Assembly (NCBI RefSeq): GCF_027594865.1
Contig: NZ_CP089391.1
Coordinates: 1,952,501 to 2,016,500 of the forward strand
Source of the DNA: Bradyrhizobium xenonodulans
GTDB lineage: Bacteria > Pseudomonadota > Alphaproteobacteria > Rhizobiales > Xanthobacteraceae
DNA length: 64,000 bases
Direction of reading: 5' to 3'
Of this stretch, positions 1 through 64,000 are shown piece after piece. A program made the position numbers and the translations under genes. The notes below the pieces were generated by a model. The model searched no databases. It saw nothing but the letters and a program-made list of their open reading frames with translations, and was not told the DNA's origin. Each line of letters opens with the position of its first letter. Position 1 is the stretch's first letter.

Positions 1-48
1 GATCCCATTCTGTCCGCGCGCGACCGTGCGCTGCCCTATCTCACATGA
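1..48 (+). CDS. C-terminal end of a sugar-nucleotide epimerase (RmlC-like), partial
   Basis: Only the last 15 codons are inside the window; they read DPILSARDRALPYLT and stop at TGA 46-48. The pattern P-x-L-S-x-[KR]-D-x-x-x-P resembles the tail of dTDP-4-dehydrorhamnose 3,5-epimerases (RmlC/RfbC), which make nucleotide-sugar precursors for surface polysaccharide. The stop overlaps the start of the next gene in an ATGA arrangement, so the two were probably translated together. The family call rests on a very short segment and on the neighbouring nucleotide-sugar epimerase. Confidence 0.45.
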   Translation, partial: DPILSARDRALPYLT

Positions 49-942
49 AGCGGGTGCTGGTCACAGGCGCGTCCGGATTCATTGGCCGTGCGCTGGTGCC
101 TGTGCTGCTCGATTACGGCTACGAGGTCCACGGCGTTGCGCGCGCGCCGCAGCCGCAGACGGCCGGTGTTGACATGGCACGCGGCCGACCTGCTGACCGA
201 TGACGGCCGTGCTCACGTGCTGTCCGCCGCGACGCCGACGCATCTGGTTCATCTCGCCTGGGAAGCGCGGCCAGGGCGTTATCGCGACGACCCCGTCAAC
301 CGGCTCTGGGCGGAGGCGAGCATCGACCTGCTTGCACATACGCAAGCAGGCGGTGTCGTCCGGATCCTCGGGATCGGAAGCTGCCTCGAATACGGGCCGC
401 AAACCGGCTTGTGCGATGAAGGCACCAGCGTATGCCGGCCCACGACCCTGTACGGACAAGCCAAGTTCGCTACCGCCGAAGCCTACATCGCGGCCCGGGC
501 GGCCTGGGGCCGCGTGTTTTTCCCGTTCGGCCCGCACGAGCCGGACGCGCGTCTCATCCCATCGCTGATCCGGAGCCTCCGCGCAGGACAGGACTTCGCC
601 TGCTCGCATGGCGCGCAGCTTCGCGACGTCGTCTATGTCGAGGACCTCGCGCAGATGATCGCCGCCGTCCTCGACAGCGAGCTGATCGGCGCAGTCAATC
701 TCGCCAGCGGGGAGCCGCGCAGCCTGCGCAGCGTGGTCGAGCATTTCGCCGATCGCGTGGGTGCACAGCACCTGGTCAGGTTCGGCACCGTCGATGCAAC
801 GGGCGTCGACGCCGCGCCGATCATTGCCGCCGATGTTGGCCGCCTCCGCAGCGTGACTGCGGGCGTGCCGGTCATTGGATTTGCGGAGGGCGCTGACCGC
901 GCTCTCGCATGGTGGCTCGATCGCCTGCCGGGGAGGGGGTGA
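45..942 (+). pseudogene. NAD-dependent epimerase/dehydratase, frameshifted
   Basis: The ATG at 45 opens a frame reading MKRVLVTGASGFIGRALVP, a classic Rossmann GxxGxxG start of an extended short-chain dehydrogenase (nucleotide-sugar epimerase/dehydratase). That frame stops at 201-203. The rest of the protein continues in another frame from about 165-180 to 942, with HLAW, a conserved LYGQAKFATAE (the Y-x3-K pair of this family), a VYVEDLA segment and a C-terminal substrate-binding half. Together the two pieces make a normal family length of about 298 residues. One indel between about 160 and 180 explains the break. It could be a real pseudogene or a sequence error. The gene overlaps the upstream epimerase by ATGA. 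Confidence 0.75.
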
Positions 943-1064
943 CGTGCCGTTGCCTCGCCGTGAGCGCACGGCAAAACAGCACCCGTGGCAATTACGGTGT
1001 TGTCTCGCTGCCCGCGTGTGCTAGCAACGCGCCCAGATTTCCTTCAATTGGGCCGGGGCAAGCG

Positions 1065-1157
1065 ATGATCACCTTCAACCGCATCTTCACGACGGAGCGT
1101 CTGCTCCAGATCATCGTGATCCTTGCCGCGACCATCGCCATGAAGCTGATGGGGTGA
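1065..1157 (+). CDS. possible 30-residue single-span membrane peptide
   Basis: A short frame begins MITFNRIFTTERLLQ and continues into a hydrophobic stretch (IIVILAATIAMKLMG) before a stop. It lies between the epimerase and the 3' end of the convergent cbbR. A purine-rich GGCCGGGGCAAGCG precedes the ATG. The composition suggests a one-span membrane peptide, but no family is recognised and the frame is short enough to be chance. A longer in-frame start at 909 would overlap the epimerase and has no ribosome site. Confidence 0.3.
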   Translation: MITFNRIFTTERLLQIIVILAATIAMKLMG

Positions 1158-1168
1158 GTATTAGCGGG

Positions 1169-2146
1169 CTATAGCCCGCTGAACTCGGGCACTTCGGGCA
1201 GATAGTTCGAGCCCTCGGAGCCCAGGAAATCGAACATCGCCTGCGCCGGCGGCAGCAGCACCTTGTCGCTGCGGCGGATCACGTACCATTGCCGGACGAT
1301 CGGCAGGCCGGCAACGTCGAGCACGATGAGGCGGCCCTCTGCGAGCTCATGCGCGACGGTGTGGGCCGAGATGAAGGCGATGCCGAGCCCTGCGATGACC
1401 GCCTGCTTGATCGTCTCGTTGCTGCTCATCTCCATGCCGATGATCGGCTCCAGATCCGACTTCTGGAACATGCCCTCCATCAGCGTCCGCGTGCCCGATC
1501 CCGGCTCGCGGGTGAGGAAGGTCTCGTGGACGAGGTCGGTGAGGCTGAGGCCTGAATCCTTCTCCAGCCAGTGGCCCTTGCGGGCGACGATGATGTGCGG
1601 ATTGCGCCCGAGCTGACGGACGTCGACGCTGACGTCGGCCGGTGGCCGACCCATCACCGCGAAATCGAGGTCGTAGCCGTGCATGGCCTCGCGGATGTCC
1701 TCGCGGTTGCCGACGGTGAGCTTGATCTCGATCTTCGGATAGCGCTTGGAGAACGCCGCGATCGCATGCGGCACGAAGTACTTCGCGGTCGAGACCGCGC
1801 CGAGATGCACCGTGCCGCCGGTCCGCCCTGCGAGCAGGTCGAGCGCGCCCTGGCAGTCCATGATCGCGGCCTCGACGCGCTCGGCCAGGGCCAGAACTTC
1901 CCGGCCGGCCTCCGTCAGCAGCATGCCGTCGCCGGTCCGCTGCACCAGCGGCAAGCCTGCAAGGTCCTGAAGTTGGCGGAGCTGCTGGGTCACGGCCGGC
2001 TGGGTCAGGCCGAGCTGGCTCGAGGCCGCCGTGACGCTGCCCTTGGCCGAGAGTGCCGCGAGCGAACGAAGCTGCCGGATCGTCAGATGCCGGAGCTGGG
2101 CTGCCGCATGGCCGGGGCCATTATAAGAAAATTCTTTGGCGACCAT
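1169..2146 (-). CDS. cbbR: CbbR, LysR-type regulator of the Calvin-cycle operon
   Basis: This 325-residue LysR-family protein has an N-terminal winged helix-turn-helix at about residues 20-80 (LTIRQLRSLAALSAKGSVTAAS, then LTQPAVTQQLRQL) and a periplasmic-binding-like effector domain from about residue 105. It is divergent from cbbF with a 119-nt gap, the classic cbbR/cbb layout, so it is the expected activator of the whole operon. CbbR proteins sense Calvin-cycle metabolites or redox state; which one applies here cannot be read from sequence. The chosen ATG gives about 18 residues before the usual family start, so translation might begin slightly later, but no good internal ATG lies near the HTH. 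Confidence 0.93.
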   Translation of the reverse strand: MVAKEFSYNGPGHAAAQLRHLTIRQLRSLAALSAKGSVTAASSQLGLTQPAVTQQLRQLQDLAGLPLVQRTGDGMLLTEAGREVLALAERVEAAIMDCQGALDLLAGRTGGTVHLGAVSTAKYFVPHAIAAFSKRYPKIEIKLTVGNREDIREAMHGYDLDFAVMGRPPADVSVDVRQLGRNPHIIVARKGHWLEKDSGLSLTDLVHETFLTREPGSGTRTLMEGMFQKSDLEPIIGMEMSSNETIKQAVIAGLGIAFISAHTVAHELAEGRLIVLDVAGLPIVRQWYVIRRSDKVLLPPAQAMFDFLGSEGSNYLPEVPEFSGL

Positions 2147-2171
2147 TATGAATAGAAATTTTCCTTATTAA
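2120..2171. promoter_or_regulatory. candidate CbbR operator between cbbR and cbbF
   Basis: Two AT-rich blocks in inverted orientation flank the cbbR start: TTATAAGAAAATTC at 2121-2134 and GAAATTTTCCTTATTAA at 2155-2171, the reverse complement of which is close to the first. They stand out from the GC-rich surroundings. LysR regulators bind two such partly symmetric half-sites beside or over their own promoter. Assignment to CbbR is by position and has not been tested. Confidence 0.5.
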
Positions 2172-2265
2172 GCCGCCGCTGTCAATCTCCTCGTGCCGGG
2201 ACCGACCGCACCGACCTCCAGAGGGGAGGGAACTGGATGCGGCGACCGCAAGGGGATGGACGCAG

Positions 2266-3303
2266 ATGACCGGGCAACTCAGGCTGGACGACCACCTTCA
2301 ACGGTATTCCGAGACGGCGCCGCATGCGCTGGCCGTGGCGGCGGCAGTCGACGCGATTGCGGCAGCGGCGATCGAGATCGCCGACCTCGTCGCCACCGGC
2401 GATCTCGCGGACGCCTCCGGCCTGACCACCGGCCGCAACAGCGACGGCGATATCCAGCGCGATCTCGACGTGCAGGCCGACGCCATCCTGCGCCGCTGCC
2501 TCGGCAAGCTGCCGATCGCGGCGCTGGCGTCAGAGGAGATGCGCGAGCCGCAGATCGGCGACCGTGCGGCGAAGATCTGCGTTGCGATCGACCCGCTCGA
2601 CGGCTCGTCCAACATCGACATCAACATGACCGTCGGCACGATCTTCTCGATCCTGCCCGCGCCTGATGATCTCGCTCTCGCCTTCCATCAGCGCGGATCG
2701 GTGCAGCTTGCGGCGGGGTTCGTCACCTACGGCCCGCAGACCTCGCTGGTGCTGACGCTCGGCGACGGCGTCGACATCTTCACGCTCGACCGCAAGTCCG
2801 GCTGCTTCCGTCTCGCGCGCAGCGGTGCGCAGATCGCCGAGGCGTGCGAGGAATTCGCGATCAATGCGTCGAACCGCCGGCACTGGGAATCCCCGGTGCG
2901 TGCCTTCGTCGACGAATGTCTTGCCGGCGTCGAAGGACCGGCCAACCACAATTTCAACATGCGCTGGGTTGGTTCGCTGGTTGCGGAAGCCTATCGCATC
3001 CTCACCCGCGGCGGCGTGTTCCTCTATCCCTCGGACGCGCGTCCCGGCTATGGCGACGGCCGCCTGCGCCTCGTCTACGAGGCGCACCCGATGGCTTACA
3101 TCATCGAGCAGGCCGGCGGCTCCGCCACGACCGGGCGCGACCGCATCCTCGACCTGTCGGCGCAAAGCCTGCATCAGCGCGTGCCGCTCATCATGGGATC
3201 GAGCAACGAGGTGCGGCGGGTCGAGGAACTGCACTGCGATCCGCTGCTGGTCGCCAGCGTCTCTGCGCCGCTGTTCGCGCGGCGCGGCTTCTTCCGGTTG
3301 TGA
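2266..3303 (+). CDS. cbbF: fructose-1,6-bisphosphatase, class I
   Basis: The 345-residue enzyme hydrolyses fructose-1,6-bisphosphate to fructose-6-phosphate in the regenerative phase of the Calvin cycle; many bacterial enzymes also act on sedoheptulose-1,7-bisphosphate. The metal-binding core is clear: EEMREPQ near residue 90 and [18 protein letters not shown] near residues 105-122. The substrate-binding part contains [18 protein letters not shown] and GGVFLYPSD. Length and residues are normal for class I. It is the first gene of the operon, with cbbP starting 12 nt after its stop. Confidence 0.97.
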
Positions 3304-3315
3304 GCGAGGCATCCC

Positions 3316-4191
3316 ATGTCCAGGAAGCATCCGATCATCTCCATCACCGGCTCCTCCGGCGCCGGCACCACGTCGGTGAAGAAGACGTTCGAGCAGATAT
3401 TCTTCCGCGAGAAGGTCAACGCCGCCTATATCGAGGGTGACGCCTTCCATCGCTACGACCGCGCGGAGATGCGCACGCAGATGGCAAAGGAGGCCGAGCG
3501 CGGCAACAGGCATTTCAGCCATTTCAGCCCTGAAACGAACCTGTTCGAGGAACTGGAGCGCGCTTTCCGCGACTATGGCGAGACTGGTACCGCGACGACG
3601 CGTCATTACGTGCACGACGCCGAGGAATCGGCGCTCCACGGCGTCGCCCCCGGCACCTTTACCGAATGGCAGCGGCTGCCGGAGAATTCGGACCTGCTGT
3701 TCTACGAAGGCCTGCACGGCGCCGTCGTCACGGACAAGGTGAATGTCGCGCGCTACGCCGACCTCAAGATCGGTGTCGTGCCCGTCATCAATCTCGAATG
3801 GATCCAGAAGCTGCACCGCGACCGCAGCGCGCGGGGCTATTCGACCGAGGCCGTGACCGACACCATCCTGCGGCGAATGCCTGACTACATCCACTACATC
3901 TGTCCGCAATTCACCGAGACCGACATCAACTTCCAGCGCGTGCCGACGGTGGACACCTCCAATCCGTTCATCGCGCGCTGGATCCCGACGCCGGACGAAT
4001 CGATGGTCGTGATCCGCTTCAAGAACCCGCGCGGCATCGATTTTCCCTATCTGCTCTCGATGCTGCCGCACAGCTGGATGTCGCGCGCCAATTCGATCGT
4101 GTGTCCCGGTGCGAAGCTCGACCTCGCGATGCAGCTGATCCTGACGCCGCTGATCATGCAGCTCATCGAGCGCAAGCGAAATCTGAAGTGA
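3316..4191 (+). CDS. cbbP: phosphoribulokinase
   Basis: The 291-residue enzyme phosphorylates ribulose-5-phosphate with ATP to give ribulose-1,5-bisphosphate, the RuBisCO substrate, and is diagnostic for a working Calvin cycle. The P-loop is [17 protein letters not shown] at residues 6-22; [13 protein letters not shown] follows as the catalytic and substrate region. Length matches the class I (proteobacterial) enzyme, which is normally an octamer allosterically activated by NADH. It is the second gene of the operon, 16 nt before cbbT. Confidence 0.98.
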
Positions 4192-4207
4192 ACAAGGGGA
4201 GAAGCCG

Positions 4208-6229
4208 ATGAACATCTCCGTCCACGCCGAAGCCGACCTTACCGCGGTCGCGCACAGCGATCTCGCCAACGCCGTCCGCTTCCTCGCGGTCGATGCCATC
4301 GAGACCTCGCAGTCCGGTCATCCCGGCCTGCCCATGGGCATGGCCGACGTCGCGACGGTGCTGTTCTCGCGCTTTCTGAAATTCGACTCGGCTCATCCCA
4401 ATTGGCCGGACCGCGACCGCTTCGTGCTGTCGGCGGGCCACGGCTCGATGCTGCTCTATGCGCTGCTCCACCTCACCGGCGGTGACGTCAGCCTCGACGA
4501 CATCAAGGCGTTCCGGCAGTGGGGTTCGAAGACGCCGGGCCACCCCGAATATGGCCACACGCCGGGTGTCGAGACCACGACGGGACCGCTGGGGCAGGGA
4601 ATTGCGACGGCCGTCGGCATGGCGCTCGCCGAGCGCATGGCCAATGCGCGGCACGGCGACGGCCTCGTCGATCACTTCACCTATGTGATCGCAGGCGACG
4701 GCTGCCTGATGGAGGGCATCAGCCAGGAGGCGATCTCGCTCGCCGGCCATCTCGGGCTCGGCCGCCTAATCGTGCTGTTCGACGACAACGGCATCTCGAT
4801 CGACGGGCCGACGTCGCTTGCGACCTCTGATGACCAGCTCGCGCGATTCGCCGCATCCGGCTGGTCGGTGCGCCGTGTCGACGGACACGATCCCGAAGCA
4901 GTCGCGCAGGCGATTGCTGAAGAGCGGGCGAGTACAAAGCCCTCGCTGATTGCCTGTCGCACCATCATCGGCTACGGCGCGCCGGACCGGCAGGGCACCG
5001 AGAAGGCGCATGGTGCACCGCTCGGCACTGAGCAGACGGCGGCGGCGCGCCGGACGCTCGGCTGGGACTATCAACCCTTCGTGGTGCCTGTCACGGTCCT
5101 GAAGGCGTGGCGGATGATCGGACAGCGCGGACAGGTCGCCCGTCTCGCCTGGCTCGATCGCTACGAATGCGCGACGGCCGCGCAACGCGAGCTGTTCATC
5201 GAGGGCAAGGCCGTTGCCCTGCCGGAGGCCTATGCCCAGGCCTCGGCGAAATTGCGCGAGCGCTTTGCCACGGAGCGTCCGAAGCTCGCGACGCGGCAGG
5301 CCTCGCAACAGGTGCTCGACGGAATCGCGGGCGCGATTCCTGGATTGATCGGCGGCTCGGCCGACTTGACGCATTCGAACCTGACACACGCCAAGGCGCA
5401 GGCTCCGGTCTCACGCGATGCGTTCGCCGGTGACTACATCCACTACGGCATCCGCGAGCACGGCATGGCCGCCGCGATGAATGGCCTCGCGCTGCATGGC
5501 GGCTTCATTCCCTATGGCGGCACCTTCCTCGCCTTCTCCGACTACAGCCGGCCGGCGATCCGCCTTGCCGCCTTGATGCGGTTGCGGGTCATCCATGTGA
5601 TGACGCACGACTCCATCGGTCTCGGCGAGGACGGCCCGACGCACCAGCCGGTCGAGCATCTTGCGGCGCTGCGTGTGATTCCGAATCTGCTCGTGTTCCG
5701 CCCCGCAGATGCAGTGGAGACGCTGGAAGCCTGGGACTGCGCGCTGGAGGCCGGAGATCGTCCTTCCGTGCTCTGCCTGTCGCGTCAGGCGCTCCCGACC
5801 TTCCGCAGCGACGTGCGCGGCAGGAACCGCGTTGCGCGCGGCGCCTATCTGATCGTCTCGCCCGACGGCGGCCGCGACGTCACGCTGATGGCGACCGGCT
5901 CGGAAGTGTCGATTGCGCTGGAAGCGGCCCGGCTGCTTGCGACCGAGCACGTCCGCGCCGCCGTGGTGTCGGCGCCATGCTTCGAACTGTTCGAAGAGCA
6001 GCCGGAAGACTATCGCACGGCCGTGCTCGGCACCGCGCCCCGCGTGGGTGTTGAGGCCGCAGTCGCCGGCGATTGGCATCGCTGGATCGGGACCGAGGGC
6101 GAGTTCGTCGGCATGCGCGGCTTCGGCGCCTCGGCGCCGGCCCCCGTGCTCTACCGCGAATTCGGCATCACGCCGCAAAGCATTGCGGAAGCCGCCCGCC
6201 GGGCGATTGCCCGCGCCGGCAAGCAATAA
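4208..6229 (+). CDS. cbbT: transketolase
   Basis: This 673-residue thiamine-diphosphate enzyme moves two-carbon ketol units between sugar phosphates to rebuild pentose phosphates. The N-terminal domain has [11 protein letters not shown], the catalytic [15 protein letters not shown] and the ThDP/metal motif [13 protein letters not shown] followed by LIVLFDDN. The middle domain carries [17 protein letters not shown], and the C-terminal domain is complete. A GGGGAGAAGCCG purine tract precedes the ATG. It is the operon copy; a housekeeping transketolase is expected elsewhere in the genome. Confidence 0.97.
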
Positions 6230-6243
6230 CAGGAGGATTTGTC

Positions 6244-8821
<2,578 letters not shown>

Positions 8822-8832
8822 GGAGACATGAG

Positions 8833-9240
8833 ATGAAACTGACCCAGGGCTGCTTCTCGTTCCTGCCGGATCTGACCGACGACCAGATCACGAAACAGGT
8901 GCAGTATTGCCTCACCAATGGCTGGGCGGTGAACATCGAGTTCACCGACGATCCGCATCCCCGCAACACCTATTGGGAGATGTGGGGCCTGCCGATGTTC
9001 GACCTCCAGGACGCCGCCGGCGTCATGATGGAGCTCGCCGAATGCCGCAGGGTGTACGGCGACCGCTACATCCGCATCAGCGGTTTCGATTCCAGCCATG
9101 GCTGGGAGTCGGTGCGGATCTCCTTCATCGTCAACCGTCCGCCGCAGGAGGCCGAGTTCGAGTTGGTGCGCCAGGAGGTCGGTGGCCGTGCCATCCGCTA
9201 CACCACTATGCGCAAGCCGGTCGCGCACGCATCGACCTAA
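8833..9240 (+). CDS. cbbS: RuBisCO small subunit, form IC
   Basis: The 135-residue small subunit caps the L8 core. The ATG at 8833 is chosen because AGGAG lies at 8821-8825 with normal spacing and the product begins [19 protein letters not shown], the red-type start. Later segments [21 protein letters not shown] and the C-terminal extension ([19 protein letters not shown]), a beta-hairpin specific to red-type small subunits, are present. Only 11 nt separate it from cbbL, so the two are co-translated. Confidence 0.98.
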
Positions 9241-9256
9241 GCCATTCTCCTCCGCG

Positions 9257-9330
9257 CGGAGCACTCCCTGCTCCGTTTCCTTGGCGGACCACTGCTTCGC
9301 CGCATCCCCCCGCGGCGAAGCTCTTTTCTT
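9257..9330 (+). terminator. two stem-loops between cbbS and cbbX
   Basis: The 100-nt gap after cbbS holds two perfect hairpins. One is CGGAGCA/TGCTCCG at 9257-9275 with a 5-nt loop. The other is GCTTCGCCGC at 9294-9303 pairing with GCGGCGAAGC at 9312-9321, followed by TCTTTTCTT. The second looks like an intrinsic terminator or attenuator. Since cbbX and cbbE follow on the same strand, partial termination or RNA processing here would leave more cbbLS message than cbbXE message. Confidence 0.6.
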
Positions 9331-9340
9331 CGAGGTGCCC

Positions 9341-10273
9341 ATGCTGGATGTTCCCCACGCGATGACCTCTGAAAGCAGCGAGCCCCATTTCGACCTCCGC
9401 AAGGAGGCCGAGGCGGCCGGGATCACCGATACGCTGCAACAGCTCGAGCAGGAGCTGATTGGCCTGAAGCCGGTCAAGAACCGCGTGCGCCAGATCGCCT
9501 CGCTGCTGCTGATCGAGCGCATCCGGCAGCGTGCGGGACTGGCATCGGCGCCGCCGACGCTGCACATGTCGTTCACCGGCAACCCCGGCACCGGCAAGAC
9601 CACGGTGGCGTTGCGCATGGCAAAAATCCTGCACGGGCTCGGCTTCGTTCGGCGCGGGCAGGTGATCTCGGTGACGCGCGACGATCTCGTCGGCCAGTAT
9701 ATCGGCCACACTGCGCCGAAGACCAAAGAGATATTGAAGAAGGCAATGGGCGGCGTGCTGTTCATCGATGAGGCCTATTACCTGCACCGGCCCGACAACG
9801 AGCGCGACTACGGCCAGGAGGCGATCGAGATCCTGCTCCAGGTGATGGAGAACCAGCGCGAGGACCTCGTCGTGATCCTCGCCGGCTACGGCGAGCGGAT
9901 GACGAGCTTCTTCGCCTCCAATCCCGGCTTCCGCTCGCGCATCGCCCACCACATTGAATTTCCCGATTATGCGGAAGCCGAGTTGCTCGTCATCGCCGAG
10001 CTGATGCTGAAGGAGCGGGGCTATCGCTTCTCGGCGACGGCGCGGGAGGCCTTCGAGAAATACATCGCGCTACGCCGGACCCAGCCGTTCTTCTCCAATG
10101 CGCGCTCGATCCGCAACGCCGTCGACCGCATCCGTTTGCGGCAGGCCGATCGTCTGGTGTCGGATCTCAACCGCATGCTCGATGTCGCCGACCTCGAAAC
10201 CATTGATCCAGCAGACGTACTCGCCAGCCGCGTCTTCAGCGGCGGGGCCGATGCGCGGAGTGCAAAGCCATGA
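9341..10273 (+). CDS. cbbX: CbbX, red-type RuBisCO activase (AAA+)
   Basis: The 310-residue AAA+ ATPase remodels inhibited RuBisCO by pulling on the C-terminal tail of CbbL. The ATG at 9341 is preceded by GAGG. Walker A is [18 protein letters not shown] (about residues 80-97), Walker B is [11 protein letters not shown], and the arginine-containing [15 protein letters not shown] and a helical C-terminal lid follow. In the known family the hexamer is activated by ribulose-1,5-bisphosphate. Its place directly after cbbLS fits its dedicated role. It overlaps cbbE by ATGA. Confidence 0.97.
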
Positions 10274-11007
10274 GCAGAGAGATCATCATTGCCCCGTCGA
10301 TCCTGGCGGCGGATTTTTCGCGGCTCGGCGAGGAGATCGCGGGGATCGATGCGGCCGGCGCCGACTGGATCCATTGTGACGTCATGGACGGGCATTTCGT
10401 GCCGAACATCAGCTTCGGCGCCGACGTCATCAAGGCGATCCGGCCGGTGACGTCGAAGATATTTGACGTGCATCTGATGATCGCGCCTGTTGATCCCTAC
10501 CTGGAGGCGTTCGCGAAGGCGGGCGCCGACGTCATCACCGTCCATGCCGAAGCAGGCCCGCATCTCGATCGTTCGCTCCAGGCCATCCGCGCGCTCGGCA
10601 AGAAGGCCGGCGTCAGCCTGTGCCCGGCGACTCCGGAAGCCGCCATCGAATACGTGCTCGATCGTCTCGATCTCGTTCTGGTAATGACCGTCAACCCCGG
10701 GTTCGGCGGCCAGTCGTTCCTCGAGTCCCAGATCGAGAAGATCAGGAGCATTCGAAAAATGATCGGCGACCGGCCGATCCGGCTCGAGGTCGATGGCGGT
10801 GTCACGCGCGACAATGCCGCCGCCGTGGCCGCCGCGGGCGCCGATACGCTCGTTGCGGGGTCTGCCGTGTTCCGCGGCAAGAGCACCGCCGACTATGCAG
10901 ACAACATCGCGGCCATTCGCGCCGCTGCGGCGGTCGGCCGGGTTCCAGAGTTGCAGCACGGTTCCGCACAGGCGATGCGGAGCAGCGGAACCGCGCGTCT
11001 CCGGTAG
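10270..11007 (+). CDS. cbbE: ribulose-phosphate 3-epimerase
   Basis: The 245-residue TIM-barrel enzyme interconverts ribulose-5-phosphate and xylulose-5-phosphate. Family motifs are [31 protein letters not shown] (metal and catalytic Asp), [14 protein letters not shown] and LEVDGGV, with a phosphate-binding GSAVF near the end. The C-terminus runs about 20 residues past the usual end. It is the last gene of the cbb operon and overlaps cbbX by 4 nt. No clear intrinsic terminator was seen after it. Confidence 0.96.
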
Positions 11008-11273
11008 ATTACGGCATGCGGGCGAGGAAGAGCCGGGCGTCAGGCCCCTGGTGCCAAGGCATGCCACTTTTCTCCGGGGTACTACGGAGGATGCTTCACA
11101 AGCCGATCAGCTCCTTCAGGCCGGGGTAACCAACGTGCTTGAGTCGAAAGTCCGATTAACGCCCGTGCAATGCTATGCGTCTCAATCTGCGGTTTAGGAA
11201 CGCTGAGAGAGCGTGGGATGCGGATCGAAGATATCTGCGGGCATGAGGCCCGCACGCGGCGTAAAGCGATGGC

Positions 11274-13130
11274 GTGAGCATGCATCGCTTGTTCGCCGAG
11301 CAGCTTCGCTGCGCCACCAATGCGACCGGACAGATCGACGTCGTCAGGCTGGGCGAACTCGTCAGCGCGGCCTATGATGCGAGCGACCGCGACCGCCAGC
11401 GGATGATCGACGCACGCGCTCATACGCACGATGAGGTCGAGCAGGATTTGCTGCGGACCCAGGAATTCCTCGACACTATCGTCGAAAACATCCCGATCGC
11501 CGTCTTCGCGAAATGCGCGAAGGATTCGCGCTACATCCTGCTCAACCGGGCCGGCGAGGACTATTACGGCATTCCGCGCGACCAGATGCTGGGCCGAACA
11601 CCCGAGGAGATATTCCCGGACCACGTCGCTCGTGTGGTCAACGACCAGGACCGTCGCGTCGTGGCCAGCGGCATGCCGATGTTCCTCGAGGAGCACCTGC
11701 TCGAAGTCGGCGTCAAGGGCAACGACCGGGTGGTCAACTCGCGCAAGATGCTGATCACCGACGATGCCGGCAATCCGCAATATCTGGTCGGTGTGATCGA
11801 GGACGTCACTGAGCGCGTCGCGACCCAGGAGCGGATCAGCCACCTTGCCCATCATGATGCGCTGACCGACCTGCCGAACCGCAGCGCGTTCAATGCGGCG
11901 CTGGGCGAGCGGCTGGAACGGGCGCAGGAGGCGTCGACCAGCTTTGCGGTGCTCAGCCTCGATCTCGACCGCTTCAAGGAGGTCAACGACGTCTTCGGCC
12001 ATCCCGTCGGCGACATGCTGATGCGGGCGGCGGCCGAGCGGCTTGCCGCGGAGGCTGACGGTGCCTTCGTCGCCCGGATCGGCGGCGACGAGTTCATGAT
12101 CCTGATGCCGGACGGTGTCTGTCGCGACGAGGTGCTGGTGCTCGGCGAACGCCTTGTCGAGGCGATCGGTCGCGAGCTCGAGGTCGACGATTATCTCTCT
12201 CATGTCGGCCTCAGCATCGGCATCGCCCTCTACCCGGATGACGGCGTCGACGCTGCCACGCTGCTCGCGAATGCGGATTCCGCGCTCTACCGCGCCAAGC
12301 GCGAGGGCCGCGGCAGGGTGTGCTTCTTCGAATCCGAGATGGACCGCGAGCTGCGCGATCGCCGGTTGCTCTTGCACGATCTGCGGCAGGCGGTGGAGCA
12401 GAACCAGCTCCTGGTCTATTTCCAGCCGCAGGCGCGGATGGACGGCGAGGTCATCGGTTTCGAGGCGCTGGTGCGCTGGGATCATCCGACGCGCGGTTTC
12501 GTGCCGCCCGACCAGTTCATTCCGCTGGCCGAGGAGAACGGGCTGATCATCCAGATCGGCGAATGGGTCTTGCGCGAAACCTGCCGCGAAGCCGCGTCCT
12601 GGCCGCGGCCGTTGCAGGTCGCGGTCAATTTGTCGCCGGTCCAGTTCCAGGCCGGCGACCTCGAACGGTCCATCCACCAGATCTTGCTGGAGACGGGGCT
12701 GGCGCCAACCCGGCTCGAGGTCGAGATCACCGAGGGCGTGCTGATCGGCGATTTCGCCCGCGCGCTCACTTTGCTGCGGCGGCTGAAGGCGCTCGGCATC
12801 CGCATCGCGATGGACGATTTCGGTACCGGCTATTCTTCGCTGTCCTATCTCCAGTCGTTCCCGTTCGACAAGATCAAGATCGACCGCAGCTTCATCTCCA
12901 ATCTCGAAGCGACGCCGCAATCGGCCGAGATCGTGCGGGCAGTCCTGAGCCTTGCCCACGCCCTGAACATCCCGGTTGTCGCGGAAGGGGTGGAGACGGA
13001 GGCCCAGCGTGCCTTCCTGGCGTGCGAGGCCTGCGAGGAGATACAGGGCTATCTCATCGGCCGGCCCGAACCGATCGAACGGTATCTGGATCTGATCGGC
13101 ATCAGCGTCGAATGCCGCCGCTACGCCTAG
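11274..13130 (+). CDS. PAS-GGDEF-EAL cyclic-di-GMP enzyme
   Basis: This 618-residue soluble protein has a PAS domain (about residues 60-180), a GGDEF domain with intact RIGGDEF (about 185-345) and an EAL domain (about 355-605). The EAL residues needed for phosphodiesterase activity are present: GFEALVRW, NLSPVQF, EITEGVL, DDFGTGYSS, KIDRSFI, EGVETEAQ and QGYLIGRP. No RxxD inhibitory site is seen just before GGDEF. The protein may therefore both make and degrade c-di-GMP, with PAS as sensor. The GTG at 11274 is used; ATG 11280 is an equal alternative because neither has a clear Shine-Dalgarno. Confidence 0.93.
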   Translation: MSMHRLFAEQLRCATNATGQIDVVRLGELVSAAYDASDRDRQRMIDARAHTHDEVEQDLLRTQEFLDTIVENIPIAVFAKCAKDSRYILLNRAGEDYYGIPRDQMLGRTPEEIFPDHVARVVNDQDRRVVASGMPMFLEEHLLEVGVKGNDRVVNSRKMLITDDAGNPQYLVGVIEDVTERVATQERISHLAHHDALTDLPNRSAFNAALGERLERAQEASTSFAVLSLDLDRFKEVNDVFGHPVGDMLMRAAAERLAAEADGAFVARIGGDEFMILMPDGVCRDEVLVLGERLVEAIGRELEVDDYLSHVGLSIGIALYPDDGVDAATLLANADSALYRAKREGRGRVCFFESEMDRELRDRRLLLHDLRQAVEQNQLLVYFQPQARMDGEVIGFEALVRWDHPTRGFVPPDQFIPLAEENGLIIQIGEWVLRETCREAASWPRPLQVAVNLSPVQFQAGDLERSIHQILLETGLAPTRLEVEITEGVLIGDFARALTLLRRLKALGIRIAMDDFGTGYSSLSYLQSFPFDKIKIDRSFISNLEATPQSAEIVRAVLSLAHALNIPVVAEGVETEAQRAFLACEACEEIQGYLIGRPEPIERYLDLIGISVECRRYA

Positions 13131-13514
13131 TCAGCCATCAGAAATGAAATGAGCCGCCGGTTCCATACCCGCGCGGCTCCGAAGTCGCGGGCTGCGCTGA
13201 CCGCGGAGCCCCAGTGTACCGCCGTTACCTTGTTTGCGGCCATACGCCCAAATTAATATAGGCGCTCGCGGGATCCGGCTGTGCTTTGCCTCACACATGC
13301 CGCAACTTTGTGGCATGGTCGGCATTGTGCTGTTGGCTGCCGAGAACAACCGCCAAACAATTGTAAAGTTTGCGCCGAAACAAAGCGGCCGCGTTGCAAC
13401 ACATTTTAACGTTCCCAAAAGTTATCGGCTTGCGCAGCAAATGTTTCGCACCAGTGCAATGTCGCTGACGCAAACCGGAGGAATAAGCCGGACGTGAGCG
13501 AGAGGGAGATTCTC
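13131..13514. other. intergenic region without a convincing gene
   Basis: This 384-nt gap is less GC-rich than its surroundings, with a short CATGCC/GGCATG inverted repeat near 13297-13318. A possible frame at 13234-13497 has no good ribosome site and no recognisable family. The stretch is more likely a promoter or leader region for the small gene at 13515. Confidence 0.5.
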
Positions 13515-13727
13515 ATGGAGAACGTACGTCGCTACCGGGCACTGGCGTCCCTCTGTCGTCAGCAGGCGGCCTACCGGCCGTTGCAGAACTGGCAGCTCCT
13601 TGGCCAGGCCGAACATTTCGAATATCTCGCCGAGATCGCGCTGAAGGCGCATTTCGACGCGTGCAACGCGCAACGCGAGGAGGACGCCATCGCCGCCGCG
13701 GCCTGGGAGGCCCCCGTCGCGGCGTGA
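13515..13727 (+). CDS. small helical protein of unknown function (70 aa)
   Basis: The product begins MENVRRYRALASLCRQQAAY and is predicted almost wholly helical (RYRALASLCRQ, WQLLGQAEHFEYLAEIALKAHFDAC). The ATG at 13515 follows GAGAGGGAG; an in-frame start at 13494 is less likely. I know short proteins of this kind to be frequent in Bradyrhizobium genomes, but no function is assigned. The 66-residue protein at 28277 has a similar layout (N-terminal charged helix, a Leu-Ala helix, then a short acidic tail). Confidence 0.75.
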   Translation: MENVRRYRALASLCRQQAAYRPLQNWQLLGQAEHFEYLAEIALKAHFDACNAQREEDAIAAAAWEAPVAA

Positions 13728-13746
13728 GGGCGAGCGTTGGTCTCGC

Positions 13747-13850
13747 TAAAGCATGATCCGGAAAAGCGCGAAGCGGTTTTCCGAAAACATCATGCGCAAA
13801 CAAGAACCTAAAGCGCGATGACGATTCTTCCAAATCTCATCGCGCTTTAG
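13747..13850. repeat. Bradyrhizobium-type intergenic palindromic repeat, two-hairpin copy
   Basis: The element begins TAAAGCATGATCCGGAAAAG and contains an imperfect palindrome (GCATGATCCGGAAAA ... TTTTCCG ... ATCATGC, 13751-13795). A perfect 12-bp stem follows, AAAGCGCGATGA at 13810-13821 pairing with TCATCGCGCTTT at 13837-13848. A related shorter copy of the first half lies at 62199-62248. The second hairpin reaches the stop codon of the convergent UspA gene and may end transcription from both sides. Confidence 0.85.
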
Positions 13851-14683
13851 TGCGACATCAGCGTCGGAACCGTCATGGCCTCCAGCATGGCGCGGGTGAC
13901 GCCGCCGAGGAAACGTTCCTGCAAGCGGGAATGGCCATAGCCGCCCATCACCAGCAAATCGAGGTTCTCGTCCGCCGTAAGCGACAGGATGGTCGGCTGA
14001 ATGTCGGCGCGCGCGGCCGACAGGCTGACCGCGCGGGTCGAAAGCCCGCGGCGGCCGAGATGTCTGGCCAGATTGCTCGCGGATGCTTCGTCGGGAACGG
14101 CGTCGGCCTCGTTGATCGTGATGATCACGATCTCCTCGGCGCGGGCCAGGAAGGGAGCTGCGTCGCGCATGGCGCGGGCGGCGAGGCGGCTGCCGTCCCA
14201 GCAGATGCCGATCCGGCTCGCCTTGAACGCCCCACGGAAGGTGTAGGGCAGGAACAGCACCGGGCCGCCTGCCTGGAACAGGACTTCGCCGGGCACGTCG
14301 TTGTCGAATGAGGCTTGTGCCGGATCCGGCTGGAGCACGATGCTGAGGTCGTGGAGCCGCGCCATCTCGCCGAGCGCGCCGGCTGCATCAGCCGGGATCG
14401 TACCGAGCGCATGGCACGCGCAGGAAATGCCGGCATTCGCCGCCCCGCTCCTGAACACCGCGAGCGCCGCCTCGGCCCGCTCCATCGCGCGCTCGCGCTC
14501 CATTTCGAACACGGCCGCGACGGCGGCGCCGCCCTCCATGATGTAGACCGCACTGCTGGCGACATAGCCGACCGCGACTGCGTCGACATGGGCGTTGAGC
14601 CTGGCCGCGAGCGAGATCGAGCCGTCGATCACGGCGCGCATCGGGCGCTCGGTCGGGATGTGGACGAGAATGTCTTTGTACAT
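13847..14683 (-). CDS. universal stress protein, UspA family
   Basis: The start at 14683 is chosen because GGAGG lies 7-8 nt before it and the product begins MYKDILVHIPTE, the usual UspA start. The 278-residue protein has two UspA-like halves; the second (from about residue 155, IGICWDGSRLAARAMRDAAPFL) ends with the nucleotide-binding pattern VMGGYGHSRLQERFLGGVTRAML. The first half lacks that full motif. Proteins of this type respond to stress and often bind ATP. It converges on the small gene at 13515. Confidence 0.9.
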   Translation of the reverse strand: MYKDILVHIPTERPMRAVIDGSISLAARLNAHVDAVAVGYVASSAVYIMEGGAAVAAVFEMERERAMERAEAALAVFRSGAANAGISCACHALGTIPADAAGALGEMARLHDLSIVLQPDPAQASFDNDVPGEVLFQAGGPVLFLPYTFRGAFKASRIGICWDGSRLAARAMRDAAPFLARAEEIVIITINEADAVPDEASASNLARHLGRRGLSTRAVSLSAARADIQPTILSLTADENLDLLVMGGYGHSRLQERFLGGVTRAMLEAMTVPTLMSH

Positions 14684-14838
14684 GGCGCGCCTCCGATGGA
14701 CAGCCTCCGATGGCGGCAGTCTTTCACTGCGCGAGCGGCTCGCGTTGAGCTGCATCAAACGTGCAGCCGCGATGTCCGGCCGTGCCGCAGCGACTTTGCC
14801 AAGATTTAATCGAACGGACGGGACGCCGTAAGGTGACG

Positions 14839-14880
14839 ATGTCCATGTTGGGTGCAAGGCGACTTACCCAACATGGACAT
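14839..14880 (+). repeat. perfect 15-bp inverted repeat at the degP start
   Basis: ATGTCCATGTTGGGT at 14839-14853 pairs perfectly with ACCCAACATGGACAT at 14866-14880 across a 12-nt loop. The repeat ends 6 nt before the ATG at 14887 and starts exactly at an upstream in-frame ATG (14839) that has AAGG in Shine-Dalgarno position. In RNA it would form a strong hairpin covering the ribosome-binding region; in DNA it could be an operator. Confidence 0.8.
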
Positions 14881-14886
14881 TTCGAC

Positions 14887-16422
14887 ATGAACGATCGCGT
14901 CAATTCCGACACCACGACGTCCCGCACGATCTTGAAGCCGCGCCGGCTGGCGCTGCTCGGCACCGTGGCCGCGCTTGGCTTGGCCGTGCTGGCTGCGTCT
15001 CCCGGCTCCTCGCCGCTCGGCATGACTTCCTTCATCGCCCCGGCGCAGGCTGCGGAGGCGACCGCCACGCCGCCGGGCTTCGGCGATCTCGTCAGCAAGG
15101 TCAAACCCGCCGTCATTTCGGTGCGGGTCAAGATCGACCAGGACAACGACAAGAGTGCGATGCTGCAACAGAACCGGATGGATCAGGACGAGGATTCGCC
15201 GTTCGACCAGTTCTCGCGGCAGTTCGGCTTCCGTGGTCCGGGCGGCATGAACGGCATGCCGCGCCAGCGCCACCAGATGATCACCGGCGAGGGCTCCGGC
15301 TTCTTCATCTCCGCCGACGGCTATGCCGTGACCAACAATCACGTCGTCGACCACGCCGAGTCGGTTCAGGTGACGATGGATGACGGTTCGGTCTACACGG
15401 CCAAGGTGGTCGGCACCGATCCGAAGACCGATCTTGCGCTGATCAAGGTCGACGGCAAGAAGGATTTTCCGTTCGTCAAATTCGCCGACCAGAAACCGCG
15501 CATCGGTGACTGGGTGGTCGCGGTCGGAAATCCCTTCGGCCTCGGCGGCACCGTGACCGCCGGCATCGTCTCCGCCAGCGGCCGCGATATCGGCAATGGT
15601 CCCTATGACGACTTCATCCAGATCGATGCGCCGATCAACAAGGGCAATTCCGGCGGTCCGGCCTTCGATATGAGCGGCAACGTGATCGGTGTGAACACCG
15701 CGATTTACTCACCTTCCGGCGGCTCGGTCGGTATCGGCTTCGACATTCCGGCCTCGACGGCAAAGCTTGTCGTCGCGCAATTGAAGGACAAGGGTGCGGT
15801 CACCCGCGGCTGGCTCGGCGTGCAGGTGCAGCCGGTCACCGCCGAGATCGCCGACAGCCTCGGCCTGAAGGAGCCGCGCGGCGCGATCGTCGACAATCCG
15901 CAAGGTGGCAGCCCGGCCGCGAAGGCCGGCATCGAGGCCGGCGACGTCATTACCGCCGTCAACGGCACGGCGGTCAAGGACTCCCGCGATCTCGCCCGCA
16001 CCATTGCCACCCTGGCGCCGGGCACGTCCGTGAAGCTCGATGTCATTCACAAGGGCGACAGCAAGACGATCACGATGGCGCTCGGCGAGGTGCCGAGCGA
16101 GCGGCAGGCTAGGGCCGATGTCGGCAAGGCACAGCCCGGTCCCGGCACGCCGCGGCTCGGCCTCAGCCTCGCACCGGCCGGCGACGTCCAGGGCGCGGGC
16201 CGGAAGGGCGTCGTCGTCACCGAGGTCGATCCGCAGGGACCGGCCGCGCAGCGCGGCATCCAGACCGGCGACGTCATCCTCAATGTCGCCGGCAAGGCCG
16301 TCGCCAATGTCGACGACGTCCGCTCGGAGCTGGCGCAGGCGAAGTCGTCCGGCAAGAACAGCGTGCTGTTGCAGGTCAGAGGCGCGGAAGCGACCCGGTT
16401 CGTCGCGGTGCCGCTGGCATAA
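14887..16422 (+). CDS. degP: DegP/HtrA-family periplasmic serine protease
   Basis: The 511-residue precursor has an N-terminal export signal (RRLALLGTVAALGLAVLA, ending AQAAEA) and a trypsin-like domain with the full triad: His in TNNHVVDHAE, Asp in KTDLALIKVD and Ser in NKGNSGGPAFD. Two PDZ domains follow (about residues 300-390 and 410-505). It would degrade or chaperone misfolded envelope proteins. Homologues start near MNDRVNSD, supporting 14887; a start at 14839 with a better Shine-Dalgarno would add 16 residues. An intrinsic terminator follows. Confidence 0.95.
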   Translation: MNDRVNSDTTTSRTILKPRRLALLGTVAALGLAVLAASPGSSPLGMTSFIAPAQAAEATATPPGFGDLVSKVKPAVISVRVKIDQDNDKSAMLQQNRMDQDEDSPFDQFSRQFGFRGPGGMNGMPRQRHQMITGEGSGFFISADGYAVTNNHVVDHAESVQVTMDDGSVYTAKVVGTDPKTDLALIKVDGKKDFPFVKFADQKPRIGDWVVAVGNPFGLGGTVTAGIVSASGRDIGNGPYDDFIQIDAPINKGNSGGPAFDMSGNVIGVNTAIYSPSGGSVGIGFDIPASTAKLVVAQLKDKGAVTRGWLGVQVQPVTAEIADSLGLKEPRGAIVDNPQGGSPAAKAGIEAGDVITAVNGTAVKDSRDLARTIATLAPGTSVKLDVIHKGDSKTITMALGEVPSERQARADVGKAQPGPGTPRLGLSLAPAGDVQGAGRKGVVVTEVDPQGPAAQRGIQTGDVILNVAGKAVANVDDVRSELAQAKSSGKNSVLLQVRGAEATRFVAVPLA

Positions 16423-16447
16423 GGCACGCGTTCAACGACGAATTCGG

Positions 16448-16473
16448 AAGGCGGCCGGGCAGGCCGCCTTTTT
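16448..16473 (+). terminator. intrinsic terminator after degP
   Basis: AAGGCGGCC at 16448-16456 and GGCCGCCTT at 16462-16470 form a 9-bp GC-rich stem with a 5-nt loop, followed by TTT. It lies about 25 nt after the degP stop. Confidence 0.85.
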
Positions 16474-16693
16474 CGTGCGCGTCTGGAAGATACCCACAGG
16501 CCGCCGATAACATTCTCGTTAACGGCAGTCATGGTGACGGGTTCGTCCGAAAAAGCCGCGTTCGCTGGTCACAGTTCGGACTCGCGTGTTGCGCCTGGGC
16601 GGCAATGAAGCCACCGGGACGAATTGCAGGCGTGGAACTTCGAGCGTCCGGCCGTCTTGTGGAACCGGTCGTTCGCATTTGATCGGTGCCGAC

Positions 16694-17056
16694 ATGGATC
16701 GATTGAAGCTCTCGCTGAGATGTGCGCTGCTGGTAGCGCCAATCGTGCTGACGACCGGAAGTGCGCTGGGGCGCGACGATGGCCGTTATGCCAACTCGCC
16801 CCTGAAACCCTGGTTCGACAGTTTGCGCAGCCATCTCGGGCCGTGCTGTTCGGATGCGGATGGCTTTGCCGTATCCGATCCCGATTGGGAATCCCACGAC
16901 GGACACTATCGCGTGCGGCTCGACGGGCAGTGGGTCGAGGTGCCGGACGAAGCCGTCATCACCGAGCCCAATCGCGCCGGCCGCACCATGGTGTGGCCGG
17001 TCAAAACCGCGTTCGGGATTTCCATTCGCTGCTTCATGCCGGGCAGCATGATCTGA
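16694..17056 (+). CDS. small exported protein of unknown function (120 aa)
   Basis: The product has an export signal (MDRLKLSLRCALLVAPIVLTTGSALG) and a compact mature part with LGPCCSDADGFAV, HYRVRLDGQWVEVPDEAV and a late cysteine in IRCFMPGS. The CCSxADG and tryptophan-rich pattern is one I know from conserved exported proteins of Bradyrhizobium, without assigned function. The three mature cysteines may form a disulfide or bind a cofactor. The ATG at 16694 is used because the signal peptide starts there. Confidence 0.75.
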   Translation: MDRLKLSLRCALLVAPIVLTTGSALGRDDGRYANSPLKPWFDSLRSHLGPCCSDADGFAVSDPDWESHDGHYRVRLDGQWVEVPDEAVITEPNRAGRTMVWPVKTAFGISIRCFMPGSMI

Positions 17057-17068
17057 CGCAGGTCAGCG

Positions 17069-17356
17069 TCACCGCTTGCTGGATTTGCGCTTCGCGCTCT
17101 TTCTCGTTTTTTTGGTTGTCTTCTTGGTTGTCTTCTTCTTGGCTGTCTTCCGCTTCGACGCCTTCTTCGGGACCTTCTTGCCCTTCTTGCGGGCCTCGGA
17201 CAGGCCGATCGCGATCGCCTGCTTGCGGCTCTTCACGCGACCGCCGCGACCGCCGGGCCCCTTCTTCGCAGTGCCCTTCTTGTAACGGCGCATCTCGCGC
17301 TCGACGTCACTGCCGGAGCTGCGTGAGTAGCGGCGCTTCTTTGCCTTGCGTGCCAT
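17069..17356 (-). CDS. DUF6496-type protein with a lysine-rich, histone H1-like tail
   Basis: The 95-residue product begins MARKAKKRRYSRSSGSDVE and has the conserved core REMRRYKKGTAKKGPGGRGG then VKSRKQAIAIGLSEARKKGKK, the pattern of the DUF6496 family. The last 30 residues are nearly all Lys, Thr, Ser, Ala and Arg (KKTTKKTTKKT type), as in bacterial histone H1-like proteins, so nucleic-acid binding is likely. GGGAGA precedes the ATG. A GGAAC-N16-GGTT motif lies 27 nt upstream on the same strand, which suggests general-stress control. Confidence 0.88.
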   Translation of the reverse strand: MARKAKKRRYSRSSGSDVEREMRRYKKGTAKKGPGGRGGRVKSRKQAIAIGLSEARKKGKKVPKKASKRKTAKKKTTKKTTKKTRKSAKRKSSKR

Positions 17357-17383
17357 CGACTCTCTCCCTTGGCCCGGGGAAAG

Positions 17384-17408
17384 AACCGTATTGCTGACGC
17401 AGCGTTCC
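17384..17408 (-). promoter_or_regulatory. EcfG-type general stress promoter for the DUF6496 gene
   Basis: Read on the minus strand the site is GGAAC (17408-17404), 16 nt, GGTT (17387-17384), which fits the alphaproteobacterial general-stress sigma consensus GGAAC-N16/17-CGTT with a first-base change in the -10 element. It lies 27 nt before the start codon at 17356. Confidence 0.7.
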
Positions 17409-17426
17409 AAACGCGCGGCGCGCGTC

Positions 17427-17621
17427 TCAGAACGAGTTCGCCAGCTCGATCTCCGCCTCGAGCACCTGGATGCGCCGCGCGGCCTCGGCGAACGACAGGT
17501 CCCGATCGTATTGTGCGGGCTGATACGCCTCGTCACTCAGCCGCTTCAGCTTGAGCCCCTGCGTCCGCGTCATCTGCTCGCTGAGAAAAGCCCTGGCGTC
17601 GTATTTACCCTGAACCTGCAT
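17427..17621 (-). CDS. DUF3072-like small protein (64 aa)
   Basis: The product ends QMTRTQGLKLKRLSDEAYQP then DRDLSFAEAARRIQVLEAEIEL. The pattern 'Met-Thr, helix, acidic linker, Leu-Ser-x-Ala-Glu-Ala-x-x-Arg-Ile' is that of the DUF3072 family, whose function is unknown. A GAGAGGACAG sequence precedes the ATG. It sits in a cluster of very short genes on both strands, several with stress-type promoters, although no such motif was found for this gene. Confidence 0.75.
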   Translation of the reverse strand: MQVQGKYDARAFLSEQMTRTQGLKLKRLSDEAYQPAQYDRDLSFAEAARRIQVLEAEIELANSF

Positions 17622-17682
17622 CTGTCCTCTCCATTCTGAAATCGTGACTTGACTATATGTTCTTATTTTGTTCTAACAAGCC

Positions 17683-17958
17683 ATGGACAACAGAATTAAT
17701 GAAATTCGACGTAAAATCAGCGCCTTGAGGCTGGAAATGGCCGATATCGAGGTGTCCGTGCGCGACCTCGTCAATCGCGATCGTGACTGCACAGAAAAGG
17801 CCCTGGCGCAGATGGATCTGCGCCGGAAGATCAACCTGCTGATCGGCGAATGGAAGGCAGCTGGCGGCGGCGACGTCCTGCCAAATGTCCGCGACCGGGT
17901 GCACCTTCGCACGGCGAAGACATCAGGCATTCCGCTGCGCCTGAGCGCGCGCCGCTAA
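17683..17958 (+). CDS. small coiled-coil protein of unknown function (91 aa)
   Basis: The product begins MDNRINEIRRKISALRLEMADIE, a heptad-like helix, followed by RDLVNRDRDCTEKALAQMDLRRKINLLIGEWK and a basic tail. No family is recognised. It is one of a row of small genes. The following gene has a similar helical layout (LRAEILELGSAIRQLQREGLD), so the two may be distantly related or act together. The region upstream is AT-rich with no GGAAC motif. Confidence 0.7.
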   Translation: MDNRINEIRRKISALRLEMADIEVSVRDLVNRDRDCTEKALAQMDLRRKINLLIGEWKAAGGGDVLPNVRDRVHLRTAKTSGIPLRLSARR

Positions 17959-17976
17959 GAGTCTTGGGAGCGCGCG

Positions 17977-18189
17977 GTGGAGGAAGACCCGGACGCGTAC
18001 CGGATTCTAAAACTGCGCGCCGAGATTCTCGAACTTGGCTCCGCCATCCGGCAGTTGCAGCGCGAAGGCCTCGACCATGCTGCGGCCCAGCTCCTGATCG
18101 CACGCAAGCGCGCGCAGCTCGAGCATCTCGTGAAAGCGAATGCCGTGGGGCGACAACAAGATGGCCCCGCCTTGTCGCGGGGCCATTAA
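17977..18189 (+). CDS. small helical protein of unknown function (70 aa)
   Basis: The GTG at 17977 lies 18 nt after the previous stop. The product, MEEDPDAYRILKLRAEILEL and onward, is one or two amphipathic helices ending in a short basic tail. The last codons overlap a GC-rich hairpin that looks like a terminator. No known family is recognised. It is probably co-transcribed with the gene at 17683. Confidence 0.65.
   Translation: MEEDPDAYRILKLRAEILELGSAIRQLQREGLDHAAAQLLIARKRAQLEHLVKANAVGRQQDGPALSRGH
18162..18185 (+). terminator. terminator-like hairpin at the end of the 17683-18189 pair
   Basis: TGGCCCCGC at 18162-18170 pairs with GCGGGGCCA at 18177-18185 around a 6-nt loop, with TTAATTGT after it. 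The stem lies inside the last codons of the gene ending at 18189. Confidence 0.6.
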
Positions 18190-18200
18190 TTGTCTCGTCG

Positions 18201-18245
18201 GCCGAGCTTACTTGGGGCCGCGCTTACTTGGGCCGAGCTTACTTG
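18201..18245. repeat. three tandem copies of a 15-bp unit
   Basis: Three consecutive 15-mers of the form G-GCCG[AC]GCTTACTTG occupy 18201-18215, 18216-18230 and 18231-18245. The third contains the stop codon and last two codons of the minus-strand gene ending at 18239. The other two repeat that gene end beyond its stop. Confidence 0.8.
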
Positions 18246-18484
18246 CTGTTGCTCATGCCCTTGCTGTTGTTGTTCGTCATGGTGCCGCCCTGATCGGAGC
18301 CGGGACCGGACCCCCCTTGGCTGGAGGGATCAGCACTCTTGGATTTCGTGTTCGCGCCAGTCGTCTGCGAGGACGAGGTCGAGGATTCGTGTTTCGCCTT
18401 GTGCGATTTGGCCTGCGCGGCGAACGGGGCGGCGGCAAGGCCGGTTGCCAACATCATGGCGAGAGCGAGCTTGGTGGTTTTCAT
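18239..18484 (-). CDS. small exported Ser/Gly/Asn-rich protein (81 aa)
   Basis: The product starts with a clear signal peptide (MKTTKLALAMMLATGLAAAP then FAAQA) and a low-complexity mature part rich in Ser, Lys, Gly and Asn (HESSTSSSQTTGAN, SQGGSGPGSDQGG). No domain is recognised; it may be an intrinsically disordered envelope protein. A GGAAC-N16-GGTT motif lies about 38 nt upstream, so general-stress control is likely. Its 3' end is repeated just downstream in a 15-bp tandem array. Confidence 0.8.
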   Translation of the reverse strand: MKTTKLALAMMLATGLAAAPFAAQAKSHKAKHESSTSSSQTTGANTKSKSADPSSQGGSGPGSDQGGTMTNNNSKGMSNSK

Positions 18485-18522
18485 GCGCGGGAACTCCCTG
18501 AGTTAAATTGACGCAGGCAGCC

Positions 18523-18547
18523 AACCGTCATTCGCGGCAGGAGTTCC
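18523..18547 (-). promoter_or_regulatory. EcfG-type promoter for the exported protein at 18484
   Basis: On the minus strand: GGAAC (18547-18543), 16 nt, GGTT (18526-18523). It is 38 nt before the start codon. Confidence 0.65.
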
Positions 18548-18579
18548 GAATGAAATCGCGCCGTGTGTTCACGCGCGCT

Positions 18580-18837
18580 TCAAAATTCCTTGTCTTCGGT
18601 AATGATGAACACGACGCCCGTGAGTGTCGCGCCGATCGCGAACGTCGTCACCAGCGTGACGACGAAGACGGCAGCGATCGAATCTCCGCCATGGTTCAGT
18701 AGATTGGCGACCGCCGGATTCGACAGGACGAGCGCGAGTCCGAAGACAAGGCCGAGGGCTGCGCCCATCATCGCATGCGTCATCAACTTGATGACGCCGG
18801 TCGGAGAGATGAGGCTCGGCGATTTTTTCGCGCGCAT
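18580..18837 (-). CDS. small two-span membrane protein (85 aa)
   Basis: Two hydrophobic segments (MMGAALGLVFGLALVLSNPA and AAVFVVTLVTTFAIGATLTG) flank a short loop, and the N-terminus is basic (MRAKKSPS), so the protein should sit in the inner membrane. No named family is recognised; similar small membrane proteins occur in related genomes. A full GGAAC-N16-CGTT motif is 26 nt upstream, the best promoter match of this group. Confidence 0.8.
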   Translation of the reverse strand: MRAKKSPSLISPTGVIKLMTHAMMGAALGLVFGLALVLSNPAVANLLNHGGDSIAAVFVVTLVTTFAIGATLTGVVFIITEDKEF

Positions 18838-18863
18838 GGAACCACCTCACGGTGCGGCATGCA

Positions 18864-18888
18864 AACGCGCCCGACGACCGCGAGTTCC
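18864..18888 (-). promoter_or_regulatory. EcfG-type promoter for the membrane protein at 18837
   Basis: On the minus strand: GGAAC (18888-18884), 16 nt, CGTT (18867-18864), an exact match to the general-stress consensus, 26 nt before the start codon. Confidence 0.8.
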
Positions 18889-18978
18889 CTTCCCATGAAG
18901 GATTTGTCATCCCCGGCTTCATCCGGCGTTCATGCCGGTCTTGCGAGGATGAGCGCCATCAACACGGGAACATTCGAT

Positions 18979-19200
18979 ATGGGTAAGGTGGTCTTTCTCT
19001 ATCGCTCACTGGCCTATCGCAACGCGGCCGCGGACATGCTGCGCAAGGCGCGCAAGTTGCCGCGCGGCGCCGAACGCAGCGCGGCCCGCCGCTATGCCAG
19101 GGCGCTACGCGATCTCTCGCAGACGGAAGCCTGGCTGGAAGGACGCGTCGCTGACGAACTGCAGCCGATGCCGCGCATCAGGGTCGCCGCGTCGCGCTAG
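18979..19200 (+). CDS. small basic protein of unknown function (73 aa)
   Basis: The product begins MGKVVFLYRSLAYRNAAADM, is rich in Arg and Ala (LRKARKLPRGAERSAARRYARALRDLSQTEAWLEG) and is predicted helical. The ATG at 18979 follows GGGAA; an in-frame ATG at 18949 would add ten residues. No family is recognised. The strong positive charge would suit nucleic-acid or ribosome binding, which is only inference. Confidence 0.65.
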   Translation: MGKVVFLYRSLAYRNAAADMLRKARKLPRGAERSAARRYARALRDLSQTEAWLEGRVADELQPMPRIRVAASR

Positions 19201-19292
19201 GTTCTGATTGAATCAGAACCGAAGCTCCAGATTCTTGTTTCGACGCGTTTTCTTTCCGCGAACCGGAGACCACTTCGCTCGAAAACGCTTCT
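19201..19292. repeat. Bradyrhizobium-type intergenic repeat beginning GTTCTGATTGAATCAGAAC
   Basis: The element starts with a palindrome (GTTCTGATT, one base, AATCAGAAC, 19201-19219) and runs through TTGTTTCGACGCGTTTTCTT, CGCGAACCGG and CCACTTCGCTCGAAAACGCT. I recognise it as a common dispersed repeat of this genus. It fills the whole gap between two convergent genes. Confidence 0.75.
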
Positions 19293-20784
19293 AACCTGAA
19301 GCCCGCTGAAGGGCTTCAGAGGGAGCCGCGTCGAATTTGCTTGCGGCCGCCGGCGCTGCTGCGGTCTTCCGGGTCAGCGGCACCTCGAGGCGGCACAACA
19401 GGCCTTCGGCGCGCCAATCGAACAGCGCCTGCCCGCCAAGCTGGGACTCGACGCTCGCCAGCAGGCTCCTTGTGCCGAAGCCGCGAGATTTCGGTATCCC
19501 GACGAGCGGGCCGCCGGATTCCTCCCAGATCAGTGTGAGGAGATCGTCCTCGGCCTGCCAACCGATCGTGAGCCTTCCCGACCGCGTCGAGAGCGCACCA
19601 TACTTTGCCGAGTTGGTGAAAAGCTCGTGCAGCGCCAGCGCCAGCGTTTGAGCAGTCGCCGGCAGCAATTGAACTTCGGGACCGGCCAGCCTGATCTGGC
19701 CTCCGAGCGAATAGGGCGCAAGCTCCTCGTCGATCAGCTTGGAGAGCTCCGCGCCCTGCCAGCTCGACAGCGACAGGATGGTGTGCACGCGCGCCAGCGC
19801 ATTGATGCGCCCCTCGACCGCGTTGACATAGGCCTTGACCTCGTCGGCACGGGTGAGGCGCACGATCGACTGCGCCAGCGCCAGCGCGTTCTTGGCGCGA
19901 TGATCGACTTCCCGCGCCAGCAGATTCTGCCGCTCCTCGGCGCGCTTGCGCTCCGTGATGTCGACGGTGACCCCGCTGACACGCACGACGCGGCCGTTTT
20001 CGTCCACTGTTGCGGCCGCGGTGCCAACGCACCAGCGCACCTCGCCGTCAGGCCGCACCGTGCGGAACTCCGTCTCGTAGGCGCGGGTGCCCTTGTTGAA
20101 TTCGGCGATGGCCTTGCGCAGCTGATCGACGTCATCGGGGTGCAACAGCGCCTGCACGTTCGCCGGGTTGACCTCGAAGCGCTCCGGGGTCACGCCGAAG
20201 ATACGATATTGTCCCTCGTCCCACATCCAGTCGCCGCTGATCCAGTCCCAGTCCCAGGATCCCATCTTGCCGGCGGCGATCGCAAGGCTGCGCCGCTCTT
20301 CGCTCTCGCGCAGCTTCGCGGTGGAGTTCTCCAGTTCCGCTGTTCGTGCACGAACGCGGTCCTCGAGCTCCTGGTTCAGCCGTTCCAGCTCGCGGGTCTT
20401 GCGGTAGAGCTCGGAAAACACCCTGATCTTGGCGCGCAGCACCTCCGGCACGACCGGCACCGGCACGTAGTCGACCGCACCCATCTCGTAGCCGCGCAGG
20501 CGGTCGATGTCGCTGACCTGGATGGCCGAGATGAAGATCATCGCGGTCTTCTGGAAGCGCGGATGCTCGCGGATCATCGCGGCAAGCTCGAAGCCGTCGA
20601 GCTCGGGCATGCAGACGTCGACCAGGATCACCGCGATCTCGGTCTTGAGCAGCACCTCCAGCGCCTCGCGGCCGGACGAGGCGATCACGAGGTTCTCGCC
20701 GAGATCCTTCAGGATCACCTCGTAAGCGAGCAGCTTGGCCGGCTGATCGTCGACGAGCAGGATGTTGACCTTTTCGTGGTCCAT
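19291..20784 (-). CDS. receiver-PAS-HWE histidine kinase
   Basis: The 497-residue protein has an N-terminal receiver domain (phosphoacceptor D56 in VILVDVCMPELDGF), a coiled coil (about 122-165), a PAS domain with PAC motif (about 165-290) and a C-terminal HWE/HisKA_2-type kinase. The kinase has the HRxxN-type phosphorylation motif REVDHRAKNALALAQSIV and the ATP-binding ALHELFTNSAKYGAL and RGFGTRSL. The receiver lacks the usual conserved lysine: the DYxxKP position reads DYVPVP. HRxxN kinases are known inputs to the PhyR-EcfG stress cascade. ATG 20784 lies 13 nt after the giant kinase gene, so the two are likely co-transcribed, giant kinase first. Confidence 0.93.
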   Translation of the reverse strand: MDHEKVNILLVDDQPAKLLAYEVILKDLGENLVIASSGREALEVLLKTEIAVILVDVCMPELDGFELAAMIREHPRFQKTAMIFISAIQVSDIDRLRGYEMGAVDYVPVPVVPEVLRAKIRVFSELYRKTRELERLNQELEDRVRARTAELENSTAKLRESEERRSLAIAAGKMGSWDWDWISGDWMWDEGQYRIFGVTPERFEVNPANVQALLHPDDVDQLRKAIAEFNKGTRAYETEFRTVRPDGEVRWCVGTAAATVDENGRVVRVSGVTVDITERKRAEERQNLLAREVDHRAKNALALAQSIVRLTRADEVKAYVNAVEGRINALARVHTILSLSSWQGAELSKLIDEELAPYSLGGQIRLAGPEVQLLPATAQTLALALHELFTNSAKYGALSTRSGRLTIGWQAEDDLLTLIWEESGGPLVGIPKSRGFGTRSLLASVESQLGGQALFDWRAEGLLCRLEVPLTRKTAAAPAAASKFDAAPSEALQRASG

Positions 20785-20797
20785 TCGAGGATCCAAC

Positions 20798-27094
<6,297 letters not shown>

Positions 27095-27232
27095 ACTAAT
27101 TCCCCCGCAGGCGCCGGCCCGAATCCCAGGCGTGACGCGACTATCAAAATAGAGCGTCAGCCAAATTCGAAATCAAGCGCCAAGGTTGCGGCGCGAGGAA
27201 TTGGAACCTGCTTTGCTCAGCCCGATGCAGAT

Positions 27233-27257
27233 AACGACGAAGATCTCTAATGGTTCC
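27233..27257 (-). promoter_or_regulatory. EcfG-type promoter for the giant kinase gene
   Basis: On the minus strand: GGAAC (27257-27253), 16 nt, CGTT (27236-27233), an exact consensus match. It is 138 nt before the start at 27094, leaving a long leader. It is divergent from the site at 27316. Confidence 0.7.
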
Positions 27258-27315
27258 ATCCGGGTCCGGGGGAAATCTGCGGCTCTGGGCAGGGCCAGTC
27301 CGGCCCGCGGCCCTA

Positions 27316-27340
27316 GGAACGGAGGATAGGCCCTGCGGTT
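27316..27340 (+). promoter_or_regulatory. EcfG-type promoter for the exported protein at 27370
   Basis: GGAAC (27316-27320), 16 nt, GGTT (27337-27340), ending 29 nt before the ATG. Confidence 0.7.
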
Positions 27341-27369
27341 AGCCCAGCGGAGACCCTGGGAGATTGCCT

Positions 27370-27669
27370 ATGAGAGCCGGATGTGCCGTCTTTGTCCTGA
27401 CGTTGCTTGCTGCCGGATCGGCCTTCGCACAGGCCGGTGCGCCTAGCGGACGTGGAGCCGTGACAGGCGATCCGGCCGCAAGCTCGGCCACCCCGCATGC
27501 GGATTCGCCGACCACGGGCGCCGCGTCCAGGTCGAACCCGAGCGGCAGCGGCACCTCGACCTCGGGCGGCAAGGATGACAATGGCGATGCCGGCCGAGAC
27601 AGGATGCCCGAGAGCAATCGCACGGTGCGCCCGGAGAGCCAGCAGCATCATCCAGAAGACAAAAAATAA
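27370..27669 (+). CDS. small exported low-complexity protein (99 aa)
   Basis: MRAGCAVFVLTLLAAGSAFA is a signal peptide; the mature part is rich in Gly, Ser, Thr, Ala and Pro (SGSGTSTSGGKDDNGDAG) and ends with an acidic/histidine tail (QQHHPEDKK). No domain is recognised. It resembles the exported protein at 18239 in layout and promoter type, so the two may belong to one class of stress-induced disordered envelope proteins. The ATG at 27370 is preferred to TTG 27364. Confidence 0.75.
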   Translation: MRAGCAVFVLTLLAAGSAFAQAGAPSGRGAVTGDPAASSATPHADSPTTGAASRSNPSGSGTSTSGGKDDNGDAGRDRMPESNRTVRPESQQHHPEDKK

Positions 27670-27674
27670 CGCGG

Positions 27675-28187
27675 CTACTTGTCCGCCATGGTGCGCTCCG
27701 CTTCCTTCACCTGCGAGCGCAGCATCGGGAGCTGTTCACGCGCGAAGGCGGCGAGCGCGGCATTGTCAGGCGCCTTCAGATAATGCTCGAGCAGACTGAT
27801 GGCCGCTTCATATTCGGGAATCTGAGCAGCATAGAAACTCTTCACGTAAATCGGCCCGTCCGAGTTTTCAGGTTCGACGAGACCTGCACTCGCAGACGTT
27901 GTCTTGGCCGCGCGTGGCTCCGTCCCGATCGCGACCTGGATCTGCTTCAAAGCCTTGTCGCGCTTGGTGGCCTCTTCGGCGCGCAGGGCCGCGAGGTTCT
28001 TCACTTCCGCATTGCCCTTCAGGTCGGTGCTCTCCAGCAGGCCCTGCTGGAAGCGGCTGAAGGCGTAGAGGCCGGTCACGACATCGGCTGCCGTCGGCGC
28101 GCGAGCGCCGGCCGTTCGCTCGCCAACGCTGTCCGCGAATGCCGCGGTGCTGATGAACGCCAGGACGATCGCGACAAGAATCCTCAT
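27675..28187 (-). CDS. exported DUF4142-like protein (170 aa)
   Basis: After a signal peptide (MRILVAIVLAFISTAAFA) the protein is helical and ends with the DUF4142-like pattern YAAQIPEYEAAISLLEHYLK then DNAALAAFAREQLPMLRSQV, the 'H-E-x-A-I-x-L-F/L-E-x-Y, N-x-A-L-x-x-[WF]-A' arrangement also seen in the protein at 31542. The usual family histidines are partly lost, so it is a diverged member. Function is unknown; DUF4142 proteins resemble ferritin-like four-helix bundles. It converges on the gene at 27370 with only 5 nt between stops. Confidence 0.75.
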   Translation of the reverse strand: MRILVAIVLAFISTAAFADSVGERTAGARAPTAADVVTGLYAFSRFQQGLLESTDLKGNAEVKNLAALRAEEATKRDKALKQIQVAIGTEPRAAKTTSASAGLVEPENSDGPIYVKSFYAAQIPEYEAAISLLEHYLKAPDNAALAAFAREQLPMLRSQVKEAERTMADK

Positions 28188-28276
28188 GGCTCTTCAATGA
28201 CCGATGGCGTGCGAAGTTCCCTGAGCGTTACGATCCGGTAAGGGCGGTTGCGGGGCGTGAGTTCCGTCCCCAAATC

Positions 28277-28477
28277 ATGGGGATGAAACAGTCTGACATT
28301 TTCAGGGACAACGCCGACAACTGCCTTCAGCTCGCCGAGCGCGCGGAAGGGCAACCGGCTCATAAGCGCTATTCGCGTATGGCAAATGCCTGGATGGCCT
28401 TGGCGAACGAGCAGGACTGGCTGGACGGTGAGATTCCGCCCGTGAAGGTCGGCGTCCTCCAAACGCAGGATGCATGA
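28277..28477 (+). CDS. small helical protein of unknown function (66 aa)
   Basis: The product contains MKQSDIFRDNADNCLQLAER, then HKRYSRMANAWMALANEQDW and a short acidic end. This is a layout I know from numerous Bradyrhizobium proteins in which a first helix carries an N-C-L-x-L-A core and a second carries R-M-x-x-A-W-x-x-L-A-x-x-Q-x-W-L-D-G-E. The function is not known. Translation may start at 28277 or two codons later at 28283. Confidence 0.75.
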   Translation: MGMKQSDIFRDNADNCLQLAERAEGQPAHKRYSRMANAWMALANEQDWLDGEIPPVKVGVLQTQDA

Positions 28478-28598
28478 GCGTTCTCGTTTTCGTGAATCTG
28501 CGTGTGAGACGGCTCACGGAATGCAGGCGACCAATTCAGGATTATCCACGAACAGTCGATCGCGTTGATTTTGCCGCTTTCCAGAAGGAGGTTTTGCG

Positions 28599-28730
28599 AT
28601 GGCTCCACGTCTGGTTCTTCTTTCACTCATTCTCGCCTTTGGCGTCTCGGTTGCGTTCGCGACAGTGACGACGGTGCGGCAGGTGCATCTCGAGAATGCA
28701 TCGGCTGCAACCCACGCCGTGCATAGCTAG
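28599..28730 (+). CDS. very small exported or single-span protein (43 aa)
   Basis: A perfect AAGGAGG at 28585-28591 stands 7 nt before ATG 28599, so translation is convincing despite the length. MAPRLVLLSLILAFGVSVAF is a signal peptide or membrane anchor; the rest, ATVTTVRQVHLENASAATHA and three more residues, is hydrophilic. No family is recognised. Confidence 0.75.
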   Translation: MAPRLVLLSLILAFGVSVAFATVTTVRQVHLENASAATHAVHS

Positions 28731-28750
28731 CGCTGCGGGCCTCTCGCGCT

Positions 28751-28775
28751 GGAACATTCGTTGTGCCAGCGCGTA
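28751..28775 (+). promoter_or_regulatory. weak EcfG-type promoter before 28812
   Basis: GGAAC (28751-28755), 16 nt, CGTA (28772-28775); the last base deviates from CGTT. It ends 36 nt before the ATG at 28812. Confidence 0.4.
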
Positions 28776-28811
28776 GCCGCTTCGAGACATCACGAGAGGC
28801 GAGAGGTCATC

Positions 28812-29018
28812 ATGGCGCATTCCGACCACGGCATCGTCAAGGACAAGCGCGCTGAGGAGCAGCCGCGCGACAAGCAGCGCGCGCAGACCGTGCACAAGAC
28901 GGATCCAAAGGATTCTGCGTCGCGAGAGGCGACGCGCGATCCGAAGCTGAACGACAACGGCAAGACGCCAGGCTCCGGCACGACGCCGGATGATTCCGGC
29001 GCTGCCCCCAGCGGATAG
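28812..29018 (+). CDS. small very hydrophilic protein (68 aa), probably disordered
   Basis: The product begins MAHSDHGIVKDKRAEEQPRD and is almost devoid of hydrophobic residues (Lys, Asp, Arg, Thr, Gly, Pro rich), ending TPDDSGAAPSG. GAGAGGTCATC precedes the ATG. Such composition resembles desiccation-type (hydrophilin-like) proteins, but that is inference only. It is another short gene of the stress region, with a weak stress-type promoter. Confidence 0.7.
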   Translation: MAHSDHGIVKDKRAEEQPRDKQRAQTVHKTDPKDSASREATRDPKLNDNGKTPGSGTTPDDSGAAPSG

Positions 29019-29153
29019 TCACGCGAGGAACGAATCCCTGCGCGAAGAGTCGACAGGTTGCTTCCGGCTGTCATGCCCCCGGTGCGCCGGACGCAATCTT
29101 CAAGGACGGCCCTGGCACCCACCGTGCCGGGGCCGTTTGCTTATCGACGGCTT

Positions 29154-29396
29154 CTACAGGTTATCTTCGGAATCGCCCTGGGTATGTCCATCGGGACCGC
29201 GGCCGAACACGCCGAAGCTGCTCGACTTCACGCCGGCTTTTGCGTCCACGCCTGCGGCCGCCAATCCGAGCTTGAGAAGCTCGCGGACCGCTGCCGCCCG
29301 CGTCGGCATACGATGTCTGAACCGGAAATCGTCAATAGCGGCCAGCTCTTCCGGCGAAAGCATGACTTGAAGGCGCTCGGCGCGAAGGTCGTTCAT
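29154..29396 (-). CDS. ribbon-helix-helix regulator (CopG/MetJ-like)
   Basis: The 80-residue protein begins MNDLRAERLQVMLSPEELAA, a beta-strand entering IDDFRFRHRMPTRAAAVRELLKLGLAAAG, the strand-helix-helix pattern of RHH DNA-binding proteins. A disordered tail follows. No toxin gene is adjacent, so it is probably a lone regulator rather than an antitoxin. A palindrome TTGAGTA-GTT-TACTCAA lies 24 nt before its start, a likely site for self-repression. Confidence 0.85.
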   Translation of the reverse strand: MNDLRAERLQVMLSPEELAAIDDFRFRHRMPTRAAAVRELLKLGLAAAGVDAKAGVKSSSFGVFGRGPDGHTQGDSEDNL

Positions 29397-29420
29397 GGTT
29401 GATCACGCAGATTGAGCAAG

Positions 29421-29437
29421 TTGAGTAGTTTACTCAA
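29421..29437. promoter_or_regulatory. candidate operator of the RHH regulator
   Basis: TTGAGTA at 29421-29427 and TACTCAA at 29431-29437 form a perfect 7-bp inverted repeat with a 3-nt spacer. Further half-sites appear nearby (ATTGAGCAA at about 29411 and AATTGAGTA at about 29482), all in the AT-rich gap between the divergent RHH gene and the gene at 29569. Confidence 0.6.
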
Positions 29438-29568
29438 TGAACGAATCTGGCTTGAGTTCCCCAAGAGTCCGCAAAATCGCCAATTGAGTAAAAATATATA
29501 GCAAAATCAATAAGTTAATATGAAACCATTCGCGCAATGGCGCATTCATTTGGGGAGGGAGACAGGCC

Positions 29569-29727
29569 ATGACGGACGAAGTCAGGTTACCCCGCAAGCT
29601 TTCCGAGGAGTCCGGAGCGCCGAGGCCGGTGCGTCCGAGCCACCAGAAGATCATCGAGCAGGTCGAGCGCTGGGCCAACAGCCCGGGCCTGCAACCACCG
29701 AGGGCGGAAGATGCGAAGACGATCTGA
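29569..29727 (+). CDS. small protein ending SPGLQPP (52 aa)
   Basis: A purine-rich GGGAGGGAGA stands before ATG 29569. The product begins MTDEVRLPRKLSEESGAPRP and ends VERWANSPGLQPPRAEDAKTI. The W-x-x-S-P-G-L-x-x-P motif is one I know from short Bradyrhizobium proteins of unknown function. It overlaps the next gene by 17 nt, so the two are translationally coupled. The AT-rich upstream region with RHH half-sites may control the pair. Confidence 0.7.
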   Translation: MTDEVRLPRKLSEESGAPRPVRPSHQKIIEQVERWANSPGLQPPRAEDAKTI

Positions 29728-29905
29728 ACCACATACGTTCGAACAGCGTCTCGATGCGCAGAAGCTGCGGCTCGAGCACGCGATGGCGAATCTGCCGCGC
29801 GGCATCGAGCGCGATGCCCTCGCGACCCGTATCGAGCAGCTTCAGACTGCCGCGGAGATGTACGGATTCCTGATGCTACGGGAAGAGGCTACGGCTCCTC
29901 GCTGA
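29711..29905 (+). CDS. small helical protein, partner of 29569 (64 aa)
   Basis: The product MRRRSEPHTFEQRLDAQKLR and LEHAMANLPRGIERDALATRIEQLQTAAEMYGFL is a two-helix protein with the pattern T-F-E-Q-R-L ... L-P-x-G-x-E-R-[ED]-A-L-x-x-[RK]-I-x-Q-L-x-T-A. That pattern is normally part of one polypeptide together with the SPGLQPP tail. Here tail and helices are on two overlapping genes in the opposite order. GGCGGAAG precedes the ATG. Confidence 0.7.
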   Translation: MRRRSEPHTFEQRLDAQKLRLEHAMANLPRGIERDALATRIEQLQTAAEMYGFLMLREEATAPR

Positions 29906-30361
29906 TCGCGCCCAGCCTTCGGTCCTCTTGTGACCGGAGGTCATACGAAGCTTCCGCCTGAGCCACCACGCGGCGACGGAAACCATCGCCCAAGCGATAA
30001 TCGCGGTGGCGAACGCGCCGACGATGCTGGTCGTAACCACGAGATAGAACGTGGCCGCGAACGCTGCGAGCCCGATGCTTCCAAGCCCGGCGCCCGCGGC
30101 GTCCAGCGCCGCTGCCTGCCGCCCGCGTTTCCGTCCACTGAAGCCGACCTTCTCCTTGGCGCGGCGCTGATGGCTCTCGATCAGGGTTGCGCTGGCGCAG
30201 AAGATGGCGGGCAGGGCAAGGAAGAGCCCGCCGGTGGCGACGCCGAAGCGCGCGCCCACGAATCCCGCGAAGACTGTCGCGAGGCCCCCGAGCAGGAAGC
30301 GAACGCCGTATTCGTACCAGCGCGTTTGCGTGAGCACTGACGATGACAGTTTGACCAGCAT
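29876..30361 (-). CDS. DUF3147-type membrane protein (161 aa)
   Basis: Hydrophobic segments (FLLGGLATVFAGFVGARFG, GGLFLALPAIFCASATLIES and LAAFAATFYLVVTTSIVGAF) give about four membrane spans. The pattern with G-x-x-x-G-G-L-F-L-A-x-P-A-I is that of the DUF3147 family of short inner-membrane proteins. The start at 30361 overlaps the stop of the upstream paralogous gene by ATGA. It is the third gene of a minus-strand operon with PAP2 and another DUF3147 gene. Confidence 0.8.
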   Translation of the reverse strand: MLVKLSSSVLTQTRWYEYGVRFLLGGLATVFAGFVGARFGVATGGLFLALPAIFCASATLIESHQRRAKEKVGFSGRKRGRQAAALDAAGAGLGSIGLAAFAATFYLVVTTSIVGAFATAIIAWAMVSVAAWWLRRKLRMTSGHKRTEGWARSARSRSLFP

Positions 30362-30708
30362 CAGGCCGCACCTCCAAGACCCGCGAGCAGGCCGAAGGCG
30401 ACTGCAAGCCATACGGCAAAAGCGATGATGGTGGCGGGCAGCGCGGCGAGCCGAAACCTCATCAGGAGATGGCAGACAGCGAGGCTGTAGCAGGCGAGGG
30501 CGATCGCGCCGTAGATCATGGTCCAGCTTTCGGCCGCGGCATATTGCGGGCCGTGCCGAAAGATGGCGATGCCGAGCGTGGCGAGCGCGACCGACGGCGC
30601 GGCGCCGAGGAGGCCGCCAAAACTCTTGGGCCGCAGCATGTCGCCCAGAATTGCGAAGGCCGATACGATCACGCCGCCGGCGATGAAGCGCAGGATGTAT
30701 TCGGTCAT
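30361..30708 (-). CDS. DUF3147 family membrane protein (115 aa)
   Basis: MTEYILRFIAGGVIVSAFAI then LGDMLRPKSFGGLLGAAPSVALATLGIA and two more hydrophobic segments are the typical DUF3147 sequence. The start (30708) and the upstream PAP2 stop overlap as ATGA, and its own stop overlaps the next start likewise. The pair may form a heteromeric membrane protein; two short paralogues side by side is the usual look of small heterodimeric transporters, but no transport has been shown. Confidence 0.85.
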   Translation of the reverse strand: MTEYILRFIAGGVIVSAFAILGDMLRPKSFGGLLGAAPSVALATLGIAIFRHGPQYAAAESWTMIYGAIALACYSLAVCHLLMRFRLAALPATIIAFAVWLAVAFGLLAGLGGAA

Positions 30709-31280
30709 GGCGGCGCCCTCCTGTCCGAGGGCTTGCACACCAGGGTCCACGGCCTCAGCATCCGCTCGACAGCCACGCCGAGAACGAAGCCTGCGACGAC
30801 GTCGCTGGCCCAGTGGGCGAGCAACACCACGCGCGTCAGCGACAGCGCCGCCGCGATGGAGCGCACGAGGCGGCGCTGCGATCGCGGCAGCAGGCCGGCA
30901 GCGGATGCCAGCGCGCCCATGTGCACGGCATGTCCGGACGGGAAGGCGTCGCGCGGCCGCCCGGAGAAGGGAATGCCGCGGCGATGCCCTCGCACCGTCA
31001 GCCGGTCCGGCCTGATCTGGTCAAAGGCTGATTTCAGGATATGCGGCAGCACGGCCGTTGCCAGCGAAACGGCCAGGAGGTGATTGCCCGTGCGGCGTTC
31101 TGCGTCAGGGCGAAGCCGGGTGTAGAGCCAGCCCGCCGCGGCGAGGGCGAGCAACACATGCTCGTCCGCGCCCCAGGTCAGCGCCTCGGCCGTGTGCTCG
31201 AGCTTCGAGTTGGTATGATCCGCGATCTCGTCCGCGATCGCGATGTCGATCCGGGTGGGTTTGACTGTTACGAACGCCAT
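30705..31280 (-). CDS. PAP2-family phosphatase
   Basis: The 191-residue integral membrane protein has the three acid-phosphatase motifs: KSAFDQIRPDR (K-x6-RP), FPSGHAVHMG (PSGH) and LTRVVLLAHWASD (a weak SR-x5-H-x3-D, with Thr for Ser). It should remove phosphate from a membrane lipid phosphate such as undecaprenyl-PP or phosphatidate. It leads the operon with the two DUF3147 genes. A GntR- or EcfG-type site was not seen upstream. Confidence 0.88.
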   Translation of the reverse strand: MAFVTVKPTRIDIAIADEIADHTNSKLEHTAEALTWGADEHVLLALAAAGWLYTRLRPDAERRTGNHLLAVSLATAVLPHILKSAFDQIRPDRLTVRGHRRGIPFSGRPRDAFPSGHAVHMGALASAAGLLPRSQRRLVRSIAAALSLTRVVLLAHWASDVVAGFVLGVAVERMLRPWTLVCKPSDRRAPP

Positions 31281-31358
31281 CGGTCTGCAGTCAGCGAAAC
31301 GAGCTTTATGACGGTTTTGTAAAGCTCAGCCGCCGATGATTGTTCCTGCGCCGAAGCC

Positions 31359-31445
31359 TTACGGCTGCCTCGATCCGCCGGCGGCGCCGTACACCTGTCC
31401 GGTCGCATAGCTGGCGTCGGCCGCCGGAGACCTGGAGCGATGCGC
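31359..31445 (-). pseudogene. C-terminal remnant of a short-chain dehydrogenase
   Basis: The minus strand encodes SPAADASYATGQVYGAAGGS followed by RQP and a stop at 31361-31359. The pattern D-x-S-Y-x-T-G-Q-V-Y-G-x-x-G-G is the end of glucose/ribitol-dehydrogenase-like SDR proteins. No Rossmann domain or catalytic Tyr/Lys lies upstream in any frame, so only the last 20-30 codons survive. Confidence 0.5.
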
Positions 31446-31510
31446 CACGATGGGCTCCGCAACTTCGAGGTTTCAGCGAGCGGAGAGGAGCGTCGTTGCT
31501 GAAGAGGGGA

Positions 31511-31527
31511 CGCCGGCTTGGCCGGCG
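31511..31527 (-). terminator. hairpin after the DUF4142 gene
   Basis: CGCCGGC (31511-31517) and GCCGGCG (31521-31527) form a 7-bp stem 14 nt after the stop of the minus-strand gene at 31542, with TCCCCTCTTC following in the direction of transcription. Confidence 0.5.
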
Positions 31528-31541
31528 CCCCCGGAAGATGT

Positions 31542-32093
31542 CTACTTGGACTGCCCGACGCTCGGTGCCTTGCCGAGCTCCTTGGCCATGTCGAGATGGT
31601 GCTTCAGCGCCGGCAGCGTCTTGCCGGCCCAGTCCTTCAGCGCGGAATTGTCGCCGCCCTTGGCGTAGCGTTCGAACAGTGACACGGCGTCCTCATGGGC
31701 GCTGACCTGGTAGGAATTGTAGTCCGATGTGAAATCCTTGCCCGAGGCGTTCTTGAGCTTGTCGAGCTTGCTCTGGTGCGAGCTGTCGAGCGCGGTCGGC
31801 AGCGTGGCTTCGACCTTTCCGTCGCCGACGAGGGCCTTGAGCTCGCCGCTGGTCTTGGTGTGGTCGGTCACCATCCGCTGCGCGAAGGTCTTTTCCTGCG
31901 CATTGCCCTTCTGCTCGGCGAGCTTGCTCGATTCGATCTCGAACAGGTCGCTGATGGCGACCTCCTTGACGAAATCGGCGGTCGCAGGCGCAACGCCAAG
32001 CACAGAATTGACGCCGGTCTTTTCGCCGAGCGACTGGGCGAGCGCGGGGCCCGCGAAAAGCACGCAGGCAAGAGCAACAACGGTACGTTTCAT
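31542..32093 (-). CDS. exported DUF4142 family protein (183 aa)
   Basis: A signal peptide (MKRTVVALACVLFAGPALA) precedes a four-helix DUF4142 domain: FVKEVAISDLFEIESSKLAE, QRMVTDHTKTSGELKALV, YQVSAHEDAVSLFERYAKGG and LKDWAGKTLPALKHHLDMAKEL. The His and Glu pattern (DHTK, SAHEDA, LKHHLD) is intact, unlike the paralogue at 27675, so a metal site of ferritin-like type is possible. Function is unproven. A GGAAC-N16-TGTT motif lies 57 nt upstream. Confidence 0.92.
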   Translation of the reverse strand: MKRTVVALACVLFAGPALAQSLGEKTGVNSVLGVAPATADFVKEVAISDLFEIESSKLAEQKGNAQEKTFAQRMVTDHTKTSGELKALVGDGKVEATLPTALDSSHQSKLDKLKNASGKDFTSDYNSYQVSAHEDAVSLFERYAKGGDNSALKDWAGKTLPALKHHLDMAKELGKAPSVGQSK

Positions 32094-32150
32094 GATTCGG
32101 TCCTCTGGATTGGCGGCGCGGCGCTTGCCGCGTGGATCTTTGCGCCGACT

Positions 32151-32175
32151 AACACGGCGGCGGGACCTGTGTTCC
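32151..32175 (-). promoter_or_regulatory. EcfG-type promoter for the DUF4142 gene
   Basis: On the minus strand: GGAAC (32175-32171), 16 nt, TGTT (32154-32151), 57 nt before the start at 32093. It overlaps the last codon of the gene at 32175-32402. Confidence 0.6.
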
Positions 32176-32402
32176 TAATTCGTGGGGTTGCGACCGGTGC
32201 GCGGATTGATCGGATCGGTTGGCTTGCGCCGCAGCCTCTCAGGCAGGAATGGCTCTGCCGGCGAGGCCGACGGATCAGCCCGCACGTCGGCGTGTCGCTG
32301 CGCCCGCTCATGCGGGGTCTGATTGGTATTGATCTGTCGCTTGACGTCGACCCCGTCGACGGGATCGTTGACGCCGTGCTGGATATCGCGGAAATCGCCC
32401 AT
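32175..32402 (-). CDS. small hydrophilic protein of unknown function (75 aa)
   Basis: GAGGTGAACC precedes the ATG. The product MGDFRDIQHGVNDPVDGVDV then KRQINTNQTPHERAQRHADV is polar and Pro-rich, with a low-complexity end (TDPINPRTGRNPTN). No family is recognised. An exact GGAAC-N16-CGTT motif lies 39 nt upstream, which supports both the gene and stress control. Confidence 0.7.
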   Translation of the reverse strand: MGDFRDIQHGVNDPVDGVDVKRQINTNQTPHERAQRHADVRADPSASPAEPFLPERLRRKPTDPINPRTGRNPTN

Positions 32403-32441
32403 GGTTCACCTCACGCCTGGTTTGCTGATGTGAACATTGAG

Positions 32442-32466
32442 AACGGCGCGTTTTCAGTGATGTTCC
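32442..32466 (-). promoter_or_regulatory. EcfG-type promoter for the gene at 32402
   Basis: On the minus strand: GGAAC (32466-32462), 16 nt, CGTT (32445-32442), an exact consensus match 39 nt before the start codon. Confidence 0.8.
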
Positions 32467-32498
32467 TGTTTGGTCGCGAGATGCCGCACCTGCACGCA

Positions 32499-32524
32499 GG
32501 AACGATCACCCCGTTACGCAAGTT
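32499..32524 (+). promoter_or_regulatory. EcfG-type promoter for the PRC-barrel gene
   Basis: GGAAC (32499-32503), 17 nt, AGTT (32521-32524), 31 nt before the ATG at 32556. It is divergent from the site at 32442. Confidence 0.55.
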
Positions 32525-32555
32525 GATTCACACATTGGCTGAGTGGAGAATTGAG

Positions 32556-32930
32556 ATGTTGAATCAAGGCGAAATGGATCGCGCCGAGATGGGCCGCCTG
32601 ATCGGCAGCGACAAGGTCGAGGGAACATCGGTCTATGGCGCCGATCGCAGCAAGATCGGCTCGATCGAACGCGTGATGATCGACAAGGTCAGCGGCAAGG
32701 TGTCCTACGCCGTACTGGGTTTCGGCGGATTTCTGGGGCTCGGCAATGATCACTATCCGTTGCCGTGGCAGTCACTGAAATATGACACGGAGCTCGGCGG
32801 CTATGTCACCGGGATCACCGCCAAGGCACTCGAAGGTGCGCCGAGATACAGCGAACGCAGCGACTGGAACTGGGGCGATGACGCCGCGGTTCGCGGCATC
32901 AATTCCTATTACGGCGTTCCCTTCGCCTAG
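32556..32930 (+). CDS. PRC-barrel domain protein (124 aa)
   Basis: The domain is LIGSDKVEGTSVYGADRSKI then GSIERVMIDKVSGKVSYAVLGFGGFLGLGNDHYPLPW, the standard PRC-barrel pattern. GGAGAATTGAG stands before ATG 32556. The frame is open far upstream, but there is no start signal there and it crosses two opposite-strand genes. Stress-type PRC-barrel proteins of this size are common in this group; their binding partners are mostly unknown. Confidence 0.93.
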   Translation: MLNQGEMDRAEMGRLIGSDKVEGTSVYGADRSKIGSIERVMIDKVSGKVSYAVLGFGGFLGLGNDHYPLPWQSLKYDTELGGYVTGITAKALEGAPRYSERSDWNWGDDAAVRGINSYYGVPFA

Positions 32931-32953
32931 GCGGCTGAGAGAAAGGGAGATCG

Positions 32954-33112
32954 ATGAGCAAGGAACGGCCGACCGACGATCCCCGGCGTCAGAACGATTG
33001 GGGATCGCATGCCCAGACGGGCAAGCCCTGGAAGGGCAATCCGGAGAAGGAGCAAAAGTCGGGCGAGGCAAAGCCCGACCTCGAGAAGTGGCAAGAGACC
33101 AAGACGCACTAA
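32954..33112 (+). CDS. small charged protein of unknown function (52 aa)
   Basis: AAAGGGAG precedes ATG 32954, 23 nt after the PRC-barrel stop, so the two are likely one transcript. The product MSKERPTDDPRRQNDWGSHA then QTGKPWKGNPEKEQKSGEAK is polar with repeated Trp-Lys/Gly and Lys-Pro segments. No family is recognised. Confidence 0.7.
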   Translation: MSKERPTDDPRRQNDWGSHAQTGKPWKGNPEKEQKSGEAKPDLEKWQETKTH

Positions 33113-33217
33113 ACCAAGTGCGCCGATAGTGGCATTCGAGACCAGCGCGGCACACACGGTGCCGCGCTTCCTTTTTGCGCGGCACGGTCACGAACGGCAG
33201 TGATGCTTCGCAGGTCC

Positions 33218-33242
33218 GGAACCATGCTCCAGCGACGTTGTT
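33218..33242 (+). promoter_or_regulatory. EcfG-type promoter before the efflux pair
   Basis: GGAAC (33218-33222), 16 nt, TGTT (33239-33242), ending 66 nt before the GTG start at 33309. Confidence 0.5.
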
Positions 33243-33308
33243 GGGCCCGCGACGCGCGAGTTGGCCTCGGCGGCTGCCGCCCGTTTCGTCTCGAGAAAGG
33301 TGTTCACC

Positions 33309-34460
33309 GTGGATGCTCAGACACGGGAGCGTGATCCGTCCGCGGAGCAACCGCAAAGGGCGAAGGAAGCTCCAAAGACCTCTCCTGATCAGACCCGCGA
33401 CGCCAGCGACCAGAAGGCGACGACGCCATCGCTGCGCGAACGGCTTCGCGAGCATTGGCTGCTCGCAACGGTCGGCGCCGTCGTGTTGATTGCGGCGCTC
33501 GTTGGCGGGCTGCTCTACTGGCTCGACGTGCGTCACTATGAATCCACCGACGATGCCTTCGTCGCCGCGCGCAGCTTTTCGGTGGCGTCGAAGGTCGGCG
33601 GCTACGTGACCGACATCCCAGTCACCGACAACCAGCACGTCAAGGCCGGCGATCTCCTCGCCAGGATCGACGAACGCGACTATCGCATTGCCATCGATCA
33701 GGCGGACGCGCAGGTCGCTGTTGCCAAGGCGAACATCGCCAATGTCGAGGCGCAGATCGACTCGCAGCAGGAGCAGATCAAGCAGGCCCAGGCCCAGCTC
33801 GAACAGGCGCAAGCGCAGCTCCAGTTCTCGCAGGAGGAGTTCAAGCGCGCGGAAGATCTCGTCGAGAAGGGGGCTGGCACCGTGCAGCGCCAGCAGCAGA
33901 CCCGTTCTGATCTTCAGGCGCAGCAGGCCAACACCGAGCGTGCCAAGACCGCGGTGGCAGCCGCGGAAGTCGGCATCAAGACGCTGCAAGCGCAGCTCGA
34001 AGGCGCCAGGGCGCAGCTCCAGCAATCTCAGGCGCAGCTCGACCAGGCCAGGCTGAATTTGCAATACACCAGCGTCGTCGCCGCGCAAGCCGGCCGCGTC
34101 GTCAAGCTCTCGGGCGCCAGGGGCACCTTCGTCACGGCAGGGCAGAGCCTCATGATGTTCGTGCCTGACGAGGTCTGGATCGTCGCCAATTACAAGGAGA
34201 CGCAGCTCAACGACATGCGACCGGGCCAGCCGGTCGAAATCCGCATCGATGCCTATCCCGGCCGCAAGCTCACCGGACACATCGATTCCGTGCAGCCGGG
34301 TTCGGGCACTGCCTTCAGCCTGCTGCCGGCGGAGAACGCCACCGGCAATTACGTCAAGGTGGTGCAGCGCGTGCCGGTCAAGATCGTGGTCGACAACTGG
34401 CCGGCCGATCTGCCGGTCGGACCCGGCATGTCGGTCGTGCCCTGGGCCAGGGTGCGATGA
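33309..34460 (+). CDS. HlyD/EmrA-type membrane fusion protein
   Basis: The 383-residue protein has a cytoplasmic N-terminus, one span (LLATVGAVVLIAALVGGLLYW, residues about 50-71), a biotinyl-lipoyl half (TDDAFVAARSFSVASKVGGYV), a long coiled-coil hairpin rich in Gln/Ala (QAQAQLEQAQAQLQFSQEEF) and the returning lipoyl and beta-barrel part. It bridges the inner-membrane transporter encoded next to an outer-membrane channel. GTG 33309 with GAGAAAGG upstream is preferred to TTG/ATG 33261, which would add a non-homologous stretch. It overlaps the transporter gene by ATGA. Confidence 0.93.
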   Translation: MDAQTRERDPSAEQPQRAKEAPKTSPDQTRDASDQKATTPSLRERLREHWLLATVGAVVLIAALVGGLLYWLDVRHYESTDDAFVAARSFSVASKVGGYVTDIPVTDNQHVKAGDLLARIDERDYRIAIDQADAQVAVAKANIANVEAQIDSQQEQIKQAQAQLEQAQAQLQFSQEEFKRAEDLVEKGAGTVQRQQQTRSDLQAQQANTERAKTAVAAAEVGIKTLQAQLEGARAQLQQSQAQLDQARLNLQYTSVVAAQAGRVVKLSGARGTFVTAGQSLMMFVPDEVWIVANYKETQLNDMRPGQPVEIRIDAYPGRKLTGHIDSVQPGSGTAFSLLPAENATGNYVKVVQRVPVKIVVDNWPADLPVGPGMSVVPWARVR

Positions 34461-36076
34461 CGGATGCGACGCAAGGCGGCGCGTCCGCGGGAGGCTGGTC
34501 GCCGGAGCGCTCGGCGGCCGGCGGGCATAATCCCTATCTGATCGCCTTCGTGGTCTCGATCGCGACCTTCATGGAGGTGCTCGACACCACAATCGCCAAC
34601 GTCGCGCTGCGCCACATCGCCGGCGGGCTCGCGGTCGGCATCGACGAGAGCACCTACGTCATCACCAGCTATCTCGTCGCCAACGCCATCGTGCTGTCGA
34701 TTTCGGGTTGGCTGGCGACCATGATCGGCCGCAAGCGCTTCTACATGATGTGTGTGGCGACGTTCTCGGTCGCCTCGCTGCTGTGCGGCTTCGCCTGGAA
34801 TCTGGAGTCGCTGGTGCTGTTCCGCATTCTTCAGGGGCTCGGCGGCGGCGGCATGGCCACCAGCGAGCAGGCGATCCTCGCCGACTCCTTCCCGCCGCAC
34901 AAGCGCGGCCAGGCCTTCGCGATCTATGGCGTTGCGGTGGTGGTCGCGCCGGTGGTCGGTCCGACGCTCGGTGGCTGGATCACCGACACCTATTCCTGGC
35001 ACTGGGTGTTCCTGATCAACGTGCCGATGGGGCTGCTCTCGCTGTTCCTGGTCGGCACGCTGGTCAGGGAGCCGTCGGGTGCGGAGGAGGAGAGGGCGAA
35101 GCTGCTGCGCAAGGGCCTGCGCGTCGACTATGTCGGCTTTGCGCTGGTCGCGATCGGGCTCGGCTCGCTGGAATACGTGCTCGACGAAGGCCAGCGCAAT
35201 GACTGGTTCGGCTCGAACATGATCGTGGTCTTCGCGGTGCTCGCGGCGGTCTCGCTGCTCGCACTGATCCCCTGGGAGCTGACGCGCGAGGATCCCATCG
35301 TCGACCTCCGGCTGCTTGGCCGCCGCCAGTTCGCTGCCTGCTTCCTAGTCATGCTCGGCACCGGCGCGGTGCTGATCTCGACCACGCAGATTTTGCCGCA
35401 ACTGCTCCAGACCGAGCTGAACTACACGGCGATGTTGGCCGGGCTCGCGCTGTCGCCCGGCGGCATCGCGACGCTGGTGCTCATGCCCGTCGTCGGCCGC
35501 CTCGTCAGCACGGTGCAGCCGAAATATCTGATCATGTTCGGTGCCGCCATCGTCGCGTTCTCGATGTGGCATCTCACCGGGCTCACCGGCGACATCACCT
35601 ACGGCTATGCCGCGCTATCGCGCATCTTCCTCGCGATGGGCCTGCCGTTCCTGTTTCTGCCGGTGACGACCGCATCCTATGACGGCGTGCCGCCCGACAA
35701 GACCAACCAGGCGTCCGCGCTGATCAACGTCGCCCGCAACATCGGGGGATCCATGGGCGTGGCGCTGGCCCAGACGATTCTGGCACAGCGCCAGCAATTC
35801 CATCAGAGCCGCCTGATCGAGCACGCCGCGCCGTCCGACCTCGGCTACCAGCAGACCATCGAGACGATGACGCGCTATTTCCAGGCGCAGGGCTCGAATG
35901 CGAGCGATGCGGCCTCGCAGGCAGTCGCATGGGTCGGAAAGACCTTGCAGCAGCAGGTCGATTTTCTCGCCTATATCGACGTGTTCTGGACGCTCGCGAT
36001 CGTCGCGGTGCTGATGATCCCGACGGCGGCGGCGCTGCGGCCGATCAAGCTGGGTGCGCCGGCGCGGGGGCATTGA
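34457..36076 (+). CDS. EmrB/QacA-type (DHA2) MFS efflux transporter
   Basis: The 539-residue protein has 14 predicted membrane spans. The DHA2 signatures are present: FMEVLDTTIANVALRHIAGGL in span 1 (motif D1), LATMIGRKRFYM (motif A), RILQGLGGGGMATSEQAIL (motif B) and GPTLGGWITDTYSWHWVFLIN (motif C). It should expel hydrophobic drugs or metabolites using the proton gradient with the EmrA-like partner. No regulator of the MarR or TetR type is directly adjacent; a stress-type promoter precedes the pair. Confidence 0.94.
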   Translation: MTDATQGGASAGGWSPERSAAGGHNPYLIAFVVSIATFMEVLDTTIANVALRHIAGGLAVGIDESTYVITSYLVANAIVLSISGWLATMIGRKRFYMMCVATFSVASLLCGFAWNLESLVLFRILQGLGGGGMATSEQAILADSFPPHKRGQAFAIYGVAVVVAPVVGPTLGGWITDTYSWHWVFLINVPMGLLSLFLVGTLVREPSGAEEERAKLLRKGLRVDYVGFALVAIGLGSLEYVLDEGQRNDWFGSNMIVVFAVLAAVSLLALIPWELTREDPIVDLRLLGRRQFAACFLVMLGTGAVLISTTQILPQLLQTELNYTAMLAGLALSPGGIATLVLMPVVGRLVSTVQPKYLIMFGAAIVAFSMWHLTGLTGDITYGYAALSRIFLAMGLPFLFLPVTTASYDGVPPDKTNQASALINVARNIGGSMGVALAQTILAQRQQFHQSRLIEHAAPSDLGYQQTIETMTRYFQAQGSNASDAASQAVAWVGKTLQQQVDFLAYIDVFWTLAIVAVLMIPTAAALRPIKLGAPARGH

Positions 36077-36092
36077 GGAGGCAGCACACTCG

Positions 36093-36200
36093 GTGTCATC
36101 GCCCGCGAAGGCGGGAGATCCAGTATTCCAGAGGCGCCTGAGAGATACGGAGAAGCTGCGGCGCACACTGGATGCCCCGGTCAAGCCGGGGCATGACAGC
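36093..36200. repeat. Bradyrhizobium-type intergenic repeat (TGTCATCGCCCGCGAAGGCGGG type)
   Basis: The 108-nt element begins TGTCATCGCCCGCGAAGGCG, passes through GATCCAGTATTCCAGAGGCG, and closes with CTGGATGCCCCGGTCAAGCC and GGGGCATGACA. Its ends are inverted (TGTCAT ... ATGACA) with GC-rich inner stems. I recognise it as a common dispersed element. It fills the space between the convergent efflux and HxlR genes. Confidence 0.8.
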
Positions 36201-36215
36201 TGTGTCCGGGATTGC

Positions 36216-36680
36216 TTATGCGATCATCTTTGGCCGCCCCGGCCCCGCATGCACATGCACCTGCTTGGCATGCAGCACCTCGCCGCATTCCGAGCACACC
36301 ATCACGGGGTCGAATTGCTTGCCGCAGATCTTGTGCTCGTGCAGCAGCGGGCGGCCGCGCTCGTCGCCCATGTGGGTGTCGCCCCAATGCACCATCGCCA
36401 TGATGATCGGGTAGAGGTCGAGGCCCTTCTGCGTCAGGATGTATTCGTAGCGCTTGGGCGCCTCGGAATAGGGGACGCGGCGCAGGATGCCGAAGCGGAC
36501 CAGCTTCTTCAGCCGCTCCGAGAGCAGATGTCGCGTGATCTGGAGCGAGGACTGAAACGCCTCGAACCGGCGCACCCGCAAGAAGCAGTCGCGCAGGATC
36601 AGCAGCGTCCAGCGGTCGCCGACCACGGCGACGGTGCGGGACAGCGAGCAGGGCTCCTCGTCCAGCGTGTCCCATTTCAT
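36216..36680 (-). CDS. HxlR-family winged-helix regulator
   Basis: The 154-residue protein has the HxlR domain (SLSRTVAVVGDRWTLLILRD, FEAFQSSLQITRHLLSERLK, LVRFGILRRVPYSEAPKRYEY, LTQKGLDLYPIIMAM). A C-terminal cysteine/histidine tail follows (FDPVMVCSECGEVLHAKQVHVH), which could bind zinc. HxlR proteins usually repress a neighbouring operon in response to a small electrophile or aromatic. The divergent SDR-nitronate monooxygenase genes are the likely target; two palindromes lie in the shared gap. Confidence 0.92.
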   Translation of the reverse strand: MKWDTLDEEPCSLSRTVAVVGDRWTLLILRDCFLRVRRFEAFQSSLQITRHLLSERLKKLVRFGILRRVPYSEAPKRYEYILTQKGLDLYPIIMAMVHWGDTHMGDERGRPLLHEHKICGKQFDPVMVCSECGEVLHAKQVHVHAGPGRPKMIA

Positions 36681-36708
36681 GCTGCGGTCTCCGAGTCCTC
36701 GATTTGTC

Positions 36709-36729
36709 AGTCAGAAAAAGGAACTGACT
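36709..36729. promoter_or_regulatory. inverted repeat near the HxlR start
   Basis: AGTCAG (36709-36714) and CTGACT (36724-36729) are inverted with a 9-nt spacer, 29 nt before the HxlR start codon. It may be an autoregulatory site. Confidence 0.35.
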
Positions 36730-36778
36730 TGAATGATCAGGGCTATTTGCAGTGAAATGTAGCATTTCGCCGCGCGGT

Positions 36779-36805
36779 TTGACAGTTCTATTTTAGAACT
36801 ATAGC
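36779..36805 (+). promoter_or_regulatory. promoter with overlapping palindrome before the SDR gene
   Basis: TTGACA at 36779-36784 is a consensus -35 element, and TATAGC at 36800-36805 could be the -10 element with short spacing. The perfect palindrome AGTTCTA-TTT-TAGAACT (36784-36800) fills the space between them, which is the place for a repressor operator, most simply for the adjacent HxlR protein. Confidence 0.6.
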
Positions 36806-36845
36806 TTCTCCATCCAATGATGCGCTCTCACCGGAGGAGGCGACC

Positions 36846-37583
36846 TTGCCCAAGCGAAACGCGACAGCCGCTGTGATCGGGGCCGGCGATTTCATCGGCT
36901 CCGAGATCGCCAGGAAATTCGCCGCGGAAGGCTTCACGGTCTTCGCCGGCCGCCGCAACGGCGACAAGCTCGCGCCGCTGGTGAAGGACATCGAGGCCGC
37001 CGGCGGCGAGATCCATGCGCGCTCGCTGGATGCGCGCAAGGAGGAAGAGGTTATCTCCTTCCTCAATGACGCCGACAAGCACGCGCCGCTGGAGGTCTGC
37101 ATCTTCAACGTCGGCGCCAACGTCAATTTCCCTGTTCTCGACACCACCGAGCGTGTCTTCCGCAAAGTCTGGGAGATGGCCTGCTATTCCGGCTTCCTCG
37201 CGGGGCGCGAAGCGGCGCGGCTGATGCTGCCGCGCGGCGGCGGCAACATCTTCTTCACCGGCGCGACTGCCTCCTTGCGCGGCGGCAGCGGCTTTGCCGC
37301 TTTCGCCAGCGCCAAGTTCGGACTGCGCGCCGTCGCACAGGCGATGGCGCGCGAGCTCGGGCCGAAGAACATCCACGTCGCCCATCTCATCATCGATTCC
37401 GGCGTCGATACCGAATGGGTGCGGCAGCGCCGGCTCGAAGCTCTCGGCCCCAACGCACTCGACAATCCCGATCTGCTGATGCCGCCGTCGGCCGTGGCTG
37501 ACTCCTATTGGCAGCTCTACCAGCAGCCGAAGAGCGCCTGGACCTTCGAGATGGAGATCCGCCCCTTCGGAGAGAAATGGTGA
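36846..37583 (+). CDS. short-chain dehydrogenase-like protein without the catalytic tyrosine
   Basis: The 245-residue protein starts at a TTG with GGAGGAGG just upstream. The Rossmann start reads AAVIGAGDFIGSEIARKFAA, and FNVGANVNFP replaces the usual NNAG. The YxxxK site reads FAAFASAKFGLR: the lysine is kept but Phe replaces the catalytic Tyr. This fits the atypical SDR subfamily that lacks the tyrosine, so dehydrogenase activity cannot be assumed. It is followed 64 nt later by the nitronate monooxygenase gene and probably controlled by the divergent HxlR protein. Confidence 0.9.
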   Translation: MPKRNATAAVIGAGDFIGSEIARKFAAEGFTVFAGRRNGDKLAPLVKDIEAAGGEIHARSLDARKEEEVISFLNDADKHAPLEVCIFNVGANVNFPVLDTTERVFRKVWEMACYSGFLAGREAARLMLPRGGGNIFFTGATASLRGGSGFAAFASAKFGLRAVAQAMARELGPKNIHVAHLIIDSGVDTEWVRQRRLEALGPNALDNPDLLMPPSAVADSYWQLYQQPKSAWTFEMEIRPFGEKW

Positions 37584-37646
37584 CCGCGGCGCAAAAGTCC
37601 GGCTAGACTGAACCCAACCCAAGCAAAATTCCGGGAGGTACTTTAA

Positions 37647-38648
37647 GTGAAGACCGCGATCACCGAACTGTTCGGCATCGAGCACCCGATCATCCAGGGC
37701 GGCATGCATTTCGTCGGCTTTGCCGAGCTGGCCGCGGCCGTCTCCAATGCCGGCGGGCTCGGCATCATCACGGGCCTCACGCAGAAGACGCCGGAATTGC
37801 TCGCCAAGGAGATCGCGCGCTGCCGCGACATGACCGACAAGCCGTTCGGTGTGAACCTCACCTTCCTGCCGACATTCGCGGCGCCGCCCTATCCGGAATA
37901 CATCGCGGCCATCGTCGAAGGCGGCATCAAGGCGGTGGAGACCGCGGGCCGCAGCCCGGAAGTCTACATGCCCGCGCTGAAAGCCGCCGGCATCAAGGTC
38001 ATCCATAAGTGCACCTCGGTGCGTCATTCGCTGAAGGCCGAGCGTATCGGCTGCGACGCCGTCAGCGTCGATGGCTTCGAGTGCGGCGGCCATCCCGGCG
38101 AAGACGACATTCCCAACATGATCCTGCTGCCGCGCGCCGCGGAGGAGTTGAAGATCCCGTTCGTCGCCTCCGGCGGCATGGCTGATGGGCGCAGCCTCGT
38201 CGCGGCGCTGTCGTTGGGCGCGGCCGGCATGAACATGGGCACGCGCTTCATCGCCACCAAGGAAGCGCCCGTCCATCAGAATGTGAAGAACGCACTGGTC
38301 GCGGCGACCGAGCTCGACACCCGCCTGATCATGCGCAGCCTGCGCAACACCGAGCGCGTGCTGAAGAACGCCAATGTCGATCGCCTCATCGAGATCGAAC
38401 GCGAGAAGGGCGACAAGCTGAAGATCGACGACATCCACGACCAGGTCGCAGGCGTCTATCCCAGGATCATGCTGGAGGGGCAGATGGACGCGGGCGCCTG
38501 GAGCTGCGGCATGGTCGCCGGCCTCATCCACGATATCCCCTCCTGCAAGGAACTCGTCGATCGCATCATGTCCGAGGCGGACCAGATCATCCGAAGCCGG
38601 TTGATGGGGTTCCTGGATGGAACGGCGATGGCGAAAAAGGTCGCCTGA
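37647..38648 (+). CDS. nitronate monooxygenase (NPD/FMN-dependent)
   Basis: The 333-residue TIM-barrel flavoprotein has the family signatures HPIIQGGMHFVGFAELAAAV, SNAGGLGIITG, HKCTSVRHSLKAERIGCDAV, FECGGHPGEDDIP and PFVASGGMADGRSLVAALSLGAAG. It should oxidise alkyl nitronates, such as the toxin propionate-3-nitronate; some members act as enoyl-ACP reductase-like enzymes. The start is GTG 37647 with GGGAGGT upstream. It is in the HxlR-linked pair with the SDR gene. Confidence 0.9.
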   Translation: MKTAITELFGIEHPIIQGGMHFVGFAELAAAVSNAGGLGIITGLTQKTPELLAKEIARCRDMTDKPFGVNLTFLPTFAAPPYPEYIAAIVEGGIKAVETAGRSPEVYMPALKAAGIKVIHKCTSVRHSLKAERIGCDAVSVDGFECGGHPGEDDIPNMILLPRAAEELKIPFVASGGMADGRSLVAALSLGAAGMNMGTRFIATKEAPVHQNVKNALVAATELDTRLIMRSLRNTERVLKNANVDRLIEIEREKGDKLKIDDIHDQVAGVYPRIMLEGQMDAGAWSCGMVAGLIHDIPSCKELVDRIMSEADQIIRSRLMGFLDGTAMAKKVA

Positions 38649-38756
38649 CACCGCCAAACTTCTTAACCAATGCGGCACTTGACCGCTGGAATTGCGCCCG
38701 ACGCCTCCTAAATAGGGATAAATTACTCCTTAAATAATCAATTTCAGGAGGCGTCC

Positions 38757-39176
38757 GTGGTCCTGAAGAGCGTTCATTTTGCTGTTGCTGCCGTCCTCGT
38801 TCTCGCATGGGGCGGCATCGCGCGCGCCGACGACTACAAGCCTGACGAATATCTCAGTCTCGATCTGTCCAAGGCGGTGCTGTCGCCGAAGCGGCTCGGG
38901 CCCGAGACGCAATTCGCGCCGGTGGCTTTGGAGGCGAAGGGCGGCAACGAGGCGCAGGCCCGCGCCGAGCCGGTCGACGTGCCGAAGAAGGTCGCCGCCG
39001 AACGCGTCCACGCGGCCGAGCCGAAGGTTGCGCGTGCGAAGAGCACGCAGCCGCGCGGTGCAGCGCGCACCAAGCTCACCCATCGCCATGGCAATCCGCT
39101 CGACGCGCAGGCGAGAGATACCCGCATCCAGACCTGGCCCTGCCGCTCCGGCGGCATCTGCAACTGGCAGCGCTAG
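38757..39176 (+). CDS. exported protein of unknown function (139 aa)
   Basis: GTG 38757 has AGGAGG upstream. The product has a signal peptide (MVLKSVHFAVAAVLVLAWGG then IARA), a conserved-looking N-terminal part (YKPDEYLSLDLSKAVLSPKR), a basic Ala/Lys-rich middle and a Trp-containing end with two cysteines (WPCRSGGICNW). No named family is recognised. Confidence 0.75.
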   Translation: MVLKSVHFAVAAVLVLAWGGIARADDYKPDEYLSLDLSKAVLSPKRLGPETQFAPVALEAKGGNEAQARAEPVDVPKKVAAERVHAAEPKVARAKSTQPRGAARTKLTHRHGNPLDAQARDTRIQTWPCRSGGICNWQR

Positions 39177-39194
39177 AGGCGCAGCACTCTCTTC

Positions 39195-39220
39195 GCCTCT
39201 CCCCGCAAGCGGGGCGAGGT
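39195..39220. terminator. GC hairpin after the exported protein gene
   Basis: GCCTCTCCCCGC and GCGGGGCGAGG form a hairpin with an AA loop. No T-run follows, so it may be a fragment of a dispersed repeat rather than an intrinsic terminator. Confidence 0.4.
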
Positions 39221-39270
39221 GGTGCACCGTTCGCATCCGCTGCAGCCGCGCACGTCATCCGCACGTCGTA

Positions 39271-39314
39271 AAACCGTAGACCCGGGGTCAAGAAACCGTA
39301 AGCCGGGAGTCAAA
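39271..39314. repeat. two tandem 22-bp direct repeats upstream of phoD
   Basis: The two units are AAACCGTAGACCCGGGGTCA plus AG (39271-39292) and AAACCGTAAGCCGGGAGTCA plus AA (39293-39314); they agree at most positions. They end 43 nt before the phoD start, a good place for an activator site. They do not match the PHO box. Confidence 0.6.
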
Positions 39315-39357
39315 CGACGCAGGCACCTTCCGTCGCGATTCGACGAAGGTTTCCTGA

Positions 39358-40923
39358 ATGGCATCGCCCCGCGCCTCGCGCGCATGGACCCGGCGGCAGT
39401 TCCTGGTCCGCTCGACCTCCAGCCTCGCTGTTGCCGCGCTAGCAAAGCCATCGCTCAGCCGTGCCGCCGATCGTCCGCAGATCGCGGGCGGCATCCAGTC
39501 CGGTGACGTCTCAGACGGCTCTGCCGTGATCTGGGCCCGCGCCGACCGGCCCGCACGGATGCAGGTGGAGTATTCGACCGTCGAGAGCTTCAAGACCATC
39601 GTTGCGTCGGCTTCGCGCGACGCCTTGCCCGATGCCGACTTCACCGCAAAACTGCTGCTGAACGATCTGCCGGCTGGGCAGGACATCTTCTATCGCGTGC
39701 GCTTCGACGACATCGCCACGGGCATTGCCGGCGAAAGCCGCACCGGTCATTTCCGCACCCCACCGGCCGCGGGCCGATCGATCTCGTTCGTGTGGTCCGG
39801 CGACGTCGCAGGGCAGGGCTGGGGCATCGACATCGCGCGCGGTGGCTATCGCAGCTATCGCACCATGCTCGACAATCGCCCGGATTTCTTCATCCACTCC
39901 GGCGATCACATCTACGCCGACTGCACCATCCCTTCCGAACAGAAGCTGCCGAACGGCGAGACCTGGCGCAATCTGGTGACCGAGGAAAAAGCCGAGGTCG
40001 CGCACACGCTGGCGCAATTCCGCGGCAACTACAAATACAATCATCTCGACGAGCATTTTCGCGCCTTCCACGCCGAGGTGCCGATGCTCGCGCAGTGGGA
40101 CGACCACGAGGTCACCAACGATTGGTCGCCGACCGGCAGCTATGACGCGGCCGGTTATGAGGACGACGGCACCCCGCGCCTGGTCGCGCGCGCCCGCCGC
40201 GCCTTCTTCGACTTCATGCCGATCCGCGATCTCGGCGCGCGCCAGGGCCGGGTCTATCGCAAGATCGCCTACGGTCCGCTGCTCGACGTCTTCATGATCG
40301 ACATGCGCAGTTTTCGCGATGACAGTTGGAACAAGGGCGACGATCACCGCGGCTGGATTCTCGGCGCCGAGCAGCTCGCCTGGCTAAAGCGCGAGCTTGC
40401 AGCGTCGCGCGCGACCTGGAAGGTGATCGCGGCCGACCTGCCGATCGGCCTCGTCAGTCTCGATGCCGTCGCGCTCGGCAATGGCGCGCCCGACCGGCGC
40501 GAGCATGAGATCGCCGATCTCCTGGCCTCCATCAAGCGCGCCGGCATCCGCAACATCGTCTGGCTCACCGCAGATATGCACTACACCGCCGCGCACTATT
40601 ATGATCCGAGCAAGGCGCAGTTTCAGGATTTCGAGCCGTTCTGGGAGTTCGTCTCCGGCCCGCTGCATGCCGGCAGCTGGGGGCCGGGCGAGCTCGACAA
40701 TACCTTTGGCCCGGTCGCGATGTACCAGAGCGGCTGCAGTGAGGCGCAGGGCGAGAATCTGGCGCCGTGCTTCGGCCTTCAGTTCTTCGGCCGCGTCGAC
40801 ATCGACGGCGCCAGCGGTGTGATGACCGTGACCCTGAAAGACGTCGACAACCGGGACCTCTGGTCGGTCGATATCGTGCCGCAGCCGCAAGTGCGTCCGG
40901 CCGTGGTGGCGCAGCATTCATAG
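39358..40923 (+). CDS. phoD: alkaline phosphatase D family phosphodiesterase/phosphatase
   Basis: The 521-residue enzyme has a Tat signal (SRAWTRRQFLVRSTSSLAVA) for folded export. A PhoD N-terminal beta domain (about 40-130) precedes the metallophosphatase domain, with FVWSGDVAG, FFIHSGDHIYADC, MLAQWDDHEVTND and WLTADMHYTAAHYYD supplying the metal ligands. It releases phosphate from phosphomonoesters and diesters outside the cytoplasm and needs calcium and iron in studied members. No PHO box is seen in front of it. Confidence 0.95.
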   Translation: MASPRASRAWTRRQFLVRSTSSLAVAALAKPSLSRAADRPQIAGGIQSGDVSDGSAVIWARADRPARMQVEYSTVESFKTIVASASRDALPDADFTAKLLLNDLPAGQDIFYRVRFDDIATGIAGESRTGHFRTPPAAGRSISFVWSGDVAGQGWGIDIARGGYRSYRTMLDNRPDFFIHSGDHIYADCTIPSEQKLPNGETWRNLVTEEKAEVAHTLAQFRGNYKYNHLDEHFRAFHAEVPMLAQWDDHEVTNDWSPTGSYDAAGYEDDGTPRLVARARRAFFDFMPIRDLGARQGRVYRKIAYGPLLDVFMIDMRSFRDDSWNKGDDHRGWILGAEQLAWLKRELAASRATWKVIAADLPIGLVSLDAVALGNGAPDRREHEIADLLASIKRAGIRNIVWLTADMHYTAAHYYDPSKAQFQDFEPFWEFVSGPLHAGSWGPGELDNTFGPVAMYQSGCSEAQGENLAPCFGLQFFGRVDIDGASGVMTVTLKDVDNRDLWSVDIVPQPQVRPAVVAQHS

Positions 40924-41067
40924 GATGCTAACCCGATCTTGATTGGCCGGACTGCGGGTTCCCGCGCTATAATGGCCATCCTCGTCACCTTTTCCCATCA
41001 CCGAAGAGTCTGCTTGCGCGGCATCGCCGCGCATCCGGCGGGCTGAAATATCCTGGGAGCCAGTTTC

Positions 41068-41886
41068 ATGGATCATCTGAAGACACAGGGCATCAGCATG
41101 CCCAAGCTCGGCCTCGGCACCTTCCGCATGCAAGGCGATGCCTGCCGCGCCGCGGTCGAGAGTGCGCTGTCGATCGGCTATCGCCACATCGATACCGCTG
41201 AGATGTACGGCAACGAAGAACCCATCGGCGCGGCGCTCGCCGCCGCCCGTCTGCCGCGCGCCGAGCTGCATGTCACGACCAAAGTCTGGCATGAGAACCT
41301 CAGTCCCGATGCGATCCGCCGTGCCTTCGATGCGAGCCTGAACAAGCTGCGGCTCGACCATGTCGACCTCTATCTCGTGCATTGGCCGTCGAAAGCCGCG
41401 AACTGGGGCGCTGTGTTCGAGACCCTGATGAAGCTGAAGGAGGAGGGGCGCACGCGGGCAATTGGCGTTGCCAATTTCACCACGGCGCTGCTCAAGGTCG
41501 CGGTCGAGGACGTCAAGGCGCCGATCGCCTGCAACCAGATCGAATATCATGCGATGCTCGATCAATCGAAGGTGCTGGCCTATCTCAACGCCAAATCGAT
41601 CCCGCTGGTCGCCTATTGCCCGCTCGCGCAGGGGCGTATCGCCTCGGATCCGGTGCTGGCCGAGATCGGCGCCAGGCACAATGCGACCGCAGCGCAGGTC
41701 GCCTTGAAATGGCTGCTCGATCAGGACGGCGTTGCCGCGATCCCGAAGGCCTCACGCCGCGAGAGCCAGCAGGCCAATCTCGACGCGCTGAAGATCACGC
41801 TCGACGATGCCGACCGCAACAAGATCGCCGCGCTGCCGAAGGACAGGCGCTGCGTCAATCCTGGCTTCGCGCCTGCGTGGGATTAG
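41068..41886 (+). CDS. aldo/keto reductase
   Basis: The 272-residue TIM-barrel NADPH reductase has the complete AKR tetrad: Asp and Tyr in IDTAEMYGNEE, Lys in HVTTKVWHENL and His in YLVHWPS. The C-terminal AIPKASRRES binds the NADPH phosphate. It is closest in appearance to 2,5-diketo-gluconate reductase-type enzymes, but the real substrate is unknown. A good TATAAT sequence at 40968-40973 may be its -10 element, though no well-spaced -35 was found. A bidirectional terminator follows. Confidence 0.94.
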   Translation: MDHLKTQGISMPKLGLGTFRMQGDACRAAVESALSIGYRHIDTAEMYGNEEPIGAALAAARLPRAELHVTTKVWHENLSPDAIRRAFDASLNKLRLDHVDLYLVHWPSKAANWGAVFETLMKLKEEGRTRAIGVANFTTALLKVAVEDVKAPIACNQIEYHAMLDQSKVLAYLNAKSIPLVAYCPLAQGRIASDPVLAEIGARHNATAAQVALKWLLDQDGVAAIPKASRRESQQANLDALKITLDDADRNKIAALPKDRRCVNPGFAPAWD

Positions 41887-41912
41887 CCTGACGCGCTTTC
41901 AATACACAAAAG

Positions 41913-41936
41913 AAATGGCCCCGCGAGGGGCCATTT
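41913..41936. terminator. bidirectional terminator after the aldo/keto reductase
   Basis: AAATGGCCCC (41913-41922) and GGGGCCATTT (41927-41936) form a perfect 10-bp stem with a GCGA loop, between two convergent genes. Confidence 0.85.
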
Positions 41937-41958
41937 CCATTCCACGTTGCGTTGCGCA

Positions 41959-42186
41959 TTAGTCCCAATGGTGACGGTGGCTGCGCTTGATCACCACGAC
42001 CCTGTCGCCGCGATGGTGCCAGCCCCGATGCCAGCCGTGGTCGCGATGCTCGCGGAATTCGGCGCGGGCGCCGTACGGGCCGTGATCATGACCACGCTTG
42101 ATCACCACCGTCTCCGCACTGGCCAGCGTCGGCGCCGCGATCGCGAGCGCACCGAGAGCCGCAACCACATAACCAAGCTTCTTCAT
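41959..42186 (-). CDS. small exported histidine-rich protein (75 aa)
   Basis: GGAGGAGG precedes ATG 42186. After a signal peptide (MKKLGYVVAALGALAIAAPT then LASA) the mature part is rich in His, Arg and Gly (HDHGPYGARAEFREHRDHGW, HRGWHHRGDR, RSHRHHWD). Metal binding in the periplasm is plausible from composition alone. A GGAAC-N16-GGTT motif 30 nt upstream suggests general-stress control. Confidence 0.85.
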   Translation of the reverse strand: MKKLGYVVAALGALAIAAPTLASAETVVIKRGHDHGPYGARAEFREHRDHGWHRGWHHRGDRVVVIKRSHRHHWD

Positions 42187-42216
42187 GATGTCCTCCTCCA
42201 ATCCAATGCAAATCTA

Positions 42217-42241
42217 AACCGCGCATTCGATCGAACGTTCC
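42217..42241 (-). promoter_or_regulatory. EcfG-type promoter for the His-rich protein
   Basis: On the minus strand: GGAAC (42241-42237), 16 nt, GGTT (42220-42217), 30 nt before the start at 42186. Confidence 0.65.
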
Positions 42242-42291
42242 GGAGGAACGGGAAGAGAATTCTGAATGGATGTTCAGGATCGAAACCAGCG

Positions 42292-42744
42292 TTAGTCGCA
42301 GCGTTGCTGCGCTGGTGTCGGCGCGCCGGTCACGACGTATTTGCCGTCCCTGATCGTGTACTCGCCGCGCTCGCTGCGATTGTAGATCGCGCGCAAGCTG
42401 CCCTGCCTCGACAGCAGCAGGCCGAACTCGCGTGTCTGCCGTAGCGAGGGGAAGTAGACCATCACATTGAGCAGGCCCTCGGCGTTGGCGGTCGCGGACA
42501 CCACCTCGTTCTCGTCCCTGGCCTCCCCGAAATTGCGCCGGTACATGACCCTTCCGTCCTTCCGGATCTCGTACGTCAGGAGCGCGCCCTTGTCGCGGTC
42601 GGGCCGGGCGGTGCAATCGACCGCCCATGAGCCGAGCAGCCCCCATTGCTCGACCGTCGCCGCGAGCGTCTCGGCTCGCGCCAGGGACGTGAATGCAAGC
42701 CAAAGCACCGCCGCAATGGTCCAGCGGCTCAAACAACGCGTCAT
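42292..42744 (-). CDS. exported protein of unknown function (150 aa)
   Basis: A signal peptide (MTRCLSRWTIAAVLWLAFTS then LARAE) is followed by LGSWAVDCTARPDRDKGALL, a beta-rich core (YEIRKDGRVMYRRNFGEARD) and an end with a second cysteine (AQQRCD) that could pair with the first. No named family is recognised; it resembles small periplasmic lipocalin-like hypothetical proteins of this group. The start at 42744 is chosen because it opens the signal peptide. Confidence 0.75.
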   Translation of the reverse strand: MTRCLSRWTIAAVLWLAFTSLARAETLAATVEQWGLLGSWAVDCTARPDRDKGALLTYEIRKDGRVMYRRNFGEARDENEVVSATANAEGLLNVMVYFPSLRQTREFGLLLSRQGSLRAIYNRSERGEYTIRDGKYVVTGAPTPAQQRCD

Positions 42745-42902
42745 GTCCTGAAAAGCCCCGCTTCGAACAATTCCAGATTTTAGCATCCCGCGCACGACCG
42801 TCCACGGGAGCTGCCATTCGCGCGCGAATTTGATCCGCGTCAATGAGACCGTGCGTTTCGGGGGTAGGATGGCGCTCCCGAAGGCGATGCGTGGATAAAC
42901 CG

Positions 42903-43175
42903 ATGCTGAATCAAGTCATGGATTTCGCGGGCGAGGTACTGCCGGGGAGCTGTGCCGTGCCGCCTTATTCCGAGACCGCGTTTCTGGCCGAGCTGGGCGA
43001 GCGCTTGAGATCCTCGCGCGCGCGATGCGAACTGTCGCGCCGGGAGCTGGCCCGCAGGTCCGGGATTTCCGAGCGCTACATCGCCCAGATCGAGGCCGGC
43101 AAGGGCAACGTGTCGATCGTGCTGCTGCTGCGGCTGGCCTCCGCGATCCACAGCAGCCAGCCTCAGGCGGCGTAG
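42903..43175 (+). CDS. Xre-type HTH protein resembling the BoxR/BzdR DNA-binding domain
   Basis: The 90-residue protein consists almost only of an HTH domain: FLAELGERLRSSRARCELSR then RELARRSGISERYIAQIEAGKGNVSIVLLLRLASAI. The pattern S-G-x-S-E-R-Y-[IL]-A-Q-[IL]-E-x-G-x-G-N-x-S is that of the BoxR/BzdR regulators of aromatic (benzoyl-CoA) degradation, which normally carry a C-terminal shikimate-kinase-like effector domain. That domain is absent, and the gene ends 4 nt before the end of a convergent gene. It may be truncated or a stand-alone repressor. Confidence 0.82.
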   Translation: MLNQVMDFAGEVLPGSCAVPPYSETAFLAELGERLRSSRARCELSRRELARRSGISERYIAQIEAGKGNVSIVLLLRLASAIHSSQPQAA

Positions 43176-43179
43176 TCGA

Positions 43180-44415
43180 TCACTGGCCTCGCTTATCCAC
43201 ATTGGCGCTGCGGGCCGGCACGCCGAACTCCTTGCGGCAGACTTCGGCCAGCACGGCGACGCCCTCGCGGATCTGCTGATGCGAAGGGCTCGCAAAGCAC
43301 AGCCGAAGGCGCGAGCTGGAATGACCCTTGTTGGTCGACCATTCCGGCCCTGGGTTGATCGAGACGCCGGCGGCGAGCGCGGCCTGATACAGCTTTAGCG
43401 TATCGACCTGGTCGGGCAGCTTGACCCAGAGGAAGATGCCGCCTTTGGGCTCCTCGAACTCGGCCGCGGTGCCGAATTGCTCGTTGAGGGACTCCATCAG
43501 CGTGTCGAGCTTGGTGCGCAGCGCCTTCGTCAGTGCCGGCACGTGTGTCGAGAAATGCGGCTTGCAATAGGTGGCGAGCACCATCTGCTCCAGCGCGCCG
43601 GAGCCCGCATCCGTCTTCAGCGCCAGCATCCGCGACATCACATCCCAGGGCGCCACGATGAAGCCGACGCGCAGCGCCGGCGCGATCGACTTGGAGAATG
43701 AGCCGATATGGATCACGCCGCCGTTCGGGCTCATCGCGTAGATCGCCGGCGGCCGCTGTCCCGACCAGACGAGGTCGGCATAGCAATCATCCTCGAAGAT
43801 GGGCACGCCGTATTCGGTTGCGAGCCGAACCAGTTCAGCGCGGCGGCTCTCCGGCATGATGCTGCCGGTCGGGTTCTGAACGGTCGGGATGGTGTAGATG
43901 TATTTGGGACGGATGCCGCGGCTCTTGAGGTCGGCGAGCGTCGCGGCCAGCGCATCCATGCGCATGCCGTCCTTGTCCAGCGGGATGCCGACGACGTTGA
44001 CGCCGAGGCGTGCCAGGCGGGTCAGCGAGCCCTGGTAGCTGTCCTGCTCGAAAATCACGGTGTCGCCGCGCGCCAGCAGCGTCGCGTTGACGAGGTCGAG
44101 CGCCTGCAGCGAGCCCGAGACGATCAGGAGATCGTCGACCGTGCAATTGATGCCCGCATCGCGCTTCAGCTTTGTCACCAGGAATTCGCGCAAGGGCAAA
44201 TAGCCCTGGGGACCATGGGCCAGCCCGTAAGTGGCGAGCGAGCGGCCTTCGCGTTGCAGGGCGAGGTTGGCCGCCTCGATCAGCTCATCGAGCGGCAGCT
44301 GCTCGGAGTCGTTATTGCCGCCGACAAAACTGTATTTGGCAAGGCCCGTCCAGCGCGCGGAAGGAGCCGGCAGCCCTGCCGGAAACAGGGGCGCGAAATC
44401 GAAGCTGGACGTCAT
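43180..44415 (-). CDS. PLP-dependent aminotransferase, fold type I (LysN/PatA-like)
   Basis: The 411-residue enzyme starts MTSSFDFAPLFPAGLP; the longer frame upstream has no family similarity. Visible parts are YGLAHGPQGYLPLREFLVTK, the cofactor-contacting TIPTVQNPTGSIM, FEDDCYADL and the Schiff-base lysine in HIGSFSKSIAPALRVGF. Enzymes of this group transaminate 2-aminoadipate, aromatic or branched-chain amino acids; the substrate cannot be told. No HTH domain is fused, unlike MocR regulators. Confidence 0.93.
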   Translation of the reverse strand: MTSSFDFAPLFPAGLPAPSARWTGLAKYSFVGGNNDSEQLPLDELIEAANLALQREGRSLATYGLAHGPQGYLPLREFLVTKLKRDAGINCTVDDLLIVSGSLQALDLVNATLLARGDTVIFEQDSYQGSLTRLARLGVNVVGIPLDKDGMRMDALAATLADLKSRGIRPKYIYTIPTVQNPTGSIMPESRRAELVRLATEYGVPIFEDDCYADLVWSGQRPPAIYAMSPNGGVIHIGSFSKSIAPALRVGFIVAPWDVMSRMLALKTDAGSGALEQMVLATYCKPHFSTHVPALTKALRTKLDTLMESLNEQFGTAAEFEEPKGGIFLWVKLPDQVDTLKLYQAALAAGVSINPGPEWSTNKGHSSSRLRLCFASPSHQQIREGVAVLAEVCRKEFGVPARSANVDKRGQ

Positions 44416-44506
44416 GGGGGCGTTCCTCGTTTCTGTTCTTGTTGAGCCAGCCGGCGTTGCGCCGGCCAGCCTTATTTTTCTTGCCTGCCGTCCGGGCGGA
44501 CGGGTC

Positions 44507-45034
44507 TTACTTTTTGCCGGCCGTCCGGGTCGGACGGCCCTGGCTGATGAAAGCGTAATGCGCATTGGCGACGCCGCCAACCATCAAGGCCTCGACCACC
44601 GGCTCGGCGATCTCGCTTGTTGCGGCCCAGTCGACGAGGAAATTGGCCCCGGTCCCGCCGCGCACGTCGTCGGTCGGGACGAAGATCGAGACGGTGGCCA
44701 GCGGCTTCAGGGCTACCTGACCCTTCAGGTAGGTCTCGACCTGCTTGCCTGCGGTGTCGAAATAGGCGATGCGTTTGACCACCAGTGCTTGCGTCTCGGA
44801 GGCGTTGTGCACGCTCAGTGTCACCGAGAAGTCGACACGCAGCTTGCCCTGGCTCATCGCGACGCTGGAATAGGCAGGCACGTAGAACCCGCCGGAGACG
44901 GCAAGTTCCTCCTTCGGCAGTGCGGTGAGCGAATCGGCGTAGTTTTGTTCGATATTGACCTTGGATTGAGCAGCTGCGGGCGCGGCGCAGGCGAGGGGGC
45001 CTAGCAGCATGGCTGCGAACAGCCCGTTTCGCAT
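44507..45034 (-). CDS. exported DUF3124 family protein (175 aa)
   Basis: A signal peptide (MRNGLFAAMLLGPLACAAPA) precedes a beta-rich DUF3124 domain with GGFYVPAYSSVAMSQGKLRV, LSVHNASETQALVVKRIAYF, YLKGQVALKPLATVSIFVP and GGTGANFLVDWAA. The function is unknown; such proteins are found in periplasm or outer surface. The C-terminal GRPTRTAGKK is echoed just downstream of the stop as a diverged copy (44470-44503). Confidence 0.9.
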   Translation of the reverse strand: MRNGLFAAMLLGPLACAAPAAAQSKVNIEQNYADSLTALPKEELAVSGGFYVPAYSSVAMSQGKLRVDFSVTLSVHNASETQALVVKRIAYFDTAGKQVETYLKGQVALKPLATVSIFVPTDDVRGGTGANFLVDWAATSEIAEPVVEALMVGGVANAHYAFISQGRPTRTAGKK

Positions 45035-45101
45035 GTGACGAATTGCTCGCTTGCCGCGCCGCAACCCGTCTCTAGGGTGCGGCAAAACGGACCCATTTGG
45101 T

Positions 45102-46832
45102 ATGCACGAGCTCATTCGCGACATCACTCTCTGTATTCTGTTTGCCTGGATGCTGGGCCTTCTCGCCCATTTCTCTCGGCAGCCGCTGATCCTGGCCTAC
45201 CTTATCGCCGGCTTCTGCATAGGTCCATTCGGCGCCGGCTGGGTCAAGTCGCAGGAATCGATCAGCGTCATCTCCGAGCTCGGCCTGATCTTCATGCTGT
45301 TCATGATCGGGCTCGAGATCGACCTGAAGAAGATCGTGCGGGCGGGCAAGGTGATCCTGTTCGCGGCGGGCGGCCAGCTCCTCGGTGGCTGCCTGCTCGG
45401 GGTGCTGTTCTTCGTCGGCATCGGGCTATCGCTCGGCGGCGGGAAGTTCGATGCGGTCTATCTCTGTGTCGCCTGCGCGCTGTCGAGCACCGTCATCATC
45501 GTCAAGGTGCTCTACGAGAAGCGCGAACTCGACACGCTACCGGGCCGCATCACCCTCGGCGTGCTGGTGCTCCAGGACATCTTTGCCATCCTGTTCCTGG
45601 CGGTGCAGCCGAGCCTTGCCAATCTGGAAGTCAGCGTCATCCTGCTCTCGATCGGCCGCGTCGCCGTGCTGGTCGCAGCGGCCCTGCTGGTCAGCCGTTA
45701 CGTGCTGCCGCGCCTGTTCCACCAGATCGCCCGCCGCCCCGAGCTGATCCTGCTCGGCGCGCTGGCCTGGTGCTTCCTCGTCGCCGAGACCGCCGAGCGG
45801 TTGTCGCTGTCGCGCGAGATGGGTGCCCTGATCGCCGGCGTCTCGCTTTCGACCTTTCCCTACGCGCTCGACGTCACCGCCAAGGTCACCACGCTGCGGG
45901 ATTTCTTCATCACGCTGTTCTTCGTCGCCCTCGGCATGACCATTCCCGTGCCGGGCCTGTCCGTGATCGGGCTGGCCCTGATGATCGCGGCGTTCACCGT
46001 GGTGAGCCGCCTCGTCACCACCTTCACGCCGCTCTACCTGATGAAGCAGGGCCTGCGCGCCAGCCTGTTGCCGGCCCTCAATCTCGCGCAGATCTCGGAG
46101 TTCTCGCTGGTGGTGATCCAGACCGGCGTCGCCGACCACCACATCGCAGCCGAGACGGCGAACGCGGCCTCCTTCGCCTTCGTGGTGCTCGCCGTGCTCT
46201 CGACCTTCGCGATGAGCCGCAGCGACGAGATCACCCGCTGGGCGATCGGCCCCCTGAAGCGGATCGGCTTGAAGGACCTCGATCACGGCAACGGCCATGG
46301 TGAGGAGGGGCACGAGGGCGGCCATGGCGAGGCCCGCCGTATCGTCATCCTCGGCTTTTTCCGTGCGGCGAGCGCGCTGCTGGCGGAGATCGAGCGGCAG
46401 GCCCCGGTTCTGCTCGAGCAGATCACCGTGGTCGACTTCAACCCCAATGTGTACCAGACCCTGCTGTCACGCGGTCTGCACGTGATCTATGGCGACATCA
46501 GCAGCGCCGATACGCTGCTCCACGCCGGCGTCGGCAAGTCCGAGATGATCATTCTCAGCGTGCCGGATGCGCTGCTGAAGGGGGCCAGCAACGAGAAGCT
46601 GGTCCGTCACGTCCGTACCCTCAACCCGACCGCCCTGATCGTGGCCACTGCCGATCTTTTGTCGGACGTGGACGAACTCTATGCGGCCGGCGCCAGCTAC
46701 GTCACGGTGACCCGGCTCAGCGATGCTCATGAGCTGTTTACCGTGATCGAGGCCGCCCAGGCCGGACTTCTGGCCGACAAGCGCGCCGAGCTCGATCAGC
46801 GGCTCGGCGAGCGGCGCGAAGTGCTGCCCTGA
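45102..46832 (+). CDS. KefB/YbaL-type cation:proton antiporter with RCK domain
   Basis: The 576-residue protein starts MHELIRDITLCILFAWMLGL. About 12 hydrophobic spans (CPA2 family, with FMIGLEIDLKK, CALSSTVIIVKVLYEKR, LVLQDIFAILFLAV) fill residues 1-390. A soluble TrkA-N/RCK domain with a modified nucleotide-binding start (RRIVILGFFRAASALLAEIE) covers about 420-545. It should exchange potassium or sodium for protons under nucleotide or redox control. The Rossmann glycine pattern is degenerate (GFFRAAS), so NAD binding is uncertain. Confidence 0.92.
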   Translation: MHELIRDITLCILFAWMLGLLAHFSRQPLILAYLIAGFCIGPFGAGWVKSQESISVISELGLIFMLFMIGLEIDLKKIVRAGKVILFAAGGQLLGGCLLGVLFFVGIGLSLGGGKFDAVYLCVACALSSTVIIVKVLYEKRELDTLPGRITLGVLVLQDIFAILFLAVQPSLANLEVSVILLSIGRVAVLVAAALLVSRYVLPRLFHQIARRPELILLGALAWCFLVAETAERLSLSREMGALIAGVSLSTFPYALDVTAKVTTLRDFFITLFFVALGMTIPVPGLSVIGLALMIAAFTVVSRLVTTFTPLYLMKQGLRASLLPALNLAQISEFSLVVIQTGVADHHIAAETANAASFAFVVLAVLSTFAMSRSDEITRWAIGPLKRIGLKDLDHGNGHGEEGHEGGHGEARRIVILGFFRAASALLAEIERQAPVLLEQITVVDFNPNVYQTLLSRGLHVIYGDISSADTLLHAGVGKSEMIILSVPDALLKGASNEKLVRHVRTLNPTALIVATADLLSDVDELYAAGASYVTVTRLSDAHELFTVIEAAQAGLLADKRAELDQRLGERREVLP

Positions 46833-47018
46833 GACGGTGCGGCCCGCCTTCCTCCCCGGCGATCTGCGCCTATATCCCTGGTATCTTCGGTGCAAGCCTG
46901 CCGCCGCCAGGTCCGCCGCCCGGAATATGTGGTTGCGTCCAGGACACTAGCGCCCCGGCCCAAGTCGGGCTAAGGCGTCCGGCTAAGCCTCCGGCTCATC
47001 ATCGACAGAGATTGGGAA

Positions 47019-48095
47019 ATGCCCGATAGCATCCAGGAAGTCTTGCAGGCCTTTGCCCGGGGTGAGCTCGTGGTCGTCACCGACGACGAGGACCGCGAGG
47101 GCGAGGGCGATCTGATCGTCGCCGCCTCGCTCTGCACCGCCGAGAAGATGGCGTTCATCATCCGTCACACCTCCGGTATCGTCTGCGCGCCTGTGACGAC
47201 CGAGGACGCGCGCCGGCTGCGGCTCGATCCGATGGTGGCCCACAATGATTCCGCGCACACCACGGCGTTCACGGTCTCGATCGACTACAAGCCCGATGGC
47301 GGCACCGGCATCTCGGCCGAAGAGCGCGCCTCGTGTTGCCGCGCGCTGTCCAATCCCAATGCCGGCGCCAACGATTTTGCCCGCCCCGGCCACATCTTCC
47401 CGCTGATCGCCAAGGACGGCGGCGTGCTCTTGCGCTCCGGCCATACCGAGGCTGCCGTGGACCTGTGCAAGCTCTCCGGCCTGCCGCCGGTCGGCGTCAT
47501 CAGCGAGCTGATGAACGACGACGGCAGCGTGATGAAGGGCGAGCAGGTCGCGCAGTTCGCGGCAAAGCATAAGCTGAAGCACGTCACCATCGCCGACATG
47601 ATCGCCTACCGCCAGGCGCGCGAAAAACTGATCGAGCGGGTCTCGACCTTCACGACCGAAAGCCCGATCGGGCCCTTGCAGGGCTATGCCTACCGCTCGC
47701 CGTTCGATTCCATCGCCCACGTCGCCTTCGTCTATAACGGCGTCGGTGACGGCAAGAACGTGCTGACGCGCTTCCACAAGCCGAATATCGTCAAGGACAT
47801 CTTCACCGGCCACAAGCGCATGGCGGCCGTGCTCGAGCATTTCAAGAAATCCGGCCGTGGCGTGCTGGTCTATCTGCGCGATGGTGCGGCCGGCGTCCCG
47901 GTGTCGGCACTCCCGGACGAGACGGCGACGGAAGCCGACCGCAACCGCCAGTGGCGCGAGGTCGGCGTCGGCGCGCAGATCCTGCGCGATCTCGGCGTCA
48001 CCTCGATCCGCCATCTCACCTCCTCGGTGCACGACTACAAGGGCCTGTCCGGCTTCGGCATCGAGATCGTCGCCAACGAGCAGCTCGAGAGTTAG
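47019..48095 (+). CDS. ribB: 3,4-dihydroxy-2-butanone-4-phosphate synthase with a degenerate GTP cyclohydrolase II-like domain
   Basis: The N-terminal 205 residues form an intact RibB domain: VVVTDDEDREGEGDLIVAAS, TGISAEERASCCRAL, FARPGHIFPL and SGHTEAAVDLCKLSG hold the acidic active-site residues. It makes the four-carbon unit of riboflavin from ribulose-5-phosphate. The C-terminal part (FTTESPIGPLQGYAYRSPFD to the end) aligns in layout with GTP cyclohydrolase II but lacks the three zinc cysteines (the segment reads LTRFHKPNIVKDIFTG), so that activity is probably lost. No FMN riboswitch core is seen upstream. Confidence 0.95.
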   Translation: MPDSIQEVLQAFARGELVVVTDDEDREGEGDLIVAASLCTAEKMAFIIRHTSGIVCAPVTTEDARRLRLDPMVAHNDSAHTTAFTVSIDYKPDGGTGISAEERASCCRALSNPNAGANDFARPGHIFPLIAKDGGVLLRSGHTEAAVDLCKLSGLPPVGVISELMNDDGSVMKGEQVAQFAAKHKLKHVTIADMIAYRQAREKLIERVSTFTTESPIGPLQGYAYRSPFDSIAHVAFVYNGVGDGKNVLTRFHKPNIVKDIFTGHKRMAAVLEHFKKSGRGVLVYLRDGAAGVPVSALPDETATEADRNRQWREVGVGAQILRDLGVTSIRHLTSSVHDYKGLSGFGIEIVANEQLES

Positions 48096-48246
48096 CGCTG
48101 TCATCTCCGGGTGCGCGAGCATCCCCGCGCCACCTGCGTCCCCGGGATTCACGCAGACCCATCCATCTGCAATGCAATTGCACTTGTTGCCGCGGCGCTT
48201 TACCTTGTCGGGCAAATTTTGACGGAACCAGACGAAAGGACGTTTC

Positions 48247-49461
<1,215 letters not shown>

Positions 49462-49496
49462 ACTGGCGTGGAATGCGGCGAGAACTCTCCAATTGC

Positions 49497-49577
49497 GTCA
49501 TGGCCGGGCTTGTCCCGGCCATCCACGTTCTAGTCGGAGAGAAGAACGTGGATGCCCGGCACAAGGCCGGGCATGAC
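49497..49577. repeat. large inverted repeat (GTCATGGCCGGGC type), dispersed element
   Basis: The 81-nt unit is an imperfect palindrome. GTCATGGCCGGGCTTGTCCC and CCATCCACGTTCT on the left pair with AGAACGTGGATG and GCACAAGGCCGGGCATGAC on the right. It is a common intergenic element of this genus. The in-frame ATG at 49552 inside it is therefore not the start of the next gene. Confidence 0.85.
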
Positions 49578-49602
49578 GAAGTCAGTAAGGTATGAGCAAG
49601 CC

Positions 49603-50520
49603 ATGTCCGACAACGACGACGTCCCGTTCAACCGCAACTTTCCGCTTAAAGCTGGTGTCGTCGAGGAAGTCCGTCCCGGCGTGCGGCGCGTGCTCTGCAA
49701 CAATCCGAGTCCGTTCACCTTCACCGGCACGGTCAGCTACATCGTAGGCACCGGCAACGTCGCGATCATCGATCCGGGCCCGGACGATGAGGCGCATGCG
49801 AAGGCGCTGCTCGATGCTGTCAGCGGCGAGACGGTGAGCCATATCTTCGTCACCCACACCCACCGCGACCATTCGCCGAACACCGCGCGGATCAAGCAGG
49901 CGACCGGCGCGCCTGTGTATGCCGAAGGCTCGCACCGTGCCTCGCGTCCGCGCTTCGAGAGCGAGAAGTACAATCCGGAGTCGGGCGCCGATCGCGACTT
50001 CGTTCCCGACATCAGGATCGCCCATGGCGACGTCGTCGAGGGCGATGGCTGGCGGCTCGAGGCCGTGGCGACGCCCGGCCACACCGCCAATCATCTCGCC
50101 TTCGCCTGGCCTGAGCGGAAATTCAACTTCGTCGGCGACCACGTGATGGGCTGGTCGACCTCGATCGTGGCCCCGCCCGACGGCTCGATGATCGACTACA
50201 TGGACTCGCTCGATCGTCTCGCTGCGCGCGAGGAGGATCTGTATTTCTCCGGCCACGGCCCGGAGATTCCGGACGGCCCGCGCTTCGTGCGCTTCCTGAT
50301 CCGCCACCGCAAGGCGCGCGAGGCCTCGATCCTGCACCGTCTCGCCAAGGGCGAGACCGACATCCCGACCATGGTCCGCGCGATCTATATCGGCATCGAC
50401 CCGCGCCTGACGACGGCCGCCGGCTATTCCGTGCTGGCGCATCTGGAAGACCTGGTCGCGCGCGGCGTGGTGGCGACGGATGGCGATCCCGTGATCACGG
50501 GATCGTACAGGATGGCTTGA
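49603..50520 (+). CDS. MBL-fold metallo-hydrolase, beta-lactamase-2-like
   Basis: The 305-residue protein has the metallo-beta-lactamase metal motif IFVTHTHRDHSPNTA (HxHxDH), later histidine and aspartate ligands in ATPGHTANHLAF and NFVGDHVMGW, SGHGPEIPDGPRF and a C-terminal winged-helix-like domain, the layout of LACTB2-type hydrolases. Some members are endoribonucleases, others hydrolyse thioesters; the substrate is not known here. ATG 49603 is used since the longer frame starts inside a repeat. Confidence 0.92.
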   Translation: MSDNDDVPFNRNFPLKAGVVEEVRPGVRRVLCNNPSPFTFTGTVSYIVGTGNVAIIDPGPDDEAHAKALLDAVSGETVSHIFVTHTHRDHSPNTARIKQATGAPVYAEGSHRASRPRFESEKYNPESGADRDFVPDIRIAHGDVVEGDGWRLEAVATPGHTANHLAFAWPERKFNFVGDHVMGWSTSIVAPPDGSMIDYMDSLDRLAAREEDLYFSGHGPEIPDGPRFVRFLIRHRKAREASILHRLAKGETDIPTMVRAIYIGIDPRLTTAAGYSVLAHLEDLVARGVVATDGDPVITGSYRMA

Positions 50521-50591
50521 GGCGAATGGCGAATGGGGAGTAGCGAATAGGCGGTCTTCCACGCGCTATTCGCCACTCTCCATTCGCCATC
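50521..50591. repeat. inverted repeat of GAATGGCGAAT type
   Basis: GGCGAATGG and GGAGTAGCGAATAGGCG on the left pair with CGCTATTCGCCACTCTCC and ATTCGCC on the right. The element fills the gap between the convergent MBL and DUF1499 genes. I know similar sequences as dispersed repeats of this genus. Confidence 0.75.
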
Positions 50592-51446
50592 TCATTTCTT
50601 CACCGTCTTCGCCGGCGCCTTGGGCGGCGCGACCGGCGTTTTCTTTACCGGCTTCAGCGCGTCTGCATCCGCGGCGGTGTTGAGATCGTCGATGAATTTT
50701 TTTACGCGCGCGGCGTTGCTGCCGAGATCGCTCTCGAAATAGCGCGAGGCGGAGCGGATATCGACGCGGGAATCCTCGCCGTCGGGCACGACCCGGATCG
50801 AGATGTCCTCGCGGAAACCCATGATCGGCGAGCGCGCCACCGCCTCGATGCGGCCGACGCGGCGCGGCGGCTGCGGCGCGCGCTCGTCGATGACGAGCCA
50901 TTTGCGCTTGTTGACGAGCTGGAGCGCGATCGCATAGGCGCGGTCGACCGAAATCTCGAGCTCGATCGGCTCGATATCGGGATAGAATTGCCGCTGCTGC
51001 TCGGCCGAATAGAGGCCGGCGTAAACGGCCGGATTGGTGCCGTCACCGGTGCGCAGGCGCGCCAGCGCGTCGAAGCGCGGCGGGTCGATCGGATCGGTGG
51101 TGATGTCGTGGATCGCCGGCAGCTTGCCGTATTGCAGGCCGAGATAGGCGGGGTAGGCGAGGATCGCCCCGTCGATCAGGAAGGCGAGCAGGATGCGCGC
51201 CATGCCGCGCGAGCCGTTCTGCCAGATCGCGGCAAAGCCGGCGAGCCCGAACAGGATCGAGAGCGCGGCGATCGCAAGCCCGCCAAAGAAGGTCGCGAGC
51301 GCCGGCTTCATCTCTAGGAAGCCGAACCGGAGGATGAGGATCGACACCACAACCGCCACCACCGCGAACACGGCCAGATTGCGTGCCCAGTTCGCGAGGC
51401 TGGATACGGGTTCCGTCTGATAGGGAGCGGAAAACCTGCGGGCCAT
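50592..51446 (-). CDS. DUF1499 domain membrane protein (284 aa)
   Basis: Three N-terminal hydrophobic segments (NLAVFAVVAVVVSILILRFG, LATFFGGLAIAALSILFGLA, GMARILLAFLIDGAILAYPA) precede a soluble DUF1499 domain (about 120-260) with AIHDITTDPIDPPRFDALAR, DRAYAIALQLVNKRKWLVID and SRVDIRSASRYFESDLGSNA. The tail is a Pro/Lys-rich low-complexity segment. Function is unknown. ATG 51446 gives a basic, correctly oriented N-terminus. Confidence 0.9.
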   Translation of the reverse strand: MARRFSAPYQTEPVSSLANWARNLAVFAVVAVVVSILILRFGFLEMKPALATFFGGLAIAALSILFGLAGFAAIWQNGSRGMARILLAFLIDGAILAYPAYLGLQYGKLPAIHDITTDPIDPPRFDALARLRTGDGTNPAVYAGLYSAEQQRQFYPDIEPIELEISVDRAYAIALQLVNKRKWLVIDERAPQPPRRVGRIEAVARSPIMGFREDISIRVVPDGEDSRVDIRSASRYFESDLGSNAARVKKFIDDLNTAADADALKPVKKTPVAPPKAPAKTVKK

Positions 51447-51540
51447 CGGGTGAGCTCTGCCGGGGGTTGGGAGGCCGGCCGATTTGGCGCGACGATGGGC
51501 CGTTGAGACCACGGCCCGGGGGCAAATTCAAGGGACTTAC

Positions 51541-51715
51541 CCTGCCCTTATCCTCCCCTGGAGGGCGAGGGTCGATCGCGCGAAGCGCGAGCGGGGTGGG
51601 GTGACAGTCTTCCATTGAGGCGCTGCCCGTGTGGAGAGATCACCCCACCCCGTCTCACATTTTCGCTGCGCTCAAATGCGAGCCGACCCTCCCCTTCCAG
51701 GGGAGGGTGGCACCG
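51541..51715. repeat. long inverted repeat, dispersed intergenic element
   Basis: CTTATCCTCCCCTGGAGGGC, GGGTCGATCGCGCGAAGCGC and GAGCGGGGTGGGGTGA on the left are mirrored by TCACCCCACCCCG, CGCTGCGCTCAAATGCGAGC and CGACCCTCCCCTTCCAGGGG on the right. It lies between the divergent or tandem DUF1499 and acyl-CoA synthetase genes and also supplies false open frames on both strands. Confidence 0.8.
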
Positions 51716-51719
51716 AGCC

Positions 51720-53348
51720 TTACGCCGCCGCGTTCGGGAATCGGTAATCCTTGAATTGATCGCGCAGCGCGGTCTTCAGGATCTTGCCCGTGGCCGTGTG
51801 CGGAATGCCGTCGACGAAGGCGACGTCGTCGGGCATCCACCATTTGGCGATCTTGCCGTCCATGAACTTCAGGATGTCCTCGCGGCTGGCCTGCTGGCCC
51901 TGCTTGAGCTGCACGATCAGCAGCGGCCGCTCGTCCCATTTGGGGTGGAATACGCCGATCACGGCGGCTTCCGCCACGGCCGGGTGGCCGACCGCGAGAT
52001 TTTCGAGGTCGATCGAGGAGATCCATTCGCCGCCGGACTTGATCACGTCCTTGGAGCGGTCGGTGATCCGCATGTAGCCGGCCTCGTCGATGGTCGCGAC
52101 GTCACCGGTGTCGAAGAAGCCCTCCTCGTCGAGGATGTTGCTGTCGATCCGGAAATAGGCCTTGGCGACGGCGGGGCCCGAGACTTTCAGGCGGCCGAAG
52201 GTCGTGCCGTCCCATGGCAGCTCCTTGCCGGCATCGTCGGTAATCTTCATCTCCACCGCGAACGGCGCATAGCCCTGCATCTGGAGCACGTCGAGCTTGG
52301 CTTCGCCGGTCGCGTTCTGGAACGGCGGCTTCAGTGCCGCGACGCTGCCGATCGGGCTCATCTCGGTCATGCCCCAGGCGTGGCGCACGTTCGAGCCCAT
52401 GTCGAGGAAGGCCTTGATCATCGAGCGCGGCATCGCCGAGCCGCCGCAGATCACCATCTTCAGATCCGGCAGCTTCAGATTGTTGGCGGCCATGTGCTGG
52501 AGCAGCATCAGCCACACCGTGGGCACGCCCGCGGTATGCGTCACCTTCTCGGTCGAGAGCAGCTCGTAGACCGAGGCGCCGTCGAGCTTGGCGCCGGGCA
52601 TCACCAGCTTGGTGCCCTGCGAGGGCGCGGAGAAGGCGATGCCCCAGCTGTTGGCATGGAACAGCGGAACCACCGGCAGCATTGTCTCGGAGGCACTGGT
52701 GCCGAGCGCGTCGACATTGTTGGCCATCAGCGCGTGCAGCACGTTGGAGCGATGCGAATACAACACACCCTTCGGATCGCCGGTGGTGCCGGACGTGTAG
52801 CACATCGCGGCCGCCGTGTTCTCGTCAAAGTCCTTCCATTTGAATTTGCCGTCGGCCTCCGCGATCCAGTCCTCGTAGGCGACGACGTTCTTGAGCGTGG
52901 TCTCAGGCATGTGCGCCTTGTCGGTGAGCACGACGTAGCGTTCCACGCTTGGCAGCTTGTCGGCGATCTTCTCCAGGACCGGAACGAAGGTGATGTCGGT
53001 CATCACGATGCGGTCCTGCGCATGGTTGATGATCCAGGCGATCTGCTCCGGGAAAAGGCGGGGATTGACGGTATGGCAGATGGCGCCGATCCCCATGATG
53101 CCGTACCAGACTTCGAGGTGGCGCCAGGTGTTCCAGGCGATCGTTGCGACACGGTCGCCGAGCTTGATGCCGTCGCGCTCCAGCACTTGCGAGACCTTGA
53201 GCGCGCGCTTGTGGATTTCGCCATAGGTGGTGCGGTGGATCGGTCCCTCGACCGATCGCGTAACGACCTCCTGCTTGCCATGAATCCTGGCGGCGTGTTC
53301 GATGATCCGGTGGCAGAGCAGGGGCCAGTCTTGCATCAAACCAAGCAT
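51720..53348 (-). CDS. acyl-CoA synthetase (medium/long-chain fatty-acid CoA ligase)
   Basis: The 542-residue ANL-superfamily enzyme activates a carboxylic acid with ATP and CoA. Visible motifs are [20 protein letters not shown] (P-loop, about residue 183), [52 protein letters not shown] and the hinge [19 protein letters not shown]. The catalytic lysine is in [17 protein letters not shown]. It looks closest to the medium-chain/AlkK and methylmercaptopropionyl-CoA ligase group; exact substrate unknown. Confidence 0.94.
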
Positions 53349-53413
53349 TCCGTCGTTCCTCCGAGAATTCGCTGGGCGGGTTGTCGCTCTCAGCGTTGGG
53401 CCAAAGAATTGTC

Positions 53414-54550
53414 ATGAGTTTTAGCCTGCCGGACTTTCGCCGCAAATGGTCTTGTCGCGGCTATATGTCCGCCGGCGCGGCAATGGTTACCGTTGCGCTG
53501 GGGCTATCGCTCGTGCTCCCCGGCAGGGCGGAGGCGCGAAAATTTGCTGCGCCGCTCGATATCTTCGGCCTTGGTACACCACGGCCGCGCGCCGCGGTTC
53601 ATTCCGCCAAGACCCCTCCCAAGAACCCCGCCAACAACCCGGCCAAGATCCCGCTTCCGAAACCCCGCCCGGAAGGGGCCCCCAAAGCCTCGGACGAGGC
53701 TGCTCTGGAGACCGAAGGAAAACCCGGCAAGCCTGATGGCACCAAGCCCGCCGAGGCCGCGCCGCCGCCCGAGAAGCAGCTCTCGGCCTGCCGGCTCGCG
53801 CTGACCGAGGAGATCGCAGTCGCACCGTCCATTCCGGATATCCGCGGCCCCGGCGCCTGCGGCGGCGAGGATCTGGTGCGGCTCGAAGCCATCGTATTGC
53901 CGGACAAGCGCAAGGTGGCGGTCAAGCCGGCGGCAATTCTCCGCTGCACCATGGCCTCCGCGATCGCCGAGTGGATTCGGAAGGACATGGTGCCGCTGGC
54001 CGCCAGCCTCGGCTCGACCATCAGCGACCTCGACAATTTCGACAGCTTCGAATGCCGCGGTCGCAACCGCGTCGTGGGAGCGATGCTGTCCGAGCACGGC
54101 AAGGCCAACGCGCTCGACGTCCGTGCGATCAAGCTCGCCAACGGGCAGTCGATCGGCCTGACCGACCGCAGCATGCCGCGCGACGTCCGCGAGCGCGTGC
54201 TGCATTCGGTCTGCGGGCGCTTTTCCACCGTGCTCGGCCCGGGCTCGGACTGGTACCACGAAGACCATATCCATCTCGACCTGGCGCAGCGGCGCAACGA
54301 TTACCGGATCTGCCAGTGGAACGTCTGGGATCCCCTGCCGCAGGTCGCGCCGCTGCTGCCGGCCGAACGTCCCGAGGAGGCGCCGCCGCGCGAGGTCGCG
54401 GCCAAGCCTGAAGCCAGGCCGGAAGCCAAGCCTGAGGCAAAGGATGGAGCCGATGACGAGGCGGAGAAATCCCCTGCGCCTGCGGACAAGTCGGCCGGCG
54501 ATGGCAACAAGGCCCCGCCGCACAAGCCGGCAACAAAAAAGCGCCGGTAA
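53414..54550 (+). CDS. exported extensin-like family protein (378 aa)
   Basis: An export signal (SAGAAMVTVALGLSLVLPGR) and a Pro/Lys/Ala-rich linker lead to the extensin-like C-terminal domain (about 130-310). That domain has CRLALTEEIAVAPSIPDIRG, RCTMASAIAEWIRKDMVPLA, HGKANALDVRAIKLANG and the metal-type motif DWYHEDHIHLDLAQRRNDYR, related to D-Ala-D-Ala carboxypeptidase (VanY/LAS) folds. It is probably a peptidoglycan-acting periplasmic enzyme. The tail repeats Pro-Glu-Ala-Lys units. It converges on the L,D-transpeptidase gene. Confidence 0.9.
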   Translation: MSFSLPDFRRKWSCRGYMSAGAAMVTVALGLSLVLPGRAEARKFAAPLDIFGLGTPRPRAAVHSAKTPPKNPANNPAKIPLPKPRPEGAPKASDEAALETEGKPGKPDGTKPAEAAPPPEKQLSACRLALTEEIAVAPSIPDIRGPGACGGEDLVRLEAIVLPDKRKVAVKPAAILRCTMASAIAEWIRKDMVPLAASLGSTISDLDNFDSFECRGRNRVVGAMLSEHGKANALDVRAIKLANGQSIGLTDRSMPRDVRERVLHSVCGRFSTVLGPGSDWYHEDHIHLDLAQRRNDYRICQWNVWDPLPQVAPLLPAERPEEAPPREVAAKPEARPEAKPEAKDGADDEAEKSPAPADKSAGDGNKAPPHKPATKKRR

Positions 54551-54562
54551 ACCGGCGCTTTT
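54537..54562. terminator. bidirectional intrinsic terminator
   Basis: AAAAGCGCCGG (54537-54547), a TAAA loop and CCGGCGCTTTT (54552-54562) form a perfect 11-bp stem with A and T flanks, serving both convergent genes. It overlaps the stop of the extensin-like gene. Confidence 0.9.
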
Positions 54563-54590
54563 GCAATGTCCTCGGGGAAGACCCGTTCGC

Positions 54591-55271
54591 TTAGAAGGAC
54601 GAGCCCGAGCCGCCGCCCTGGAGCGCGAGGCGCGAATTGTAGGGCGAGTCGCCGTGCTTCGGCTCGAGCACCACGACAATGGTGCCGACCTTGACGCGGT
54701 TGTAGAGGTCGATGGCGTCCTCGTTGGTCAGGCGGATGCAGCCCGACGAGATCGAGGCGCCGATATATTCCGGCTGATTGGTGCCGTGGATGCGGAACAG
54801 CGTGTCCTTGCCGCCCGAGTAGAGATACATCGCACGGGAGCCCATCGGATTGTCCGGACCTGGCGCAACGAAGGTCGGCACGCCCAGGCGGGAAATCTCG
54901 CCGGGGGTCGGATGCCAGGCCGGCCACTCGGTCATGCTGCCAACCTTGGCGATGCCGGACCAGGCCATGGCTTCTTCGCCGACAGTGATGCCGTAGCGGA
55001 TCGCCTTGCCGCCATCCATCACCCAGTAGAGGTAATGGTTGTCGGAATCGACCACGATCGAGCCCGGCGCTTCCTTGCGGTGGTAGTCGACGATAGCGCG
55101 GCGGAACGGCTCGGCGACCGGGGTGTTCTCGTACCGGACCTTCGCGAGAAGTTCCTTGTCCTTCGGCTTGAAGGCCTTGGTGTCGGTCGCTTCAAAACGC
55201 GTGGCCTGCATACAGCCCGACAGCGCCAGGCCAGCGGCCAAAACACCCAGCATAACTTTCAGCGACGACAT
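54591..55271 (-). CDS. L,D-transpeptidase lipoprotein (YkuD domain)
   Basis: The 226-residue precursor starts MSSLKVMLGVLAAGLALSGC; LSGC is a lipobox, so the mature protein should be lipid-anchored. The YkuD domain ends with the active-site HGTNQPEYIGASISSGCIRL (His, Ser and catalytic Cys-Ile-Arg). It would crosslink peptidoglycan 3-3 or attach proteins to it. The frame is open far upstream, but the lipobox fixes the start at 55271. Confidence 0.94.
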   Translation of the reverse strand: MSSLKVMLGVLAAGLALSGCMQATRFEATDTKAFKPKDKELLAKVRYENTPVAEPFRRAIVDYHRKEAPGSIVVDSDNHYLYWVMDGGKAIRYGITVGEEAMAWSGIAKVGSMTEWPAWHPTPGEISRLGVPTFVAPGPDNPMGSRAMYLYSGGKDTLFRIHGTNQPEYIGASISSGCIRLTNEDAIDLYNRVKVGTIVVVLEPKHGDSPYNSRLALQGGGSGSSF

Positions 55272-55608
55272 GATTTGGTTCCAATCGACAATAACAAGCT
55301 TTCGCGGAGCTTGAGCCAGGCTCAAAATCTCGACTCCGTTGAGCGCATTATCGTTGAAATCTGCCACAATTCCAGCTTTTCGGAGCTTTTCCCGCGCTGC
55401 AAGACCCAAGCTGTGGCTTTTTTGCCGCAAGTTTTGCGGCTTTGCGCTGGTTTCTGGGCGTGGGACGCCGAACTGTCGATTCCGTGCCACGGTTGGGCCG
55501 CGGCGTCGCCACAAATGCAAACGCCCCGTTAATATGCTTGTCATCTTCAACTTGTCAGAATCGCGCTAAGGGCTGTCAGTCTGTCGCAGGCCCCTGCTGG
55601 AGTTGTGC
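55272..55608. other. intergenic region between divergent ldt and corA
   Basis: This 337-nt gap holds no convincing gene. A 7-bp hairpin (GCCGCAA at 55424-55430, TTGCGGC at 55434-55440) preceded by a T-run is its only clear structure. It should contain the promoters of both flanking genes, but no strong consensus element was found. Confidence 0.5.
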
Positions 55609-56586
55609 ATGTTTTCTGTGTTCGTTCCCTCCGACTCCTCCCTCAAGAAGGCCATCGTCGAGGACCTCTCAGCGGTTCCGGAGCATGCGGTGTGGATCGA
55701 CCTGGTCAACCCGACCGCGGCCGAGGACAAGGCGGTGGAGCGGCTCTCGGGCATCGCGATCCCGACCCGGGAGGACATGCAGGAGATCGAAATCTCCAGC
55801 CGGCTCTATATCGAGAACAGCGCGCGCTACATGACGGCGACGCTGATGTGCCAGTCCGACACCGACATGCCCCGGACCACGGCCGTCACCTTCATTCTCG
55901 GCGACCACCGCCTGGTGACGGTGCGCTATGACCAGCCCAAGCCGTTCGCGCTGGTCGAGGCCAAGCTGGCCCGTTCCTGCGCGCCCGGGATCACCGGCGA
56001 GATGGTGCTGATGGAGCTTCTGGACGCCGTGATCGACCGCTGCGCCGACATTCTGGAGCGCTGCGGCGCCGAGATCGACCAGGTCAGCCACGACATCTTC
56101 GAGCCCGAGAGCGAGCGCCACGGCCACGCCAAGCAATATTCCCAGATACTGATCTCGATCGGCCGCAAGGGTGACCTGACCTCGAAGGTCCGCGAGAGCC
56201 TGGTCTCGATCGGCCGCGTCGTGACGTTCCTGTCCGCGGTGGTGGAAGGCGTGAAATGGTCGAAGGACATGCGCGAGCAGCTCAAGACCATGCAGCGCGA
56301 CGTCGCCTCGCTGACCGACCACGCCTCCTATCTCTCCAGCAAGATCACCTTCGTGCTCGACGCCATGCTCGGCGTCGTCAATCTGGAGCAGAACAACATC
56401 ATCAAGCTGTTTTCGGTCATGGCCGTTGTCCTGATGCCGCCGACGCTGATCGCCTCGATCTACGGCATGAACTTCAAGGCGATGCCGGAACTCGAATGGG
56501 CGCACGGCTATCCGATGGCACTGGTGATGATGCTGATCGCCGCGATCCTTCCGTATTGGCTCTTCAAGTGGAAGAAGTGGCTGTAA
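55609..56586 (+). CDS. corA: CorA-type magnesium/divalent cation transporter
   Basis: The 325-residue protein has a large cytoplasmic N-terminal domain and two C-terminal spans (FSVMAVVLMPPTLIASIYGM and YPMALVMMLIAAILPYWLF) separated by the selectivity signature GMNFKAMPELEW (GMN). The end is basic (KWKKWL). It forms pentameric channels for Mg2+ or Co2+. ATG 55609 follows GGAG; the TTG two codons earlier is less likely. Confidence 0.95.
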   Translation: MFSVFVPSDSSLKKAIVEDLSAVPEHAVWIDLVNPTAAEDKAVERLSGIAIPTREDMQEIEISSRLYIENSARYMTATLMCQSDTDMPRTTAVTFILGDHRLVTVRYDQPKPFALVEAKLARSCAPGITGEMVLMELLDAVIDRCADILERCGAEIDQVSHDIFEPESERHGHAKQYSQILISIGRKGDLTSKVRESLVSIGRVVTFLSAVVEGVKWSKDMREQLKTMQRDVASLTDHASYLSSKITFVLDAMLGVVNLEQNNIIKLFSVMAVVLMPPTLIASIYGMNFKAMPELEWAHGYPMALVMMLIAAILPYWLFKWKKWL

Positions 56587-56772
56587 TACCTACCGAGATA
56601 TTACGCCGTTCGTAGAGACACCGTGGTTGGTGTCGCAGAATAGAGCGGGATTGCGGCCGCGCGGTGATGTGTGCGCTATGCCCCAATTCCTCCGGTAAAA
56701 TTTGAGCGGTGGGCTGAACGTTTGCGCGAAACTTGTCTGCGATAAGCAGCATGTTAGCCGCGAGGAACAGCC

Positions 56773-56991
56773 ATGGTTGAAAAACACATAACGTCGCTCC
56801 GCAACGTCATCGATCTGGCGAACTATCGTCTGGCGATGACGAGCGGCAAGGCGGCGGCGATGTCGGCACGCCTGTGCCGGCACTGTGGTGCTCCGATGCT
56901 CGACGGCGAGAACGACGACGACTGCTCCACTGCAATCGACGCGGCCCCTCTACGGCTGCGCGACCGGTCGCGTCGGATTCGAGTCGATTGA
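56773..56991 (+). CDS. small protein with a CxxC motif (72 aa)
   Basis: GAGGAACAGCC precedes the ATG. The product MVEKHITSLRNVIDLANYRL and onward contains one CRHCGAPMLDGE zinc-ribbon-like half and a third cysteine in DDDCST. No named family is recognised. A single CxxC could bind metal in a dimer or act in thiol chemistry. Confidence 0.6.
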   Translation: MVEKHITSLRNVIDLANYRLAMTSGKAAAMSARLCRHCGAPMLDGENDDDCSTAIDAAPLRLRDRSRRIRVD

Positions 56992-57074
56992 GGCACGGAA
57001 GGAAGGGCGGGCGATCCAGGTCTTGCGGCGGCGTTGTCTGGATCGCCTTGCTTCCTTGAACAGCTACCAGTTCA

Positions 57075-57158
57075 GTCATTGCTAGGAGCAAAGCGACGAA
57101 GCAATCCAGACTGTCTCGGTGCAGGCAGTCTGGATTTCTTCGCTTCGCTCGCAATGAC
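57075..57158. repeat. inverted repeat of GTCATTGC(G)AGGAGC type, dispersed element
   Basis: GTCATTGCTAGGAGCAAAGC and GACGAAGCAATCCAGACT on the left pair with AGTCTGGATTTCTTCGCTTC and GCTCGCAATGAC on the right around a short loop. It is a widely spread element in Bradyrhizobium and Rhodopseudomonas as I know them, here with a few mutations. Confidence 0.85.
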
Positions 57159-57163
57159 GAAGG

Positions 57164-57264
57164 TCGCCTACACGTGCTGGCCGCCGCCGTTGATGTGGAT
57201 CGAGGACCTGGTGTCTGTGCACAGCACGCACATGATCTTTGCTGACCTCGTCGGGCGTGCGGAG
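57164..57264 (-). pseudogene. degraded copy of the 3' end of the SDR gene at 60231
   Basis: The stretch TCGCCTACACGTGCTGGCCG then TTGATGTGGATC, GTGCACAGCACG and ACCTCGTCGGGCGTGC matches 60227-60345 with small deletions. On the minus strand it would encode the SDR tail (CTDTRSSIHINGGGQHV and stop; intact gene: CTDTSSYVNGAEIHINGGQHV), but a one-base insertion breaks the frame at TPDEV. The rest of the gene is missing. Confidence 0.8.
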
Positions 57265-57385
57265 TTTTACGGCGACAATTTACTTAATCCACGGCGAGGA
57301 AAGCGGCGATCGGCTGGATCAGCCGCTCGCCAGGCCTCTCGATCGAGCCAGGATGGTTCTCGGGCGGCGTCTATACCAAGTCATT
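57265..57385 (-). other. possible second gene remnant between repeat and AHSA1 gene
   Basis: On the minus strand, from about 57372 down to a stop at 57293, the frame reads PPENHPGSIERPGERLIQPI then AAFLAVD, which looks like the end of a globular protein (alpha/beta-hydrolase-like at best), with an in-frame stop only a few codons upstream. Too short to assign. Confidence 0.25.
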
Positions 57386-57832
57386 CTAGTCGACACGGAG
57401 CGACGATGAGATGCGCTCCAGGGCTTCGGCCGCTTTCTTGCGCCAGCCGTCGCTAAGCATGTCGTAGGTCGTGCCATGTTCAGGTCCAAAGCCGGCATGC
57501 TCAAGCCGGAGATCGGCGCCGCCGGTCGATGATGGCTGGAGCGTCCAAGTCACGGTCGTGTCGAGAGGCCCTCCGCGCCAGGAATATACAAATCGCGAGT
57601 TCGGCTCGACCTTCAAGACTTCACACTGGACAATGCCGTTAAATCCCGGTGCTGGCGTCGTTCGGAACGTGAAGCGGTGGCCCACCTCGGGTTTGATGTC
57701 GTTGGGCATCAGCCAAGTTGCGAGCAACTGCGGCTCCGTCAAGGCGCGCCAAACCTTGCGCGGCGGCGCGGACAGTCGATAGTCGACAATGATCGCGCGC
57801 ATGTCTTCGCGCTTGTCCTCATCACGCATCAT
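57386..57832 (-). CDS. AHSA1/SRPBCC-fold protein (148 aa)
   Basis: The START-like AHSA1 domain spans nearly the whole protein: DYRLSAPPRKVWRALTEPQL, LATWLMPNDIKPEVGHRFTF, FNGIVQCEVLKVEPNSRFVY and HAGFGPEHGTTYDMLSDGWR. It has a hydrophobic pocket of unknown ligand. Such genes often pair with an ArsR regulator, which is absent here. It is the last gene before the SDR-tail remnant in the 57-60 kb module. Confidence 0.9.
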   Translation of the reverse strand: MMRDEDKREDMRAIIVDYRLSAPPRKVWRALTEPQLLATWLMPNDIKPEVGHRFTFRTTPAPGFNGIVQCEVLKVEPNSRFVYSWRGGPLDTTVTWTLQPSSTGGADLRLEHAGFGPEHGTTYDMLSDGWRKKAAEALERISSSLRVD

Positions 57833-57930
57833 AAGGCTCCTTCAGGGGGCTATCGAGCCGTGCAAGCGCCAGCCGGCGACCTTGATCGCTGCGCTGTACG
57901 CCGACCCCACGGCACGGAAACAACTCTGGA

Positions 57931-59190
57931 TCATTGGCCGGGTTTGAGCTGGACGTTCGACCGGTCGGATCGCTCGTGAGGGCTTGAAGGGGGCGGCGCC
58001 CGCTTGCGTCCAGGCCAGGTCTGAACGCCCGGCAGAAACCGTTCGAAAGTAATGAAATGAAGCACCAGCCACACGAGTATGCTTCGCAACACGCGAGCAG
58101 CGCGTCCGCCCATCACAAACAAGATCTGGTGATCGTTGGCGTCGAGAGGGAAGAGTGCTGCGAACCGACCGACGGCGATCGCTTGCGCAAAGGTCGAGAA
58201 GCTAAACGGCCGGATGGGACGGCCCTCGTGCTGGGCGATGACCTGCTCCGCTGCGTAGACACCGGAAACGGCCGCCGCCAGCGCAGATGCGCGAAACGGC
58301 GCCCCCGTCGGCCCATTGGGATGAGCGCTGTCGCCGACGGCGAGGATCGCGGGATGAGAGACCGACCTCAAGTCGGTCCCGACGACCACGCGATGCTGAG
58401 CATCGACCGCGAGCCCCGCCTGCTTGGCAAGCGCGGGAGCGCGCATGCCGGCCGACCAGATGCATACATCGAAAGGAAAGTGCCGCCCGCTGCTGCTGAT
58501 CACCTCATCGTTCTTGACCTCCGTTATGCGTTCGTTGTCGACGAGCTCGACGCCTAATCTCGTCAGGTCGCGTCTGAGAACGGATTGAACCTTCGCGCTG
58601 CTGAAATCTCCGGCGCGTGTGGCGCTTATCAGCGTCACGGTCATGTCCGGCCATCTCGATTTGGCTTCACCCGCTGCTTCGACGGAAAGTGGTCCGCCGC
58701 CGACGGCAACCACGCGAGCGGGCCGTCCAGCAACTTGGTGAAGGGCGGATCGTAGCGCGGCGGCGGAACGCGGGCCTTCGCCAGGGTCGAGCCGGAAGGC
58801 GTGCTGCAATGCGCCAGGTACATGATCGGTGTCGACGTGCGAACCCAGCGCGTAAATGAGCTGTGTGAAGGCGATGACGCGCGGTGAACCATCCTCCTCG
58901 ACTGTGACCTGGTTCTGTGCGGGATCGAGCGACAGCACGCGAGCACGTATGAACTTGACGTTCGTGCGGCGCAGGTATCCCGAAAGAGACGCGATGCGCG
59001 GTTTGACTGGTGCGACCATCGACTCCTGCAGCCGCACCCGCTCGACGAACTGCTCATCACGGTTCACCAAGAGGACGCGAAGTCCAAGTCGGCGTCGCCC
59101 CACTCGAAGAGCCGCCATCATTCCCGCGTAGCCGGCACCCAGGACGACGACGTCGTAGCTTTCCTGACTTGAACCGAGCGATGGCGTCAT
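57931..59190 (-). CDS. FAD-dependent pyridine-nucleotide oxidoreductase, NDH-2-like
   Basis: The 419-residue protein has an FAD-binding start (YDVVVLGAGYAGMMAALRVG), a second dinucleotide site (ARVVAVGGGPLSVEAAGEAK), the acidic FAD-closing segment HPAILAVGDSAHPNGPTGAP and an amphipathic hydrophobic C-terminus (RSILVWLVLHFITFERFLPG) that suggests membrane association. It resembles type II NADH dehydrogenases and other quinone-reducing oxidoreductases. A perfect TATACA-TAT-TGTATA palindrome lies about 145 nt upstream. Confidence 0.92.
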   Translation of the reverse strand: MTPSLGSSQESYDVVVLGAGYAGMMAALRVGRRRLGLRVLLVNRDEQFVERVRLQESMVAPVKPRIASLSGYLRRTNVKFIRARVLSLDPAQNQVTVEEDGSPRVIAFTQLIYALGSHVDTDHVPGALQHAFRLDPGEGPRSAAALRSALHQVAGRPARVVAVGGGPLSVEAAGEAKSRWPDMTVTLISATRAGDFSSAKVQSVLRRDLTRLGVELVDNERITEVKNDEVISSSGRHFPFDVCIWSAGMRAPALAKQAGLAVDAQHRVVVGTDLRSVSHPAILAVGDSAHPNGPTGAPFRASALAAAVSGVYAAEQVIAQHEGRPIRPFSFSTFAQAIAVGRFAALFPLDANDHQILFVMGGRAARVLRSILVWLVLHFITFERFLPGVQTWPGRKRAPPPSSPHERSDRSNVQLKPGQ

Positions 59191-59335
59191 AGATTGCTTC
59201 CTTTGCGATCACTCGTGTTCGAACGTCAGGCCAGTGGGATGCCGCCATGGCGGGCACTGCGGCCGTGAGCAGAATGGCTGCGCCGCGATAGCCCATGGCC
59301 ATCCGCGATCGACCTCTCCATACGATCTAATTAAC

Positions 59336-59350
59336 TATACATATTGTATA
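59336..59350. promoter_or_regulatory. candidate operator TATACA-TAT-TGTATA
   Basis: A perfect 6-bp inverted repeat with a 3-nt spacer lies in an AT-rich patch (about 59320-59370) in otherwise GC-rich DNA, between the oxidoreductase (start 59190) and the methyltransferase gene end. It is the type of site bound by dimeric GntR/TetR-like repressors; no regulator gene is adjacent. Confidence 0.45.
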
Positions 59351-59452
59351 TTGAAATTCAAGAGGTGGAGCATGGCGACGTGGAGGGGTGGATGCCGATC
59401 ACATGCCTATCGCCCCTGGATCGCTTTGCTTCCGCTTTTCGTGGCAAATGCT

Positions 59453-60223
59453 CTAGTGCTTCACGATCTGCGCTGTCGAGATGATGGTCTCGGGGATCGC
59501 GCCGTCGCGGCTGAACGACACGAGATGATTTCCGACATCGCGCAGCATGGCCTCGACATTTTCGCCCAAGGCATCCGGTGATGATGACGAATAGGTCAGC
59601 GTGCGTTTCGCCAAGTCGTGCAGGCCGACCAGATGGCTGGTCTCGACTGTGACGAGCTTGGTGAGCTGAAACGAGCTTCCGCGAAAGAATGCGGGAAGGT
59701 CCCGATGAGTCCGCGTGCCCCGGCCGGCCTCCTCCCAGAGCTGCGCTGGCGACCAGCGGCGGCGGATTTCGTTGTAGCCATCAAGCCAGGGGTTGCGGCC
59801 GTCGGTGGCAGAAAATGAGGCGCAAATCGCGAGCGCCCCGTCTGGCGCGACCAACCGTTCGAGTAGTGCAAGCGTTAGGTCACGATCCATCCAATGCAAC
59901 GCGCGGCCGATTGTCACGACATCGAAGCTGCCGATGTCAGCGGCAAGTGTTTCGGCCTTGCCTTCGATCAGCGTGAGATATCGCCCTGCGCCCGCTGCGG
60001 CGTGTCGCGCCGCATCGAGCATCGCGGGCTCGGGATCGACACCGACGACGCGGCCGACATAGGGGCCGAAGCCGAGCGCCAAGAGCCCAGGTCCGGTGCC
60101 GAGGTCTATCAAGCTGCTCTGTTTGTTGAGACCGAGCTTGTGCGCGACGCAGCGAAAGAATTCGCTCGGGTAGGGCGGCCGCAAATGCTCGTAGAGTGAC
60201 GCCGTGCTCGCGAACCGGCCCAT
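59453..60223 (-). CDS. class I SAM-dependent methyltransferase
   Basis: The 256-residue protein starts MGRFASTASLYEHLRPPYPS, has the SAM motif SLIDLGTGPGLLALGFGPYV and VVGVDPEPAMLDAARHAAAG, and post-motif DVVTIGRALHWMDRDLTLAL, typical of UbiE/Methyltransf_11-like enzymes. The substrate is unknown. ATG 60223 lies 7 nt after the SDR stop, with no obvious Shine-Dalgarno, so it may be translated by coupling with the SDR gene. Confidence 0.88.
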   Translation of the reverse strand: MGRFASTASLYEHLRPPYPSEFFRCVAHKLGLNKQSSLIDLGTGPGLLALGFGPYVGRVVGVDPEPAMLDAARHAAAGAGRYLTLIEGKAETLAADIGSFDVVTIGRALHWMDRDLTLALLERLVAPDGALAICASFSATDGRNPWLDGYNEIRRRWSPAQLWEEAGRGTRTHRDLPAFFRGSSFQLTKLVTVETSHLVGLHDLAKRTLTYSSSSPDALGENVEAMLRDVGNHLVSFSRDGAIPETIISTAQIVKH

Positions 60224-60230
60224 GCTTCGC

Positions 60231-60989
60231 CTACACGTGCTGGCCGCCGTTGATGTGGATCTCGGCGCCGTTGACGTAAGAGCTGGTGTCCGTGCACAGC
60301 ACGTAGATGATTTTTGCCACCTCGTCGGGCGTGCCGAGGCGGTGCATCGGGATCTGCTGGTCGACGATCTTCTCGGTGCCCGGCGACAGGATCGAGGTGT
60401 CGATCTCGCCCGGCGCGATGGCGTTGACGCGCACGCCGACGCGGCCGAAGTCGGAGGCCATTTCGCGTGTGAGCGAAGCCAACGCGGCCTTGGAGGTGGC
60501 GTAGGCGGCGCCCGCAAAGGGATGCACGCGCGAGCCCGCGATCGAGGTGACGTTGACGACCGAGCCCTTGGCCGCCTTCAACTCCTCGATCAGTCCGCGC
60601 GCGATCATGATTGGCGCGAAGAAGTTGACGTGGAAGACATGCGTCCAGGTGTCGAGGTCGGTCTCGATCGAGCCGAGCCTGGAGCCGCCCGGGCCTTTCG
60701 GCGAGATCGCGGCGTTGTTGACGAGCGCATGCAGCATGCCGCCTTCGAGGCGGTTGCGGATGTCGGAGATCGCGCGCGTGGTATCCGCGGGATTGCCGAG
60801 ATCGACCTGGATGTGATCCTCGGGGCCTGCGTCCCACGGACAGTCCTCGGGGAAGGGATGCCGCGAGCAGGTGATGACACGCCAGCCCGCCGACGAGAAG
60901 CGGATCACGGTGGCGTGGCCGATACCGCGGCTGGCTCCGGTCAGGAGCAGCGTGCGGCGCGGCGCATTGGACGAATGCGGCATGGACAT
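60231..60989 (-). CDS. short-chain dehydrogenase/reductase (FabG-like)
   Basis: The 252-residue classical SDR has TLLLTGASRGIGHATVIRF (TGxxxGIG), ALVNNAAIS (NNAG-like), VVNVTSIAGSRVHPFAGAAY with the catalytic Ser, and the YATSK Tyr and Lys. The end VNGAEIHINGGQHV closes the fold. The substrate is unknown. A degraded duplicate of its 3' end lies 3 kb away at 57164. The start may also be the Met two codons inside. Confidence 0.94.
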   Translation of the reverse strand: MSMPHSSNAPRRTLLLTGASRGIGHATVIRFSSAGWRVITCSRHPFPEDCPWDAGPEDHIQVDLGNPADTTRAISDIRNRLEGGMLHALVNNAAISPKGPGGSRLGSIETDLDTWTHVFHVNFFAPIMIARGLIEELKAAKGSVVNVTSIAGSRVHPFAGAAYATSKAALASLTREMASDFGRVGVRVNAIAPGEIDTSILSPGTEKIVDQQIPMHRLGTPDEVAKIIYVLCTDTSSYVNGAEIHINGGQHV

Positions 60990-61033
60990 CTTTCAGGTCG
61001 GCCCAAAGCTCGAGACGAGGTTCAAGGGGAGGC

Positions 61034-61675
61034 TCAGGGATACATTCGCGTCTTGGACCACTTCTGGCCGGCCGCGTCACGGCGAAATTCGATGCGGTCG
61101 TGCAGGCGGAATGGGCGGTCATGCCAGAACTCGATACGCGAGGGCGTGATGCGCCAGCCGCTCCAGCCCGGTGGGCGCGGCACCTCGCCGATGATGTGCT
61201 TGGCCGCGACTTTTGCGATCGCCTGCTCGAAGGCAAAGCGGCTTTCCAGCTCCTGCGACTGCTTGCTCGCCCAGGCGCCGATCTGCGCCTGCTTGGGCCG
61301 GGTGGCGAAATAGGCATCGGCTTCAGTGTCGGTCACCGGCGTCACGTTGCCGCGGATGCGGACCTGACGGCGCAGCGACTTCCAGTGAAAAAGTAACGCT
61401 GCCTTAGGATTTGCGGCGAGTTCGCGGCCCTTCTGGCTGGCGATGTGGCTGTAGAAGACAAAACCTTCGGTATCGAAGCCCTTCATCAGCACCATGCGCA
61501 CGTCCGGCAGCCCGTCGGGATCGACGGTTGCGAGCGCCATGGCGTTCGGATCGTTCGGTTCGCTCTTGATCGCCTCGTTCAGCCAGGCCTCGAACAACGC
61601 AAAAGGCTCGTCGGCGGCGGTGAAATCACCGGATGTTAAGGGTGTCTGGTGTTTCATCGAGGTCGTGTCGGTCAT
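61034..61675 (-). CDS. pdxH: pyridoxamine 5'-phosphate oxidase
   Basis: The 213-residue FMN enzyme oxidises pyridoxine or pyridoxamine phosphate to PLP. Visible parts are [60 protein letters not shown] and the C-terminal [31 protein letters not shown], which bind substrate and FMN. It is a housekeeping gene, divergent from a lipoprotein gene. Confidence 0.97.
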
Positions 61676-61729
61676 GTCTGGAGTCCGAGTTGCGTCCCGC
61701 GGCCCAAAACGCGTTGTTGTCCGCTACCG

Positions 61730-61741
61730 CCCTATATAGGG
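61730..61741. promoter_or_regulatory. 12-bp perfect palindrome CCCTATATAGGG between pdxH and the lipoprotein gene
   Basis: The sequence reads the same on both strands and includes TATATA, in the 113-nt gap between divergent starts 61675 and 61789. It may be a shared -10 region or a protein binding site. Confidence 0.4.
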
Positions 61742-61788
61742 CATGGGGGCGCGTTGGCCTATCGGCGATCGGGCCGTCCGGCTTCGTC

Positions 61789-62196
61789 ATGACGATGATT
61801 CTGATCGGGCTCGGCAGCGGCGGCTGCAGCTTTTCCCGCAACGACACCAGCGCCTATGCCAGGGCCGACGACAGCGACCTGACCGGCTCGATCGCGCGGC
61901 CGGCCAAGGAGGCCCCGCCCACCGAGACGGATCTTGCCTTCGCCCGTAACGCCGCCTCCGACGTCCTCAGCAAGGGCGACAAGGATTCCAGCCAGCACTG
62001 GGAGAATCCGGAAACCGGCGCGCGCGGCTCGGTGACGCCGATCGCGCAGTCCTATGCCGCCGAGGACGGCCGCAAGTGCCGCGATTTCCTGGCGAGCTAC
62101 GTCAACGGGGCGACCGAAAGCTGGCTCCAGGGCGCCGGTTGCCAAAGCAGCCGTGGCCGTTGGGAGATTCATACGCTAAAGCCGTGGCGGAGCTGA
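61789..62196 (+). CDS. RT0821/Lpp0805-type surface antigen-like lipoprotein (135 aa)
   Basis: MTMILIGLGSGGCSF is a short hydrophobic start with a lipobox-like GGC; the mature part has SQHWENPETGARGSVTPIAQ, YAAEDGRKCRDFLASYVNGA and a Trp/Cys-containing end, the pattern of the RT0821/Lpp0805 (17-kDa antigen-related) family. An earlier start could give a longer signal, but no ATG or GTG lies in the same frame near a ribosome site. It is exported to the envelope. Confidence 0.8.
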   Translation: MTMILIGLGSGGCSFSRNDTSAYARADDSDLTGSIARPAKEAPPTETDLAFARNAASDVLSKGDKDSSQHWENPETGARGSVTPIAQSYAAEDGRKCRDFLASYVNGATESWLQGAGCQSSRGRWEIHTLKPWRS

Positions 62197-62198
62197 GC

Positions 62199-62248
62199 AT
62201 GATCCGGAGAAGTGGAAACCGGTTTTCCGATCAGATCATGCTCCAAAC
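62199..62248. repeat. second, shorter copy of the GCATGATCCGGA repeat
   Basis: AGCATGATCCGGAGAAGTGG then CGGTTTTCCGATCAGATCAT and GCTCC is a palindromic copy of the element at 13747, without the second AAAGCGCGATGA hairpin. It lies directly after the lipoprotein stop. Confidence 0.8.
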
Positions 62249-62362
62249 TTAGAGATTCGGCGCGCGCCGCTAGTTGCAAAAATGCCACTCTCTTCCCACA
62301 TGACGTGCAGACGGGGCGGGGAGCCCTTTGGACAATTCAATTTCTTGAAGGAGACGTGACGG

Positions 62363-63331
62363 ATGCGCGACCCCTATGAGGTCTTGGGGGTGCCGCGGAG
62401 CGCCAACGCTGCCGCGATCAAGAGCGCCTATCGCAAGCTTGCCAAGAAGCATCATCCCGACAGCAACAAGGACGACCCGAAGGCCGCCGAGCGCTTCTCC
62501 GAGATCAATTCGGCGAACGAGATCATCGGTGACGAGGACAAGCGCAAGCAGTTCGACCGCGGCGAGATCGACGCCGACGGCAAGCCGCGCTTCCAGGGCT
62601 TTCCGGGCGGCGGCGGGCCGCGCGGTCGCGCCGGTCCCGGCGGGTTCGAGAGCTATACGTTCCGGAGCGGCGGTGCGGGTGGTGGCGGCCCGGGCGGCGG
62701 CGCGTTCGAGGACATCCTCAACAGCATGTTCGGCGGCGGGATGCGCGGTGCGCGGCCCGGGGCCGGCGGCGGCGCCCAGTTCGAGTTCGACACTGGCGGG
62801 ATCGGGCTCGATCTCGACGTCAACGTCGCCATGTCCGTCTCGCTGGAAGAGTCGGTCAAGGGCGGCGACAAGCGCGTCCGGCTGCCGAACGGCAAGGAGC
62901 TCAACGTCAAGGTTCCGCCCGGCGTCGTCGAAGGCCAGCAGATCCGGCTGCGGGGGCAGGGCGAGAGCGCCCAGGGCCATCCGCCGGGCGATCTGCTGAT
63001 CACCATTGGCATCGCGCCGCACCCGTTCTTCAAAATCGAGGGCGCCGACCTCAGGATCGACCTGCCGGTGACGCTCTACGAGGCGGTGCTCGGGGCTAAG
63101 GTCCGCGTGCCGACCCTCGGCAATGCCGTGGAGCTGTCGGTCCCGAAAAACACCTCCAGCGGGCGGACCTTCCGCCTCAAAGGCAAGGGATTACCAAAAG
63201 CCGGCGGAACCGGGGATCTCTTCGTCACCATCAGGATTATGCTACCGGACGGGAACGACGCCGAGCTTGAAGCATTGATGGAGAAGTGGCGGGACCAACA
63301 CCCCTACAATCCACGTAGCGGGCTTGGTTAG
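62363..63331 (+). CDS. J-domain co-chaperone (CbpA/DnaJ-class, no zinc finger)
   Basis: The 322-residue protein has an N-terminal J domain ([20 protein letters not shown], with HPD in [12 protein letters not shown]), a Gly/Phe-rich linker ([20 protein letters not shown]) and the two DnaJ C-terminal beta domains ([40 protein letters not shown]). The four-repeat CxxCxGxG zinc domain is absent, as in CbpA. It should stimulate DnaK. Shine-Dalgarno-like GAAGGAGACG precedes the ATG. Confidence 0.95.
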
Positions 63332-63651
63332 GGCGAGATCGGTAGCTGAAGGGGTTTCTCCTAAAGGCCTAGAGCATCTCTCGACGGATGATGCTCATCA
63401 TATGCCTGAGGCGTGGTAGCGCTTCATGTACTCGACGTGTCGGCTGTCCGGCGGGGCAGGCGATAAAAAGGTGCGGCCTCGAGAGGGGGACCAGCGCGGT
63501 ACCAAAAACCCCAATCGAGGCCGCCCGCGTCGATCGGCGGATCGAACGCTGCTCAGTTTCGCGTCATCATCCGGTGCGATAATGAGACGCGCCCATGTCT
63601 TGATTCCAAATTTTCAATGTCGGAATCGAGGCACCGCATTCAAGCGGTTGC
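63332..63651. other. intergenic region with a long hairpin, no convincing gene
   Basis: In this 320-nt gap GCGGCCTCGA (63473-63482) pairs with TCGAGGCCGC (63515-63524); an inner GGGGG/CCCC can extend the stem. An overlapping frame (63426-63731) reads through the gap but crosses the 3' end of the next gene and has no start signal, so I do not call it. The hairpin may belong to a small RNA or a mobile repeat. Confidence 0.45.
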
Positions 63652-64000
63652 TCAAGTGCCGTTTTTCTCTGCCTGGTCGTAGACAGCCTGCGCCACCTTG
63701 GTCAGGCGATCGCGGTCGCCGCCGCCGGTGACGACGTAGCCGACGCCGCGCTCGGCCCAGAACAGCGCCCCGTCCTTGTCCGTTCTGGCGTAGCGCATCT
63801 GCGTCGCTCCGTTCTCGGTCTTGGCGGTGTAGATCGTGTACCGCTCGCCCGAGGCGCCCTCATACATCAGGAACGAGGCCGGGCCGTTCGGTCCCGGCAG
63901 GAGCCGGCCGCCGACGAGCTTCAGCCCGCTCGCCTCCAGGTTCGGCGCGAACACGGTCCAGCCGCAGCGCCGAGTCAGCCAGGCCTGGAGGTGGTCGCGC
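63652..64000 (-). CDS. anti-sigma-factor-like transmembrane regulator, 3' part
   Basis: The C-terminal 115 residues are in the window; the gene continues past its edge (no start reached). The segment reads RDHLQAWLTRRCGWTVFAPN, LEASGLKLVGGRLLPGPNGP, ASFLMYEGASGERYTIYTAK and DGALFWAERGVGYVVTGGGD, which matches the periplasmic part of ECF anti-sigma factors (FecR/zf-HC2-type). An adjacent ECF sigma gene is expected just beyond the window. The call rests on recognition of the family. Confidence 0.8.
   Translation of the reverse strand, partial: RDHLQAWLTRRCGWTVFAPNLEASGLKLVGGRLLPGPNGPASFLMYEGASGERYTIYTAKTENGATQMRYARTDKDGALFWAERGVGYVVTGGGDRDRLTKVAQAVYDQAEKNGT

Follow-up and report, generated by a model that had tools for sequence, protein, structure and literature searches.

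Results

The window analysed here is a stretch of 64 kb from the genome of Bradyrhizobium xenonodulans, and the features of interest are sites of the form GGAAC-N16/17-nGTT (equivalently GGAAC-N17/18-GTT; hereafter strict sites) and the genes that follow them. Three minus-strand genes, each behind an EcfG-type promoter on the same strand, encode a small basic DUF6496 protein of 95 aa (17069..17356; Pfam PF20106, E 9.5e-28; promoter at 17384..17408), a protein of 81 aa with a signal-peptide-like start by eye (18239..18484; promoter at 18523..18547), and a small hydrophobic protein of 85 aa, membrane-type by eye (18580..18837; promoter at 18864..18888, with a CGTT -10 box); the last two have no Pfam match. 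The next minus-strand unit is an operon for a giant hybrid histidine kinase of 2098 aa, recognized by its Pfam domains (20798..27094), and, 13 nt behind it, a REC-PAS-HWE kinase of 497 aa (19291..20784), with a CGTT-bearing EcfG-type promoter (27233..27257, minus strand) 138 nt 5' of the operon. Divergent from this promoter is another on the plus strand (27316..27340). The gene behind it, 27370..27669 (plus strand), was overlooked by the gene caller and encodes a protein of 99 aa with a signal-peptide-like start by eye and no Pfam match over cut-off.

Farther right, strict sites precede a DUF4142 protein of 183 aa with a signal-peptide-like start by eye (31542..32093, minus strand; PF13628, E 5.9e-44; promoter at 32151..32175, minus), a small hydrophilic protein of 75 aa without a Pfam match (32175..32402, minus; motif at 32442..32466, minus), a PRC-barrel protein of 124 aa (32556..32930, plus; PF05239, E 1.3e-10; promoter at 32499..32524, plus), and an EmrAB-type efflux pair (33300..36076, plus; promoter at 33218..33242, plus) consisting of an EmrA-like adaptor (33300-34460) and a DHA2/EmrB-family MFS permease (34457-36076), for which the NCBIfam models TIGR00711 and TIGR00998 score over and below cut-off, respectively. 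Outside this cluster, a site at 42217..42241 (minus) precedes a small His-rich protein of 75 aa with a signal-peptide-like start by eye and no Pfam match (41959..42186, minus). No Rfam family scored over cut-off in the window.

The pattern scan returned 12 strict sites in the whole window, against an expectation of 1.9 (sd 1.4, maximum 7) in 300 dinucleotide shuffles, close to the two or so chance matches per 64 kb that the first-pass annotation had estimated. Its ten strict sites were all found where it had placed them and are intergenic and start-facing, 26-138 nt 5' of a start codon, as it had described; the other two matches, at 32866 and 55103, lie within coding sequence. The -10 box is exactly CGTT at three of the ten listed sites and another nGTT at seven. 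With 122 copies of GGAAC in the window, some matches are to be expected at any spacing, and eight-base matches read into GC-rich sequence could in principle account for the sites, but GGAAC-N17-GTT is found 10 times while the counts at the 22 remaining spacers between 8 and 30 are 0-3. Sigma-70-type consensus promoters show no excess between 17000 and 34500 (2 found, 1.6 expected).

The orthologues also speak against chance. Strict sites are retained before the orthologues of nine of the ten genes, in 82-100% of loci: 17384 in 27/27, 18523 in 25/25, 18864 in 27/27, 27233 in 81/99, 27316 in 56/57, 32151 in 93/104, 32499 in 86/91, 33218 in 53/54 and 42217 in 22/22. The exception among the listed sites is 32442, strict in 17 of 85 loci, with 62 of the 85 having no GGAAC within 200 nt and its box columns only 0.54 identical. 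By comparison, 21 of 29 other reading frames with orthologues have no strict match at all. In the alignments of eight conserved sites, the box columns are 0.95-1.00 identical and the spacers 0.45-0.75 (for 17384, 1.00 and 0.50), although two alignments are well conserved outside the site too (0.74 for 18580 and 0.85 for 41959); site-to-start distances vary by a few nt. These comparisons draw on 120 orthologue loci, some from the same genome, and 7 of the 80 named ones carry a name other than Bradyrhizobium; the distinct upstream sequences in the eight conserved-site gene groups number 28, 26, 28, 90, 91, 82, 53 and 22, window included. The retention counts of these eight sites required a nearly complete N-terminal match and at least 200 nt of upstream sequence, those for 27316, 32442 and the variant elements below dropped loci with <150 nt upstream or <40% identity, and the alignments dropped duplicates and matches of <45% identity. 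Outside the genus, the DUF4142 relatives of Rhodopseudomonas (3/3) and Tardiphaga (1/1) have no GGAAC within 150 nt upstream. Taken with the shuffles and spacing controls, the conservation before orthologues refutes chance for the nine conserved sites, and as an account of the whole set we consider chance negligible; it is a possible origin of 32442, 32866 and 55103. The match at 32866 was set aside as a promoter: it lies inside the PRC gene, and its partial retention (17/68) is ascribed to the coding sequence.

Several genes between the strict sites are preceded by GGAAC elements with other -10 boxes. One, GGAAC-N16-CGTA at 28751..28775 (plus strand), precedes a small hydrophilic protein of 68 aa without a Pfam match (28812..29018, plus) and had been called weak; it is indeed a near match, yet CGTA is nearly invariant (87/90 loci, none with strict GTT). 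Three further conserved elements were absent from the first-pass list. GGAAC-N16-CATT at 29436..29460 (minus) precedes a protein of 80 aa, ribbon-helix-helix-like by eye and without a Pfam or NCBIfam match (29154..29396, minus), and is strict in 74 of 84 relatives; TTGAGT/ACTCAA repeats lie close to this promoter. The other two are tentative: GGAAC-N16-CATT at 28196..28220 (minus; strict GTT in 17/86), 8 nt before a divergent DUF4142 copy of 170 aa (27675..28187, minus; PF13628, E 1.1e-8), and a GGAAC element with CTTT-type -10 boxes at 31321..31346 (minus; strict in 8/82), before a probable operon of a PAP2 phosphatase (30705-31280) and two DUF3147 proteins (29876..31280, minus).

A genome-wide scan, which the first-pass annotation had proposed, gave a divided answer. 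The bare pattern GGAAC-N16/17-CGTT is not in excess (79+71 matches versus 85+77 for the reversed pattern), so that the analysis turned to position and spacing; among upstream sites in 1,080 kb of genome outside the window, N17 accounts for 17, against a mean of 2.05 and a maximum of 6 for 21 other spacers. This sample consists of flanks and grid samples, with the window and regions L022-L027 (6 of 40 sample regions, chosen for holding nepR or a motif match) left out. The motif signal thus emerges only when intergenic position and exact spacing are required. By eye, further genes with the motif include those for OtsA, Ku, LigD, Dps and superoxide dismutase, and in B. diazoefficiens trehalose synthesis by otsA/otsB is described as controlled by the general stress response (PMC8092242). 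Of the variant -10 boxes, ATT at N17 is mildly enriched upstream outside the window (9 versus a mean of 2.2, maximum 6) and TTT at N18 slightly (8 versus 2.67, maximum 6), and GTA is without enrichment (0 versus 1.13). Entries with CATT, GATT and AGTA occur in the table of S. melonis promoters (PMC6599016).

Profile searches located a single ecfG-nepR-phyR locus in the genome. The sigma gene scores over cut-off with NF009192, an NCBIfam model not named EcfG, and phyR with NF006623; nepR is over the Pfam NepR cut-off and below that of NCBIfam. The phyR-nepR intergenic region contains no strict site and, by eye, GGAAC-N16-GTT at best. Eight further proteins of the genome resemble EcfG at E<=1e-6. 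One of them is encoded 565 nt past the right end of the window and was set aside as an EcfG paralogue, being 39% identical and having, by eye, an anti-sigma-like neighbour of another type.

Nine of the strict sites (eight of them conserved) and the conserved variants are packed into a block of ~16 kb, which agrees with the concentration between 17 and 33 kb noted at first. With the match at 32866 dropped and two missed starts added, nine start-linked sites fall within 17 kb, whereas 20,000 gene-start shuffles gave at most 6 and none reached 9. The retrained gene caller skips the PRC gene and 27370-27669 and so counts 32866 instead of 32499 and 27316; its raw count is 8 sites in 17 kb, reached in 0 of 20,000 shuffles, one of which did reach 7; without 32866 the count is 7, which none of another 20,000 shuffles reached. 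The scan statistic excluded regions L182-L194, which had been chosen by matches, and L195-L201.

The DUF6496 and 18580 genes adjoin the kinase pair in 27 of 40 loci of the genus, together with a varying share of the remaining block. In 12 of 13 outgroup loci that do not have most of the other block genes, the kinase operon has a GGAAC at a similar place, with -10 boxes other than GTT. A GGAAC element is also found before the PRC-barrel gene in 17 of the 20 outgroup homologues read (20 of the 33 matches listed), and 3 of these 20 adjoin the kinase pair.

The giant kinase contains a HAMP array (11 Pfam stretches), GAF, HisKA and HATPase domains and three REC stretches, and its HAMP part matches PDB 9trk and 9trj (E 1.9e-120 for 9trk, named histidine kinase, Gcn4p). 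The second kinase has an HWE domain (PF07536, E 1.3e-22) with an HRAKN (HRXXN) phospho-acceptor motif at residues 295-299. Neither sequence has a clear membrane segment. In the N-terminal receiver domain of the HWE kinase, both acidic residues, the Asp and the Ser are kept (41/41), and where a Lys is usual there is none (V-P-V in 40 sequences, a gap in one). Kinases for the motif comparison were selected by an HRAKN-like pattern, which all 40 loci yielded, so that this selection accounts for part of the motif's conservation; HRXXN also occurs in 5 of 6 other HWE-domain sequences of the genome and is therefore not by itself specific for a PhyR kinase.

Discussion

The exact-spacing enrichment, the near-invariant boxes flanking diverged spacers, the single ecfG/nepR/phyR locus and the match to a published motif support the one-regulon reading of the first-pass annotation, and we put the probability that these sites are a segment of the sigma-EcfG regulon, with EcfG dependence deduced from the DNA, at roughly nine in ten. 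In the established pathway, which we infer operates here, stress would lead an HWE-type kinase to phosphorylate PhyR, phosphorylated PhyR would remove the anti-sigma factor NepR from EcfG, and EcfG-polymerase would then transcribe its targets. Here, these would be the small exported or membrane-type proteins, two DUF4142 proteins, the DUF6496 and PRC-barrel proteins, the EmrAB-type pump and the kinase operon. Both the phosphorelay and the reading of the sites by EcfG are thus predicted, and for each small protein a stress function would apply at the level of its class.

A competing explanation of the sites is that they are real ECF promoters which a different ECF sigma factor, overlapping with EcfG at GGAAC, reads in whole or in part. 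A -35 element of GGAAC is common to many ECF sigma factors, the genome encodes the eight further EcfG-like proteins, and conserved elements of the block carry CGTA, CATT or CTTT -10 boxes. However, nGTT or CGTT at 16/17 nt from GGAAC is the EcfG consensus published for other Alphaproteobacteria (PMC7083833, PMC3892343, PMC6599016), the nearest paralogue, beside the window, is only 39% identical and by eye neighbours a different anti-sigma factor, and EcfG -10 boxes are themselves described as variable, up to 14 types being reported (PMC7083833, section 10). We therefore regard another sigma factor as improbable. In the passages that describe them, the EcfG promoters of B. diazoefficiens, R. 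etli, Sphingopyxis and Sphingomonas share the same -35, spacer and nGTT, with CGTT favoured; they likewise lie mostly <100 nt from the start, and many of their targets are proteins of unknown function. In Sphingomonas melonis, a motif-bearing PRC-barrel gene ranks with the top EcfG-dependent genes (PMC6599016), and in the portions of the literature that we drew upon, only this Sphingomonas work and one Sinorhizobium paper turned up for DUF4142 or PRC-barrel proteins with EcfG, or for DUF4142 with Bradyrhizobium stress.

The small unknown proteins of the block, its efflux pump and its sensor kinases are very likely switched on together under stress, and the two-kinase operon, whose HRXXN HWE kinase is a plausible PhyR kinase, probably serves as a feedback arm within its own response. 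As described, the Paks of S. melonis (PMC5898713; reviewed in PMC8103513) are alike in having HWE and HRXXN and no clear membrane segment, and in being encoded away from the phyR locus; the kinase here differs in its N-terminal receiver fusion and in its place 13 nt behind the gene of a poly-HAMP hybrid kinase. The giant kinase is tied to the EcfG pathway by promoter and operon, which would make it a putative component. Fungal group III hybrid kinases are poly-HAMP histidine kinases. A HAMP array is likewise common to the giant kinase and the poly-HAMP histidine kinases of PDB 9trk and 9trj, but unlike those it has three REC stretches and a GAF domain. From its description, S. melonis orphan hybrid histidine kinase #1746 is likewise encoded by an EcfG-dependent gene (PMC6599016).

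How the block arose, and whether its packing matters, is where readings diverge most. The presence of GGAAC before outgroup kinase loci that do not have most of the block genes suggests that the block built up around a kinase pair that is older and stress-controlled. It is tempting to go further and to picture a lineage-specific stress island around an older EcfG-controlled two-kinase phosphorelay, in which the poly-HAMP kinase would sense stress and signal to the receiver of the HRXXN kinase and from there to PhyR, the response thereby re-tuning its input, while nearby units would have gained EcfG promoters or moved in within the clade that carries the island; in this full form we consider the idea rather unlikely. 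Somewhat better odds, if still short of even, go to a packing that is incidental, with independent EcfG targets side by side and a kinase pair that does not take part in activating the response. Each gene does have a promoter to itself, relatives of the PRC and DUF6496 genes that carry GGAAC elements occur elsewhere in outgroup genomes, motif sites in the sampled genome are mostly single, and HRXXN is widespread among its HWE sequences; on the other side stand a packing far beyond random placement, the company that the DUF6496 and 18580 genes keep with the kinase pair across the genus, and the possession of HRXXN by the kinase.

Promoters of this class are known already; new in detail are their clustering and the feedback operon predicted here. 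A possible orthologue in USDA110 is bsl2596, which appears as a bare table line, and the 2009 work on EcfG of B. japonicum may already list some of the genes described here. Nine strict sites lie within 16 kb here, and the accounts of other species mention no such block in the parts available to us. The general stress response is reported to be needed for efficient soybean infection in Bradyrhizobium (PMC8092242). The near-invariant, non-consensus CGTA box offers a direct test of how much variation an EcfG promoter tolerates. For the genus, the analysis places about a dozen uncharacterised genes in a likely regulon on the basis of conservation instead of a lone motif, and it singles out one kinase pair as a candidate for both the input and the feedback arm of the general stress response.

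Packing and placement of EcfG-type sites

A pattern scan of both strands finds 12 strict GGAAC-N16/17-nGTT matches in the window (bases 1952501-2016500 of a single-contig, 8.28-Mb genome), against 1.9 ± 1.4 (maximum 7) in 300 dinucleotide-preserving shuffles, which bears out the first-pass estimate that about two would occur by chance. With the n counted in the spacer, GGAAC-N17-GTT occurs ten times, and every other spacer from 8 to 30 gives 0 to 3 matches. The intergenic, start-facing placement proposed in that annotation holds for 10 of the 12, with a start codon 26-138 nt away; the matches at 32866 and 55103, both inside genes, had rightly been left off its list. The gene behind the 27316 site is 27370-27669.

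The concentration at 17-33 kb noticed in the first pass is likewise upheld. In 1,144 kb made up of the window, its flanks and grid samples, none selected by motif matches, a strict site stands at 31 of 1,072 gene starts, eight of them inside a 17-kb span here; in 20,000 random reassignments of the sites, seven fell within 17 kb once and eight never. Owing to gene-calling errors, this count of eight includes the coding match at 32866 and leaves out 32499 and 27316. When corrected, nine of 32 sites (1,074 starts) lie within 17 kb, and the reassignments reach at most 6 (again 20,000); with 32866 only dropped, seven remain, a number never reached in the corrected run. A smaller group of four strict sites within 5 kb lies before small genes near 3.9 Mb (region L182, 15919, to L183, 305), in a region fetched on account of its motif matches.

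Conservation before orthologues

Orthologues of the region's genes were placed in 120 loci (80 + 40; 73 of the 80 are named Bradyrhizobium, which marks the window as DNA of this genus), and a site was scored as kept if a strict motif stood within 300 nt upstream (200 nt for 27370-27669). It is kept at every orthologue of the DUF6496 gene at 17069 (27/27), the small-protein genes at 18239 (25/25) and 18580 (27/27) and the His-rich gene at 41959 (22/22), and at most of those of 27370-27669 (site 27316; 56/57), the EmrA-like gene at 33300 (53/54), the PRC-barrel gene at 32556 (86/91), the DUF4142 gene at 31542 (93/104) and the giant kinase (81/99). Among the other reading frames with orthologues, 21 of 29 are without any strict match upstream, and wrong spacers give a mean of 0 to 5.6 matches per gene. 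In alignments of eight groups both boxes match the window at 95-100% identity, against 45-75% for the spacer; columns conserved in the boxes and diverged in the spacer are the pattern that a promoter should leave, the flanking sequence itself being well conserved at 18580 (0.74) and 41959 (0.85). Both the promoter architecture and the conservation of the sites are matters of observation. The first-pass site at 32442 fares poorly in this comparison: it is kept in just 17 of 85 loci, 62 of the 85 are without GGAAC within 200 nt, and identity over its box columns is 54%. Beyond the genus, the DUF4142 gene retains the strict motif in a Xanthobacteraceae genome and lacks it in three Rhodopseudomonas loci, one Tardiphaga locus and one Hyphomicrobiales locus.

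Variant -10 boxes

The site at 28751, called weak in the first pass, has no strict nGTT box, its box being CGTA, and is nonetheless a conserved element, GGAAC-N16-CGTA, in 87 of 90 orthologue loci. Before the small gene 29154-29396 the box is CATT in the window and strict in 74 of 84 loci; most loci of 27675 have CATT (strict in 17/86), and 30705 has CTTT-type boxes (strict in 8/82). In sequence sampled beyond the window there is a mild enrichment of ATT at N17 (9 vs 2.2) and a slight one of TTT at N18 (8 vs 2.67), and none of GTA (0 vs 1.13). For Sphingopyxis, flexibility of the EcfG -10 box has been described (PMC7083833, section 10), and a Sphingomonas table has CATT, GATT and AGTA among its entries (PMC6599016). 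The variant elements at 28751 and 29460 are probably EcfG-type promoters; those at 28220 and 31346 are tentatively so assigned. The -10 of the 27675 element ends 8 nt before the ATG (28196-28220), and transcription from it, if it is used, would begin nearly at the start codon and yield a near-leaderless mRNA. Well-conserved TTGAGT/ACTCAA repeats at 29390-29500 surround the promoter of 29154-29396, a ribbon-helix-helix-like small gene, and point to a possible autorepressor of a promoter of the EcfG type.

The sigma system and other sites with the motif

In a genome-wide motif scan, as proposed in the first pass, the bare pattern GGAAC-N16/17-CGTT, with no intergenic condition, shows no excess over its backwards form (150 vs 162). 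In 1,080 kb from elsewhere in the genome (34 grid samples, each 20 kb long, plus 400 kb of flanking sequence), intergenic, start-facing GGAAC-GTT matches number 17 at spacer N17 and 5 at N18; the 21 other spacers average 2.05 and none exceeds 6. Other motif-bearing genes, their starts judged by eye and some of their regions selected by motif matches, include OtsA-, Ku-, LigD-, Dps- and superoxide-dismutase-like proteins, the type of target expected of a general stress response. Between the Ku-like and LigD-like genes two strict sites overlap and diverge (region L055, 7008-7040).

The whole genome has a single NepR match, and its gene (region L022, 9373-9705) lies beside a sigma gene (8825-9373), with phyR (9813-10634) in the same locus; the nearest paralogue of this sigma factor is 39% identical. 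Just beyond the right end of the window is a further ECF sigma gene with, by eye, an anti-sigma-like neighbour (region L012, 529-1314).

The kinase pair

The giant hybrid kinase (20798..27094, minus strand; site 27233; 2,098 aa) has a HAMP array of 11 stretches, GAF, HisKA and HATPase domains and three receiver stretches, with no clear membrane segment found; its HAMP part has PDB relatives (9trk at E 1.9e-120). About 50 nt downstream of its GGAAC, within 27190-27260, a GGTTCCA in opposite orientation is also well conserved. Thirteen bases downstream of the gene begins that of a REC-PAS-HWE kinase (19291..20784, minus strand) with the sequence HRAKN. In the receiver domain of the latter, D12, D13, D56 and S86 are kept in 41 of 41 sequences, and the stretch where receiver domains usually have a Lys reads V-P-V in 40 and is a gap in one. 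The activators of PhyR are described as HRXXN HWE kinases (PMC5898713, PMC8103513), but since five of the six other HWE-domain matches encoded in the genome have HRXXN, the motif fails to single out this kinase. Another HRXXN HWE kinase gene (region L202, 1171-2679, ~2.19 Mb) stands ~300 nt behind a small gene bearing a strict site.

History of the island

Forty genus loci around the HWE kinase were compared. In 27 (kinase identity 86-95%) the DUF6496 and 18580 genes adjoin the kinase pair and the share of other genes varies, these loci being 20-kb stretches of which many end short of the efflux pair. Kinase identity is 77-84% in the remaining 13, which have the kinase pair without DUF6496, 18239 or 18580, and five of them (L170, L171, L177, L178, L180) have a nearby PRC, PAP2 or EmrA-like gene with a strict site. 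GGAAC lies 133-152 nt upstream of the giant kinase in 12 of these 13 outgroup loci; it was not found in L181, where the contig ends ~155 nt upstream. The box at the right spacing is GTT in four (L169, L170, L171, L177), ATT in seven and neither in L172. Elsewhere in the outgroup genomes, DUF6496 relatives (regions L209-L222) have the strict motif in 0 of 14 cases and GGAAC-N16-nATT in 12 of 14. Of the PRC homologues examined in these genomes, 17 of 20 have the strict motif. Because GGAAC stands before the giant kinase in loci lacking most of the island genes, the kinase operon seems to have come under control of the stress type before the island existed; from these comparisons, the island itself looks to have been put together, or retained, in a single part of the genus.

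Discussion

The promoter class and the regulon are already known, and EcfG is said to control more than 100 genes in B. diazoefficiens (PMC8092242); it is the degree of packing in this block that is unusual, and a partial literature search found no description of the block. In Sphingomonas, a PRC-barrel gene with the same motif is a top EcfG-dependent gene. The most likely scheme, which takes the identity of the sigma factor and the relay by inference from what is already established, is that HWE kinases would relay stress signals to PhyR, that PhyR-P would sequester NepR, and that EcfG-polymerase would then read GGAAC-N16/17-nGTT and activate the genes for small proteins of exported or membrane type, for DUF4142, PRC-barrel and DUF6496 proteins, for an EmrAB-type pump and for the kinase pair. 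An EcfG promoter before the kinase operon predicts feedback on the general stress response.
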